A stretch of 64,000 nt of DNA, taken from the NCBI GenBank assembly GCA_026874595.1, contig CM049319.1:58288917-58352916 (forward strand), in the 5' to 3' direction. The position numbers were made by a program, and so were the translations under genes. The notes below the pieces were generated by a model. That model saw only the letters and a program-made list of their open reading frames with translations, made no database searches and was not told the origin of the DNA. Source of the stretch: Sipunculus nudus (taxonomy: Eukaryota > Annelida > Sipuncula > Golfingiida > Sipunculidae). Below, one piece after another: positions 1-64,000 of the stretch (positions within the stretch are counted from its first letter, which is position 1; each line of letters begins with the position of its first letter).

Positions 1-912
1 TGCAACTCTTGGCCAAAATATTTCAAATGACCACTTAAAATGTTCGCCTTGTCAAGATCTACCAGTTCATGCAAATGATATGCAAATTTATTTTGTGAAA
101 AGGTCACTAGAGGTCAAAAGGTCACAAACTTTGACCTTTCCCTATAATTTCTCGTATTATCAGGTCTAATTTATCGCCAAGACCATATGAAGTTTTTTTT
201 AATTGAAAATTAATTAAAATGAAGGTTTACATGTGCTTTTTAATACTTGGAGTCAAAACGTTTGAAAAGAAGTAGTGATTACCCCGCGGTTTGTAAGATA
301 TTTCTGCACTTTAACATACTTTTTGTACGTATTGCCAAATGTGCTGAATAGGAGTAAGGCAAAATCTAACAATGGTACTTTGAAAATCTTTCATTGAATC
401 TTTGCAAATGACCACCAAAGATTATATTTGTGTGTTTCTATAAAATGAAACATAAATTATGCAAATATTTTCATCGAAGTGTTTGTTGCAGTCAAAAGTA
501 AACAAAGGTTGACCTCACCAACACCATAGCTGTTTGTTACACATATTCGTTATGAAGCGTGCCACAAAATTTTAATATTAAAACAAATGTATGTTACTTT
601 CTTTCTTTCAATTAACACATTTCCAGTTAACATTCATCCTAATTTTTGCCAGTTTGTATCTTATTTTATGACAGTAACATATGTTCTTAGATAGTTGTCA
701 CTGGTTCGTTGATCTCTGTTAACAGCAAATCCCTAATTAAAATTTGACTAGTAACAGCCAATCTATTATTTGTTGCATAAATACATGTACTCTTATATCA
801 CATATATCAATTTCTATTACTAGTAGAGAATATATTAGTTATTATAATTCATGTAATAATTGATAATTAATTCTCTGAATAAATAAAGGATCTGTTTTTG
901 TGACACAAATCA

Positions 913-1900
913 ATTATATGTCTCCCCTCACTACGAGCCTAACTTTCCCAAATTTGAGGGAAAAAATGAACCCCTTCAAAAGTTTGGTGTTAACTTAAAT
1001 CCTGCATTTCTAAAGATTTTACCTTGTATGATGATGATCAAGTTTACCAAGTTATGATCTGATCTGAGATTTTATTTTTTATTCTGATTGATTTAACCTT
1101 GAAGATTCAGGTCAAGGTCACCAGTTATCGAGCTCCTCAAGAAACTCTATTAATAAATAGTGTTTCAAATTTGAGGGAAAATATGTGACACTTCAAAAGG
1201 TATCGGATTCACAATTTTTTTTTTCATCCAATATAACCTTGATGATGGTCAAGGTCACCAGATTTTTAACTGGTCCGAGATACAGGTAGAGACATTTCAG
1301 AAGTTGAATTTCATAAAAATATATCAAGTGATTCAAAAGTTATAGCGTTCAAAATAATTTCTATTCTTGCTGATTTGACCTTGAATATCCAGATCAAGGT
1401 CACCAGTTATCAAGCTCCTCAAGGGAATTAATTAAAACATTGGTGTTTCAAATTTGAGGGGAAAATATCGGCTATTTCTAAAGTTATCGGGTTCACAAAT
1501 AATTGTTTTAGCCAATTTACCATGATGTTGAAGGTCAAGGTCACCAGTTTTCGAACTTGTCCGAGATTTTGGCAGAGACATTTCACAAGTCAAATTCAAT
1601 GAAAATATATTGGGTGGTTCAAAAGTAATAATGTTCACAAATACTTTCTATTCTGACTGATTTGACCTTGAAGATCCAGGTCAAGGTCACCAGGTTTCAA
1701 TCTCCTTAAGGAACTTGATTTAAACAATAAGCGTTTCAAATATGAGGAAAAAAATATACAATACTTAAAAATTTATGGGGGAAAATGAAAGATAAGGTCA
1801 CCAGTTTTCGAACTCCTCCAAGATTTTGGTAGAAACAATTTAAATTTTAAATTTCATGAAAAATTGATGAATCGTTCCAATGTTATCACGCTTACAAAAT
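913..1900. repeat. Degenerate tandem array with GGTCAAGGTCACCAG core
   Basis: A unit of about 285 bases recurs with the landmark 'gaccttgaa..ccaggtcaaggtcaccag' near 1095, 1380 and 1665, and a weaker half-unit landmark 'gatg.tcaaggtcaccag' near 1240 and 1530. The block opens at 919 with 'tatgtctcccctc', an end motif that recurs near 29436 and 44656, so it belongs to a dispersed family. It lies inside the loop of the large foldback structure. No gene. Confidence 0.6.
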
Positions 1901-2093
1901 ATGACACAGACGATGACGATAGTATGATAATTGTGATAATTGATTAAAATTGCAATTTTAGAAATGAAGCGATCTTTATATTTATGGCCCAGGGAATAAG
2001 CTCACAAAAGTGTGACTCCTTGGACAATTAATCTTATTCTGATAGCTGAACGCTCTTAAGAGGGGGTGTGTTACGGGTTTACATAAAAGCCGA

Positions 2094-2200
2094 CCGAACT
2101 GTCTCACTAGTGAAGCTTGCTTTTCTAGCGAAGCGATTGGAACGCCGGGCATGTGCGCCACCGACATGGGTTCGAATCCCGGATCGGCCCAGAATTATCC
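2094..2200 (+). repeat. tRNA-derived SINE-like relic
   Basis: An RNA polymerase III type A box (TAGCGAAGCGATTGG, 2126-2140) and a perfect B box (GGTTCGAATCC, 2169-2179) are about 43 bases apart, followed by CCGGATCGGCCCA. The acceptor stem does not pair with the 5' side, so this is not a functional tRNA. The upstream block CTAGTGAAGCTTGCTTT is shared with the minus-strand copy near 54300-54335, which argues for a repeat family. It is called a SINE by inference. Confidence 0.6.
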
Positions 2201-2218
2201 CCTGAAAAATTTGTCTTC

Positions 2219-2955
2219 GTAACAGTATTCGAGCAACTGCATATTCCATTGATAAATACAGAAACACTGCCAGTGGGGTTGCCAGTCAGTCAGACTACCA
2301 CAGACAGTCAGTAGATAGGCAGAAGGGACAGTCAGATAGACCTGCACAAAGCTTCTCAGGCAGTCACTGATATCTGATTTGATTTTGACTAGCTCTGGTG
2401 GCAAACCATTTTTCCAACACCTGGTTATGACTGTAGCTGTTCATCTGTCATGGTCTTTCTGACTCACCTGCTCTCTAAAGGCCAGCCTGTTTGATATATT
2501 TATAATTTATCTGGTGTGTTGTCTCATAGACGATTAGTTAGCTAGTTCTCTGGAACGATATATACCTGATAGTCAGATTGATGATTAAAGCTCTGGCTCT
2601 TGCATTTATGTATCGTTGAACAAAGGGGACGCCGTCTTGTGGATTACCAGTCTGGTAGTCAGAAAATAACTGACCACCTGTCGACCAGAAACATTGGTAT
2701 AAAGACAGCTGGACTACCAGAGTGTTAGCTAATTAATCAAACAGACTGAACACCGCTAGAGCTATAGTCATCAATCTGACTATCAGGCAAATATCCTCCC
2801 AGAGATATGGCTGGTCTGACTGTCGATAGCTGGTCTGACTGTCGTATCTGACTATCTACTGACTATGTGTATTAATCTGACTTACTGCCAATCCAAATGG
2901 CAGTGTTTCTGTATTTTTATGGACTATGCAGTTGTTCGAATACTAAAAACACAAA
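2219..2955. repeat. Inner inverted repeat with CAGTCAG/CTGACT-rich core
   Basis: Bases 2219-2296 are an imperfect reverse complement of 2873-2955 (shared blocks: GTATTCGA.CAACTGCAT and ACAGAAACACTGCCA). Between and just beyond them, the motifs CAGTCAG, CTGACTATC and 'gctggtctgactgtcg' recur many times to about 3200. The structure sits in the centre of the 1-5120 foldback and may be a second element inserted in it. No open frame worth calling was found. Confidence 0.6.
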
Positions 2956-3430
2956 CTGTCTGTCAGTCAGATATTTAGTCAGAGAGATAGACATTAAATC
3001 AAACAGAAAGTATGATGTACCGCAGGAGAGAGAGTCATTTGATCAGAGTCAAAATGAGAAACAGGTGTACCGGTTAGATAGTGAGCCAGCCTGTCAGAGA
3101 GTTTTTTCGTTCAAGATGATAGACAATAGACATGACAAGCCAACGAATAGACTTACAGACAGTCATAAGTTAAACCAAATGACTGACAGAGGTCCATATA
3201 TAAAATAAACTAGACTACCAAAGTCCGCCAAAATGTACGGAGGCAGGCCATTAATGTATAAGTATAAAAGATCGCTTCATTAATAAAACTGCAATTATCA
3301 CAATTATTATACTATGACGAACTCAGTAATAAATCCAGGTGAGATATAATATTAATCATAATATGAAATATAATAATATATATTGTATACTAGTGATAGA
3401 AATGGATATATGTGATATAAGTGTATTTAT

Positions 3431-3445
3431 CCCCCCCCCCCCCCC
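3431..3445. repeat. poly-C tract (15)
   Basis: An uninterrupted run of 15 C in an AT-rich context. It lies just outside the start of the 3455 inverted-repeat arm. Confidence 0.95.
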
Positions 3446-5120
3446 AATAATATTTTGGCTGATACTAGTCAAATTAAGGGTTTTGCTGTTAGCAGAGATC
3501 AATGAACCAGTGACAAATATCTAAGAACATATAACTGTCATGATATATGATACAAACCGGTAAGAATTAGGATAAATGTTAACTGGAAATGTGTTAATTG
3601 AAAGATAGAAAGAAATATACATTTGTTTCAATATTAAAATTTCATGGCACGCTTCATAACGAATATGTGTAACAAACAGCTATGGTGTTGGTGAGGTCAA
3701 CCTTTGTTTACTTTTGATTCCAACAAACGCTTCGATGAAAATATTTGCATTATTTTTGTTTCATTTTATAGAAACACACAAATACAATCTTTCGTGGTCA
3801 TTTGCAAAGGTTCAATGAAAGATTTCAAAGTACCACTTGTTAGATTTGCCTTACTCCTATTCGGCACATCCAGCAATACGTACAAAAAGTATCTAAAAGT
3901 GCAGAAATATCTTACAAACCGCGGGATAATCACTACTTCTTTTCAAAGTTTTTGTTTGTGACCTTTTGACCTCTAGTGACCTTTTCACAAAATAAATTTG
4001 CATATCATTTGCATGAACTGGTATATCTTGACAAGGCAAGTGGTCATTTGAAATATTTTGGTCAAGAGTTGCAAAGTTAGGTTTGTTTGGATTTTCCATA
4101 CCCCTAATTATCTGCCTCCAGCTGTAAAAGTAGGCGTTATTAAAAAGTCCATGGGAGGTATCTTCCATCCCAGTTTTTTTGCTGGCAACATCAATTTTCT
4201 GAATTGTTAGACCTGGGCTACATGAAAATACCCATTAAAGTAAATCACAAGGGGAGCACTATGACCCCCACTAGCCCATGGCCTATGTTAATTGAAAGAA
4301 AGGAAAGTAACATACATTTGTTTTAATATTAAAATTTCGTGGCACGCTTCATAACGAATATGTGTAACAAACAGCTATGGTGTTGGTGAGGTCAACCTTT
4401 GTTTACTTTTGACTGCAACAAACGCTTCAATGAAAATATTTGCATAATTTATGTTTCATTTTATAGAAACACACAAATATAATCTTTGGTGGTCATTTGC
4501 AAAGATTCAATGAAAGATTTCAAAGTACCATTGTTAGATTTTGCCTTACTCCTATTCGGCACATTCGACAATACGTACAAAAAGTATGTAAAAGTGCAGA
4601 AATATCTTACAAACCGCGGGGTAATCACTACTTCTTTTAAACATTTTGACTCCAAGTATTAAAAAGCACATGTAAACCTTCATTTTAATTAATTTTCAAT
4701 TAAAAAAAAACTTCATATGGTCTTGGCGATAAATTAGACCTGATAATACGAGAAATTATAGGGAAAGGTCAAAGTTTGTGACCTTTTGACCTCTAGTGAC
4801 CTTTTCACAAAATAAATTTGCATATCATTTGCATGAACTGGTAGATCTTGACAAGGCGAACATTTTAAGTGGTCATTTGAAATATTTTGGCCAAGAGTTA
4901 CAAAGTTAGGGTTGTTTGGATTTTCCATACCCCTAATTATCTGCCTCCAGCTGTAAAAGTAGGCGTTATTAAAAAGTCCATGGGAGGCATCTTCCATCCC
5001 AGTTTTTTTGCTGGCAACATCAATTTTCTGAATTGTTAGACCTAGGGCTACATGAAAATACCTATTAAATTAAATCACAAGGGGGGTGCACTATGACCCC
5101 CACTAGCCCATGGCCTACTA

Positions 5121-6280
5121 GTTATTCCTTGAAACGTGCCACAGAGAATTGTCTTGCTACCATGTTACAGGGGTTGTAATATCATGCATTTAACAAAAAT
5201 ATCAAATTGAAAGTAGCCCATATGTACCAGACAACATAATGTTGACAATTATTTTCAATGTAGATTAATAGGTTAGGAAAATTAAGGTACACACTGAGAC
5301 ATAAATATCAGAATATTACACTTCCTAAATCATACACTGTTACTTATATCAAACTCAGGTTCAAACATGAGAGGGTGCACTTTATGGCAAATTTTTATAT
5401 TATGTCATAGGCAAATGTCGTAATAATTAAATTCATAGAACTATAAAAGACATATTCATTTAGTGCACTGAGCAATCTAAAATACAAAGGTACACAAATT
5501 TTTATATATATTCATATTTTTTGTATAAAAAATTGACAAAACAACCTTAAATTCCTATCAAGTATTATAAGCTTTGGGTTTATTTCTAATGATTGTAAAA
5601 AAAACCACACACACACCAGTGGCTACTCTGCATTTAACAGAATTAAATTTTTCCCGTAAAATGTAAGTCCCCACAAAAAGCTCAATCCCACAACATTTGA
5701 CATGTGACAGATTGTTGCATAAAATTTTGTGATGCCAGCTCCTGCTGTTCCTTAGAAAATATGAGTTAATGTACTGATGACTATTATCCCTGTACAAAAA
5801 AGGTTGATGCAGGTAGCGCCACCAATACCTCAATTTCAAATAAGACTCATGTGACCAAAATTTGTTGATTATAACTACTGCTGTTTCTGAGACTAATTTT
5901 GGTATGCTTATATGGCAAGTTTTCTGTGTCTCAGCCAAAATTCACCAAACTGGAACCAACAAACAACCTTAGTTTGTTCTGTTAAATATTGAACAATTTG
6001 GCTATGCAGTTTTTTTTAGAAGTTTTTTCCCAGCTTTTCCCCTGTAAAATCTAAGTCAATGAAGATAGCCAAAAAAATAAGTGAAAAATTAAGCACAATC
6101 AGATAGTTTTATAAATGACTAGTTTTTTGCATTAAATTTAGTGATGCTAGCTCCTGTGCATATACTAACAGGTTTACTAAAAACTGATTCATGATAAATG
6201 GGAGGGGTAACACCGTGGAGCAATATTTTTTTGTGTTCCCTAACCATTACAATAAGCAGCATTTGCAACAGTAGATTTGT
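5121..6280. other. No gene seen; degenerate repeat related to the 47-kb array
   Basis: The segment around 5790-5870 (a 'gtagcgccaccaatacctc' block followed by 'aatttcaaataagac') is the reverse complement of the block at 47255-47330, so 5550-6000 is probably a decayed copy of that dispersed family. The 126-codon minus-strand frame 5558-5938 lies in this repeat and shows no recognisable domain. The remainder is AT-rich without visible structure. Confidence 0.5.
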
Positions 6281-6284
6281 TTAA

Positions 6285-6688
6285 AGGGGCCAAATCACCT
6301 TTCTGACCTTTATACACTATAAGCTCCCTTGGAGCTTTTATAATAAGAGGCCAGAAAACATGTATATCACCACACACAGTCTGCTTGTTTTGTTTATATA
6401 TAACATATACATGTTTAAAATATGTGTAGGCCTGCCAAAATAATCAAAATAAATTCAACAAGGGCATCTGGCAGCAAGTCAGATTAGCCAGAGCTCTGCA
6501 AATGGCTTTTTTGCAATAAGTGACCTTTCTACCCCCCCCCCCCCCCCCCCAATATATGCAACCTACCACCTTAGGTTAAGTTTTTCTGTTTCTCACAACC
6601 AAAATTACCCTTGGATCATTAATATATACACAGAGGAAGCCAGAAATCACATACATTTTTCTTTCAAAAGGCAGGTGAATGGGCACCT
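6285..6688. mobile_element. MITE with TTAA target duplication (404 bp)
   Basis: TTAA at 6281-6284 and 6689-6692 flanks inverted ends: AGGGGCCAAATCACCT at the left, and AGGTGCCCATTCACCT as the reverse complement of the right end. No transposase frame is inside. It carries a 19-base C tract at 6532-6550. The same end motif and TTAA flanks occur at 42039-42528, so two members of one family are present. TTAA duplications are typical of piggyBac-type transposition; the family assignment is inference. Confidence 0.75.
6532..6550. repeat. poly-C tract (19)
   Basis: An uninterrupted C run within the 6285-6688 MITE. Confidence 0.95.
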
Positions 6689-6692
6689 TTAA

Positions 6693-7300
6693 ATGATCCA
6701 TGCTATGTGCACAAACATTTTACAGTAAGCACTCCCACAGCTAGACAGAGTCACGGATTGATTATTCACCTGACATTGTATGGCGAGCGTGCCAGGATAT
6801 AATTAGCCTTAAAAAAAAAAACTGGCTAATTACAGTAAGTTTCAGAAGTTTTGAACTGAGAAAACAGTACTGAAACCAGACATTCATATACTCAAACTAG
6901 AGTTGATCTGAATTAATAATTGGAAATGACACCAAACTGATGTTGTAGTGTATACTTGCACAATGAAATTACCCCACTGTTAGGAGTTAATATTTATTCA
7001 GTGAGAATATTACCTGAAGCACAACATTGTTTCAAGATCGGCATATACCTTGTAGATTTGGCTAGAACACGTGCATGTTTTGTGAGTAATGCTAGTTCAG
7101 TGATACCTGGACATCATTATTGGGTTGATATAAACCCAGATTAGAGTGAAAATTTTTGATGTTGTTAGATACGCCCTGGTATAATTTTTTCTACACTAGT
7201 TTGTGATTGGTCACGTGGTAGGGTCTCTTGACAGGTAAGTTTACCCCTCCCGATTGGCATGGTAATCATAGGTGCATGGTGTTTATTGATATCTTGATAT
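6693..7300. other. No gene seen upstream of the retrotransposon
   Basis: AT-rich sequence without a coding signal. A copy of the putative 3' LTR (11279 onwards) was looked for here and not recognised, so the 5' LTR is either missing or too diverged to see by eye. Confidence 0.4.
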
Positions 7301-7352
7301 CCATCCGTCCATCCGTCTGACCCTTCGTCCGACCTTCCGTCCGTCCGTCCGT
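7301..7352. repeat. CCGT-type tetranucleotide tract
   Basis: Imperfect (TCCG)n/(CCGT)n repeats starting 'atccatccgtccatccgtctg' and ending 'ccgtccgtccgtccgt'. They lie just before a TATA-like 'gtataag' at 7350 and about 150 bases upstream of the gag start. Confidence 0.8.
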
Positions 7353-7499
7353 ATAAGTAGATTTTGATGCGTAGAGCTACCGTAGTGTTATTGTACGGAT
7401 ACCGCCGGTTCGTTAGGTTGGCTTTAACAGTACGTATTTACGGATTTTTAAGAGCGGATATTACTGGATACTGGAATCTTACTAGGTTAGAGCGTTACC

Positions 7500-8066
7500 A
7501 TGGAAACGTTAGAGTCACTTGTTAGATGCGGACAGGCCTTGGGGCTTAAGGACCAGGCTTTACAAGATTATGTTGAGGCTAGACGGCGTGCGGATGAGGA
7601 ACGTGAGGAAAGAGCTAGGCAACGTGAAATAGAGAAGGAACAGCGGGAATTAGAGCGTGAGCAGCGGGAATTAGAGCGCGAGCGAGAGGCTAGAGCCCAC
7701 GAATTAGAGGTTCTAAGGTTAAAGTCTGACTCTGGGGTTAAAGAAGAGAGAAGTAGGGATGTATTCCCGAAAATTCAGCTTCCACCTTTTGATGAGGCTC
7801 ACGATCAGCTAGATGCGTTTCTTGAGCGATTTGAACGATTAGCTGTATGTCAAGGCTATGATAGGGAGAATTGGGCGTTACACCTGAGTCCGTTACTGCG
7901 GGGTAAGGCGCTAGGGACTTACACACAGTTATCGGTTAGTGAGGCCATGGATTACGATAAGTTAAAGATAGCCTTGTTAAAGCGATACCAAATGACCGAA
8001 GAGGGTTATTGACACAAGTTTCGGACTTGTAGGCCTGAGTGAGGCGAAACGCCGAGTCAGTTTGCG
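7500..8066 (+). pseudogene. gag: gag, N-terminal and SCAN-like part, broken by two in-frame TGA codons
   Basis: ATG at 7500 opens a frame of 170 codons. Residues about 28-70 are a highly charged Glu/Arg-rich coiled coil (repeats of QRELERE). From about residue 80 the sequence (DQLDAFLERFERLA.., WALHLSPLLRGKA.., LKRYQMTEEGY) has the shape of gypsy Gag from which the vertebrate SCAN domain is derived. TGA stops lie at 8010-8012 and 8040-8042. The reading frame on both sides of them and in the following pol frame is the same, and the residues between them continue the SCAN-like pattern, so this was one Gag-Pol frame. The first TGA sits where an Arg is expected, which suggests CGA to TGA decay; programmed readthrough is less likely with two stops. 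Confidence 0.75.
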
Positions 8067-11000
8067 GTGAGACTGAGTGGATACCTAGACCATTGGATAG
8101 GGATGGCAGGGGTTGGAGGTGACTACGACGGGGTAGTTAACCTGTTGATGTGTGAGCAGTTCGTAAACTGCTGTAGTAGGGATCTCTCTATGTTTTTGAA
8201 AGAGAGACGGTGTCGTGATTTTGATAGTATGGTAGACTTAGCCGAGAGTTATACGGAGGCTCACGGTGTACACAGCCTTACAGCAGGTCCTCGTTATGGC
8301 AATAATGTGCCGCGTCCAGCACAACCGGTATCTCAGCCTAGAGAGAAGCGAGAGGTTGAGCGCAGTCCGGGCGGTCAGACATTTAAGCCATCAGGAGGCA
8401 TCAGATGTTATTTATGTAATGAACTGGGACATAAGGCGCGGGAATGTAAGACTAGTGCCCGGTCGAGGCCTAGGTCTTCCCCTCAAGTAGGGCGTGCTGC
8501 TGGCGATCAGCAGAGGTATAGGACTAATTTTAGCCCCCCGTATAACCCAAAACAGAAACCGGAGACTATGTCAATGGCAGTAGTCGAGGCGGAAACGGAG
8601 ACAGTCGGTGCGGTGAAACCGGAAGTAGAGAGTCCGAGTCAGTCGTTAGGATTTGCTGCCCAGACAGAAGGCGGAATCTTGTTACCTGTGTGTGAAGGGC
8701 TGGTGAATGGTAAGTCAGCGAGGGTGCTGCGGGATTCGGGATGTTCCTCTGCAGGAATACGTGAGTCGTACGTGGAGCCGAATCAGTTCACCGGACACCA
8801 GGTCGAGTGTAGGTTGTTCGACGGGTCTGTAAGACAATTTCCTACGGCTAGGATTAATGTGGACTGTGCGTACTTTGTCGGTACTATCGAGGCAATGGTG
8901 GTCGGGGATGCTGTATGTGATTTAGTGCTAGGTAACGTAGCGGGAGCGCGTGATCCGTATGATCCGGACCTGACGTGGAAGTCTGAGCGGTCCTCAGGCA
9001 TAGTGTGTGACGGTGTAGAGTCACAAAAGGAGGTGTCGTCCGCGGTGGAGACACGGAGCGCTGCACGAGAGAAACAGATACCGACGCGTAGCTTGAATGT
9101 TGCAAGCCCAGTTGCCGATGTGAGTCCGGCCGAATTTTTGAAGGCGCAGGAGGAGGATGGGTCTTTAGCGCCGTATTGGAGGCTAGCTAGAGAGGCTAGA
9201 AATGATAGTCCATTTAGAATTGAGGACGGATATTTAGTTCGGGTTGTGAGTGATAAACGGGGAGATCAAGATGGATCTCGAGTGGTGGTACCTCAGACGT
9301 TACGGTACGACGTAATGAGGATGGGCCACGAAGCGGTTATGGCGGGCCATCAGGGCATAGACAAAACGCACGACCGCGTGAGAACTCAGTTTTTCTGGAA
9401 AGGGATGTATAATGACATTGCTGAGTTTTGCAAGTCCTGTCCCATTTGCCAGAAAACCATACCGAAAGGCAAGGTGCCTGGAGCTACGTTAGGCCAGATG
9501 CCATTTATTGATGAGCCCTGGCGTAGAATTTCGATGGATCTGGTTGGGCCGATCCATCCAGCGTCTGAGAGAGGTCACAGGTATATTCTGACCGTTATGG
9601 ATTATGCCACTAGATATCCGGAGGCTGTTGCTTTAAAGAACATAGATACAGTCTCTGTGGCTGATGCGCTAGTTGATATTTATGCGCGGTTAGGAGTGCC
9701 GTCAGAGGTGCTTACTGACATGGGAACACAATTTACATCAGACCTCATGCGAGAAGTTAGCCGTGTTTTGTCTGTAAGACAGCTCACCACTACTCCTTAC
9801 CATCCTATGTGCAACGGAATGGTGGAGAGATTCAATGGAACGTTAAAGTTAATGTTGAAACGGATGTGCGAGGAAAGACCGCGAGATTGGGATCGGTACC
9901 TCAGCGCCGTGCTTTTTGCGTACCGAGAAGCGCCACATGAGAGCACAGGGTTCTCACCCTTTGAGTTGCTCTATGGTAGGATCGTTAGAGGACCGATGCG
10001 GATTCTAAGGGATCTGTGGACCAAGCGAGATACTAGCGTCGAGACTAAAACCACGTACCAATACGTCCTGGACCTACAAGACAAACTAAGCGACACATGC
10101 GCGTTAGCTAGAGAGGCGTTGAACAAATCAGCGAACAGACACAAACTGTTATATGATAGAGGTAAATGCACGCGCAGGTTTGAGGCCGGAGACGAAGTTT
10201 TGTTGTTACTCCCGACGGAGCGGAACAAATTAATGGTACAGTGGAAAGGCCCCTATACTATTGTAAACAGGGTTGGGGACTTAGACTATCGGATTAAGAT
10301 TGGCGATAAGGTTAAAACCTTCCACGTGAATATGCTGAAACGGTACCATGCTAGAAACGAGCCCCAGCATATTCTGGCAGCGGTAGCCAAGGGCGCACCT
10401 GATTCTATACACCTTGTAGGCACGGGCAACTTGGCCACTAATCCAGTTTTGCTCAAGAGAATACAGAGCACTGATAGACCTAAGACAAAGAAGGCTTTGC
10501 GAGCATTCCTAGGTCTTACAGGGTACTATCGAAAATTCGTGCCAAACTATGCGGAAATAGCGGTGCCCTTGACTGATCTAACGCGTAAAGGTCAACCTAA
10601 CAAACTAGACTGGAAACCCGTACACGAGAACGCGTACTGTTCTCTAAAGGCTAAACTGTCAGACCCTCCCATACTGAAGCTACCTGATTTCAGTAAACGA
10701 TTTTATTTGAAATGTGATGCATCTGATGTGGGTATTGGCTGTATCCTGATGCAAAGACACGAGGGGATCATGCACCCAGTAGCTTATGCCAGTCGTAAAC
10801 TATTGCCCAGGGAGAGAAATTACTCCACCATCGAGAAAGAGTCATTAGCAATTGTATGGTCTGTACAGAAATTTGAGATGTACCTGGCTTGTAGACCGTT
10901 CACCATTCAGACCGACCACAAACCATTAAAGTGTATTAGCAAATCAAAATGTGCTAATAAGAGAGTAATGAGATGGGCACTGGTTCTACAAGAGTTTAGA

Positions 11001-11072
11001 TTTGATATTGAAGCAGTGTCAGATAAACTAAACCATGGACCTGATTTTCTTAGCAGACTGCCTGAGTGTTAG
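8067..11072 (+). CDS. pol: Gag C-terminus-protease-integrase-RNase H polyprotein (RT core missing)
   Basis: An open frame of 1001 codons, continuous in phase with the gag frame; its first codon is GTG, so it has no start of its own and probably read on from gag. In order (residues of this frame): rest of the SCAN-like Gag; a CCHC zinc knuckle CYLCNELGHKAREC from residue 114; protease motif DSG at 223-225; integrase HHCC finger from His421 to the CPIC cysteines near 457-460; integrase catalytic Asp491, Asp551, Glu587 (the last pair spaced D-x35-E); an integrase C-terminal GPY-like block ending FHVNMLKRY. Next come the RT thumb/connection (LATNPVLLKRIQ.., LRAFLGLTGYYRKF) and RNase H with Asp884 (CDAS), KESLAIV, TDHKPL and HGPDFLSRL. 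The RT fingers and palm with the YxDD box are absent. The deletion junction lies near 10380-10415 and kept the frame. Confidence 0.85.
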   Translation: MRLSGYLDHWIGMAGVGGDYDGVVNLLMCEQFVNCCSRDLSMFLKERRCRDFDSMVDLAESYTEAHGVHSLTAGPRYGNNVPRPAQPVSQPREKREVERSPGGQTFKPSGGIRCYLCNELGHKARECKTSARSRPRSSPQVGRAAGDQQRYRTNFSPPYNPKQKPETMSMAVVEAETETVGAVKPEVESPSQSLGFAAQTEGGILLPVCEGLVNGKSARVLRDSGCSSAGIRESYVEPNQFTGHQVECRLFDGSVRQFPTARINVDCAYFVGTIEAMVVGDAVCDLVLGNVAGARDPYDPDLTWKSERSSGIVCDGVESQKEVSSAVETRSAAREKQIPTRSLNVASPVADVSPAEFLKAQEEDGSLAPYWRLAREARNDSPFRIEDGYLVRVVSDKRGDQDGSRVVVPQTLRYDVMRMGHEAVMAGHQGIDKTHDRVRTQFFWKGMYNDIAEFCKSCPICQKTIPKGKVPGATLGQMPFIDEPWRRISMDLVGPIHPASERGHRYILTVMDYATRYPEAVALKNIDTVSVADALVDIYARLGVPSEVLTDMGTQFTSDLMREVSRVLSVRQLTTTPYHPMCNGMVERFNGTLKLMLKRMCEERPRDWDRYLSAVLFAYREAPHESTGFSPFELLYGRIVRGPMRILRDLWTKRDTSVETKTTYQYVLDLQDKLSDTCALAREALNKSANRHKLLYDRGKCTRRFEAGDEVLLLLPTERNKLMVQWKGPYTIVNRVGDLDYRIKIGDKVKTFHVNMLKRYHARNEPQHILAAVAKGAPDSIHLVGTGNLATNPVLLKRIQSTDRPKTKKALRAFLGLTGYYRKFVPNYAEIAVPLTDLTRKGQPNKLDWKPVHENAYCSLKAKLSDPPILKLPDFSKRFYLKCDASDVGIGCILMQRHEGIMHPVAYASRKLLPRERNYSTIEKESLAIVWSVQKFEMYLACRPFTIQTDHKPLKCISKSKCANKRVMRWALVLQEFRFDIEAVSDKLNHGPDFLSRLPEC

Positions 11073-11266
11073 GATGTAATGAGCTTAATGTCTAGCCAGG
11101 TAAGTCTAAACATGTACAGGATTTTGCCCTGTGTCATAGACCGTGGGCATGTACTAATGACAACTTGTTACATGACTTTTATGTATTGCTATATGTAAAT
11201 ATGTTTAGCTGGACCCTGTGAGATAGAACGATACGATGTATCGAGAAAATACCGTGTATTTTCTTT

Positions 11267-11278
11267 AAAAGGAGGGGG
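11267..11278 (+). promoter_or_regulatory. Polypurine tract of the LTR retrotransposon
   Basis: AAAAGGAGGGGG lies directly before TGATGTCACC, about 195 bases after the pol stop. This is the expected position of the plus-strand primer of gypsy elements, and it defines the start of the 3' LTR. Confidence 0.7.
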
Positions 11279-12436
11279 TGATGTCACCAGACAATAGGTG
11301 ACAATATGTACGGTGTTTTGTATCATAGTTTAACGAAGTCTGTTCTCTATTGATATTGACGTGAAGCGTCATCCTAAAGCGTTGACAGGTCTTGATTGTA
11401 TATATATATTGTGTATTCTTGTATGAAATCCCATCGGCTATCAGCTGATTTATCTGTGTCACGCATCGTGTGTATTATTTACATTTGGTATGTGGGTCGC
11501 CATGGTGACGCTAACAGTCAAACTAGGTCACATATATCCTTATATGGGACACTTGAGGAATAAGCCAATCAGAGAACCGGATTGCCGTACACGGTGAACA
11601 GGCGATTGTGACGTCAGACTTCAAGAAGAGACGCTGAACGTTGATTCAGTTGGGTCTTGAAGCTTGAGGTGGCAGCACGCACGCACGGGAATAGGAACAT
11701 TGAAACGCCAGGAACGGCATAGAAGCAAGCTTCTACATGAGGCAAGGACCCAGCTCATGAAAACTCAGCCGTGCTGCCGACAGAGCTTCGTATTGGCGAT
11801 AAAGTGAAAGAGCGCTCGTCACCTGCCGGCCTATTTCAGCTTGACCTGGATACATAACCGCCGTAAGCCGTGAAACCATTGCTACACGAGCAAGGTCAAG
11901 GACTCTAAGCTCTACGTAAACAAAGAGCGCTATTGCATTCATGTGAACGTAAACCTACCCGGGTCGCTGACAAGCAAGATCAGTTGAAGATCGCTAAACT
12001 CAGAAAGACTAGATCTATATGGTGCTAACCATACGCTAGATTCTACACAAAACAGTAACCAGAGATCTCTGAAGGAACTGGACATTATTGTTTTTATACA
12101 AACCATGGACTCAGTAAATATCCTGTAATTTTAATGTGAAGAACGGTCGTATTGACACATCAACGCACACACTCACATTTGTGTCTCTGTAAGTATTGTC
12201 TTGAATTATATTTGTGAATTTAACCTGATGTCTCATAGTTTCTATTGATCTGGGTGTATGATTGTCTGGTATTTTAATACACGTCCTTAAAAGAACCTGG
12301 AAATGTCACCTGTAATGACCGGGATCTAATTTCTTGATGAGTGAAATCAAGTGGCGAGCGTAAACCCATCGTATGGTTTTATAGGATATATCCGTTGTAA
12401 AGTTTTCACGTTAAGTTAAGGGGTGACACCCCATCA
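11279..12436 (+). repeat. Putative 3' LTR
   Basis: The segment begins TGATGTCACC after the polypurine tract and may end at ...GGTGACACCCCATCA, so both ends carry TGATG/CATCA symmetry. It contains a TATA-like run (gtatatatata, near 11398). No matching 5' LTR was recognised, so the boundary and even the LTR identity rest on position and ends alone. Confidence 0.45.
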
Positions 12437-12491
12437 TGTCATTATTTTAACCTTGGTGCAGATATACACATTTTTTAAATTTGTTTAATTT

Positions 12492-12765
12492 TTAGCTCAG
12501 CTGACTATAAGTCATCTGAGCTATAGTCATGGTCCATTGTCCGTCGTCCGTCCGTCTGTCTGTCCAAATGAAGTCGCAAAGACCCAGTTTTCGGCTTGGT
12601 AGGAGATCTTGGGGACATCTAACATTATGCTGAATTTTGGATTCCTAGGTCTTACGGTTTCAAAACGTGCCACATCTACGGACGGACGGACGGACGGACA
12701 GACGGACGGACGACGGACAATGGACCACGACTATAGCTCAGATGACTTATAGTCAGCTGAGCTAA
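12492..12765. mobile_element. Short foldback element, family F (274 bp)
   Basis: The two ends are long inverted repeats: TTAGCTCAGCTGACTATAAG.. at 12492, and its reverse complement ending ..CTTATAGTCAGCTGAGCTAA at 12765. The pairing continues through the CCATTGTCCGTCGTCCGTCC blocks, so about 75 bases at each end can fold together. Family members or halves recur at 25335-25441, 30590-30816 (with its end at 34204-34219) and 55993-56215. Non-coding. Confidence 0.85.
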
Positions 12766-13430
12766 TAATAAAATATATGTGTATGCATAATATGACCCAA
12801 TATGAGCTAAACTCTGGATATATGATGATTGCAACTTTTGCAACAATTTTAATATTTTAACTTATAGTTTCAGTTTTTTACTCTGTATATATAATGATTG
12901 CAACTTTTGGAACAATTCTTATATTTTAACTTATGTTTTTAGGTTTTTTTTTATTAAAAATTTATAAAACCTGTAAATAAAAAAATGATTCAGATAAAAA
13001 CTTCTTAATGGAAAAAGTGGATATGCTTAAAAAAATAGGATTATATATAAACTTAAATGCATTATTCCCTTGAAAGTAAAATAAAGGTATTAGTCCATTC
13101 TGTCCACTTGCCTGTCCATCTGTAAATTTTCATATGCATCACAGTATCTCAAAACTTTTACTGTTTTTCTTCATGACAGTCTTGTCAGAGTATTAGTTTG
13201 CAATCATATATTTAGAACTTTACTATAACCAAGTAGGAGGGCCCCTTTCCTCTTAGCTTTTCATATTCTTATATAAATGAAAAACATTACAATAGAATAT
13301 TTCTACATCCACCTTCGTGCTGCCCTCACTTTTCCCTTCTCCGAACCCCATCCCAAAGTCAGCCTCAGTAAGCAAGAACAAGATGAATCAGATATATTCA
13401 TACTTTAATATTTTGTATAACTATTCATCC
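12766..13430. other. No gene seen; short tandem duplication
   Basis: A segment of about 70 bases with 'atgattgcaacttttg' and 'aacaattyt.atattttaacttat' is duplicated (12822-12870 and 12893-12935). Otherwise AT-rich non-coding sequence. Confidence 0.6.
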
Positions 13431-13952
13431 ATAGGTACCTATGTACATGCCAGAAATTATGTCAATATTGTGTAATATGTAGACATAGTGGGCATCACAA
13501 TAATGTACCTTGTCAAGACTAAAGAGATATTGTGTCATACAGTCACAAATTCATAAATCACTTCATCAGCATAGTTAATCATAACATCATATCTGTCAAA
13601 TTGAAAGCTTGCAGACTACCATACACTTTAGATCCTTCAACAAATAGCCTTATCATCATTCTACTACTGCTTATTCCTGCTGTCATTGCATTCATATTTG
13701 CTCAAATATATCACACTTTTCAACCCCTCCTAAATAAATAAAAAATAAACCACTATATTTGACTCTATTAATCCATCAGTCAGGTAATTTCATTTATCAT
13801 TTACTCACATATTACATTACATTCCTTTATAATAGCCTAACATGTCCATGATATTCATATGCTTTATCAACTCGATATAGTATCACAGTGGAGAAACATT
13901 TATAGTCCAATCACGATCACCTGAGCGCCGTGACCCATGGGTCCCTTGTTTA
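13431..13952 (+). repeat. Dispersed repeat E, copy 1 (~520 bp)
   Basis: Nearly collinear with 58491-59009. Both start CATAGGTACCTATGTACATGCC and end TGAGCGCC.TGACCCATGGGTCCCTTGTTT. The end carries the near-palindrome TGACCCATGGGTC. Related ends occur at 15222-15256 (minus) and 59760-59792 (plus). The small frames inside are not shared with known proteins that I recognise. Confidence 0.8.
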
Positions 13953-15540
13953 TATATGTCTTAAAAATGGTATTCTACATTGATTTGAAATATACTTTAA
14001 ATTTTGTTTTTTTTTAAACAAGAAAGACATATGTATGAGGAAAAACCCAAAACCATTTTGAGATACTGTCATGTAAAGTTTTATATTGGTCCATAAAAGT
14101 TTCCCAGAAAACCCCTCCCAGCACACTGATGACATCTCCAGTTCACCTAGATGTCTGCAGTCACTAAGCAATCTTGAAAGCCTCCCCAATGTCTGTTACT
14201 GAGTGAAAATGGGGAATTTGCTATGCAGTGTATGACCTTGGAAATTATATCAAGGTCAAAATCTGTGCCCTATAACTAATATTATGCTAAAGGTAAATTT
14301 TTTAGAATCATCCATATTTGAGATCCAGCACAAACAGCTCAGACAGATTAAAGATAAAATAAAACAAAATTTTGTAATCAATGGTATTACACACTGGGGG
14401 AGTGAAGTAAGTCCAGTGACAAAAAAAATATTGACCCAAATATTAATGCAGAAATAAACTCATCAATTTCTATAAGCCTTGCGTCCATATGGGCAAAAGA
14501 GCTTAAGAAACACAATGATGCGGATATAATGTTTTCTTTAGAATTATCCTCCAGTCTTACCAGTCCCTCAGATTGTCAAACTCCCTTCATCCTCTTTTCA
14601 TGTTTCTATCTGAGACTCAGATTCTTCCATGTATAGCAGACACTTATCCTTCCCCAGGGCCACCCAAGAGCTATCAACCTGATACAAGAGGCTTTACTAA
14701 TGCCAGACCACATTAACGAGGACTCTAATATTGAATCATTGTCTCGAGCATCCAGGTAACACCCTAGGACAAAAACTACAGATCTGCATCCGAACTTGCA
14801 ACAGCCTAATTCCATGTTGTGGAATGCTCCCAAAACTGTTTGCATTCATTTATTCAGCTCATATTCCCAGGTTCATTCATACAAAAGTGACTGCACATTT
14901 GTTAATATTTGTTTTTGATGTTCCTGAATTTGGATAATGTTCCAAACCCACACAAAAATCTTATATATCCTTCACTGGCCATCCCAGAAATGCCTTGAAA
15001 AATTCATGAGATTCTGTTCATGATTGCTTAAGTTATGTTGTGGACAATCACATAAACATACAAACAGGGATGAACTCATACCCTCCTGGCAGAGACAAAA
15101 AGCACAGACTCCACAGTTAAAAGGCCATTTGACATAACATCAACAAGTAAATTGTGGCTTACTGTTACTGAGTGCTTAAAATAGTGTACCCTTTAAAAAT
15201 TTGTAAATTAAAAAATGTAAAACAAGTGACCCATGGGTCATGACGCTCAGCTGCCAAAGCATGACCTGTGACATCATGGACTGAGATTCACAAATTCCAG
15301 TCAAATTTTGAAGAACCAATTTGCCAATTTGTTGAAAATTTTCTATGATAACAGAAATATATATCACCTATGTCTGGTTAAAACACAGTGAATTGATGGT
15401 CTGAGGAAAATGCATGATTGTTAAGCTATCAGGAACTATTCCAACAGCTTGCTTGAAACCTGTCAGTCTCAAAAGGAACACCACAAAGGGCAAATATAAG
15501 ATCAAAATATATAGCAAAAATCAAGGAAATACATGCAAGA
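13953..15540. other. No gene seen; contains one inverted end of repeat E type
   Basis: Bases 15222-15256 carry AAACAAGTGACCCATGGGTCATGACGC, the reverse-oriented end of the family ending at 13952, so an element of that class probably lies just right of 15222 on the minus strand. The remainder is AT-rich without coding structure. Confidence 0.5.
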
Positions 15541-17240
15541 ACTAGAATACGGGTAGTCGACAAGCGACTACTTGTATCCACCTAAATCAGAGTGGAACGG
15601 GTGAAGTGTTGCATATTAGCATGGATGTCTGCAGCCAAATTGTGTATGTAGATTGCGCTACCTACCAAAAAATCCAGAAAGCCATCCAAGTTGTATACAT
15701 ATGCAAAATTTAAGGCAGATAAGTCAAACCACTATATTGTATATGAGTGATTTTTGCCCTTGGCAGACAAACAGATGGACGCTGTGCAAATAGTTGCAGG
15801 TGGCGCCACCAGTTTAGCGTATGATAAAGAGCTTTATGAGAACTATAAACATGCAAAACTTTGGCCCAAACGGTCAAACGGTTGCCAAGATATGAGCTTG
15901 GATATCTGCTGCATAAACTAGAATGCAGGTGGCGCCACCTGTCATAAAATCAGAAAAGCTATCCAGGATGTATAAGCATGCCGAATTTCAGGTGAATTAG
16001 TCAAACCACTGCAGAGATATGAGTGATTTTAACCCAAGGCAGACGAACAGATGGACACTGTGCAAACATGGTTGCAGGTGGCACCACCATTTTTTGTGTA
16101 TGTTATAAAGCTCCCCAAGGGCTCCATTTGTGCAAAAAAATTTTCCTGATCGGTCAAACGGTTCCTGAGATATGAGCTTGGATGTCTGCAGCGTAAATGT
16201 GAATGTAGGTGGCGCCACCTGTCATTAAATCAGAAAAGCTATCCAGGATGTATAGGCATGCCAAATTTCAGGTGAATTAGTCAAGTCACTGCAGAGATAT
16301 GAGTGATTTTAACCCAAGGCAGACAAACAGATGGACACTGTGCAAACATGGTTGCAGGTAGTGCCACCATTTTTGGTGTATGTTATAAAGCTCTCCAAGG
16401 GCTACATTTGTGCAAAAGAATTTTCCTGATCGGTCAAACGGTTCCCGAGATATGAGCTTGGATGTCTGCAGCGTAAACGTGAATGTAGGTGGCGCCACCT
16501 GTCATAAAATCAGAAAAGCTATCCAGGATGTATACGCATGCCAAATTTCAGGTGAATTAGTCAAGTCACTGCAGAGATATGAGTGATTTTAACCCAAGGC
16601 AGACGAACAGATGGACACTGTGCAAACATGGTTGCAGGTGGCGCCACCATTTTTGGTGTATGTTATAAAGCTCTCCAAGGGCTACATTTGTGCAAAAGAA
16701 TTTTCCTGATCGGTCAAACGGTTCCCGAGATATGAGCTTGGATGTCTGCAGTGTAAACGTGAATGTAGGTGGCGCTACCTGTGATAAAATCAGAAAAGCT
16801 ATCCAGGATGTTTCACATGCCAAATTTCAGGTGAATTAGTCAAGTCACTGCAGAGATATGAGTGATTTTAACCCAAGGCAGACGAACAGATGGACACTGA
16901 GCAAACATGGTTGCAGGTGGCGCCACCATTTTTGGTGTATGTTATAAAGCTCTCCGAGGGCTACATTTGTGCAAAAAAATTTTCCTGATCGGTCAAACGG
17001 TTCCCAAGATATGTGGGTTTATGTGTGGAAACAGACGCACAAACGGACGCAGAGCGCAGAGGAAAGGTCAGAGGTCAAAACAAAATCGGGGCGCAGCAGT
17101 TCACATGTGACCCGAACATAATCCCGGGTTTCGGAAAAATCCACCCAGCGGTTACAGAGGAGTTCTCCGGACACCTACGCTGCGGCGGCGGCGTGCAGCT
17201 GAAAACATAGTATCCGCAAAACTCTGTTTTGGCGGATACA
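15541..17240 (+). mobile_element. Satellite-carrying Helentron-like element, family B copy B1
   Basis: It starts ACTAGAATACGGGTAGTCG, where GTAGTCG..CGACTAC can form a hairpin, followed by TGTATCC.CC. Then comes a tandem array of ~281-base units, with landmark GGTGGCGCCACCTGTCAT.AAATCAG near 15928, 16208, 16490 and 16770. It closes with a GGC-rich stretch, GAAAACATAGTATCCGC and a 3' hairpin ending GGCGGATACA at 17240. It is flanked by A on both sides with no longer duplication. This design fits non-autonomous Helentron (HINE/pearl-like) elements. Many short frames in the array on both strands are artefacts of the repeat. Confidence 0.7.
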
Positions 17241-17371
17241 ATTATTGAGAAACAGGTGCTTCTGTATGAATTTTTATTCAATACAAGCCAACTGTACTGC
17301 ACTTTTATAAATGATGGTAATATTTATTCAGAAATATTTGACCCAATCCTTTACAAGATTACATTTATATA

Positions 17372-19977
17372 ACTAGACATTTCTTGGCACCGCAGGTGCC
17401 AGAGTATCCCCAGACATAGTAGGCCCCCACCCCCTTTATAAATAGACCCCCATTTTTAGCAGCATATACTGACACTTGGCATATTCATTGTTTCTTCCAT
17501 CTAACAATCCACAATCTTGTTAAAGATGTTGGTCCTGTGACCTTGATCTTTTTAAAGATGTGTCCTGTGACCTTGACCTTTGACCTCATCACCCCAAAAT
17601 CAATTTGGGTCTTGCTTTTCCAATGGGACATATGCAAGTTAAGTTTGAAATCTATACATCAATAAAGCAGGAATTATCACCCAGAAACTAATTTTTGGAC
17701 AGATGGCTCCTGTGACCTTCACCTTTGACCTTGTGACCTCAAAATTGATAGTGTTCTTCCTCTCTTGGCAGGAGAACTATATGTGCAAGATGAAAGATCT
17801 GAGATGAAATGTTTGAATGAAAATGCATCCACATCTTTTTAAAGATGTGTCCTGTGACCTTGACCTTTGACCTCATCACCCCAAAATCAATTTGGGTCTT
17901 GCTTTTCCGATGGGACATATACAAGTCAAGTTTGAAATCCATACATCAATAAAAGCAGGAATTATCATCCAGAAACTAATTTTTGGACAGATGGCTCTTG
18001 TGACCTTCACCTTTGACCTTGTGACCTCACAATTGATAGGGGTCTTCCACTCTTGGCAGGTGAACTATATATGCAAGAGGAAAGATCTGAGATGAATTGT
18101 TTGGCTGAAAATGCATCCACAATCTTTTTAAAGAGGTTTCCTGTGACGTTGACCTTTGACCTCATAACCCCAAAATCTATTCAGGTCTTGCTTTTCCAAT
18201 GGGCCAAATTCAAGTCAAGTTTGAAATCCATACATCAATAAAAGAAGGAATTATCATCCAGGAACTAATTTTTGGACAGATGGCTCCTGTGACCTTCACC
18301 TTTGACCTTGTGACCTCAAAACTGATAGGGTTCTTCCTCTCTTGGCATGTGAACTATATGTGCAAGATGAAAGATCTGAGATGAAATGTTTGGATGAAAA
18401 TGCATCCACATCTTTTCAAAGGTGTGTCCTGTGACCTTGACCTTTGACCTCATAACCTCAAAATCAATTTGGGTCTTGCTTTTCCAATGGGACATATACA
18501 AGTCAAGTTTGAAATCCATACATCAATAAAAGCAGGAATTATCATCCAGAAACTAATTTTTGGACAGATGGCTCCTGTGACCTTCACCTTTGACCTTGTG
18601 ACCTCAAAATTGATAGGGGTCTTCTACTCTTGGCAGGTGAACTATATGTGCAAGATGAAAGATCTGAGATGAATTGTTTGGCTGAAAATGCATCCACAAT
18701 CTTTTTAAAAAGGTTTCCTGTGACCTTGACCTTTGACCTCATGACCCCAAAATCAATTTGGGTCTTGCTTTTCTAATGGGATATATACAAGTAAAGTTTG
18801 AAATCCATACATCAATAAAAGTAGGAATTATCATCCAGAAACTAATTTTTGGACAGATGGCTCCTGTGACCTTCACCTTTGACCTTGTGACCTCAAAATT
18901 GATAGGGTTCTTCCTCTCTTGGCAGGTGAACTTTATGTGCAAGATGAAAGATCTGAGATGAAATGTTTGGCTGAAAATGCATCCACATCTTTTTAAAGGT
19001 GTGTCCTGTGACCTTGACCTTTGACCTCATAACCCCAAAATCAATTTGGGTCTTGCTTTTCCAATGGGACATATACAAGTCAAGTTTGAAATCAATACAT
19101 CAATAAAGCAGGAATTATCATCCAGAAACTAATTTTTGGACAGATAGCTCCTGTGGCCTTGACCTTTGACCTTGTGACCCCAAAATTTATATGGATCATC
19201 CACTACTGGCAAGTGAGCTATATATTCAAGATGGAAGACCTAAGATGAAAGTTTGGCTTAAAATGCATCCACAGTATCTTTTAAAATGCCAGTCCAGTGA
19301 CCTTGACCTTTGAACTCATGACCCTAGAACCTATAGAGTTCTTACTTTAGTGGTGGGCCATACATAAGTCATGTTTGAAATCCATATGGCTATCAACACT
19401 GGAGATATCATAAGAGGTGTGTGATTTTCACCATATATGGCAATATTCAAGGTCAAGGCCACTATCATAGGAAAGGTCATGACCCCAATTTAAATAAACA
19501 TCATCCCATAACCCATACCTATGTATAAGCATAATATAAAAGAAATCTGTCCATTAGTTTTTGACTTATAATGCTCACAGTACTGTAAGGTGGCAATTTT
19601 GGGGGTATTAAACGGCACAAAAACAAGTAAAGAATAATAGGTGGCGCCACCAGTTTCTGGAACATGACAACCCTATCCATGATCTTCCATCAACTTGATT
19701 TTGGGATAAATCCATGCAAGATTTCTTGAGATATTAAAGAATTTGTGTGATTTTCCCCAAAATTGGACCTATTCAAGGTCAAGGACACTCTCCTAGTAAA
19801 GGTCATGACCTCATTTTAAATAGGCGTCGTCCTCACACCCATATCTATACATATACCAAGTTTGGTAAAGTTCCGTGAAATATTTTTTGGGTTATCGCGC
19901 CAACAAGATTTATATGCGGCGGCGGCGGCGGGACCGGTATGAAAACGTAGTATCCCCCGACTTTGTCTGGGGATACA
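17372..19977 (+). mobile_element. Satellite-carrying Helentron-like element, family A copy A1
   Basis: The 5' end is ACTAGACATTTCTTGGCACC, in which GGCACC-gca-GGTGCC forms a hairpin, followed by GTATCCCCAGAC. A tandem array of ~288-base units follows; each unit is two ~144-base halves built on TGACCTTGACCTTTGACCT and TGACCTTCACCTTTGACCT. After the array come a unique tail with GGTGGCGCCACC at 19640-19651, a (GGC)n stretch, CATAGTATCCCCCGAC and the 3' end GTCTGGGGATACA. The terminal GTATCCCCAGAC and GTCTGGGGATAC are inverted repeats. Length 2606 bp. Confidence 0.75.
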
Positions 19978-21040
19978 AATATACATCCAACTGCATTCAC
20001 TTTAACTTTTCTTGAGATAATATGATCAAAAGGAATTAAAAGATGGTTGCCTGGTGGCCATATTGGACTTCTGACAAGTCTGAAATCAGACAACAAACAT
20101 TCTCTAAATCGGACCAAACATTGAAGAAAAATTAATGAAACTGCACTGAAGAAAGAATTTCTAAGGTGGCTAACTGGCAGACATAATGGATTTCTGACAA
20201 GTATGACATTTGATATCCCACATTCTCCAATAAGAGACCAAACTTGGGGCAAATTATCCAGTAATTAATGCCCAAAATAATTCAAAAGGCATGTCCAGGC
20301 CCTCATATCAGATTTATAGATATGCAATTGTAAAAAGTGTAAGTCCAATATTTTTTATTATCACTCTGCTTTTCAATGGGGTCAGCAGGGTAGGGAAACT
20401 GCCAAACCTGAAAGAAAAGAAATGCAGAAAGCATGACTAAGAGTCTTGAAATAAAACAAAAAGCCATCCTAAATCAAGGTACCCATCCACATATTATGAA
20501 AACAAACACTTGCTTTTATATGTGGTGATATATATTAAAATATTCAGATATTTAGGAAACTAAGTTTATTGCTAGGATTCCATAAAATAAACTGCAAAAT
20601 GTTCCCATCATCTTATAAATCAGTAGCTAAACCTTAATACTATACTCTCATAGTCTTAATGCCTGGCTGAAGCATTCTGACAACAGTGTTTTTGTTATGA
20701 AGTAACGAGGTACCTATCACTGAGCCTTATCACTTAATAGGCTGATACAAAAGGGAGTCATATGTCACCAGTGTCACTCACAATTACAGCCACACAGGGA
20801 GATGTACCAGCTGGGGTGGGATGGTTATATATACAAGAAAAATAGAGATGGTCTATAAAATAAGTAATTGTGAACATCCCTGACCTATGACCTTGGCCTT
20901 TTGCCCATATATCAACTGGATTCTTTCTCAATGATGGGTAACTACTAACTACTTAAATCTGGTGTAATTACTTGGCAACCAATGGGTGAGTAACTTTGAC
21001 CTGCAACCTTTAACCCGCTGACCAGCTGACCCCAAAATCA
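19978..21040. other. No gene seen between A1 and A2
   Basis: A minus-strand frame at 19845-20252 straddles the A1 end and is not convincing as a gene. Around 20875-21040 there are weak TGACCT-type satellite units (gacctatgaccttggcc, tgacctgcaacctt) into which A2 has inserted; the remainder is AT-rich non-coding. Confidence 0.5.
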
Positions 21041-24000
21041 ACTAGACATTTCTTGGCACCGCAGGTGCCAGAGTATCCCCAGACATAGTAGGCCCCCACC
21101 CCCTTTATAAATAGACCCCCATTTTTAGCAGCATATACTGACACTTGGCATATTCATTGTTTCTTCCATCTAACAATCCACAATCTTGTTAAAGATGTTG
21201 GTCCTGTGACCTTGATCTTTTTAAAGATGTGTCCTGTGACCTTGACCTGTGACCTCATGACCCCAAAATCAAATCTGGTCTTGCTTTTCCAATGGGACAT
21301 ATGCAAGTTAAGTTTGAAATCTATACATCAATAAAGCAGGAATTATCACCCAGAAACTAATTTTTGGACAGATGGCTCCTGTGACCTTCACCTTTGACCT
21401 TGTGACCTCAAAATTGATAGTGTTCTTCCTCTCTTGGCAGGAGAACTATATGTGCAAGATGAAAGATCTGAGATGAAATGTTTGGATGAAAATGCATCCA
21501 CATCTTTTTAAAGATGTGTACTGTGACCTTGACCTTTGACCTCATCACCCCAAAATCAATTTGGGTCTTGCTTTTCCAATGGGACATATACAAGTCAAGT
21601 TTGAAATCCATACATCAATAAAAGCAGGAATTATCATCCAGAAACTAATTTTTGGACAGATGGCTCCTGTGACCTTCACCTTTGACCTTGTGACTTCACA
21701 ATTGATAGGAGTCTTCCACTCTTGGCAGGTGAACTATATATGCAAGAGGAAAGATCTGAGATGAATTGTTTGGCTGAAAATGCATCCACAATCTTTTTAA
21801 AGAGGTTTCCTGTGACCTTGACCTTTGACCTCATGACCCCAAAATCAATTCAGGTCTTGCTTTTCCAATGGGTCAAATTCAAGTCAAGTTTGAAATCCAT
21901 ACATCAATAAAAGAAGGAATTATCATCCAGAAACTAATTTTTGGACAGATGGTTCCTGTGACCTTCACCTTTGACCTTGTGACTTCACAATTGAAAGGGG
22001 TCTTCCACTCTTGGCAGGTGAACAATATATGCAAGATGAAAGATCTGAGATGAAATGTTTGGATGAAAATGCATCCACATCTTTTTAAAGGTGTGTCCTG
22101 TGACCTTGACCTTTGACCTCATAACCTCAAAATCAATTTGGGTCTTGCTTTTCCAATGGGATATATACAAGTCAAGTTTGAAATCTATACATCAGTAAAA
22201 GCAGGAATTATCATCCAGAAACTAAATTTTGGACTGATGGCTCCTGTGACCTTCACCTTTGACCTTGTGACCTCACAATTGATAGGGGTCTTCTACTCTT
22301 GGCAGGTGAACTATATGTGCAAGATGAAAGATCTGAGATGAATTGTTTGGCTGAAAATGCATCCACAATCTTTTTAAAAAGGTTTCCTGTGACCTTGACC
22401 TTTGACCTCATGACCCCAAAATCTATTCAGGTCTTGCTTTTCCAAAGGGTCAAATACAAGTCGAGTTTGAAATCCATTCATCAATAAAAGAAGGAATTAT
22501 CATCCAGAAACTAATTTTTGGACAGATTGCTCCTGTGACCTTCACCTTTGACATTGTGACCTCAAAATTGATAGGGTTCTTCCTCTCTTGGCAGGTGAAC
22601 TATATGTGCAAGATGAAAGACCTGAGATGAAATGTTTGGCTGAAAATGCATCCACATCTTTTTAAAGGTGTGTCCTGTGACCTTGACCTTTGACCTTATA
22701 ACCTCAAAATCAATTTGGGTCTTGCTTTTCCAATGGGACATATACAAGTCAAGTTTGAAATCCATACATCAATAAAAGCAGGAATTATCATCCAGAAACT
22801 AATTTTTGGACAGATGGCTCCTGTGACCTTCACCTTTGACCTTGTGACCTCAAAATTGATAGGGTTCTTCCTCTCTTGGCAGGTGAACTATATGTGCAAG
22901 ATGAAAGATCTGAGATGAAATGTTTGGCTGAAAATGCATCCACATCTTTTTAAAGGTGTGTCCTGTGACCTTGACCTTTGACCTCATAACCTCAATATGA
23001 ATTTGGGTCTTGCTTTTCCAATGGGACATATACAAGTCAAGTTTGAAATCCATACATCAATAAAAGCAGGAATTATCATCCAGAAACTAATTTTTGGACA
23101 GATGGCTCCTGTGACCTTCACCTTTGACCTTGTGACCTCAAAATTGATAGGGTTCTTCCTCTCTTGGCCGATGAACTATATGTGCAAGATGAAAGATCTG
23201 AGATGAAATATTTGGCTGAAAATGCATCCACATCTTTTTAAAGGTGTGTCCTGTGACCTTGACCTTTGACCTTATAACCTCAAAATCAATTTGGGTCTTG
23301 CTTTTCGAATGGGACATATACAAGTCAAGTTTGAAATCCATACATCAATAAAAGCAGGAATTATCATCCAGAAACTAATTTTTGGACAGATGGCTCCTGT
23401 GACCTTCACCTTTGACCTTGTGACCTCAAAACTGATAGGGGTCTTCCTCTATTGGCAGATGACTTACAAGTGGAAGATGAAAGGTCTGAGATGAAATGTT
23501 TGGCTTAAAATGCATCCACAATCTTTTTAAAGATGTGTCCTGTGACCTTGACCTTTGACCTCATGACCCCAAAATCAATTGGAGTCTTGCTTTTTCAATG
23601 GGACATATATAAGTCAAGTTTGAAATCAATACATCAATAAAAGCAGGAATTATCATCCAGAAACGAATTTTTGGACAGATAGCTCCTGTCGCCTTGACCT
23701 TTGACCTTGTGACCCCAAAATTTATATGGATCATCCACTACTGGCAAGTGAGCTATATATTCAAGATGGAAGACCTAAGATGAAAGTTTGGCTTAAAATG
23801 CATCCACAGTATCTTTTAAAATGCCAGTCCAGTGACCTTGACCTTTGACCTCATGACCCTAGAACCAATAGGGTTCTTACTTTAGTGGTGGGCCATACAT
23901 AAGTCATGTTTGAAATCCATATGGCTATCAACACTGGAGATATCATAAGAGGTGTGTGATTTTCACCATATATGGCAATATTCAAGGTCAAGGCCACTAT

Positions 24001-24512
24001 CATAGGAAAGGTCATGACCCCAATTTAAATAAACATCATCCCATAACCCATATCTATGTATATGCATAATATAAAAGAAATCTGTCCATTAGTTTTTGAC
24101 TTATAATGCTCACAGTACTGTAAGGTGGCAATTTTGGGGGTATTAAACGGCACAAAAACAAGTAAAGAATAATAGGTGGCGCCACCAGTTTCTGGAACAT
24201 GACAACCCTATCCATGATCTTCCATCAACTTGATTTTGGGATAAATCCATGCAAGATTTCTTGAGATATTAAAGAATTTGTGTGATTTTCCCCAAAATTG
24301 GACCTATTCAAGGTCAAGGACACTCTCCTAGTAAAGGTCATGACCTCATTTTAAATAGGCGTCGTCCTCTCACCCATATCTATACATATACCAAGTTTGG
24401 TAAAGTTCCGTGAAATATTTTTTGGGTTATCGCGCCAACAAGATTTATATGCGGCGGCGGCGGCGGGACCGGTATGAAAACATAGTATCCCCCGACTTTG
24501 TCTGGGGATACA
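21041..24512 (+). mobile_element. Satellite-carrying Helentron-like element, family A copy A2
   Basis: Almost identical to A1 over its first ~200 and last ~830 bases, with the same hairpins and the GGTGGCGCCACC at 24175-24186. It is 866 bases longer (3472 bp), close to three 288-base units, so the copies differ mainly in array length. Unit-to-unit similarity is very high, especially 22.6-23.5 kb. Both flanks show A at the insertion point, with no longer target duplication. Confidence 0.75.
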
Positions 24513-24519
24513 ATAAGTT

Positions 24520-25441
24520 ATTTATTCAAGCAAAAAGACCCATAAATATAAAGTTTGAGTCAAACTGAGTGATGCATAGATGTGGCATATGTGAAAGACT
24601 GAAGGTTTGGGTTGAACAGTTACACTTGAAATATGCTTACAAGCATTTAGAACAATTAAATATTGTGACCTTGACCTTTGACTTTTTGACCTCAACATCA
24701 ATAGGCTTCTTCCCTTATTGGTAGGTAAGCCATATAGGACAGATGGAAGGTACAGATTGAAAAGTTTGCCTGAAAATGACTCCACGCAAGAAGTGGGTGC
24801 TGTGAACTTGACCTTTGACCTCAAAATCATCAGGTCTTTTCCCCTGTTGGCAGAGAAGCGATATCAGTGCTGGAAGGTTTGGAATGAAACGTCAAGCTTG
24901 AAATGTGTCCACAACCTTTTCAAAGAAGTGGATCCTGTGACCCTGACCTTTGACCTTGTTACCTCAAAATCTATAGGATTCTTCTCCAACTTAGTAGGTT
25001 AGCTATATGTGAAAGATCAAAGAATTGGGATGAAAGGGTTGGCTTAAAATGCATCCACAGGCTTTTCAAAGAAGAGGCTCCTGTGACCTTGACCTTTGAC
25101 CTTTTGACCTAAAAAAAATTATGGTTCTTCCACTGTTGGTAGGTGAGCTGTATGTGAAAGATGGAAGGTTTTGGATGAAAATTTTGTCTCAAAGAGTTAT
25201 TTCTGGGGGGTGCAAACACACCCCATAACTTCGAGAATATAGGTCGCAGTGACCTAATTTCAGCTTTGCAAGGAGATCTTTTTATAATCTCTAAGACTGC
25301 ATAGGGTTCATGGCCCTAGCCCCTATGGTTACGATTTGTGCCCTGCTAACGGCCGGACGGCCGGCCGGACGGACAGACAGAAGGACGACGGACAAAGACC
25401 CATCGCTATAGCCCAGCATGACTGAAAGTCAGCTGAGCTAA
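24520..25441. repeat. TGACCTTGACCTTTGACCT array ending in family F terminus
   Basis: More diverged units than in A1/A2 carry the same core near 24667, 24808, 24945 and 25085, spaced about 140 bases. The block closes at 25335-25441 with GGACGGACAGACAGAAGGACGACGG and ..AGTCAGCTGAGCTAAA, the right end of foldback family F. The array type is therefore carried by at least two kinds of mobile element. Confidence 0.65.
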
Positions 25442-26039
25442 AAATCATGTGAAAATAAATACAAAATAAAATAAAAATATATTTATATATATCATCAGAA
25501 AGATCACTGTGCTAGGTTTAAAATAATGTATACTTTATGGATTCTAAAGAGAATTTAAAACAACTTTTGGATTGATTGTAGATACAGCTGTTTTTGACAT
25601 TAATGATACTGTGAGTCCTATCCTGGATTCCTGTTGTGTCTGTGGACGTTCTGTCTGGCGAACCATTACGTCCTGTATATTAACAGACTGGAGATACATC
25701 TGCTGTGGTGAGATGCAGACAACTGTTCAATTAGTGTGCTGCATTATTTGTTAGGACCTAACGAGGCATGGCAGGTTAAACTGTACAGCCTTGCAATACC
25801 TGTGTTGGTCTAAATCCACCAGTTCTTCATCATATTTGAATTTCACTTAGATTGGAAACCATTATGCCCTGATATTTATAATGAGAAATAGTTATAATTT
25901 TTGGTACTATCACTAATATTTACAACCTGATCTTTTGTCCTGGGATTATACCACAAAAGCCTTCATGGTGTCCAGTATATATATATATATATAAACTTAT
26001 TTATTTTACATGGATTGTACAAATAGTTATTATAACTAA
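25442..26039. other. No gene seen; (AT)n microsatellite
   Basis: AT-rich non-coding sequence with an (AT)n run at about 25976-25992. A 60-codon cysteine-rich plus frame (25572-25754) has no recognisable motif and no splice support. Confidence 0.5.
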
Positions 26040-26246
26040 TCGAGGCACTCTCCATGGCTCCGGTGATGGCGTTCGGTAGTCTGCAGAGGTGGAGGAAACC
26101 GGAGTACCCGGAGAAAACCACCGGCCTTGGACGGGCAAATACAACCCACTCTCATAGCCACGCCGGGGATCGAACCCGGGTCACCAGCGGAGATAGCCAA
26201 GCGTTTTACCACTCAGCTGTCCAGGCCCCATAGCTGTCCAGGCCCC
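26040..26246 (-). repeat. tRNA-derived SINE, minus strand
   Basis: On the minus strand 26229-26160 reads as a tRNA-like head: GGGGCCTGGACAGCTGAGTGG (A box CAGCTGAGTGG), then CCCGGGTTCGATCCCCGG, a perfect T arm with B box GGTTCGATCCC. It continues into a body with the GGTTTTCTCCGGGTACTCCG motif (26095-26120 region), a block I associate with metazoan SINE bodies. The acceptor arm does not pair, so it is not a functional tRNA. Its 5' end carries a 17-base tandem duplication (26213-26229 and 26230-26246). Confidence 0.7.
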
Positions 26247-28224
26247 AGTAAAACTGCTTTCAAAAAGCCCTCCATTATACTGGAGTGTCAAAGGTGCATT
26301 AAACTCCCTAGTTTCCTGGCAATATATACTTTGCATTTATGTATATGGCCAACCTAATACTAAAGTGATCATGACAGATATGTGTAAATATTACAGCTGT
26401 GACCATGCAACAGATAATGAATACACTGGATTGGAGCAAGTAATCCATCAATAATCATATCTTGGGATGTAACATTTAACTAGAAAAAACTTGTATTCTA
26501 GGGGTGTAACAATATATTGAAAAATTTATGCATTGAATTGCAAGCCCTTGATTAAATTATCAATCTCTGAATTGATTCATTTGGTTATTATTTTTATGTA
26601 TGTACCATACTGATGTCCTCTGTAAGCTCTCTTTATCGAGAATGTGCACTAATTCTTTGAACATTCGCTCATGGACCACTCCGCTTGCATTGTACCATAT
26701 ATATGGTGGTGACAAAAAGAGTGAGTGTTACATTTTTCTTTTACTTGCTGGAATTTATTAGCATCCCTTTTGGTAAAATTGCTTTATTTTGTTTTTAAGT
26801 CTTAAATTTACTACGTAAGTACTGGATTCTAAAGCAGGACAAATATGTCATTGACAAACTCGATGCTTGCATCAAGGATCAGCTCTGCCTGCCAGAACAA
26901 AAGTAACCCCATATACCAATGAATGACTCTGCCCCTAGGCTGGGGTAAGCAAATTGTCCTATTTCCAAATGACAGAGAATCATTAGAATCAAAACAATGA
27001 TGGTTATCTAGGTCACACTGAACAATTAACTCCTTGGGAGTTGCCCCGACCCTCAATGAAATTTCACCAAAATCCATTCATTAAGCATAAAATAATGTTG
27101 CAAACAGACAAACCAACAGCTAGAAAATACATGATACTTCCTGCTAGAGGAATAATCAAGCAAGTACTGTTAAATTTTTGGAAATGCTTCTCAGCTCATT
27201 ACAGCATGGTCTGTCAATCCAGGTACTACTGTACTCAATGACCTCAGAATTATTGGTTCACACTGGTTTGACCTTTTACCTCAGTGTCCATCACACTGGG
27301 GGTCCCCACCATGTGCTTTATCATGCTGTATGTAATTACAAGGATTATGCACACCTTACCAGTGCCATTTCTTTGAAAGCCCTGCATGGAAGCCATAAAG
27401 ATTTCATTGTTCTTAGCACAATACAGTAGTTTAATGTGTCAATAGTTCCCTTGTGTTAAACATGAGCTCTAATTTTTTTCCTATTCCAAATAACCATTTT
27501 TCTGCCTTATTTACCATCCTTGAATATTTATAACATAATATTGTGAGTGTTCACAGCACCAGCTAGAATTCTCAAGGTCTTAATCTCAATTGTACTTTCA
27601 CCAAACTCAAATTTATGCATGCCTGACATACTGTATAACTCAAATATTGACACTGCAAATGTGTTCTGTGTATGCTACTGTCCAAACAATAATATATCAT
27701 GGTGACCTTAATTTCCACCCAAATTCACCATATCAAACAATGTATTGAGCATTTATTGAACTCTGCTAAACAGTTGTATATGAATGGTCCTAGCTCAAGT
27801 ACTTGTCTCTCTCACATGTGACAGGGCTCTAGAAAAATAATTTGTACAAACTAAAATCATCATTCTTTAACTGATAAACTATATGTTGATATGTGCAAGA
27901 CATTATTAAACTTAAAAATAAACTCTTTTTTTTATGATATTTAAAAACTCAAAAATACACTTCTTCCCCCAATTAGGTTGCTAAAGTAATTTAAATGATA
28001 TACAAGACATCTGACCCTCTAGTTGCAACCTGGACCCAGGATTTTGGGTCCCTAAATGGCTCCTGCCAGTATCCCTTCCCAAACTTCATACTCCTGCTCC
28101 CTCAGGACAAACAGGGTTGTATTACCCATTCACCAGCCGTATGTAAATGTTAAACTATTGATGGTAGGTTAACTGGTTGTAAACAAGCATATCTGTGGAA
28201 TTTATGTCCCCCACTTCTGCCTCT
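26247..28224. other. No gene seen
   Basis: Roughly 2 kb of AT-rich sequence. Several 60-85 codon frames occur on both strands, without recognisable domains, paired splice sites or codon structure. Confidence 0.5.
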
Positions 28225-28608
28225 TGTTGTCCCCCTTTTCCCGTCTCAATAAGTTTCAGTTTTCATTTTCCCCTTAAGATGTTTCTACATGTCATAGTGC
28301 CTGTAGGTTAGTTTTCATTGTCCTTTGAAGATGTCTCCATATGTCACAATTTTTTTGTGAATTGGGAACAAATGGGAAAGTTTTTGTTTGTTTTGCAGCT
28401 GGTGGTAATAACTTTTCAGACAGACACTCCAAAACCAGTCCCAACCATGGTATGCATGAGAGCAATCACTGACCAAAATTTGAATGAAATTGGATAATAT
28501 TTAAGAAAGTTATTGCACAAAAACAAAATCCTGATGGACGGACAGACATGGGGACAGACAAAACCCAAATCGATGTCCCTCATTCCTAGGAAGCGGGGGA
28601 ACAAAAAA
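28225..28608 (+). repeat. Dispersed repeat with GATGGACGGACAGAC end
   Basis: The block around 28255-28370 (tttcattttccccttaagatg, gatgtctccatatgtcaca, tttgtgaattgggaac) matches 62355-62480 in inverted orientation. The right side (28535-28608) has GATGGACGGACAGACATGGGG and ..CATTCCTAGGAAGCGGGGGAAC, an end-like motif. Non-coding interspersed repeat of unknown class. Confidence 0.55.
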
Positions 28609-29434
28609 CAAGGAACCTGTGTGTCACAGCACTCAGCTTGAATTGATTCTGAGAATCTATGTATAAAAGTAAAACCCTAGTGGTTAAGGACTACATGAAA
28701 GATGCAGGAGCCTCTCGTGAATACAAACATGTATTTGTAAAAGATTCAGCTTTGTATAAAACCCTCATGGCTGTGTTGACTGTGCAATCTTAAGGACTAC
28801 ACAAAAGCAAGAGTCTGTCAGGAATAGAATCATGTTTTTGTAAAGGTTTCAGTATTTCAACAAGTTACTGTAATTTCATGTCAATATAACCAACGGGAAC
28901 ATGTGAAACCCTGCAAATTATAGAATAATTGACATGAGCTGGAGATTAATAATACATATTTAAACAATTAACTGAAATAAAAGGCTGTAAAAAATTTAAA
29001 TTTTCCATCATCAAATGAGCATAAACTAAAGTTTATTAGCAAGTTAGAACAAGCCAATTAGGTACACATTGCCTCTGCACTGTGTAATATATGAAACTTG
29101 TAGCTTGAAACCATGTAATTATTCAATAAGGAATAAATAATTTTTTAAATCACACAATGTTTAAACTAAATTAAAAAGATTATTTTAAAGAAAATATCAC
29201 TTATGAAACATAATATCACAACACTGCATCTTCAAGATTATTCTTTGAATCATAATAACAAAAAAAAGTTTTGTAAATTGGAGTTTTCAGTACATGCTTA
29301 ATGTTGTTAACTAAATAAAAGATTAAGAAAATTTGATTAATTTTTTTTTTTTCAAATCAATTATACATACATACTGTTGACTGGATGAGGGAAAAACAAT
29401 ATCATTATGCTAATTACCATCTCAACTATAATTA
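28609..29434. other. No gene seen
   Basis: Strongly AT-rich sequence with several A/T homopolymers; nothing recognisable. Confidence 0.5.
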
Positions 29435-29900
29435 TGTCACTCCCCCCCCCCCCCCCCCCGGGGGACCTGTTGCTTTCAGTGCCATTGTCTGTCATCATCT
29501 GTGTCATCAGACATCTTTGTCTGTAGGATATCTTATGAATGTGATAACTTTTGAAAGGCTGCATATTTACCTCCAAAATTAGAAACACTAATTATTCCTA
29601 CCAAAATCTCAGACAAGTACAATATCTGGTGACCTTGACATTCAAGGTCAAATCTGCTGAACGGTAAAATTGTTGTGAACCCTGTGACTTTTGAAGGGCC
29701 TACATTTTGTCCTCAGTTTGGTACACAAATTGTTCCTACCAAGTTCTTGTGTGCGTTTGTAAACAGGCTACCTTGAGCAGGATTTTTAAGGTCAAATCAG
29801 CCAAATTATAGTTGTCTTGGGAACAAAATCATGTATTAATGTGCACTTTAATCATTTTAACCCCTTTTCATCCAATATAAACACCAAAATGTAGCAAAGG
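29435..29900. repeat. Degenerate repeat starting at a C18 tract
   Basis: Starts ATGTCACTC(C)17GGGGGACC (C run 29442-29459) and continues with diverged units carrying GACCTTGACATTCAAGGTCAAA and 'tgtgaacc.tgtgacttttgaagg'. It resembles the units at 44656-44960 and 913-1900, which also begin TGTCTCCCC/TGTCTCCCCTC. Confidence 0.5.
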
Positions 29901-29965
29901 TCTAGCATAAGAATTAATTAAACATTGAAATTTTTAACATTCATCTAGAGTATGCATTCTGTCTA

Positions 29966-29984
29966 GGGGGGGGGGGGGGGGGGG
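29966..29984. repeat. poly-G tract (19)
   Basis: An uninterrupted run of 19 G following 'gtcta' and preceding 'acagca'. Confidence 0.95.
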
Positions 29985-30816
29985 ACAGCAGAGTGGAAGC
30001 CTGGCTAAGTTGAGTCAAGGGAGATGCCTAGAGTGAAGCAGTTACATAACATTGGTGAGAGCTGCATCTCTTGCTGCAGACCACTGGACTGATTTGGCTT
30101 GATGTAAGCAAAACTTGATATTGTGAATGAAATCTTGAATGAAAGTTACCTTTTTTCACCAATTCCTTTCAAATTTTAGATATTATTAACTTAAACCTTA
30201 TCTGTCCATCATGTGAAAATAAAAGCAAATATACATACAGGAAAATATTTGCAATAGTCAAAGTTGGGCAAAATTTTAGGTAGTAATTTATATTTATTCT
30301 TATAATTTTAATAATTTACAAAAGTTCGATCTAATTTCTGTTATACAATTAAAATTAAGTTGAAAATAGATAAGGACTCTAGCTAAAATAAATTATCATG
30401 TTAAGTGAGTAAACATATTTCCTGATTTTTTACAAAGTGCATTTTGTTTGGACCCATAATATAAGATTAATGCAATACTGACCCTAATATCTGGCATGTA
30501 CATGGGAAATATATGCAGAAATGGTCATGAATATCAAATATGAATAGATTAACAACATGAGGTTTTCATAGTGGGCAGTTCTGAAGTGTAAAAATTGGTT
30601 TTCCTGAAAACCGGAGGTTTTTCCTTAATTTCTTGAAGGAATGAAGTCACAGTGACCAAGTTTCAGGTTTGGTAGGACGAATTAAGGACATCTAACTCTA
30701 TGTTTCGGATTCATAAGTCTAAGGGTTACAAAACATGCCCTCTTAACAAACATCCAGATGGCATGATGGACGACGGGCGAAGGACCACGAGTACAGCTCA
30801 GATGACTTATAGTCAG

Positions 30817-33800
30817 CATGGTTGGGGCCAATTACATTGAAAAGTAATTATTACAATTACGATTACTTCTAAAAATCTCAATAACAATTACTAATTAAAT
30901 TTCAAAAAGTAATGATGGAATTACAATTACTTTTAAAAAGTAATTAATTACCTTCAATTACGTTATAAAAAATATATAATATACAGAGGCAGGAATCATG
31001 TTAAATATCAATCATGCAAGAAAGGCCAACTGAATGAATTTATAAAAGGAAAAACTACAAACAAACATATCCAGTTTGGAGTTATATATTAAAGTGCATG
31101 ATAGCAATATCAATGATAATATACCATGGCATAATGTTAAAATTTGCAAGCTGGCTGTCATATGTGAACTGAACTATATTGCTTATATTGTTTGTAGTAT
31201 CAGGCACTGAAACATTTGTTGAATTAGTGTTCTGAAAAGTATTATAGTATGTATCTGAAAGCACATGTGGGTAAACTATATTTTAAACATATTACATTCA
31301 GAGATATCATTTTTGTAAAAAAACATGACAATTTCATTTAACATTCTTTTACCACATATTATCCTTTAGCAGAGAAAAGGTCTTGCTTCTTGAAAACACT
31401 GGCATGAGCCAATTAGAGCACATGTGGATACAAATGTTGGTTCAAACCTTTGTAAATTGATGAAGGAATAACCTTTAGCAACTACCATAATCCAATACTG
31501 TAATCCTACACATTAATCAACACAACTCTTATTTTATTTCTGTCAATGCTGATTAGTGTTATGTCATCAATGCTGGAATTTTAAATGCAGTGTGATTTCA
31601 CTAACTCATTTCATTTGAATAATTCATATAAATTATTCATGCTGAAAATATAATATATATAATAAAATTTATGGAATGAAATTATTTGAAAGAAAATTTA
31701 ATAAAAACAATGGTTAGTTTCTTATGTATACATGAGGGGTAGTAAAAACAATATACACTAGTGGCCCAGAGTCTCCAGGCACAGGAAACAGTGGAATTTG
31801 TTCAGATACTACAGCAAGCCAACTGAGACAGCCCTGCTGTATTGATACCTATCTCTATTTACCTCATGGGCCATTGACTTGAGGTAATTCTGATATCAGC
31901 CTTCCAAGATCATTAGCCTCTTTGTTCCTGTGACTCACTCAGTGTCAGCTAATTAGCAGATAAACACTGATGTAACCAGATCAGTATGAGTATGTTCAAG
32001 CCCCCATTTCAGTGAAAGTGTGAAATGTAGCAAGCCCACACTTGTGGTAGTGTAGCTCTGGACATGTGTACATTATGGAAGCCTTTTACTTTAAAATATC
32101 CACATTGTAGTGAAGGCATTTGCAAAAAAACAAAAAAAAACAACAAAAAAAACAGTGTAACTTATAAGGCACACTAATTACCATGCATTTTACATACATA
32201 CATAGTTTTTATTCAATAATCATCGCTTACAATCCTTACCCAAAAGTATTTTGATTAACAGTGCAAAGGAATGAGGTATAAGGTGCTGTGCCCTGTCATG
32301 AATTTGGAAAGTAATTGGAAGGTAATTGAGAAGTAATTAAAATTACATCTATTTGTACCCTTGTAAATTTTACAATTACAATTACTTGTAATTGAATTTT
32401 GCTCAATTACAAATACTGTTCAATTACTTGAAAAATTATTATGAATTACAGGTAACTAGACATTTCTTGGCACCGCAGGTGCAAGGGTATCCCCAGAAAT
32501 AGTAGGCCCCTCCCCTTAAGAACAGACCCCCATTTTTAGCAGCATATACTGACACTTGGCATATTTATTGTTTCTTCCATCTAACAATCCACAATCTTGT
32601 TGAAGATGTTGGTTCTGTGACCTTGATCTTTTTAAAGATGTGTCCTGTGACCTTGACCTCTGACCTCATGACCCAAAAATCAATTTTGGTCTTGCTTTTC
32701 CAATGGGACATATGCAAGTCAAGTTTGAAATCTATACATCAATAAAGCAGGAATTATCATCCAGAAACTAATTTTTGGACAGATGGCTCCTGTGACCTTC
32801 ACCTTTGACCTTGTGTTCTTCCTCTCTTGGCAGGTGAACTATATGTGCAAGATGAAAGATCTGAGATGAAATGTTTGGCTGAAAAAACATCCACAATCTT
32901 TTCAAAGATGTGTCCTGTGACCTTGACCTTTGACCTCATGACCCCAAAATCAATTTTGGTCTTGCTTTTTCAATGGGACATATACAAGTCAAGTTTGAAA
33001 TCCATACATCAATGAAAGCAGGAATTATCATCCAGGAACTAATTTTTGGACAGATGGCTCCTGTGACCTTCATCTTTGACCTTGTGACCTCAAACTGATA
33101 GGGGTGTTCCTCTAATGGCAGATGACTTATATGTGCAAGATGAAAGTTCTGAGATGAATTGTTTGGCTAAAAATGCATCCACAATCTTTTCAAAGATGTG
33201 TCCGAAGACCTTGACCTTTGACCTCATGACCCCAAAATCAATTTTGGTCTTGCTTTTCCAATGGGACATATAAGTCAAGTTTGAAATCAATTCATCAATA
33301 AAAGAAGGAATTATCATCCAGAAACTAATTTTTGGACAGATAGCTCCTGTGGCCTTGACCTTGTGACCCCAAAATTTATATGGATCATCCACTATTGGCA
33401 AGTGAGCTATATATTCGAGATGGAAGACCTAGGATGAAAGTTTGGCTTAAAATACATCCACAGTATCTTTTAAAATGCGAGTCCAGTGACCTTGACCTTT
33501 GACCTCATGACCCTAGAACCTATAGGGTTCCTACTTTTGTGGTGGGCCATACATTAGTCATGTTTGAAATCCATATGGCTATCAACACTGATGATATCAT
33601 AAGAGGTGTGTGATTTTCATCATTTATGGCAATATTTAAGGTCAAGGCCAGTATCATAGGAAAGGTCATGAGCCCAATTTAAATAAACATCATCCCATAA
33701 CCCATACCTATGTAAATGCATAATATAAAAGAAATCTGTCCATTAGTTTTTGACTTATAATGCTCACAGTACTGTATGGTGGCAATTTTGGGGGTATTAA

Positions 33801-34203
33801 ATGGCACGAAAACAAGTAAAGAATAATAGGTGGCGCCACCAGTTTCTACAAAATGACAACCCTATCCATGATCTTCCATCAAGTTGATTTTGGGATAAAT
33901 CCATGGAAGATGTCTTGAGATATTAAAGAATTTGTGTGATTTTCCCCAAAATTGGACCTATTCAAGGTCAAGGACACTCTCCTAGTAAAGGTCATGACCT
34001 CATTTTCAATAGGCGTTGTCCTCTTACCCATATCTATACATATACCAAGTTTGGTAAAGTTCCGTGAAATATTTTTTGGGTTATCGCGGCAACAAGATTT
34101 ATATGCGGTGGCGGCGGCGGCGGGACCGATATGAAAACATAGTATCCCCCGACTTTGTCTGGGGATACAATTACAAATACACATTATAATTACCACAACC
34201 CTG
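30817..34203. mobile_element. hAT-like non-autonomous element with 8-bp target duplication
   Basis: Flanked by ATAGTCAG at 30809-30816 and 34204-34211. The left end CATGGTTGGGGCC and the reverse complement of the right end CAGGGTTGTGG form short inverted ends, and both subterminal regions are rich in GTAATTA/TAATTAC (30840-30970 and 32315-32454). Eight-base duplications with CAGGGTTG-like ends are characteristic of hAT transposons. No transposase frame is visible. Family A copy A3 (32455-34169) is nested in it; without A3 it would be about 1.67 kb. Confidence 0.75.
32455..34169 (+). mobile_element. Satellite-carrying Helentron-like element, family A copy A3
   Basis: Same ends as A1 and A2 (ACTAGACATTTCTTGGCACC ... 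GTCTGGGGATACA), with fewer ~288-base units, a (GGC)n stretch and GGTGGCGCCACC at 33829-33840. The host hAT sequence reads ..GGTA before and ATTACAAAT after, so removal restores GGTAATTACAAAT. Insertion was between two A residues with no duplication beyond that. Confidence 0.75.
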
Positions 34204-34219
34204 ATAGTCAGCTGAGCTA

Positions 34220-35347
34220 CTGATGTTTGATCAATAATTGATTATTTTATTTAACTTCTTTACTTCCATAATACCTGCTGTGTGAATCAGTATTTACATA
34301 TAACTTAAAATCATGTGATCATGGTAACTGTGCACATTGTGATGTAAATCTCAAGTTTGTTTTGGTTTTAAAATAGACACAAACAACACAACAAATATAC
34401 AAAGTCATGCTGAAAGATATAGGTACAATACCAGTTTATGACATTTGCCTGCTGCTTAAAGTTCAGGACTGCCATATTTTATTCCCAGGTAATAGTTATT
34501 ACTGCTTCTTTGCATGTTCATAAATATTAAATTGTTTGTGTTTGATAATACAAAGTTGCAGCCAGTTTAATTGATTATGAAAGAAAACAACCAATGATCA
34601 ATATAATCATTTAATTTGGCACACCACTGAGTACCGTACTATCCAGTTATCAAAGTGAGAACACTGGTCTGTTCAAAGAAGTGGTAGTATTCAGATTTAA
34701 TCATTAGACATTACGGCTGTATCAATATTCCAATGTATCGATACATATCGATACTCAACATTGATACAAAAACTGATACACTGAGCTTGCTGTATCATCA
34801 TACCAATGAAACACAATAACTGCTTACAAATAAAGACAGTACCCTTACAGTACCCTATAGGAAACCCTTCTAGTATAAACCGCACAGTGCTTTCGGGAAA
34901 ACAACATGATTTCAAGATTTTGAATTTCTTGATTAAACCGCGGTTTTAAGTGGAGATTTTACGGTAGTCATACAAACCTATTTAAACTATATTCTGAGTT
35001 ATTTTTTAAGCTAATGCCACTTTTCATTCATTATATTGATCTTTTAAGATTCAAACAAGATAACATATTGTTGTATACAATGGAAGAGGAATATGTACAA
35101 AGTTCTCGGTGCTTTTATGACAAGCCAGAGCATGTGAGTGATGATAGACTAATATATCACAGTCTTTTTTATTTGTTATGAAAAAAAAAAACTTTATCCA
35201 CAAAGCTTTTTCAGAATTGATACAGAAAGAAAAAATGAAGCTTATCATCAATTTGTAATGGGTATCGCTTTAAGTATATGGCAATACGTATCGCACCTAA
35301 ATGGGTTGACCTATACCCAGCCCTATTAGACACGAGTTCCTTCATAA
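34220..35347. other. No gene seen
   Basis: AT-rich. Around 34725-34760 the motif 'atcgatacatatcgatac' forms a short imperfect palindrome. No convincing frame or known repeat. Confidence 0.45.
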
Positions 35348-36527
35348 ACTAGAATACGGGTAGTCGACAAGCGACTACCTGTATCCGCCTAAATCAGAGT
35401 GGAGCGGGTGAAGTGAAGCATGGATTGAGTGGCAAGGGGAAATAGAGTGAAGTGTTGCATATCAGATGGATGTCTGCAGCAAAATTGTGTATGTAGGTTG
35501 CCCCCCTACCACAAAATCCAGAAAGCCGTCCAAGTTGTATACATATGCAAAATTTAAGGCAGATAAGTCAAACCCTATGTATATGAGTGATTTCAGCCCG
35601 TGGCAGACAAACAGATGGACACTGAGCAAAAATGGTTGCAGGTGGCGCCACCAGTTTTGCGTATGATAAAGAGCTATGTGAGAACTATACACATGCAAAA
35701 CTTTTGCCCAATCGGTCAAACGGTTCCCAAGATATGGGCTTGGATGTCTGCTGCATAAACTAGAATGCAGGTGGCGCCACCTGTCATAAAATCAAGAGAG
35801 CTGTCGGGGATGTATAAACCTGCAAAATTTTAGGCAGATATGTCAAACCACTGCCCAGATATGAGTGATTTTATCCCATGGCAGACAAACAGACGGGAGC
35901 TGTGCAAAAATGGCTGCAGGTGGCGCCACCAGTTTTGCATATGATAAAGAGCTATGTGAGATCTATACACATGCAAAATTTTGGCCCAATCAGTCAAACG
36001 GTTCCCGAGATATGAGCTTGGATGTCTGCAGCGTAACATGAATGTAGGTGGCGCCACCTGTCATAAAATCAGAAAAGCTTCTCCAGGATGTATACGCATG
36101 CCAAATTTCAGGTGAATTAGTCAAGTCACTGCAGAGATATGAGTGATTTTAACCCAAGGCAGACAAACAGATGGACACTGTGCAAACATGGTTGCAGGTG
36201 GCGCCATCTTTTCTTGTGTATGTTATAAAGCTCTCCAAGGGCTGCATTTGTGCAAAAAAAATTTCCTGATCGGTCAAACGGTTCCCGAGATATGTGGGTT
36301 TATGTGTGGAAACAGACGCACAAACGGATGCAGAGCGCAGAGGAAAGGTCAGAGGTCAAAACAAAATCGGGGCGCAGCAGTTCACATGTGACCCGAACAT
36401 AATCCCGGGTTTCATAAAATTCCGCCCAGCAGTTACGGAGGAGTTCTCCGGACACCTACGAGGCGGCGGTGGCGGCGGCGGTGGGCTGAAAACATAGTAT
36501 CCGCAAAACTCTGTTTTGGCGGATACA
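35348..36527 (+). mobile_element. Satellite-carrying Helentron-like element, family B copy B2
   Basis: Starts ACTAGAATACGGGTAGTCG (hairpin GTAGTCG..CGACTAC) then TGTATCCGCC. The ~281-base units carry GGTGGCGCCACC near 35640, 35770, 35919 and 36046. It ends in a (GGC)n stretch, GAAAACATAGTATCCGC and GGCGGATACA at 36527. The TGTATCCGCC near the start and GGCGGATACA at the end are inverted repeats. Length 1180 bp, the shortest family B member here. Confidence 0.7.
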
Positions 36528-37950
36528 AAAAGTAATAATTCTTGAAATCCACGCAGGTTATAGGTGTTTAATGGGCACTAGGTCAGTTATGATGGTCCAA
36601 TGACAGTATGTAGATCATGTGGTTCAATTAGAGCATTGAAACTGGATCATCAGGTAACGATTATTGCCTTGTTCATTAAGGGCAAAGTTTTTCTCTGATC
36701 CCAAATGGTAGAACATCCATATTCATCAAATATAAATAGTTCATGTCTGTTCCTTGTTAATTAACCACATAACATTCTTAAGTCCATCAGGTTGATGATG
36801 TTAGTTTTATTAACAGCGGAACCTGTCTGACAGGCCACCTGTCTTATAAGACCATCGTTCTAAAAGACCACCTGTCTGTTAAGACAACCCTTAAGTGATT
36901 AGAAAGGCATTTATATTTGTTATACCTGACCTGTCTTATAAGAATGAATTAAGACCCCCTCATGGCCAGTCCCAAGGCCATGAACATACATGAAACCCTG
37001 ATTCAATCAGAAGTCTTGCCTGGTTATTTAGGTGGGTAGTTCACTTTGGTGCACCTGGCAAGAGGTATTGTCTGTTTCATCATATACATGTTAATTAAAG
37101 ACCTGTTTTACTAGTGATACTCAAGGTCTCTAGTGAATTATATTGGTGCAATAAGAAAGGGAATCCTTGTTCGAGCCCACAAGGTTCGATATTGTTCTGT
37201 CCTGTCTGTTAGGTAATATCCTTGGCCCAATCAGACATATGCATGTTCCATATATATATAAAAAAAAGGTGGTGCTTCAACAATAAACCTTTGACTTGGA
37301 AGTACTTCTTCCATATATTCAAACAGCACTGGATTAAGTAAATATTGTAACAGGTCACTGCACAAAAATGAAACAACCCAAAATACTACCCCCCCCCCCC
37401 CATATATATTATATATATATATATAAATATATATAGGCCTATATAAAATTTATAAACCATATATTGTTCTATATTAAAATCTTTCTGTTGAAAAAAGGAG
37501 GGACTTGGCCCTGCAGCCCTCTAAATCTGCCCCTAGGTTTTGCATCATTTGATCCAAAGTGAATATCTGGATTCCGAGTAACTTAATTTTATAAACTATC
37601 TTCTTAACTTGAACAACTTCCAAAATTGATATATTTATTCAAGATAATGACAGGCAGAGGGGATGGTATATATCACTATGATGCACACTACTTCAGTCAG
37701 AAATATTACGTCAGATGTAGCGTCGATTAGATAACGCCTGTGATGTCATCTGAATCAAGGCGACCCAGCCCCGCCATCCCTTGTCTCCAACCTGATAAAT
37801 ATGACACGGTGATAGTGAATGAACAGATGAGCGGGTTCCTAAGAAGTGACATCTGTCAAGTGCAGCGCAAAATAAGAGTAACCCAAAATGAAACACTCCG
37901 AAAAGCATGCAAAACAAGCAACACAGTAAAGTAATAAATTTAAAGTATAA
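36528..37950. other. Downstream of PPP1R2 exon 1; no further exon recognised
   Basis: If PPP1R2 continues on the minus strand, this is its first intron. The expected second exon (coding for the KWDE..YGLMKI region of the family) was not found here by eye. Bases 36823-36910 (cggaacctgtctgacaggcc.., acctgtcttataagaccatcg) look like the end of a pogo-type MITE. A C13 run lies at 37389-37401, followed by an (AT)n stretch to about 37435. Confidence 0.45.
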
Positions 37951-37960
37951 GAAGACTTAC

Positions 37961-38034
37961 TCAATCGCCCCGTCTCGGTCAAAACTGGACGACGTTTTCA
38001 AGATTCCTTTAACAGGTCTCTGTGCACTTGCCAT
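37961..38034 (-). CDS. PPP1R2: PPP1R2 (protein phosphatase 1 inhibitor-2), first coding exon, partial gene
   Basis: On the minus strand ATG at 38034 opens MASAQRPVKGILKTSS..., 24 codons plus two bases, ending at a perfect GTAAGT donor (plus-strand 37955-37960). RPxKGILK directly after a short N-terminus is the signature of inhibitor-2, whose KGILK motif is one of the contacts with the PP1 catalytic subunit. The ATG nearest the motif was chosen because it gives the family's usual short leader; the longer upstream in-frame extension (to 38175) does not resemble the family. Later exons were not found to the left, so the gene may have a long intron or extend outside the window. A retrocopy is unlikely because a splice donor is retained. 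Confidence 0.7.
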
Positions 38035-38480
38035 CTTTCTGATCGGTTTACGCATGTGTGTGACAGGGGAATCCTGGGTAACATTAGTGGTTTCCTTCTG
38101 ACGTCTATATCCGGCCTTTTGATTGGCCGTCTCATATTGGGAATTCCCTTCGTGATCTGCTATTTCAGCCAGCAATATTTTAATATTATCCCTTATTAAC
38201 AGAAAACCGCCGAATATTCAATGAAAAACAAATATTAGAATTAAATAAGATGCATAGAGATCATCTGTTTGTTCAACATGAGTGTCATATTCGTAATTAT
38301 GATTTTATAAGCCGGTCATGATATCAGCCAATGGCAAGCGCTGTTGTCAGCCAATCGATGTAAACAAACTGTCGGGGAAACCCCGTTGACTTGGTCAGGT
38401 GAAGCCACAGTGCAGTGCAGATGGCGACGCATTGATGATGAATTTCCCAGAATATAAACAAAAAAATTTCAACCATTCAC
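38035..38480. promoter_or_regulatory. Probable bidirectional promoter between PPP1R2 and VCPIP1
   Basis: The interval between the PPP1R2 start codon (minus) and the presumed VCPIP1 leader exon (plus) is about 450 bases. It holds CCAAT boxes in both orientations: ATTGG at 38122-38126 and 38136-38140, CCAAT at 38328-38332 and 38351-38355. CG dinucleotides are more frequent than in the surrounding AT-rich sequence. No TATA box is placed convincingly. A CRE-like TGACGTCG (38552-38559) and an ETS-like CCGGAAA (38562-38568) lie just inside the presumed VCPIP1 first intron. Promoter function is inferred from the head-to-head arrangement. Confidence 0.55.
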
Positions 38481-38482
38481 AG
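38400..38482 (+). other. VCPIP1: Putative non-coding first exon of VCPIP1 (start uncertain)
   Basis: A strong donor, CACAG|GTGAGA (GT at 38483-38484), ends a stretch with no downstream-compatible ATG frame, about 590 bases before the coding ATG at 39074. A possible acceptor before that ATG is ..GGACTGTCAG (39000-39001). The 5' boundary is arbitrary. Confidence 0.35.
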
Positions 38483-39073
38483 GTGAGAGTTCATGTAAGG
38501 ACAGGTACAGATCTATCAGCTATATTTGGTAATCGCTGATGTCATGTCTTGTGACGTCGCACCGGAAAGAAAAAATAAGCTTTGTTATTATTGTTGGCCA
38601 TGAACATTTGGCATTGGCATTGCACCACTCGCTGGGCACAGACTACTAAAACCCAGTGTTATCGGTTTGTAGATCAATGTGCCCATATAAGTTATAGATC
38701 AGTGAGGTATTTCACAGTTTATTTAGCCTTTACCAGCCATCATTTACATTAAATGTCCTCAGTGGAATCAATTATAATGACTTCATAATAGCAAATCTCT
38801 CATATTTGTAATGATATTCACATTGAAACATACAATGAAATAACAGATGCCAGACTATGCTAACTTGTATGAATTTTATAGCATTGTGATAACTGGAATT
38901 ACCCCCAAAAAAATCTGACATCATGTTTTTATGCTTGCTCAGCAGTCAATGAGGGGCTGTCATTTTCACGGTTAAAACAGTCAGTTTTATAGGACTGTCA
39001 GCAAACCAGTTCATCAAAATTTGGGGTTAAGGATATAAATTTAATTTGAGAAAGTTAACTGTTAAATCTCAAA

Positions 39074-39173
39074 ATGGCTGAAGGCCAAAGAGTCATGCTG
39101 ATTATAACTGATGGCAGTGAGGATAGTGAGGGTGAGGAGGAAAACAAGAGGAAATCTGCCCAGCTGTCTGAAG
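39074..39173 (+). CDS. VCPIP1: VCPIP1 coding exon 1 (N-terminus)
   Basis: ATG at 39074 opens MAEGQRVMLIITDGSEDSEG..., an acidic Ser/Glu/Lys-rich N-terminus of 33 codons plus one base, followed by a GT donor (39174, gtttgt). It joins in phase to the exon at 45108 (leftover G plus AT), continuing without a stop through ..DIDMASKG.. into the conserved VCPIP1 sequence. Vertebrate VCPIP1 has a different, proline-rich leader, so this exon has no homology support. The call rests on the in-phase join, the position between promoter and gene, and the donor. The alternative is that translation starts at 45116. Confidence 0.6.
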
Positions 39174-39301
39174 GTTTGTATATCCAGGAAGGGTTTCGAT
39201 TGCTTTATATATGCTCCATGATATACTCTTTTATTTTGCATTAGCGCTCAGCTTATAAAGGATAATGATACTAGAGTTTATGGTAGAGATATACCACAGT
39301 T

Positions 39302-40908
39302 CAGGTTTGGGTTTTAGGCTGCCTAAAACCTGTTTTCGGCAGGGCAGAGCCTAAAACCTGCCTTTAACTGCCTAAAGTAGGTTATAACCTGCCTAAAACT
39401 GCCTATAACTGCCTCAAACCTTACATACCCTCACCTATGACTTGCAGTTTAACTATGTTTCATTGTTAAACAGGTATATGCATTAAAGAAATAAGCTCAA
39501 CAAATTAAAAGTGAGGAACACTTTGTTCAAACTAGATAAATTAAATCATGATAAAAAATACAACAATAAATGAATTCACCATTATTTCAGGTATTCCATA
39601 TGAACACATTTCTCTGACAGATTAAGCTTGGACCCCTAAATCATGTTCTGAGGTCTCCCACCTCTATTACTGCCATTACAGCCAAATTATAAGAATGCTG
39701 ATACTGTTAATCTTATAACCAGACACTTTGATTGGCATTTTGATAAATCACAAGGGATTAAATTTTGTTTTATATGCAAAAGAAGTTTTCAAGAATTTAA
39801 AAACTTGTTCCATTTACACTGATGAATACTTTATACTGTAGTCTAACTTGCATATCATGTGTGTCTTGTATGCCTTTAGCTTCAAAGGGCAAAAAGCAAA
39901 AGATTGATTTTTTAGATTATAACAGATCTTTTATGCTAGCCACAAACTAAAAATATGATAATATCTTTTACATTATCTGATAATGAACAAGAATATCTAC
40001 TGGTTGTTTATTACCTTAATAGCTAGGTCATCCTTTGTCAAATTTTATGATTTTATGCACATACTTAGTCTTTATAATGGTGGATATGCTCTGTTAACTG
40101 AATTATGAGATAGAGAAAATAGATCCCTCATAAAACACTATAAGTATAAAACTGAAAAATGAAAAAAATATATAGCAGTGAATATGTTTGCAAACCACAG
40201 AATACATGTATTCATAAACACTTTTGGGCCGTGTTCAACCTAAAGGCCTGAGAAACCTACATGTCATGGTCAGGGGCCCTGACTGTATCACTCTGTAAAA
40301 AAGTTTGACTCCGGAACAGCTTATGGGGCAAGGGCTTTGATTGCATCGATCATCATAGTCATGTATGAAAGTTCACCTGAACATCTCCTTGGACAAAGCA
40401 GTGGGACTTATGACTATTGGGTCTTATGACCCCATCACCCTGATAAATAGTAATTAACTTGTCTAATCAAGCATGGCCTCCCCCCTGTTACCCTGTCCTA
40501 CAAGGGGCATACTGAAGGCTCTATTACATCATTCCAGGTAGCAGGACATCAGGGTAGCAAAGGGTCCTGATAATGACATTACCTTGGCTAATGAAACAAT
40601 GTCCCACACAAACATGGGTCATGCTCTAAAAACATATACAGGCTCTTTGAAGACTGCATAATGCCAGCCAATAGGAAATCATGCATTACTTATACCTGAA
40701 ACCTTCCAGAAGCCAAGCAAAGCCTTGTGACTGCATAACCACAGCCAGTTTGGTAGTTTTATAGATATTTAAGTCAAAATTTAAACAAATATAGGTTTTA
40801 GGCACTTTTGGTGCCTAAAACCTGCCAAAAACCTGTTTTAGGCGGGGCAGTTTTAACCAGGTTATAACCTATGGTTAAAACCATCCTGCCTAAAACTTGC
40901 CAACCCTG
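39302..40908. mobile_element. hAT-like non-autonomous element in VCPIP1 intron 1 (1607 bp)
   Basis: Flanked by the 8-base duplication CCACAGTT (39294-39301 and 40909-40916). The left end is CAGGTTTGGGTTTTAGGC, and the reverse complement of the right end is CAGGGTTGGCAAGTTTTAGGC. Both subterminal regions carry many copies of GCCTAAAAC/GTTTTAGGC (39315-39420 and 40795-40895), the usual pattern of transposase-binding repeats in hAT elements. There is no transposase frame. Non-autonomous by inspection. Confidence 0.85.
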
Positions 40909-40916
40909 CCACAGTT

Positions 40917-42034
40917 TGGACTTAGGTGATTTTTAAAGTCAAATTACTAAGACTAGTAAGAGGAAATAAGATACTGACCATGAAAGATGTTGGCATTCAG
41001 CCATTCCGAGGAGTTCAATATGTAAGTTCAACATATTCTACCTGCAATACTTAATCTGAGACTCATAATATAATCATATAAAAACTGATCATTTAAGCAT
41101 AAAATGTTTAATATAAAGAGATGTTTTCTCTCATCTAACCTCTTAGTGTATTGCTCAGCTTGTCTATATTCCATACTTAACTATATATTAATGGACAAAG
41201 TAACTTTCTAAAATGGGAGTTTATCATGCTGATCATCAAAGAGTTGACCGTGGTCATGCATTATTGACTGTTAGTCACCACTCACTTTGTTCTGCTGAGC
41301 TCTTAGAGTCATTCACTGATAAAGGGAGTACACTGCTGTGTGAGATATGTTACCCTGCAAGCTGTCACTGGTTTAATTGTGATTGGACATTTAGGCTGGG
41401 GTTCGCAGTTTTATCTGCAACCAGAGTAATCCATAGGATTAAAAAGGTTTTATCCAGTTTTGTTAACCCGACATTTGGTTGTATACTGTCTGTGAGCTAG
41501 AACATTAATATTTAAATATTAAGTTTAGTTATCCATTGTAAAAATCAAATTATGTATAAGATAAATTTGTGTTGAGTAAACTGAAGTATTATGTGACTAT
41601 ACTAATTTATAAAATATATATTGAAAATTGGCATTAATTACCATTAAGCATTATTTCAAGTGATGCCTTGATCTTAATGATAAATATAAAATCTTGAATT
41701 GTTTCTCTTCTTTAGGGAGAGATCTTTGCCACTGAGTAAATCTTTAGGAAAAACTAAAAGCCATAAATTTTGGATGAGTCTGCATGATAATCAGTGAAAC
41801 CCCTCCCCATATATATGTACTCTCATTACTGACACTGTGGTCTGGAAAACACTTAACATCCTGCGAAATCTCAGTTGGGCCATAATTCCTGAACAAACTT
41901 TTTGGCCCAGCAAAGCATCAAGAGAAGACCGGTATCAGTATGTACACTGGTGCAGGCTTCCAAGCTCCAAAGGTCATTTATGTAAAAGATGATTGCAGGT
42001 AATTACATAACATACATAAAATAAGATGTGTGCA
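40917..42034. other. VCPIP1 intron 1, no further gene
   Basis: A 95-codon frame at 41213-41500 shows no recognisable motif and no splice support; it is not called. AT-rich intronic sequence otherwise. Confidence 0.5.
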
Positions 42035-42038
42035 TTAA

Positions 42039-42528
42039 AGGGGCCCAGTCACGTATAAAGCATGTTGAATTAACATGAAAAATAGCTTCTTCCCTTTCAA
42101 ATAAATCTATTCCTGCCAAAATATTGCATTGAAACTGTTTGCTTAAATCTGTAAATGTGTGTTAAAAACAGTGGACCGGGCGCAATCACAGATGTCAACA
42201 TAAACACAGTGCGTAGGGCCATGTGCATCATGGAGCTGTAGCACAAGAGATGCCCTGACTGACTTGGCTGAAAAATGTAATACATGTCCCGCTAGCTAAA
42301 ACACCATGTGTTGCAGCTCACAATCAGACCTCCAATCACACAGCCTTGTTATGGTAAACAGACACACATGTTTAAAAACACACAGAGCCATAACAAGGTG
42401 GTAAACAGCTGTATGCAAGGTACTGAGACTGTGTGCTGGGTTGGGTGTCTTGGGAAACTTTTGCAAAAAGCAAATTTGATCTGATAGTGTGCAAGAACAG
42501 GCATAATATTGCTCCTGATTATGTCCCT
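42039..42528. mobile_element. MITE with TTAA target duplication (490 bp)
   Basis: TTAA at 42035-42038 and 42529-42532. The left end is AGGGGCCCAGTCACG, and the reverse complement of the right end is AGGGACATAATCAGG. It is the same end pattern as the 6285-6688 element. Located in VCPIP1 intron 1; non-coding. Confidence 0.75.
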
Positions 42529-42532
42529 TTAA

Positions 42533-43588
42533 TATTATTAATTACACTCTGGTGGACTGTGTAAAATGGTTTGTCACCACTGAGGAACTACAGACTGGAC
42601 TTTTCAATCGTTTGTGTGAGAAATAATTCAATGTAGAGACTACCTGTTCAGATTACCATGAAATGATACTGGTATAATATTTAGTGTATCATTTATATGT
42701 TGCCCTTTTGAAGGGTACATCCTAATAAATTTGCATTTATTATGACATCATCATATTAATATTTATATAAGGGGAGTTTCAGTCAGACCCATTTTTATCA
42801 AAATTGGAAAGAAATTAGATGCAACACTTGCTGCAAATATAATGGTTTAAACTACTATTTGCTGTCGAGACTAAAATAGATTACTGAAGGACATTTTTGT
42901 CAAGCATTGAAACACAGTTGAGTAGTAAAATGTTTTATTAAATGCTTAGTTAGATTTTTATAAGTGAAAATAAATTTATTATTGTACATTTAAAACTTGA
43001 ATACCCTATAAAATCATATTTTTTAGATTAACATCCCAAATAAAAAAACATTTGGGGATATTTTTATATGTTTAAACATGATGGCATGAGATGTTCTGTA
43101 GCTGTTACAGGTGTGCTGGAATTAAGGATTTTTATACAGATATGTGAATTTCATAGAATATTTTAAAAATTTAAATAAAATTAATCAGTATCAGTGAACC
43201 TAAACTTTGCATATACTGAAATGCAAAACACATTCTCAGCTTTAGATTATTTAAAGTCCTACAGTAGTAGTTTGTAAAACATTAAGAGAATTGAAACATG
43301 TTTATTCGCAGCGATTACTCTGTTCGCAACTATTCGCTCCTCTGTAACCCTTGCACAAAACGGTGGTTGTCCCTAAGGTGTGACCACCAGACGATGCTGT
43401 CTCTGTGGATTCCCAGCTGCATTATATTTAATCACCCCCTGTTGGAATACACAGGATGCAATCGTAACCTTTCAGGACAGTTTCTATACTAACTTGCTGG
43501 TGTGGTTTAAGGTCAGTTAATTTTCTCCCAGTGTTTGCGAATTTCCTTCATTGCAGTGCCACACATCAAGCTCCGCAGGGGCGCAGTA
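42533..43588. other. VCPIP1 intron 1, no feature recognised
   Basis: AT-rich intronic sequence. A 64-codon frame at 43298 has no motif. Confidence 0.5.
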
Positions 43589-43688
43589 ATCTTTGTTTAC
43601 ATGCTGAGCCAATCAGATATTGTTTAAGAGCTCCAAATGGGTGCACCCATCTTTGTTTACACGCTGAGCCAATCAGATATTGTTTCTC
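43589..43688. repeat. Two-copy tandem block with CCAAT motif
   Basis: TAATCTTTGTTTACATGCTGAGCCAATCAGATATTGTTT (from about 43588) is repeated 62 bases later with two or three changes (43650-43688). Each copy holds GAGCCAATCAG, which fits an NF-Y-type CCAAT element, but no gene start is evident beside it. Confidence 0.65.
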
Positions 43689-44655
43689 AGCGTTGGTTGG
43701 CTGCATTGCCAAACATGAAAAATCCTTCCATTTCTCACAGCATGTCAGTGGAAGGTCTCTGCAAAGTCATGTCTACCTTTAACTTATGTCTACTCAAAAG
43801 GCACCACCATTCCTCCTTAGGCATATTGAGAAATGATGAACATTGAGGAATGATTAACACAGCTGTATAATCTACTGTTTTTATACCTCCCCAGGAAAGT
43901 ATTTTGTTTTTACTTCCTTGGTTGGCTGGTTTGTCTGTTGCAACATTACACTAAACGATGAGTGATTTTGTTGAAATTTTGTTAAGGGTAAGGAACCACC
44001 CAAGGAACAATAAATTTTGGAGTTAATGTGGATCAACCTAATGTATATATAATTCATAGGTTTTCATACCATTGTAACAGATGGTGATTCCATCGTTCCT
44101 CGGTTGAGGCCGCCCATTCATTCACAGGGGTTGTAATACTTTGAAATTTTCACCTTTCCGATGGAATGGCATTAATACAGGTATGCCTTTCCACAGGAAA
44201 AATTTGCCTTTCCACTTTAGATGCATCCTATCATCATATCGAACTATCAAGTTACATTTCGCTCAGTGTTAACCTGATTCTGCCATGTTTTGTGTCTTCA
44301 TAAATGAACACTTGCATGCAGTAAGAACTGAATGTTTTCAATTGTAGCTCTGTTCAATCAGAAACAAGCATTGTGCATGATAAAGTATTTAGTTTTTGTG
44401 TCACGTTTGCTACTATTATCAACTAGGTCAAGGTGTCCATCTTTGGTTACAGTATGAAAAATGCCTTTACATACACATGTTTGCCTGACTGAGACAGATT
44501 GAAAGGCGTTATTACGCCCCTGATTCATACATACATATAAGGGGCAGCATTTGTTCTGTTAAATACAAAGTCTGATAAGAAGATTCTAGTGGGGATCTGC
44601 TCTAAAAGTAGACAACTGTTCAATCTAGGTATTATCACTGGTTATTATAATTATT
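43689..44655. other. VCPIP1 intron 1, no gene
   Basis: The block around 44050-44150 (caccatctgttac-type sequence and 'cgttcctcggttgaggccgc') looks repeat-derived, but no second copy was identified in this window. Otherwise nothing recognised. Confidence 0.4.
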
Positions 44656-44960
44656 GTGTCTCCCCACCCGGGGGTGGTGGGGGGGGGGGAGACATAGTAT
44701 TTGGTCTGTTGTTGGTGTCCATGGTCATCTATGTGTCTGTGGAATTTCTTGTGAACACAAAAAATTTTGAACCACCTGATAAATTGTTCTTTTAATTTGA
44801 ATTATTTACTAGTATTTCTGACTAGTTAAAAGAATTGTGGCCTTGACCTTCACCTTCAGGGTCAGTTGAACCAAAAAGTAACAATTTTGTGAAACCCATG
44901 AAGTATCGCATATTTTTTCCTCAAATGTGAAACACATGGTGACCCTGGTGACGTTGAACT
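44656..44960. repeat. Degenerate repeat opening with a hairpin and G11 tract
   Basis: TGTCTCCCCACCCGGGGGTGG..GGGGAGACA (44656-44693) is an imperfect hairpin that includes G 44679-44689. It is followed by 'gtctgtggaatttcttgtgaacac' and 'ggccttgaccttcaccttcagggtcag' units, like those at 29435-29900. Confidence 0.55.
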
Positions 44961-45107
44961 TCTAAAGTGTTAATCTGTGCTTCAGAAGAAGGAAGTTTAT
45001 TTTAAATGGGGCATGCCCAGTCTTCGGACACCATTGCATCTCCAGTGCCAGAAATTTATAGTTATAATCATTAGTAGTAGTAGTTGTAGTATTCTTAATA
45101 CTTACAG

Positions 45108-45968
45108 ATATAGACATGGCATCGAAGGGGATCAGTCCGTACAAGATGCTGAGTGGCCACTGTCCTGATGCGGCATGCAACACTAAACTCTTTTTCCCAG
45201 GGCATGATACCAGCATCGAGTGTACCAATTGCGGACAGCGCCACCATGTGAGAGACCTGAAAAACACCCAGGAGGTAGTCAACACTGATGTTGCAGTACA
45301 CAACTTCTTCAAAAACATTCTTCTTGAGCATGCTAAGCTGAAGAAAAGTACTGACAGCGTTAAAGTTCTCGGACTCTCAAATTACCAGTGTAAACTGCTG
45401 TCGCCACTTTTAACATATTACGGAATGGATAAATCCACAGGTAAGGCAAAGTTATTGAGTGAGATGGGGCAAGGGGACAAGTTTGACTGCAGCATCATTG
45501 GAGAGCGGACATTCCTGATCGAGCCGGAGCATATTGAGACGATGGGGTATGGTAGAGATCGCACTGGAAGTATGAATTATTTAGGTCGAATGTTAGAGGA
45601 ATTGCGGAAATTTAATAATGATGAGGAACGATTACTTCCTATCCATGCAGATGGAGACGGCCATTGCCTGGTCCATGCTTTGTCTCGAGCTCTAGTTGGC
45701 CGTGAATTGTTTTGGCACCCATTGAGAGATAATCTACATATGCATATAAGGGACACTCTTGAAAAATACAAAAAAGTTTTCGGGCAGTTCACGGATGAAA
45801 ATGAGTGGCAAGAAATAATAAACGAGAGCGATCCAGACTTTATCCCAGCAGAGGGAGAACAGCACGGACTGCGTAACTTGCACATCTTTGGCCTCGCCAA
45901 TGTCATTCGTAGGCCGATCGTTCTGTTGGACTCCATGGAGGGTATCCAGAGTTCAGGAGATTACACAG
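45108..45968 (+). CDS. VCPIP1: VCPIP1 coding exon 2 (zinc-ribbon-like region and OTU catalytic Cys)
   Basis: The acceptor is CTTACAG (AG 45106-45107) and the donor GTAATT (45969). The exon encodes the p97/p47-interacting OTU deubiquitinase known for cutting ubiquitin chains and for p97-driven Golgi reassembly. A C-x4-C ... C-x2-C set (CPDAAC, CTNCGQRH) near the start resembles a zinc ribbon. Next come NYQCKLLSPLL, AFLIEPEH-like FLIEPEHIETMGYG, and the OTU box DGDGHCLVHALSRALVGREL. The catalytic Cys is codon 45665-45667, residue 220 of the joined model; in human the catalytic residue is Cys219. It ends in ..IHIFGLAN-type LHIFGLANVIRRPIVLLDS and GDYT. Residue agreement with vertebrate VCPIP1 is high throughout. 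Confidence 0.95.
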
Positions 45969-46388
45969 GTAATTCTATCTTCATACCATCAAGCTTCTGG
46001 CAAGTACACTTTCAGAGACCTTGATTCAGTGGAGCTTCACTTGTTCTGTTTGGCTGCAGGAGCATGTCTATTTTTAGAATGAAACATTTGGCATTTCTTG
46101 GAGAGCACCTAGATACTGACCAGTCAAATAAAGATATTTAAACAAAAAGTAAATTGAGCTTAAGCAGTAACAATGTTGATTAAAGTAACTAGTAGACAAT
46201 ATCATCTGCGAGATCTGCCATGGTCCTAATGTGAAAAGATGCAAGATGTATTAAATTATTAATTTAAATTTGGATGATATAGTTAATAATTGCATTTAAT
46301 CCATTTTGATTGGTGCTACATTTATAATTTAAGTTGCAGTTGACCATTTTGTTGATCAATTTTGTATTCAGTTTACTTTATTTTTCAG

Positions 46389-46648
46389 GTATTTTTCTGC
46401 CAGCATTTGTGGATCCAGACTTCTGTCGAGGCAAGGATGGAAAACTAAACAAGCCGTTGTGTTTGTCATGGAGTTCCTCTGGCCGTAACCACTACATTGC
46501 CCTCGTGCCAGTTAAAGGGCGCCCCCTACCCAGGCTTCCTCCATGGATGACTCCGAAGTGCTGGGGCATGCCAGACAGTCTGATGTCACACTACATTGAA
46601 CTTGACGAGAAGGGTTGTCTCACGCTAGGAGGAGAAAAAACTCTTCAG
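46389..46648 (+). CDS. VCPIP1: VCPIP1 coding exon 3 (OTU catalytic His)
   Basis: The acceptor is TTTTTCAG (46387-46388) and the donor GTATGT (46649). It continues phase 1 (G|GT) with GIFLPAFVDP and carries LNKPLCLSWSSSGRNHYIAL. The His in GRNHY (46490-46492, residue 355 of the model) aligns with the catalytic His of the OTU fold in the family. The exon ends in phase 0 at ..LGGEKTLQ, aligning with the GGDRSLQ segment of vertebrate VCPIP1. Translation beyond 46648 is intronic. Confidence 0.95.
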
Positions 46649-46805
46649 GTATGTCGTTTTATCATTGAATGTTGGGCAATATCAGTTTTCTAGTTGTTTT
46701 TTGCTTCAGAGATGAAGATTTATGGTTTAAATCTTATTCAAGTCAACTGTAAACTTGATCTAGTCACTGTCTTGTCATAACAGCACCTACAGTATATATG
46801 ACTTC

Positions 46806-47900
46806 TTAATTTTTTTTAGCGAACCTGTGAGCTTATGCGATGGTGGGGCGTCGTCCGATATATGTCATGTGTCGTACGCGTGCGTTGTCTGTACGTTAAC
46901 CATAGCCATCTCAAAAACGGCAGGAGCTAGCATCACCAAAGTTTTTGCAAATAATCAGTCATCCAAAAAACTATATCGGATTTTGTTTATTTTTTTTTCC
47001 TACTGCATTTTCTTAGATTTTATAGGGGAAAAAGCTAAAAAATCTTCTTCTCCAAAACTGTCCAGCCAAATTGTCCTATATTTCACAGAAATGATCCCTG
47101 GAACAATCTCTCTCAACTTTTTTCGAATGGTTCCAGATCGGAGATTTTTGGCCGAGTTACAGGAGGTTGAACTTTGTCATCTGTCTAAAAAAACATAATA
47201 AAGTTTAAATCTCAGAAACGGCTGGAGCTATCATCACCAAATTTTATGCCAATGTTGGTCACATAGGTCATATCTGAAATTGAGGTATTGGTGGCGCCAC
47301 CTGGATCGGCTTTTTTTGTACGGGGTCATTAGTGCCTGTATCACACTGAGGGCTACAAAATCTTTTTCTCTGAAACCATAAGGCCAAAATGTTTAATATC
47401 ACACAGAAATGATCCTAGGGTAGTGATTTCTGAAGTTTGTTCAAATGGTCTCTGTTCAGTGACTTTTGGCTGAGTTATGGGAAGCTGAATTTAGTCATAA
47501 GCCATCACAGCCCATTTTAGTTTAGTGGCTACAAAGATCTTCTTCTCAAAAACCACTGGGCCAATTTCTTAAATCTCACACATTAATTATCCTCAGATGT
47601 TGATAATTCAAGTTTGTTCAAGTGGTTTTGGTTCAGTGCTTTTTGGCTGAGTTACGGGAAGCTGAACTTAGCCAGTTTGCTGTATCTTCCTATTTGAGTT
47701 ATAAACCTACGAAACGTTTTTCGACCATTGCCACTGAAGCAAGTTTGTTAAATATTTTACAAGAATAATCCCTACAATAATTCTTATAATAATTGTCATT
47801 AATGGTTCCACATGAATGATTTTTGGCTGAATTTTGGAGATTGAATTGAGTCATTTTACTATATCTTAGCTGTGTGATGCTGTTACTTCTAGCTTGGCAC
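46806..47900. repeat. Degenerate tandem repeat in VCPIP1 intron 3
   Basis: The landmark TTGGCTGAGTTA.GGGAAGCTGAA recurs near 47150, 47465, 47646 and (weakly) 47822, each preceded by a 'ttctcaaaaac..' and a 'ctcacacaga.atgatcc' block. GGTGGCGCCACC lies at 47290-47301. The block 47255-47330 matches the reverse complement of 5795-5870, so the family is dispersed. The 123-codon frame 46827-47198 is repeat sequence, not an exon. Confidence 0.65.
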
Positions 47901-48424
47901 CAGTTTATCAGCATCTATTACATCATGCCACTAGACATTTAGATTTCAGGTTATCTTTGGTTAATATTGACAAGAAAATTTTTTTTAAACTTTTAAAAAA
48001 ATCAGATTTATGATCTAAGTTATTCATCATACCAGGCAATGGGATATTCATGGATATTCAGCTCTCTGTGGCTATATAAATACAACTGTACATGGATTAT
48101 AAATTATTGGTATCCCTTCTTCACTTAATTCAAGAATTTGCCATCAATGAGATATATGTGTATTTTAATTTTGCATTCAGTATGCATCTGTAATAATTTT
48201 AAATGTATTCCTGATTTCTTTTTTTAAAAAGTCAGCTGTAAAACATTTTGTATTGGGAAAATTAATTTCAAAGTTATTTCAAGTAGGGACCACTTTTGTG
48301 TACAGCTGGCAACACTTTGTTTACCATTGGCAGATTTGCCAGTGCCTTGATGTTGGCCATTAGCCAAGATAATGTCAGCTCTATCAATAGTTTTGGCACA
48401 GTGCCTGGATTGGAAGAAGTGCAT
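47901..48424. other. VCPIP1 intron 3, nothing recognised
   Basis: AT-rich intron sequence without visible repeat or frame. Confidence 0.45.
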
Positions 48425-48690
48425 CCAGGTATAGGTCAAGAGTTCACTCAGTGCAGTAGCTGCATCCTATTTATAGCTTTGGCAGACTGCTCACTGCATC
48501 AGATTTGGCACCTAAGTTCAGCCTGGATCTATTTATAGCTTTGGCAGACTGCCAACTGTGTCAGATTATGCAACAGGTCAAGAGTTTTCTCAGTGCAGCC
48601 AATTACAGGTCAAAAGGTCACTCAGTCTAGCCAGGTGTTGGTCAAGAGTTCACTCAGTGCAGTAGCTTGGGGCAGCAATTTGTCACAGTT
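48425..48690. repeat. Irregular short tandem repeats
   Basis: AGGTCAAGAGTTCACTCAGTGCAGTAGCT recurs in full or part near 48434, 48576 and 48640. CTATTTATAGCTTTGGCAGACTG occurs twice (about 48468 and 48528). Intronic and non-coding. Confidence 0.65.
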
Positions 48691-48759
48691 CACTCATGGG
48701 CAATTGCCTTGCTCACCTAATCCTTGTCAGCCCAGTGCATCAAACTCTGGGGAAGTTTG

Positions 48760-49085
48760 ATGTATTGGTCTGATATTTTGACCTGTCTATGCATCTTTGA
48801 TGGTATTCTCATTTACAAGACAAGTGGTGCCACCTACATTGACCTTTGCAGTGTATACACCTGCTTATTTCTATAGCAATTTGATACATCAGCGTAAAAT
48901 TGGGCATGTTAATACATATCTGGTAGCTTTATAGTGTACAAGACTGGTGGCACCACCTACAATAATTTTGCACAGTGAATGGCCCTGCTTATTTCACAGG
49001 AGGGGTTTGACATATCAGTCTGACATTGGGCATATGTATATATCTCTTCGTTGTATACAAGACTGGTGGTGCCAGCTACAAGCAT
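48760..49085 (-). repeat. Partial family B-like satellite units
   Basis: Units with CAAGACTGGTGGCACCACCTACA and 'tttgacatatcagtctgacattgggcat' lie directly before B3 but outside its terminus, so they are a separate truncated relative or an older array into which B3 moved. Confidence 0.5.
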
Positions 49086-52000
49086 TGTATCTGCCAAAAC
49101 AGACTTTTGTGGATACTATGTTTTCAGTCAGACGCCGCTGCCGCTGTGACCGCCACTGCCACATAGGTTTCCCGAGAACTCCTCCGTAACTACTAGGCAG
49201 AATTTCTTTTAAACTCGGAATTATGATCGGGTCACATGTGAACTGCTGCACCCTCATTTTTGGTTGACCTCTGACCTCTCCTCTTTGTCCAGTGTCCATT
49301 TGTGCGTTTGTTTCCAAACATAAACCCACATATCTCGGGAACCATTGGATTGATTGGGCAAAAAATTTGCATGTTTATAGATCTCACATAGCTCATTATC
49401 ATACGCAAAACTGGTGGCACCACCTGCAACCATTTTTGTACAGCTTCCGTCTGTTTGTTTGCCATGGGATAAAATCACTTATATCTCGGCAGTGGTTTCA
49501 CATATCTGCCTAAAATTTTGTAGGTTTATACATCTTGGATAGCTTTCTGGATTTTGTGGCAGGTGGCGCCAGCTACATTTATGTATAGACGCAGACATTC
49601 AGGCTTATATCTCAGGACTGGTTTGACATATCCCCCTGAAATTTTGCATGTGTAAAGATCTCACATAGCATTTCATCATACTTAAAACTGATGGCGCCAC
49701 CTGCAACTATTTTTGCACAGCGTCTATTTGTTCATCTGCCTTGGGATAAAATTACTCATGTCTCGGCAGTGGTTTGACTTATCCACCTGAAATTTTGCAG
49801 GTTTATACATCCTTGACAGCTTTCTTGATTTTATGACAGGTTGCACCACCTACATTCACATTTACGCTGCAGACATCCAAGCTCATACCTCAGGAACCAT
49901 TGGATTGATTGGGCAAAAAATTTGCATGTTTATAGATCTCACATAGCTCATTTTCATACGCAAAACTGGTGGCACCACCTGCAACCATTTTTGTACAGCT
50001 TCCGTCTGTTTGTTTGCCATGGGATAAAATCACTTATATCTCGGCAGTGGTTTCACATATCTGCCTAAAATTTTGCAGGTTTATACATCTTGGATAGCTT
50101 TCTGGATTTTGTGGCAGGTGGCGCCAGCTACATTTATGTATAGACGCAGACATTCAGGCTTATATCTCAGGACTGGTTTGACATATCCCCCTGAAATTTT
50201 GCATGTGTAAAGATCTCACATAGCATTTCATCATACTTAAAACTGATGGCGCCACCTGCAACTATTTTTGCACAGCGTCTATTTGTTCATCTGCCTTGGG
50301 ATAAAATTACTCATGTCTCGGCAGTGGTTTGACTTATCCACCTGAAATTTTGCAGGTTTATACATCCTTGACAGCTTTCTTGATTTTATGACAGGTTGCA
50401 CCACCTACATTCACATTTACGCTGCAGACATCCAAGCTCATACCTCAGGAACCATTTGATCGATTGGGCAAAAATTTTGCGTGTTTATAGATCTGACATA
50501 GCTCTTTTTCATATGCAAAACTGGTGGCGCCACCTGCAACCATTTTTTCACAGCGTCCCTCTGTTTGTTTGCCATGGGATAAACTCAATTATATCTCGGC
50601 AGTGGTTTGACATATCTGCCTAAATTTTGCAGGTTTATACATATTGGATAGCTTTCTTGATTTTATGACAGGTAGCGCCACCTACATTCACATTTATGCT
50701 GCAGATATCCAAGCTCATATCTTGGAACCATTTGACTGATTGGGCAAAAATTTTGCATGTTTATAGATCTCACATAGCTCTTTATCATACGCAAAACTGG
50801 TGGCACCACCTGCAACCATTTTTGCACAGCATCTGTCTGTTTGTTTAACGTGGGATAAAATCACTTATATCTCAGCAGAGGTTTGACATATCTGCCAAAA
50901 ATTTGCAGGTTTATACATCTTGGATAGCTTTCTGGATTTTGTGGCAGGGTGCGCTAGCTACATTTATGTATAGGCTGCAGACATTCAGGCTTATATCTCA
51001 GGACTGGTTTGACATATCCACCTGAAATTTTGCATGTGTATAGATCTCACATAGCTCTTAATCATACACAAAATTTGTGGCGACACCTGCCACCATTTTT
51101 GCACAGCGTCCTTCTGTTTGTCTGCTGTGGGATAAAATCACTCGTATACAAGTAGTGGTTTGAATTATCTGCCTAAAATTTTGCATATGTATACAACTTG
51201 GACAGCTTTCTGGATTTTGTGGTAGATGGCGCAACCTACATACACATTTCAGCTGCAGACATCCATTGCGACCCAACTCAACAGGTCAAAAACTGTTTAG
51301 TTGAGTTGAGTTGCAAAGTGTATGCGCGAAAACGACCGGACTCAACCAGTCGGCGTCAGTTTTTGGTTTCTGGCAGAGTCAGAAAAAATCATGTCCAGTT
51401 GAGTCGCGTCATTCAGAAACACAGTCAGCAACCAATCACAGCTATGTCTCTGCTGAAATGAGTACATCTTTCATGTGATTTTCTGGGCCGAAATCGTATG
51501 GTGCAGAGAAAGACAACATTACACGACATGAGCACTATGCGCACATTATATATGAATAAATCTGAATAGGCAATGTCACCAGTACAATAGCAGACTAATA
51601 TCAATATGCTTCATGTTCACGGATGTAGAATATGTAGTGTAAATCAGGACATCGAATACTATTTTAAAGACTTAAATTATAACTAAAATCATTTATCTAT
51701 GCGATGGGAAGAATTGAAAGGGAGAGATATAGATACATACATGTATACTGATAAATAAATGACATGTAATGATGTATAAATGACTTTGCTTTCATAAGTC
51801 ACAAGCTTGTCTCCATTTTTGTTGATTTGAATGTACCGCCTTTGCCGTCAATCCAGTTGAGTTGAGACGAGTTGTTATGTGTATGCACCCCAGTTTTCAT
51901 CTGTCTGCAGGGTCAAAAACTGGAAGAAACTGTAGAAAACTTGTGGAAACGTGTTCAGTTGGGCCCAGTTGAGTTGAGTCGGGTCGTGTCCCAATGTGTA

Positions 52001-52125
52001 TGCTGAGCTTCATGCAACACACCTCACTCATTTCCCCTTGCCACTCAATCCATGCATCACTTCACCCGTCCCACTCTGATTTTGGCGGATACATGTAGTC
52101 GCTTGTTGACTACTCGTATTCTAGT
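49086..52125 (-). mobile_element. Satellite-carrying Helentron-like element, family B copy B3 (inverted) in VCPIP1 intron 3
   Basis: It reads in reverse: TGTATCTGCCAAAACAG..GGATACTATGTTTTCAG and a GCCGCTGCCGCTGTGACCGCC block at 49086-49165. The ~280-base units follow, then GGCGGATACATGTAGTCGCT, the hairpin and CTAGT at 52125. The array shows a higher-order period of about 555-560 bases: 49337-49895 and 49896-50450 are nearly identical. A ~745-base insertion (about 51267-52012) interrupts the last unit. It is flanked by T on both sides, matching the A/A flank of the plus-oriented copies. Confidence 0.7.
51267..52012. mobile_element. Insertion within B3 with inverted ends (CGACC..ACTCAAC)
   Basis: Sister copies B1 and B2 run directly from the GACATCCAT-type sequence to ATGCAACAC; B3 has about 745 extra bases there. 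The left end has GCGACCCAACTCAACAGG, and the right end, in reverse complement, has CATTGGGACACGACCCGACTCAACTC. AGTTGAGTTGAG recurs at both sides, with GTGTATGC motifs near 51318, 51877 and 51999. No transposase is visible. A clear target duplication could not be set, so the class is open. Confidence 0.55.
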
Positions 52126-53483
52126 TTTTGTGTTGTGTGAAACCATGCCAGAATTTCAGCAGTTATGTTTGTTTAATTGTTTCTTGTTCTAAGAGTTTAG
52201 TACTTGCATTGTTCATTTACCTGTTACACATGTTCTTAAAAAGTAATGGTCCAGCATTGAAGCAATATACCTGGTGTAATCTCATTGCACAGGTTCGCAT
52301 TAGGCCTGAAGGCCTTGTTTCTCTAAAAATCTTGATTGTATTACTGTGGTTGCCTTTATATCGGCGGGGCTGAATTTTTTGCGGTTTTTGTAATTTTTAA
52401 AAGTTTCACGGGGTTCCTTTTTCACGCTCTTTTATTAGTCTAGTAGTATATTTTATTATCAGATATGAAACCATGAACTATAAAGACCAAATTATTTCAT
52501 AAACCGCGGATTTCACTCTTATCAAGGTCTACTATTTCAACCGGATATTGCATGTTTGAACAGTCATGGACAGCTGAGCTTTCACATGTGGGAAGCTTGA
52601 CCCCATGGCTGTAATTAGTTCAGGGCCAAGGCTCATTCAAAACAACTCATATTCCACTGTTTTACGGCAATTTGGCCTTATATTGAACTATGACCTATCA
52701 AATATATTCAAAATTAATGTCATCACTAGCCAATCAAACATTGTTTGGCATGTCATGATTTTGATAGTGAAAGAATTTGTCGTTTATATAGTTACAAGGC
52801 GGTGCTACCCTAGCGCAGGAAAAACTGCCAGGCGCCCCCACCGGTCAGCACATCCCTGCAAAGGGTCACGCTTTTATATCTAAGCCAACCGATTTTATTT
52901 TAAATGGGCCCTGTTATTCTCACTATATCACGTAATGTATATGCACCAGGCTGTATGCACATCACTACGTAGCTGAAGATTAATCCCAACTGTCGCCAGC
53001 TATTGGCAGCTTCTGAAATTAACTATCATGGCCTGGTATATATGCATTCAAAACTGCGTTGTTTCAATTTTGCATCTTTCAGTCTGTATATCTATCTTGC
53101 TATCTTTCCCTCAGATCCTTCAGATTTTTTTTCATTTCTAACATTTTTTTTCAAAATGCACAAATTAAAGGTCATAGTGAAAAGACAGAAATTGACAATG
53201 TGTTGTATATAGCATATAATAATGACATTCATTCTTTCACAGAATAAGTTTCATTCACAGAATAAGCTAGTAGTCTACATCAGTGCTCTGTTGGTGACCC
53301 AATTTATCGCTATCAGTCTGTCTGTAGATTTATCCTATAATCTACTATTTGGATATTCTTTAAGGTTTTATTTTAATTTAGACCTATGTTAAAAATAAAC
53401 TAATTCAGTGTTAATTTGAACTGACAGAAATGAATAAAAGCTTTGTATGTAGCAGATAATAATGACACTCGTTTTTTTCGCAG
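52126..53483. other. Rest of VCPIP1 intron 3
   Basis: Non-coding. It includes a somewhat GC-richer patch at 52800-52870 and a duplicated splice-acceptor-like segment: 53183-53248 resembles 53423-53488 at an exact 240-base offset. The second of these holds the real acceptor of the next exon. Confidence 0.5.
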
Positions 53484-53595
53484 GATAAGTATTTGTTACG
53501 TCTTGCATCAGCAATGGAAAAGGTGTTTGAAGAGAAAAACGGAGTGAGTCCAGCCCTGGTGGCTGATGTTCATCAGTATGTGTACAGATCTCAAG
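53484..53595 (+). CDS. VCPIP1: VCPIP1 coding exon 4
   Basis: The acceptor is TTTTTTTCGCAG (53482-53483) and the donor GTAATT (53596). It encodes DKYLLRLASAMEKVFEEK.. and SPALVADVHQYVYRSQ, which align with the DKYLLRLVAAMEEVF and SLVADVHQYFY segments of the vertebrate protein. The exon starts in phase 0 after ..TLQ and ends with one leftover base, completing G with the next exon. Confidence 0.95.
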
Positions 53596-53640
53596 GTAAT
53601 TCAACCATAATCATAAAGAATAAAACTAAAAGTATTAATA

Positions 53641-53818
53641 CAGGGAAACCTAAATATTATAACCACCAAAAGGACCTGTATTAAGTGGTTGTATTTTGTA
53701 GGTGGTCATCAAAATGAAGTCTGATATAAAGAGCAAATAAGAATTGAAACCATGAAAACATGGTCGTTTTATTGAGGTGGTTGCTAAATCTAGGTGGTTG
53801 TTAAGTGAGGTTTTACTG
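53641..53818. mobile_element. pogo/Tigger-like MITE (178 bp)
   Basis: The left end is CAGGGAAACCTAAATATTATAACCACC, and the reverse complement of the right end is CAGTAAAACCTCACTTAACAACCACC. TA precedes the left end; TT follows the right end, so the TA duplication is imperfect. The CAGT.AAACCT end pattern resembles pogo/Tigger MITEs; non-coding. Confidence 0.65.
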
Positions 53819-54105
53819 TTTTTAGGGCAGTAATGATTAACATTGCACAGAGACATAGTAATACAAAGTAATACAAAGTCAGATATCATATAGGTATTGT
53901 CAGATGCCCCTGTATCGTACATTGACAGTGCAAGACCATCAAACAGAATGTCTGGTGTTCAGTTGGTGACCCAAGATATTTAATAATAATCAGCGGCCGA
54001 ACACATGTAAGGCTAAACAACATTGGTCAGAAATCAGTATCTGATCTTCATCTGATTGACTAAGCAATATGTGATTAAAAATAATAAAGGAAAGGGGTTT
54101 TTAAG

Positions 54106-54340
54106 GGGTACTTGGCATAGTGGTTAAGGTGTTGGACTTTGGACTGGGTGTCACACAAGTGAACGGGGTGGGGCATTATGCCATGACGCCAACTCCCCTA
54201 ATTCCAAGTGCTGCCACCATTGTAACGGATGAAAATAGAAATATGGCTGAAGGTGGATTCAAAACCATAACCTGTGACACACAAGTCGGACGTTCTACCG
54301 CTTAGCTTATAAAGCAAGCTTCACTAGCAAGGCCAGGAAT
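54106..54340. repeat. tRNA-derived SINE relics, two in inverted arrangement
   Basis: Plus strand 54111-54137 has TTGGCATAGTGGTTAAGG, an A-box-like head, but no clear B box. On the minus strand 54335-54250 reads CTAGTGAAGCTTGCTTTATAAGCTAAGCGGTAGAACG, then GGTTTTGAATCC: an A box, a degenerate B box, and the same leader as the 2094-2200 copy. No functional tRNA is implied. Confidence 0.5.
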
Positions 54341-54752
54341 GCTTTTGTGTGTCCGGTTACATATATGTGTCATATCATGTATTGTGTCTAGAGTGGAGTA
54401 TCACAATATGAAAACTGTCAGATTTCTCCAGACCTGTCAAAGTCACAGATGCCTGCATGTTTATACATGTATAATATCTTAAGAACCATTCAAGCAGCTG
54501 TTGTGAAATTTTTACTTAAAATTTATGGTACATGTATCACTATATATATCATACCATGAGATTTAATATGTATAATTGTAGCCCTATTAATATTACATGT
54601 AGAACAAATGAATATATAATCCCCCAAGAAATGGTGTCTTAATGATTAAAGAATTGAAATACATTATGGTCCTTTAATTTAAATTAAACTTATTGTTTAA
54701 AATGTTTATTGTTCCATTCTAAGTGTGAATTGTTTAACCTTTCCCTGTGTAG

Positions 54753-54962
54753 GTATGACATGGATAAAACCAGAATTAGTCCTGGATACAACCAGAAGAG
54801 CTGTAGAGGAGAATCGTCTGTATCGATGCCTGGTGTGTGACGCCATCTCAGAGTTCAAGGTCGTTCCAGAATTACTGCAGCCTGGAGGGTCACTGTACTC
54901 TCTCGCGACAAGAGAACATGGAAAGCTCCAAAGTACCAAAAGATACTCATTTCCAACTCAAG
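54753..54962 (+). CDS. VCPIP1: VCPIP1 coding exon 5
   Basis: The acceptor is CCTGTGTAG (54751-54752) and the donor GTGAGT (54963). It encodes GMTWIKPELVLDTTRRAVEE.., then NRLYRCLVCDAISEFKV (a C-x2-C pair) and PELLQPGGSLYSLA.., ending at YSFPTQ. These align with the KAVMDNRLHKCLLCGALSE and PGGKLYNLA..YSFP segments of the vertebrate protein. Entry and exit are in phase 1. The last 21 bases and the donor are duplicated downstream at 55789. Confidence 0.95.
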
Positions 54963-55132
54963 GTGAGTATTTGGGAAACCTTGAATAATTAAAGAATGTT
55001 AGTTACTCATGTCATACATATTTTCCATGATTATCATATTTGACAGGATAAATATATGATCATGCCTCACAGGATAGAATGGACCCCATACATGTATTCA
55101 TAAAAACAAAAATTGTCAATATCTACTTCTGA
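54942..55132 (+). repeat. Duplicated exon-5 donor region, original
   Basis: 191 bases covering the last 21 bases of exon 5, its GTGAGT donor and adjacent intron, repeated nearly unchanged at 55789-55979. Confidence 0.85.
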
Positions 55133-55533
55133 GTCATGACACCAGTCATGCAGAAAACTGAATTACAATGGTCATCCGTCCTTTTGTAAAAATATTTTTG
55201 TACACAACTGGTGCCACTCTGACATCTTGCAGACTCTCCAGTGTTAGAGGTGAAAAACTGCAGCAAGCCAATTATGATATGGCCTCAGTTAGTCTTACCA
55301 TGTCAGTCCATCTATCTGTCTGCCCATTAGACAGGTGCCATTTAGATATTAAATTACATATCTTGTGAAAATTGTTTCTTTTCCTTATAAATATTTTTGG
55401 AATATAAGGTGTCATCCAGAGAATGCAGGATATATAGTTTAAATGGATTATTCAACACATTCCTTCTGTATCATTTAATATGAAATGCCTTAGCTGTTTA
55501 ACATTGGTGACTATATATTTGGTATTTGAACAG

Positions 55534-55621
55534 GTCTGATTTGCTCATATGATGCTGTGAAAGATGAATTGGTGCCAGACCTTAGTAAAAGCAGGCTCAC
55601 CAGCTGCAAGTTTTGTGAAGG
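55534..55621 (+). CDS. VCPIP1: VCPIP1 coding exon 6
   Basis: The acceptor is TTTGAACAG (55532-55533) and the donor GTAAGT (55622). It encodes GLICSYDAVKDELVPDLSKS.. and LTSCKFCEG, aligning with VCSYDSVKDVLVPDY and LTACNWCHG of the vertebrate protein, including a C-x2-C pair. Ends in phase 2. Confidence 0.95.
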
Positions 55622-55788
55622 GTAAGTTTTAATTCTTATTAAACCTTCAGTTGATATACCAGTATCACCAAAGTTTACAATAATACCTCAGTGGCTAAGC
55701 AGCACTCTCTTGTAGTAAAACTTGAAACTATGAAAATTTCAATTTTAATGTTAGAAATATTTCTGTTATGCTTTTTCATTGATTGTCT

Positions 55789-55979
55789 GATACTCATTTC
55801 CAACTCAAGGTGAGTATTCGGGAAACCTTGAATAATTAAAGAATGTTAGTTACTCATGTCATACATATTTTCCACGATTAGCATATTTGACAGGATAAAT
55901 ATATGATCATGCCTCACAGGATAGAATGGACCCCATACATGTATTCATAAAAACAAAAATTGTCAATATCTACTTCTGA
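55789..55979 (+). repeat. Duplicated exon-5 donor region, inserted copy
   Basis: A near-identical copy of 54942-55132 placed in intron 6, flanked by the 9-base repeat GATTGTCTG (55781-55789 and 55977-55985). It contains a decoy GTGAGT donor preceded by 21 bases of exon sequence. Confidence 0.8.
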
Positions 55980-55992
55980 TTGTCTGTTTTTT

Positions 55993-56215
55993 AGCTCAGC
56001 TGACCATAAGTCATCTGAGCTATAGTCGTGGTCCTTTGTCCGTCGTCCGTCCGTTAACAGGGCACGTTTTAAAACCGTTGGACCTAAGAATCCAAATTCT
56101 GCATACCAATAGATGTCCCCAAAATCTCCTACCATACCGAAAATTGGGTCATTAGGACTTTGTTCCTTAGAGATATTAAGGAAAAACCTCCGTTTTTCAT
56201 AAAAAAGCCATTGTT
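55993..56215 (+). mobile_element. Family F element, partial
   Basis: Starts TTAGCTCAGCTGACCATAAG, then GTCCGTCGTCCGTCCGTTAAC, 'gggcacgttttaaaaccgttgg' and 'aaaacctccgtttttcat'. It is collinear with 12492-12680 and the reverse of 30590-30816. The opposite inverted end was not found, so it is truncated or has drifted. Confidence 0.65.
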
Positions 56216-57528
56216 ACACTTCAAAGCTGCCTAATATCAAAACCACTGATCTGTTTTTGATCATATTTAGTATTCATATTTTTCCATACATTTTCTGTGC
56301 ACATACCAAAAATTAGGTTAGTATTGGGTATTATTTAGAAGTTATGGGCCCAAATATAATGCAGTTTCTTAAAAATCAGGAAATATATTTGCTCACTTAA
56401 CATGAGAATTGCTGATGCTGGAGACTTTTTTTCAGGAATATAACTTTATTTAATCAAGATTCAATTGTTTACCCAAAATTGGATCTGAATTTTGCAAATT
56501 TTTCAAGTTATTAGCATAAATAAAAAATCAATACCTTAAATTTTGTCCAACTTTGGCAATGGCACGTTTTTTCCCTGTAAGCACTGTTGATTTAATTTTC
56601 ACAGCATATATACATAAGGATTTAATCTTTTAAAATCTGAAATTTCAAAGGAATTGTTTGAAAAGAGTAGCTTTTATTCAAGTTTTCATACACCATATCA
56701 AGTGTTGTTTACATCTGGCCCACCTAGTAATACAGTATTCACTTGCATTATGTAACCCACCCCAGGCAGCTTGCCTTGGCTTAGCTTGGCCACTACTAGC
56801 AGGCTTCCCCTCTGCCCTGCACCCCCCCCCCCCCCCAGCTGGTGCATAAACCAGATGAATGTTATAATTTTCTGTATTTTATTTTATTTTTGGCTATGCT
56901 ACATTTTAGATTTTGTATTATACCACCAGGGTTACAATGATTAAAGTGCACATTTAATTGTGTCAACAAAGTGATGTATTGCAATGAAAGTGTGGATGTT
57001 CATCAGAGTGCTCATTAAAGATTTTAATTTGTTTGACTTATAACTCATGGTTGTATCAGTTGTTACATGATACTGGCTAAATAATCAAAATTTATATTGC
57101 TGATCCTTTATTTCAGTTCATAAAATGAAACATACCCAACTCCAGTTTGCTCCTGGTATAATATATTGGGTGTTTTGATCCTTGGATTAATTTTAACACA
57201 TGTATTAGTTTCATAGTTGAGAATACTTTTCTTTTTTCCTGATACCATTTAAAAAAATATAAATATTTAAATTTTTCCTGTTAGTGCTGTGGATTTAATT
57301 TTCACAGCATGTAAACATTAGCATTTCATCTGTTAAAATCTGAAATTTGAAACTAATTGATAAAAAACTGTAGATTTTATTCAAGTTTCCAGGTACCAAG
57401 TCTTCATTGTTTACATCAGGTCAGTATAAATGCAGTGTACTGGGCAGTTACATAACACCTTCAGGTCTGACCTACTGCCACTGTGAGTGTCTGGGTCAGG
57501 CTGGGTTAGGCAGTAATTACCAGAGAGC
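56216..57528. other. VCPIP1 intron 6, no gene
   Basis: AT-rich, with a C15 run at 56822-56836. The phrase 'gtgctgtggatttaattttcacagcat' (57285) resembles 'gcactgttgatttaattttcacagcat' (56580), and the context around both (aaaatctgaaatt, ttattcaagttt) is similar. A ~700-base spaced duplication therefore spans about 56575-56720 and 57285-57430. Confidence 0.55.
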
Positions 57529-57531
57529 CTC

Positions 57532-57584
<53 letters not shown>

Positions 57585-57608
57585 CTTTTTCTCTTTCTCT
57601 CTCCATCT

Positions 57609-57650
<42 letters not shown>
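57529..57650. repeat. (CT)n microsatellite
   Basis: About 120 bases of CT repeats with interruptions (tttct, ccatctttct). The poly-Ser/Leu or poly-Arg/Glu reading frames through it are artefacts. Confidence 0.95.
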
Positions 57651-57651
<1 letters not shown>

Positions 57652-58490
57652 TTATTGCCTCCCTTCCTCCCTCCATCCCATTCTGTTGACAGGTACTATA
57701 AACTAGATACATTAGCTATAAATGTTGATGCAATTTAGAAATGTGAATCAACTGAAATATTCACAATCACATGTATGTTATACTGTAAATTTATAGTAAC
57801 ATTCGTAAACCTGGATAAAAATTATGTAATGAAAAAAAGGAATAAATGCAAAATTGTTAATTTTTTATTGGCTCAGTAGAATGGGGAAAAAATGGTTTGC
57901 TTTGTTTCTCCATCTTTCTGCCTGTTTTAAATATTTAATGTTCATGAATAAACTTTTTTTTTACAAGCACTGTTGAATTAAATTTCATATCCTGTATGTA
58001 TATGCAAGGGTGTTGTAACTCTCACCATCCCCTTCTTCATCCCACTGAGGCTTTGATCCTTGGCACTGTGAACAATAGTTCAATTGCTATAGCATAAAAT
58101 TTAATAATTAAAGAAAATATCTACAGAGAGACAGAGGCGTTGTAACTCTGATCATAACACAACACCCCCCCCCCCCCCCATCAAGTCATTACACCTGTGG
58201 AGTGGAGCGTTATGGCAACTGTATACATATCATAAAATTGATAAAAAAGGATTACCAAATAAATTGGATCTCATCAGACAAATGTGTAAACTGTTGAACT
58301 GTCAACAGCTTATCAAAAATGTAACCAATGGAAAGGCATGGTCAGATCTCAAATATTATTTGCAACATTTTCTTAAATCATATAAACCAACCATGGCCCA
58401 AATTACCTCTTCCTCTCAAACTTTATCTACATTTCATCATATTTTTAATATTTTAACCTTCTAGGTGGTTCAGTACTGTTGACCATTTGT
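57651..58490. other. VCPIP1 intron 6, no gene
   Basis: AT-rich intron with a C15 run at 58165-58179. No recognisable element. Confidence 0.45.
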
Positions 58491-59009
58491 CCATAGGTAC
58501 CTATGTACATGCCAGAAATTATGTCAATATTGTGTAATATGTATACGTGAGGGTCATCAAAATAATGTAACTTATCAAGACCGATCTTGTCAAGATATCA
58601 TGTCATACAGTCACAAATTCATAAATCCCCTCATCAGCATAGTTAATCATAACCTTGTAACTGTCAAATTGAAATCTTGCAGTTTTCCATACACTATAGA
58701 TCCTTCAACAAATAGCCTTATCATCACTATACCACTGCATATGCATTCATATTTGCTCAAATAAATTGTTCTTTTCGACCCCTCCCAAATAAATAAAAAA
58801 TAAACCACTATATTTTACTCCATATTAATCCATCAGTCAGATTATTTCATATATCATTTACTCACATATTACATTATATTCCTTTATAAAAGCCCAACAT
58901 GACCATGATATTCATAAGCTTTTTCTACTCAATATAGTATAAAAATGGTGATACATTTATAGTCCAATCATGATCAGCTGAGCGCCTTGACCCATGGGTC
59001 CCTTGTTTT
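58491..59009 (+). repeat. Dispersed repeat E, copy 2 (~520 bp)
   Basis: Collinear with 13431-13952 with moderate divergence and small gaps. Same start CATAGGTACCTATG and same end TGAGCGCC.TGACCCATGGGTCCCTTGTTTT. The motif directly after it (CTCAGCTGACCAAAGATCATCTGAGCT, from 59011) is a diverged start of family F type, and a matching E-type end TGACCCATGGGTCACTTGTTT lies at 59773-59793. Confidence 0.8.
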
Positions 59010-59793
59010 ACTCAGCTGACCAAAGATCATCTGAGCTAAAGTGATCACCCTTTGTCCATCATCCGTCCATCTGTGTGTCCATTCGTTAGTAAATAAGGCA
59101 CAAATCGTAATCGTTTGACCTGAAAGCTTCTTTCTTGACATTAAGGTATGTCCTTGGGAAATCTCCATGAATACCAAAATTAAGTCACTGTGACATATAT
59201 TTTGCTAGTAACATACATTTTTTTTTGGTGTTTTTACCTTGTATTGGTGGTCTGGGCTGCAACACAAAAAGTTTGCACTCAACCCTAAAACTTGAACATT
59301 TTGCATAAACTGCACATGTAACATTGTTACAATGCAAAAAAAGAAGAAAATTGGCCAAGCCAGTTCTTCTTAACATTTTCAGCTGTTGATGTATGAAATT
59401 CATACTTTCGATAAAATATCTCAGTAATGATTGCTTGGATCTTTCTGAAAAATGCCAAGCTTATTGATCATCGACAACTTTTTCAGCTATGGATGACTGG
59501 TGGTGCTATCTACATTTTCTTTATTTTTTCTCATTTTTGTATTGTATATTTTGTACTCAGAAATTACGGCTGGCTAGTTGTTACCAAGGCACAAATTGTA
59601 ACGGCTTGACCTAGAAACATCTTACTTTATATCCAGCTAGGTCCTTAATAAACCTTGGTGCATACCAAAATTAAGGCACTGTGAACACTGTTGCAAGTTA
59701 CTTTGCGTTTTTGTGTGTGTTTAAATACTGTAAATTTTATCAGTATAGACTGTTCAAATCAGCTGAGCATCATGACCCATGGGTCACTTGTTT
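59010..59793 (+). repeat. Degenerate element between family F-like start and repeat E-like end
   Basis: Starts ACTCAGCTGACCAAAGATCATCTGAGC, GTCCATCATCCGTCC; internal phrases 'aggcacaaatcgtaa' and 'ggcacaaattgtaacgg' (59097, 59590) mark two related halves about 490 bases apart; ends at GACCCATGGGTCACTTGTTTA. Possibly a separate family sharing ends with repeat E. Non-coding. Confidence 0.5.
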
Positions 59794-60884
59794 AATCTTA
59801 ATGTGTCTTTCTGTTTTCTACCTCTGTCCAGGAGACTAATTTTTCACCCATGCCCCGTTGTTAGTTTGTTTTCTTTTTAAAAGGATTATATAAAAATAAT
59901 AGAGAACCAATTTCTATGAAAAAGTATTCAAATGGGACAGGGTTGACCGCATAAAATTTTGATTGAATATCCTGATTAAGTTGCAGATCCAGTGAGTTTT
60001 TTCCTTGGTGGAGGTATGTGCTCTATCACTGAGTACTATCATAATTTTTTTTTCTCTGAATATTAACAAAAATTTGAATATATTGTGTGGAAAACAAACA
60101 TAAAGACAAACATTAATATTGTGCTTACCGTAATGTCTACATTAGTTCGTATCCTTCATTAGTTCGCACACTATAAATTTCCTGAAACATATTTTTCTAT
60201 AATACATATATGAATTCGTACACCATCATACTGTGCCGATATTAGCTATTGCCGGTGACCACCGGCGGTCCGTATGAACCATAATTGTTGCTATGATTAA
60301 AACAGCTTTGCATACTGAGATGAATCAAATGTCGACGCTGTTCACCTGATAACAAGACATCTTTATGTCCTAGTGTGTGGCAGTAACATGATAATTAATC
60401 GGAACAATTTTATCAGATTTGCGACTTCATGTTTGTAAATAGGAAAAACTGTCACTTAATTGACACCGATGGGCCATCTTTGCTTCAGACTTGTTACAAC
60501 ATGAATGTGATTTGAACAGTAGAACTCGAGGTAAAAAATGTGTTTTAATCGATAATATTTTGTTTACTTAATAATAGAATAAGAAGGATTTGTAAGTGGG
60601 GAAAAAATCACATTAGGTGATGATCATATACTGGTAATCCACTCGGGACAAACCTCGCACGGACCACTGATCACAGGCATGACCTGGTGCTGCAAGACAT
60701 CAAAGGTTAAATGGAGATCGTCAGAGTGCTTTGAACCGCAGTTACAAAGGATATACCGCTGTCTTCCAGAGTTTTTATTTGATAAATGCCGGTAATGTCC
60801 GTGAAATAATTTATTTTTTTTACCCCGCTGTATGAATCTTATTGGGATCTCCCAAGTAAAAACTTAAACGCTTGTATTGGCTTC

Positions 60885-60962
60885 TGTGGCCTATTGGTTA
60901 GAGGCGCATGAACGGAGAGAATGTTAGCCTTATACCCCTGGTTCAAACCTATCACATTTTTT
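60885..60962 (+). repeat. tRNA-like SINE relic
   Basis: TGGCCTATTGGTTAGAGGC (A box, from 60887) and GGTTCAAACCT (B box, from 60950) are spaced about 45 bases. No pairing acceptor stem. Inside the 60128-61968 element. Confidence 0.55.
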
Positions 60963-61667
60963 CCCCCTTTTATGTTATTCCCTGGTCCCAGTTTAGAAAT
61001 ATGATAAAAATATATTTTTCATTTATTTCTTTCCACTGGAATAACCAAACGGGTAAAATAAACATTTAATTTATTGAAATATATAAATAAATATGGTGAG
61101 ATTACATATTCATGGCTGTAATAAGTTCACTTGCCGCCAGGTGGCACCCGGAATAAATTTCATTAACGCCCTGAGAAAATCACCATTGCTTTTTTAGGGC
61201 GTATTCTGAAATCCATACAATAAATGAATTAAATGTTGCCATGAATTATTACAAAACAATAGCCTATTTTCTTACCGCTAATGATGCTACGCACCGATGT
61301 ACGCCGTGAGAGACTTCTGGCTAATGATGTTTTCCTTTCATGTCCAAACTGTGAAACCCTTCGAAGATCGGTGCTTGTTTGTTAACCAGTAATTTATTTG
61401 ATGTGTAATATTAAGGTGATCAGTGACTCCTGTCAATTTTGTTTGCACCATAGCCGTGATTAAATAAATTTGTAAACATACTAATGAGGTACAAATTTAA
61501 CAGTTTAGGGTAATAAATTACTGAAGTTCCATTGCCGGTAGCTGGATTTATTTGACGATCTTTATGAACTTTTGTGCCAGTCTGTGGGTTACAAATGTTT
61601 AGTTTGTTCCCGCCGGCAGTACAGGCCGTCCCGGTTACCCCCGTGCGGCGCGGCTAAAACCCTTTAT

Positions 61668-61674
<7 letters not shown>

Positions 61675-61705
<31 letters not shown>
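61675..61705. repeat. (TA)n microsatellite
   Basis: An alternating TA run of about 30 bases. Confidence 0.9.
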
Positions 61706-61709
<4 letters not shown>

Positions 61710-62354
61710 CACTGGTTTATAAAATGCCAGTTACAGGATATAATGGATATCTTTATCGTCACCAGCAGTGCTCACATATATTCCCGAACAAGTGTTAAAT
61801 AATAATTAACATGAGGGTTGCCGTACATCTTCTATTATCGCCCACCGCCGATTCTCAGGTGATCTTCTCTCCTGCAATATTCTAATTTGTCATATTTTAC
61901 ATATAATAATTAACACACTGAGAAAAATAATTATTTTTTTCCTGTACGAATTCAAGTAGACATTACGGTATTATTTATTTACATTGATGGCTTTTTGATT
62001 TCTTTCATAATCAATTTAGTTGGTTGTATTATAGTGTTATCCATAACAAATGATTATATATGCACAGACAAAGAAATCATATTTTCCTGAAAAAAATGTT
62101 CCAGTTCTGATCTAGATATAAAAAAGGTGGGCTACAAAGTGGCAAACAACATCAAAATTTAACTTGGGTTAAAATGCATTTTGTTATGGTCTCCTAATCT
62201 GCACATTTGAAAATTGGCTACCTGTCCTCCATTGTTACAATGCAAACTGGAAGACACTTTACGGTGTGTATGATTACTGCATGAATACCAAGTAATACAG
62301 CAAATTTCACAGAAATATTTAGAAGAATGTTCAGTTAATAATTGATCATCAGTC

Positions 62355-62500
62355 ATTATTATCCCTTATGTTCCCAATTCACAACAAAAATTATGCCATG
62401 TTGAGACATCTTCAGGGGAAAATGAAAACTAAAACACAGGCACTATCACATGTAGAGACATCTTCAGAGGAAAATAAAATTAAATCATATTGAGAAGGTA
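62355..62500 (-). repeat. Dispersed repeat, inverted copy of 28255-28370
   Basis: The phrases 'gttcccaattcacaa', 'gagacatcttcaggggaaaatgaaaact' and 'gtagagacatcttcagagg' correspond in reverse to the 28-kb copy. Intronic. Confidence 0.6.
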
Positions 62501-62710
62501 AGCATGAAGATCACAGGAAGCTAAAATAACCGGAGGGGAAAGCGGAGGAAATAAATTAATAGAATTTTCTTGTTTTCTTTCAGTCATCAAACATGATTTT
62601 AAAATCAGTGCCTACCACCAGTGATTACATAACTTCTGTATTGCAGTACAAATATTGAGTAGTTCAGAATAACGTTCAATGAAACACCAGTGGCATTTTC
62701 ATATCCACAG

Positions 62711-62854
62711 GACACAGCTCCGCCTGGTGAATGGTGATGGAAGCATGAAGTACCTGAACGGGGACAGGACAACAAATCGCAGCTCCAGCACAAAGTGTCG
62801 CTGTGGGTTTAAGCATTACTGGGATGGCAAGGAGTATGATAATATGCCAGAAGT
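62711..62854 (+). CDS. VCPIP1: VCPIP1 coding exon 7
   Basis: The acceptor is ATATCCACAG (62709-62710) and the donor GTAAGT (62855). It encodes (G)TQLRLVNGDGSMKYLNGDRT.. and KCRCGFKHYWDGKEYDNMPE, aligning closely with the GDGSIVYLDGDRT and CGCGFKHFWDGKEYDNLPE segments of the vertebrate protein. Enters and leaves in phase 2. Confidence 0.95.
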
Positions 62855-63445
62855 GTAAGTAAAAACAGGAAAGAGTGTTCTGTAAAGCTGGGTACTTATC
62901 AGACCAATCTCTGTTGGTAACATTTGTTTTGAGCTGAACTAGATTTTTGCATTGGCTGAGCGATCACTGCTTAGAAGACACCCATCAACCAAGTAAAAAT
63001 CGGGAATCGGGTATGGAGTGTACATGCTTTAAAATAGGTCATGGTCAAATAAATATCAGATGCAAATCTGTCGCATATAGGACATATTTGTGCCTAAAGG
63101 TTAGTTTTTTAAATCGTCCATTTAGGAGATTTATATCAATTACCTATATGAACCTCGAAGCTTATGAAATGTAGAACTCAACCTCTATTCTATGTATGAT
63201 TTCTCAATGTGTTACATTTGGCTGATATGTCAGCACATAAAAATCCCTAACTACAGTCTCCTGATTTAAAAAAAAACAATATGTTGAATATATATTTATG
63301 AATGCATTACCTTTATGTAGAATAAAATATATTTCTCTCTCACTCTCTTTCTCTCTTCCTCTCTCTCTCACAGTGACCGCCAGTTCTCTGGTCATTTCAG
63401 GTATGACTGTATGGTGTAATATTTGTTAACTGGTTTGTATTGCAG
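62855..63445. other. VCPIP1 intron 7
   Basis: No element recognised, except a short CT-rich tract at 63331-63371. The 75-codon frame at 62947-63174 is unsupported. Confidence 0.5.
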
Positions 63446-63579
63446 ATTTCCTGTGACTTTAGAATGGAATGGCCAAGTAGTAGGAGAGAAAGTGTACTGG
63501 TTCCAGTACGAGTCTGATTCCAGTATGAACAGTAATGTGTATGAGGTGGCACAAGGTCTTGTACAGAAACATTTTCCAG
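63446..63579 (+). CDS. VCPIP1: VCPIP1 coding exon 8 (last in window)
   Basis: The acceptor is TGTATTGCAG (63444-63445) and the donor GTGGGC (63580). It encodes FPVTLEWNGQVVGEKVYWFQ.. and SSMNSNVYEVAQGLVQKHFP, aligning with FPITLEWGGRVVRETVYWFQ and SNVYDVAMKLVTKHFPG of the vertebrate protein. It ends in phase 1, so the gene continues beyond the window; the C-terminal half of the family (ubiquitin-like region and tail) is not here. Confidence 0.95.
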
Positions 63580-64000
63580 GTGGGCATATGTTAATTTTGA
63601 TCTTCTAGAGACAGGAAACAGGATAAACACAGTTCGCAGGGTGTGTTTCTATATAAGCAATGTGACACATGAGTTTTACGCAATTACATTACAGAAATAT
63701 TAGTTTTATTTAGTAATTTTATTTTGACTAACCAAAGTGGGCATTCTAGACTGGAAGGCATTCGCAAATCTTTTTCACAAGCATGCTACACTGCACATTT
63801 GGATGCAGAGTTTGGGTTTGTAGGGTTCAGGTCAGCTGACCGCCTCATGAATACAGACAGGCAAAACTATGGTATCAAGTATTCAGGTGCCTAAAATTAA
63901 TAAATAAGAGGTATAATGCAAATACATTATAGCTAGGGTACTATATATTACTGTAATATGACCACAACTGAATTAACATCATTATTTTGTTAATGTACAT
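63580..64000. other. VCPIP1 intron 8, start
   Basis: No exon or repeat recognised before the right edge. Confidence 0.5.

Follow-up and report, generated by a model that had tools for sequence, protein, structure and literature searches.

The closest described counterparts of the elements considered here are found among the non-autonomous Helentrons (HINEs). In the oyster Crassostrea gigas, 11 HINEs bearing 13 array types have been described, and that study could connect none of them with an autonomous counterpart (PMC7492417). For the DINE-1/HINE elements, autonomous Rep/helicase/endonuclease partners are described, with common ends and high identity and, in one case, a minus-strand ORF (PMC4067079). 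In bivalves, the pearl elements CvA, CvE and CvG, as well as DTC84, have by description conserved end modules flanking a central satellite-like array, as do the elements discussed below (PMC5139131; PMC11136912).

The window, i.e. the whole stretch of 64,000 nucleotides of Sipunculus nudus DNA that was analyzed, carries six array-bearing elements of two families, A and B (Table 1). These are very probably two families of non-autonomous Helentrons (HINEs), that is, endonuclease-type rolling-circle transposons. The genome seems bivalve-like in the kind of repeats it has, and its large contigs, numbered at least up to C17, may represent 17 chromosomes. The Helentron-like architecture and the comparison with pearl/HINE elements, both proposed in an initial annotation, are upheld by the ends, the subTIRs, the 5' inverted repeat, the 3' palindrome and the insertion between two Ts (T^T). 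The six elements likewise proved to lie at the places and on the strands first given for them, with all listed parts located and small departures in B1 and A3: B1 reads GAAAACGTAGTATCC (1 mismatch), whereas A3 terminates in GCAGATACA and has an additional ~0.75 kb between its ACTAGA end and array (~51269-51987), with short inverted repeats near the edges. Array periods in the window are 277-280 bp in A and 288-289 bp in B (TRF). Since satellite-bearing HINEs have already been described from oysters (PMC7492417), A and B belong to a known kind, and the novelty earlier supposed for them does not extend to their kind.

Table 1. Elements of families A and B in the window and their parts (positions count from the first letter of the window)
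Feature	Position	Strand	Remarks
Element A1 (HINE family A)	15541-17240	-	1,700 bp; true 5' end = 17240
A1 5' terminus	17210-17240	-	Terminal hairpin from subTIR TGTATCCGCC and inverted repeat GGATAC
A1 GCC/GGC-rich stretch	17180-17200	-	Occupies the HINE microsatellite place; read directly
A1 array	15613-17013	-	Five 280-bp units; TRF
A1 3' palindrome	15553-15571	-	GTAGTCG-N5-CGACTAC; 12 nt upstream of the CTAGT element end
A1 3' subTIR	15573-15579	-	GGATACA
Element B1 (HINE family B)	17372-19977	-	2,606 bp; 289-bp array 17546-19324
B1 3' palindrome	17385-17401	-	TGGCACC-N3-GGTGCCA
B1 3' subTIR	17404-17416	-	TGTCTGGGGATAC; palindrome and subTIR together 17385-17416
B1 relic of 328-bp tandem array	19418-19822	-	Full unit plus 79 bp of second; element positions 156-560; adjoins the 289-bp array
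Element B2 (family B)	21041-24512	-	3,472 bp; 288-bp array 21215-23921
Element B3 (family B)	32455-34169	-	1,715 bp; 288-bp array
Element A2 (family A)	35348-36527	-	1,180 bp; 278-bp array 35467-36206
Element A3 (family A)	49086-52125	+	3,040 bp; 277-bp array 49329-51265

Read on the true strand, the parts follow in the order subTIR TGTATCC, inverted repeat GGATAC, GCC-rich stretch, array, second subTIR, palindrome and CTAGT end, with T|TGTATC...CTAGT|T in all six window elements. The polarity first assigned to them is thus reversed with respect to the HINE/DINE-1 layout as published: the former ACTAGA "start" corresponds to the 3' end, CTAGT, together with the palindrome upstream of it, and the former "3' hairpin" is the 5' subTIR with its inverted repeat. 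The functional polarity of A and B, i.e. which end would be nicked first, is set here by that published convention. The GGATAC repeat lies within ~20 nt after TGTATCC and forms a stable hairpin, which folds far above shuffled sequences (z = -7.25 in A and -5.20 in B). The 3' palindrome, which the consensus of either family places 12-13 nt upstream of the terminus, folds moderately above shuffles (z = -2.69 and -3.21, respectively) and is missing from four B units of L016-L018 arranged as tandem copies. The subTIR consensus differs between the families, being TGTATCCGCC in A and GTATCCCCAGACA in B; its exact length is 13 bp in B1 and B2, 11 in B3, 10 in A2 and 7 in A1 and A3. The published HINE sets consulted have subTIRs of 11-15 bp; B conforms to the 11-bp family rule, while the 10-bp consensus pair of A, with a best exact length of 10 bp, lies just under it. 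In a sample of 32 two-ended elements, tandem repeat units lie between the end modules in all by matches and in 31 by TRF, and there is no long ORF (longest Met-ORF 103 aa).

The shared ends recur far beyond the window copies, as the initial annotation had presumed: the pattern GAAAACATAGTATCC has 7,098 genomic occurrences as against 14 of the reversed pattern, and together with the closing GGATAC 5,899 times as against none in the control. AATNA directly follows 5,182 of these 5,899 ends (~179 expected from the base composition of the window), and the target measured on them is longer than TT, namely a TNAT^T context. In the sample, A precedes the ACTAGA end in 31 of the 32 elements, and the right flank has A in 41/41, T in 39/41 and A at position 4 in 40/41, counts that include cluster copies with common flanks and hence are not independent. 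T stands on both flanks of all six window elements, consistent with insertion at T^T without target duplication, save for a 1-bp ambiguity (A^A).

The short inverted motifs present at both ends might instead be the terminal inverted repeats of ordinary cut-and-paste MITEs with short target duplications. The bivalve relatives, pearl-like elements, were first classed as MITEs (PMC5139131), and direct end repeats of 4, 4 and 6 bp in three of the 32 elements could pass for such duplications. However, only one end has the motif at its very terminus; at the other it lies ~30 nt inside. The direct repeats are ≤1 bp in 28 elements (2, 4, 4 and 6 bp in the rest), and those of ≥3 bp number 3 as against a mean of 2.5 in re-paired flanks, i.e. 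they are at chance level. Moreover, in seven insertions beside an alignable uninterrupted minisatellite unit, no bases were gained or lost at the junction and there was no duplication beyond the A^A ambiguity; the junction bases are identical in five of these comparisons, with nearby substitutions of one base in L018 and three in L027. We hence regard the MITE reading as highly improbable, and the earlier judgment that these are not TIR transposons with target duplications stands. Canonical Helitrons have 5' TC and 3' CTRRT termini and insert between A and T; the CTAGT end would fit this class, but it was rejected on account of the 5' TG and the T^T target. A preference for minisatellites, four arrays of which hold insertions in the sample, was also dropped: they make up ~7% of the flanks (2,312/34,190 bases, with the cluster, L033 and the window left out), and thus no enrichment of insertions is demonstrated.

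Judged by their subTIRs, A and B are separate families with similar termini and target. The initial annotation had instead seen in them one carrier, whose copies would freely exchange whole arrays. This proposal draws on the like terminal bases (TGTATCC...CTAGT), the common GGATACTATGTTTTC block, the GCC-rich stretch and the target of both, on the finding of A and B at the same minisatellite-unit register in two arrays (L033 and L016-L018), and on a probable array change within B. Nevertheless, it appears quite unlikely: A and B differ in palindromes as well as in subTIRs, none of the 32 elements pairs the ends of one family with the array of the other, and the match between the end modules of one A and one B is limited to 55 bp at 82%. 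The common minisatellite register can be accounted for by a shared target preference, so that a replacement of A by B at a single such site, also considered, need not be invoked.

The notion that the arrays of these separate families differ completely survives in part. It is borne out for the 280-bp unit of A and the 288-bp unit of B, whose alignment score of 23.5 stays below the shuffle maximum of 42. The A unit does, however, show detectable kinship with a 328-bp unit found in B-ended elements (score 55.5, shuffle maximum 31; 60 shuffles and one representative unit each). Internal dimer structure is clear in the B unit but marginal in the A unit. All 18 A-ended elements of the sample match only the 280-bp unit, while the 14 B-ended elements comprise 12 with the 288-bp unit and two (L024 and L029) with only the 328-bp unit. 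All 12 of the former retain ~1.2 units of the 328-bp array next to the 288-bp array, and in 11 of them this relic breaks off at unit position 78-79 (95 by alignment in L007). The co-occurrence of such a relic with B-ended elements having the 328-bp array alone points to array replacement inside one carrier, and we propose that the 288-bp array probably took over from the 328-bp array within the B carrier. The modular carrier envisaged earlier is borne out in part, as probable array replacement within B, but not as one carrier common to A and B; the uptake of satellites from elsewhere, also part of that proposal, stays hypothetical.

Conversely, L024 and L029 could be late derivatives that expanded the ~1.2 units of B rather than a record of the older array. 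Complete B-ended elements with only the 328-bp unit number just two, and the likeness of the 5' modules (0.938 between L024 and L029, 0.932 of both to B and 0.966 among B) is similar enough that these elements and B are not separable by age alone. Yet the truncated second unit of B resembles the L024 unit consensus at 92-99% (≥96% in nine of 12), whereas the first 328-bp unit does so at only ~85% in both kinds, and expansion from the units of B itself would copy the first unit past position 79. Late derivation thus seems rather unlikely to us, and we favor replacement.

The genome has at least 143 Rep (PF14214) matches (150 of 195 candidates scored), and Rep-PIF1-endonuclease ORFs are present. 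No A or B ends were found at 26 Rep loci partly read (10 kb at six and 3 kb downstream at 20, as compared to the C-type ends described below, which lie ~6-9 kb beyond the coding region), and further stretches of four of these loci had no coding element with such ends. Rare A/B end variants, in which the next base is non-standard, were checked against 129 typed Rep places and come no closer to them than 60 kb; this covered 69 of 69 ends in one set, 52 of 100 listed (150 counted) in another and 36 of 100 listed (339 counted) in a third, the subsets having been picked by eye for their vicinity to Rep matches. On reading, three ends that continue into AT-rich sequence resemble ordinary HINEs. Rep elements of the L003 and L005 types were rejected as partners, as 10 kb of each were read without A/B ends; L005 continues into a separate repeat containing GTGACCCATGGGTCCCTTGTTT.

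There is also a third family, C, with a likely autonomous partner that bears three arrays, seen in two copies and, going by one marker stretch, in ~ten. This satellite-bearing family has its end, and a tail of 95-98% identity, in common with an array-bearing element located downstream of coding sequence for Rep and endonuclease. The sister ORF L001 (2,097 aa) and L003 have Rep, helicase and apurinic-type endonuclease all present. In the C copy on contig C7, reading covered the endonuclease stretch (L041), with a Rep match ~3 kb upstream of it; along 2.7 kb out of 3.5 kb read upstream, this copy and that on contig C2 are still 92.6% alike, with the other end of the element lying beyond. The coding strand of the likely autonomous C copies is directed towards the subTIR-hairpin end. 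This inverts the arrangement commonly found and counts against the polarity given to A and B by convention, although a case with a minus-strand ORF, Helentron-Da-40, is published (PMC4067079).

In terms of mechanism, we infer that the Rep-helicase-endonuclease of an autonomous Helentron would act on the A and B termini, and that rolling-circle replication would copy the element into TNATT targets. As their terminal bases and target context are alike, A and B may be served by the same or a closely related enzyme. The internal arrays, carried along, would expand, contract and turn over via recombination or replication slippage, and in B the 328-bp array would have been replaced by the 288-bp array inside the carrier. 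More tentatively, and as one possibility, Helentrons might here function as satellite workshops: multi-array autonomous copies would shed non-autonomous families that retain the ends and one array, with the arrays being periodically replaced while the ends and TNAT^T targeting stay fixed, and whole elements could themselves become satellites. Array replacement under fixed ends and targeting would allow one transposition system to continually seed new dispersed satellites. This bears on why bivalve satellites lie scattered as short arrays and on the enzyme that spreads them; further, the shared end and tail of C and the fixed-breakpoint array remnant of B make the co-evolution of carrier and satellite testable from sequence alone.

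Finally, by description, the Cg_HINEs match A and B as non-autonomous Helentrons with a 5' subTIR, inverted repeat, microsatellite-like stretch, central array, 3' subTIR and palindrome, in T-rich/TT insertion without duplication and in forming several families with an own array each (PMC7492417). Their monomers of 140-180 bp are a further likeness, the units here being 280, 288 (clearly a dimer) and 328 bp. The present elements differ, by description, in the longer TNAT^T context measured on 5,899 ends and in the nucleotide-level relic of array replacement in B. The Cg_HINEs could also be related to no autonomous partner, in contrast to family C with its likely one. The DINE-1/HINE elements and autonomous Helentrons of Drosophila, mite and mosquito share the subTIRs, the inverted repeat near the 5' subTIR, the 3' stem-loop and the TT target (PMC4067079). 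Against their autonomous partners, none was found for A and B at the loci read, and the likely partner of C bears three arrays; finally, while tandem repeats occur in some DINE-1/HINE copies, satellite-like arrays are the main content of the elements described here.

All six elements that the initial annotation had placed in the window were recovered at their positions, with A1, B1, B2, B3 and A2 on the plus strand as drawn there and A3 on the other. Their shared ends recur beyond these copies, across the genome (1.43 Gb, 153 contigs): GAAAACATAGTATCC occurs 7,098 times as against 14 for its reversed control, and is followed 8-30 bases on by GGATAC at 5,899 ends (control 0). By eye, the hairpins at the 100 listed end places are all of class A or class B, with point or small indel variants. 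Read against the strand initially drawn, the elements begin after a host T with TGTATCC, the subterminal inverted repeat (subTIR), followed by its inverted repeat GGATAC, TATGTTTTC, a GCC-rich stretch and the array; then come a second subTIR, GGATAC(A), a palindrome, 12-13 nt and a CTAGT end abutting a host T. Compared with shuffles, the 5' hairpin folds far better and the 3' one moderately better. The CTAGT end fits the CTRRT type that forms the 3' terminus of canonical Helitrons. Since, moreover, the order is that of the layout outlined for HINE and DINE-1 elements (PMC4067079) and for Cg_HINE (PMC7492417), the ACTAGA taken for the start is instead the 3' end. A and B can be assigned with strong confidence to the non-autonomous Helentrons (HINEs).

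We read the first 35 listed end places, all on contig C1 at 0.14-4.51 Mb, so that the sample represents one chromosome end and is non-random. From 26 of these places and the six window elements come 32 two-ended elements (A, 18; B, 14), 899-3,472 bp long; six of the nine other places have no ACTAGA end within the 3.5 kb read, and three are tandem-cluster members with an end cut or the palindrome missing. Left out were another B pair in stretch L024, more divergent and below the score cut, and an additional, unpaired A end in L015; flank counts also exclude two partial L016 rows. In a tandem cluster (L016-L018), some eight elements of families A and B alternate with minisatellite units of 55 bp. 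Four of its B copies have lost the 3' palindrome in common and so probably arose through tandem duplication, not through transposition.

The base preceding ACTAGA is A in 31 of the 32 elements, and in the sample, where cluster copies repeat their flanks, GGATACA is followed by A (41/41), T (39/41), any base and A (40/41). Genome-wide, AATNA follows 5,182 of the 5,899 ends, with ~179 expected from base composition; read along the element, this corresponds to a TNAT^T target. Several elements lie in minisatellites with 32-, 47-, 55- or 63-bp units, whose neighbouring uninterrupted units served as empty-site proxies. None of the seven such comparisons above the cut revealed a gain or loss of bases at the junction; junction bases are identical in five, with one substitution at the junction in L018 and three nearby in L027. 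Two minisatellites carry A and B at an identical unit register. Direct repeats at element ends measure 0-2 bp in 29 of 32 elements and 4, 4 and 6 bp in the rest, as against a mean of 2.5 elements (up to 6) with repeats of at least 3 bp among re-paired control flanks.

Array units measure ~280 bp in A and ~288 bp in B. Comparison of unit halves shows the B unit to be clearly dimeric (score 48 versus a shuffle maximum of 21.5), the A unit to be only marginally so (26.5 versus 24.5) and a third unit, of 328 bp, not to be dimeric (14.5 versus 23.5). The B family retains a relic of a 328-bp array. L024 and L029 have B ends, yet hold about three 328-bp units in place of the 288-bp array. The other 12 B elements carry, beside the latter, one 328-bp unit immediately inside the 5' module (its first 28 bp without match in L017 and L018) and then, of a second, just the opening 78-79 bp (in L007, 95 by alignment). 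Against the L024 unit consensus, the first unit scores 84-87% in both kinds of B, and the truncated second one 92-99%. The simplest reading is a single event, predating the spread of the family, in which the 288-bp array displaced all but ~1.24 units of a 328-bp array borne by the B ancestor. The relic itself is well supported; the direction of change, with two 328-bp elements, is less so. The A unit is distantly related to the 328-bp unit, with GGTGGCGCCACC or a near copy in both, and none of the 32 two-ended elements combines A ends with B units or the reverse. Relatives of the A unit may also exist alone, since loose stretches with GGTGGCGCCACC or GGTGGCACCACC lie in the window outside the six elements. 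A further 286-bp tandem array, of GACCTTGAAGATCCAGGTCAAGGTCACC units, also lies outside them.

The genome contains open ORFs of Helentron type: that in L001 (2,097 aa inside the stretch read) encodes OTU, Helitron_like_N (the Rep domain, PF14214), PIF1 and Exo_endo_phos, and that in L003 (2,137 aa) Helitron_like_N, PIF1 and Exo_endo_phos_2. Both have RGSPH in the Rep motif, a Helentron signature according to PMC4067079. The OTU domain of L001 is protease-like, and long tandem repeats lie near the ORF starts (69-bp period in L001, with L060; 63-bp shifts in L003). No A or B ends were found in the limited flanks read at 26 Rep loci; from their like termini and target, we infer that A and B share one enzyme. 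A module with the palindrome GACCCATGGGTC recurs in the window, in L004 and in L005, in the last directly beyond the endonuclease region of a Helentron, and is perhaps the end of another family.

A third HINE family, C, with a different hairpin end, has a likely autonomous partner. The 1.2-kb stretch between the endonuclease and second array of one Rep group has 16 genome matches, 10 of at least 900 bp; nine of these lie ~5-6 kb downstream of a same-strand Rep match, and the tenth, on C1, is 57 kb from the nearest one listed. The copies on contigs C7 and C2 are ~92% alike outside arrays, and their similarity spans three tandem arrays (~320, ~330 and 148/297 bp) before stopping at the hairpin GCTTGCCG...CGGCAAGC, then AATAA. 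This hairpin has 3,035 sites genome-wide, 864 followed by AATNA. A first look with the 931-bp tail of the C7 copy yielded 2,955 candidates; 40 of these were scored, and the 39 other than the tail itself are 95-98% identical to it. Family C thus has, beside numerous non-autonomous copies, a likely autonomous Helentron that bears arrays. A non-autonomous C element may instead have inserted next to a Helentron, much as one adjoins an A element in L014; against this, the stretch common to the C7 and C2 copies breaks off precisely at the hairpin in each of them. When the other long matches were compared with 100 listed hairpin places, which bore on C1 and C2 matches only, a C1 match had a C end on its own strand, 6.4 kb downstream, and a C2 match had no exact C end within 10 kb among the places listed. 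The ORF of the C7 and C2 copies is directed towards the subTIR-hairpin end, as in Helentron-Da-40 and unlike most Helentrons (PMC4067079). At C ends the terminal hairpin is often present in two or more copies, spaced by 60-85 bp (L062, L014 and several listed places), which gives the impression of a lengthened end. On C153, at least 12 scored C-tail copies on one strand are spaced 4.39-4.75 kb apart, where whole C elements have seemingly turned satellite.

Locations of the features discussed
Feature	Sequence	Position
The window	G000:C14	58288917-58352916
286-bp array	window	1076-1747
Loose A-unit-like stretches	window	47333-49070
GACCCATGGGTC module	window	13911-13955, 15219-15259, 58933-59009, 59759-59794
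GACCCATGGGTC module	L004	7185-7225
GACCCATGGGTC module	L005	6424-6500
Diverged B pair	L024	84-1970
Tandem cluster (L016-L018)	G000:C1	1398560-1422200
Repeated C hairpin (example)	C1	327821-327974
1.2-kb match with C end	C1	66920764
1.2-kb match, other	C2	69142176
C-tail copies on one strand	C153	~3-54 kb

The titles and abstract openings searched name none of these families, with known elements compared by description rather than by sequence. The present analysis adds the context of the target, B's relic of array replacement and the likely partner of family C. The initial annotation knew of no description of such families; because oysters have been shown to harbour satellite-bearing HINEs whose arrays are specific to the family, as PMC7492417 (11 elements, 13 array types) and PMC11136912 portray them, this can hold at most for these particular sequences, the kind itself being already known from the oyster elements.
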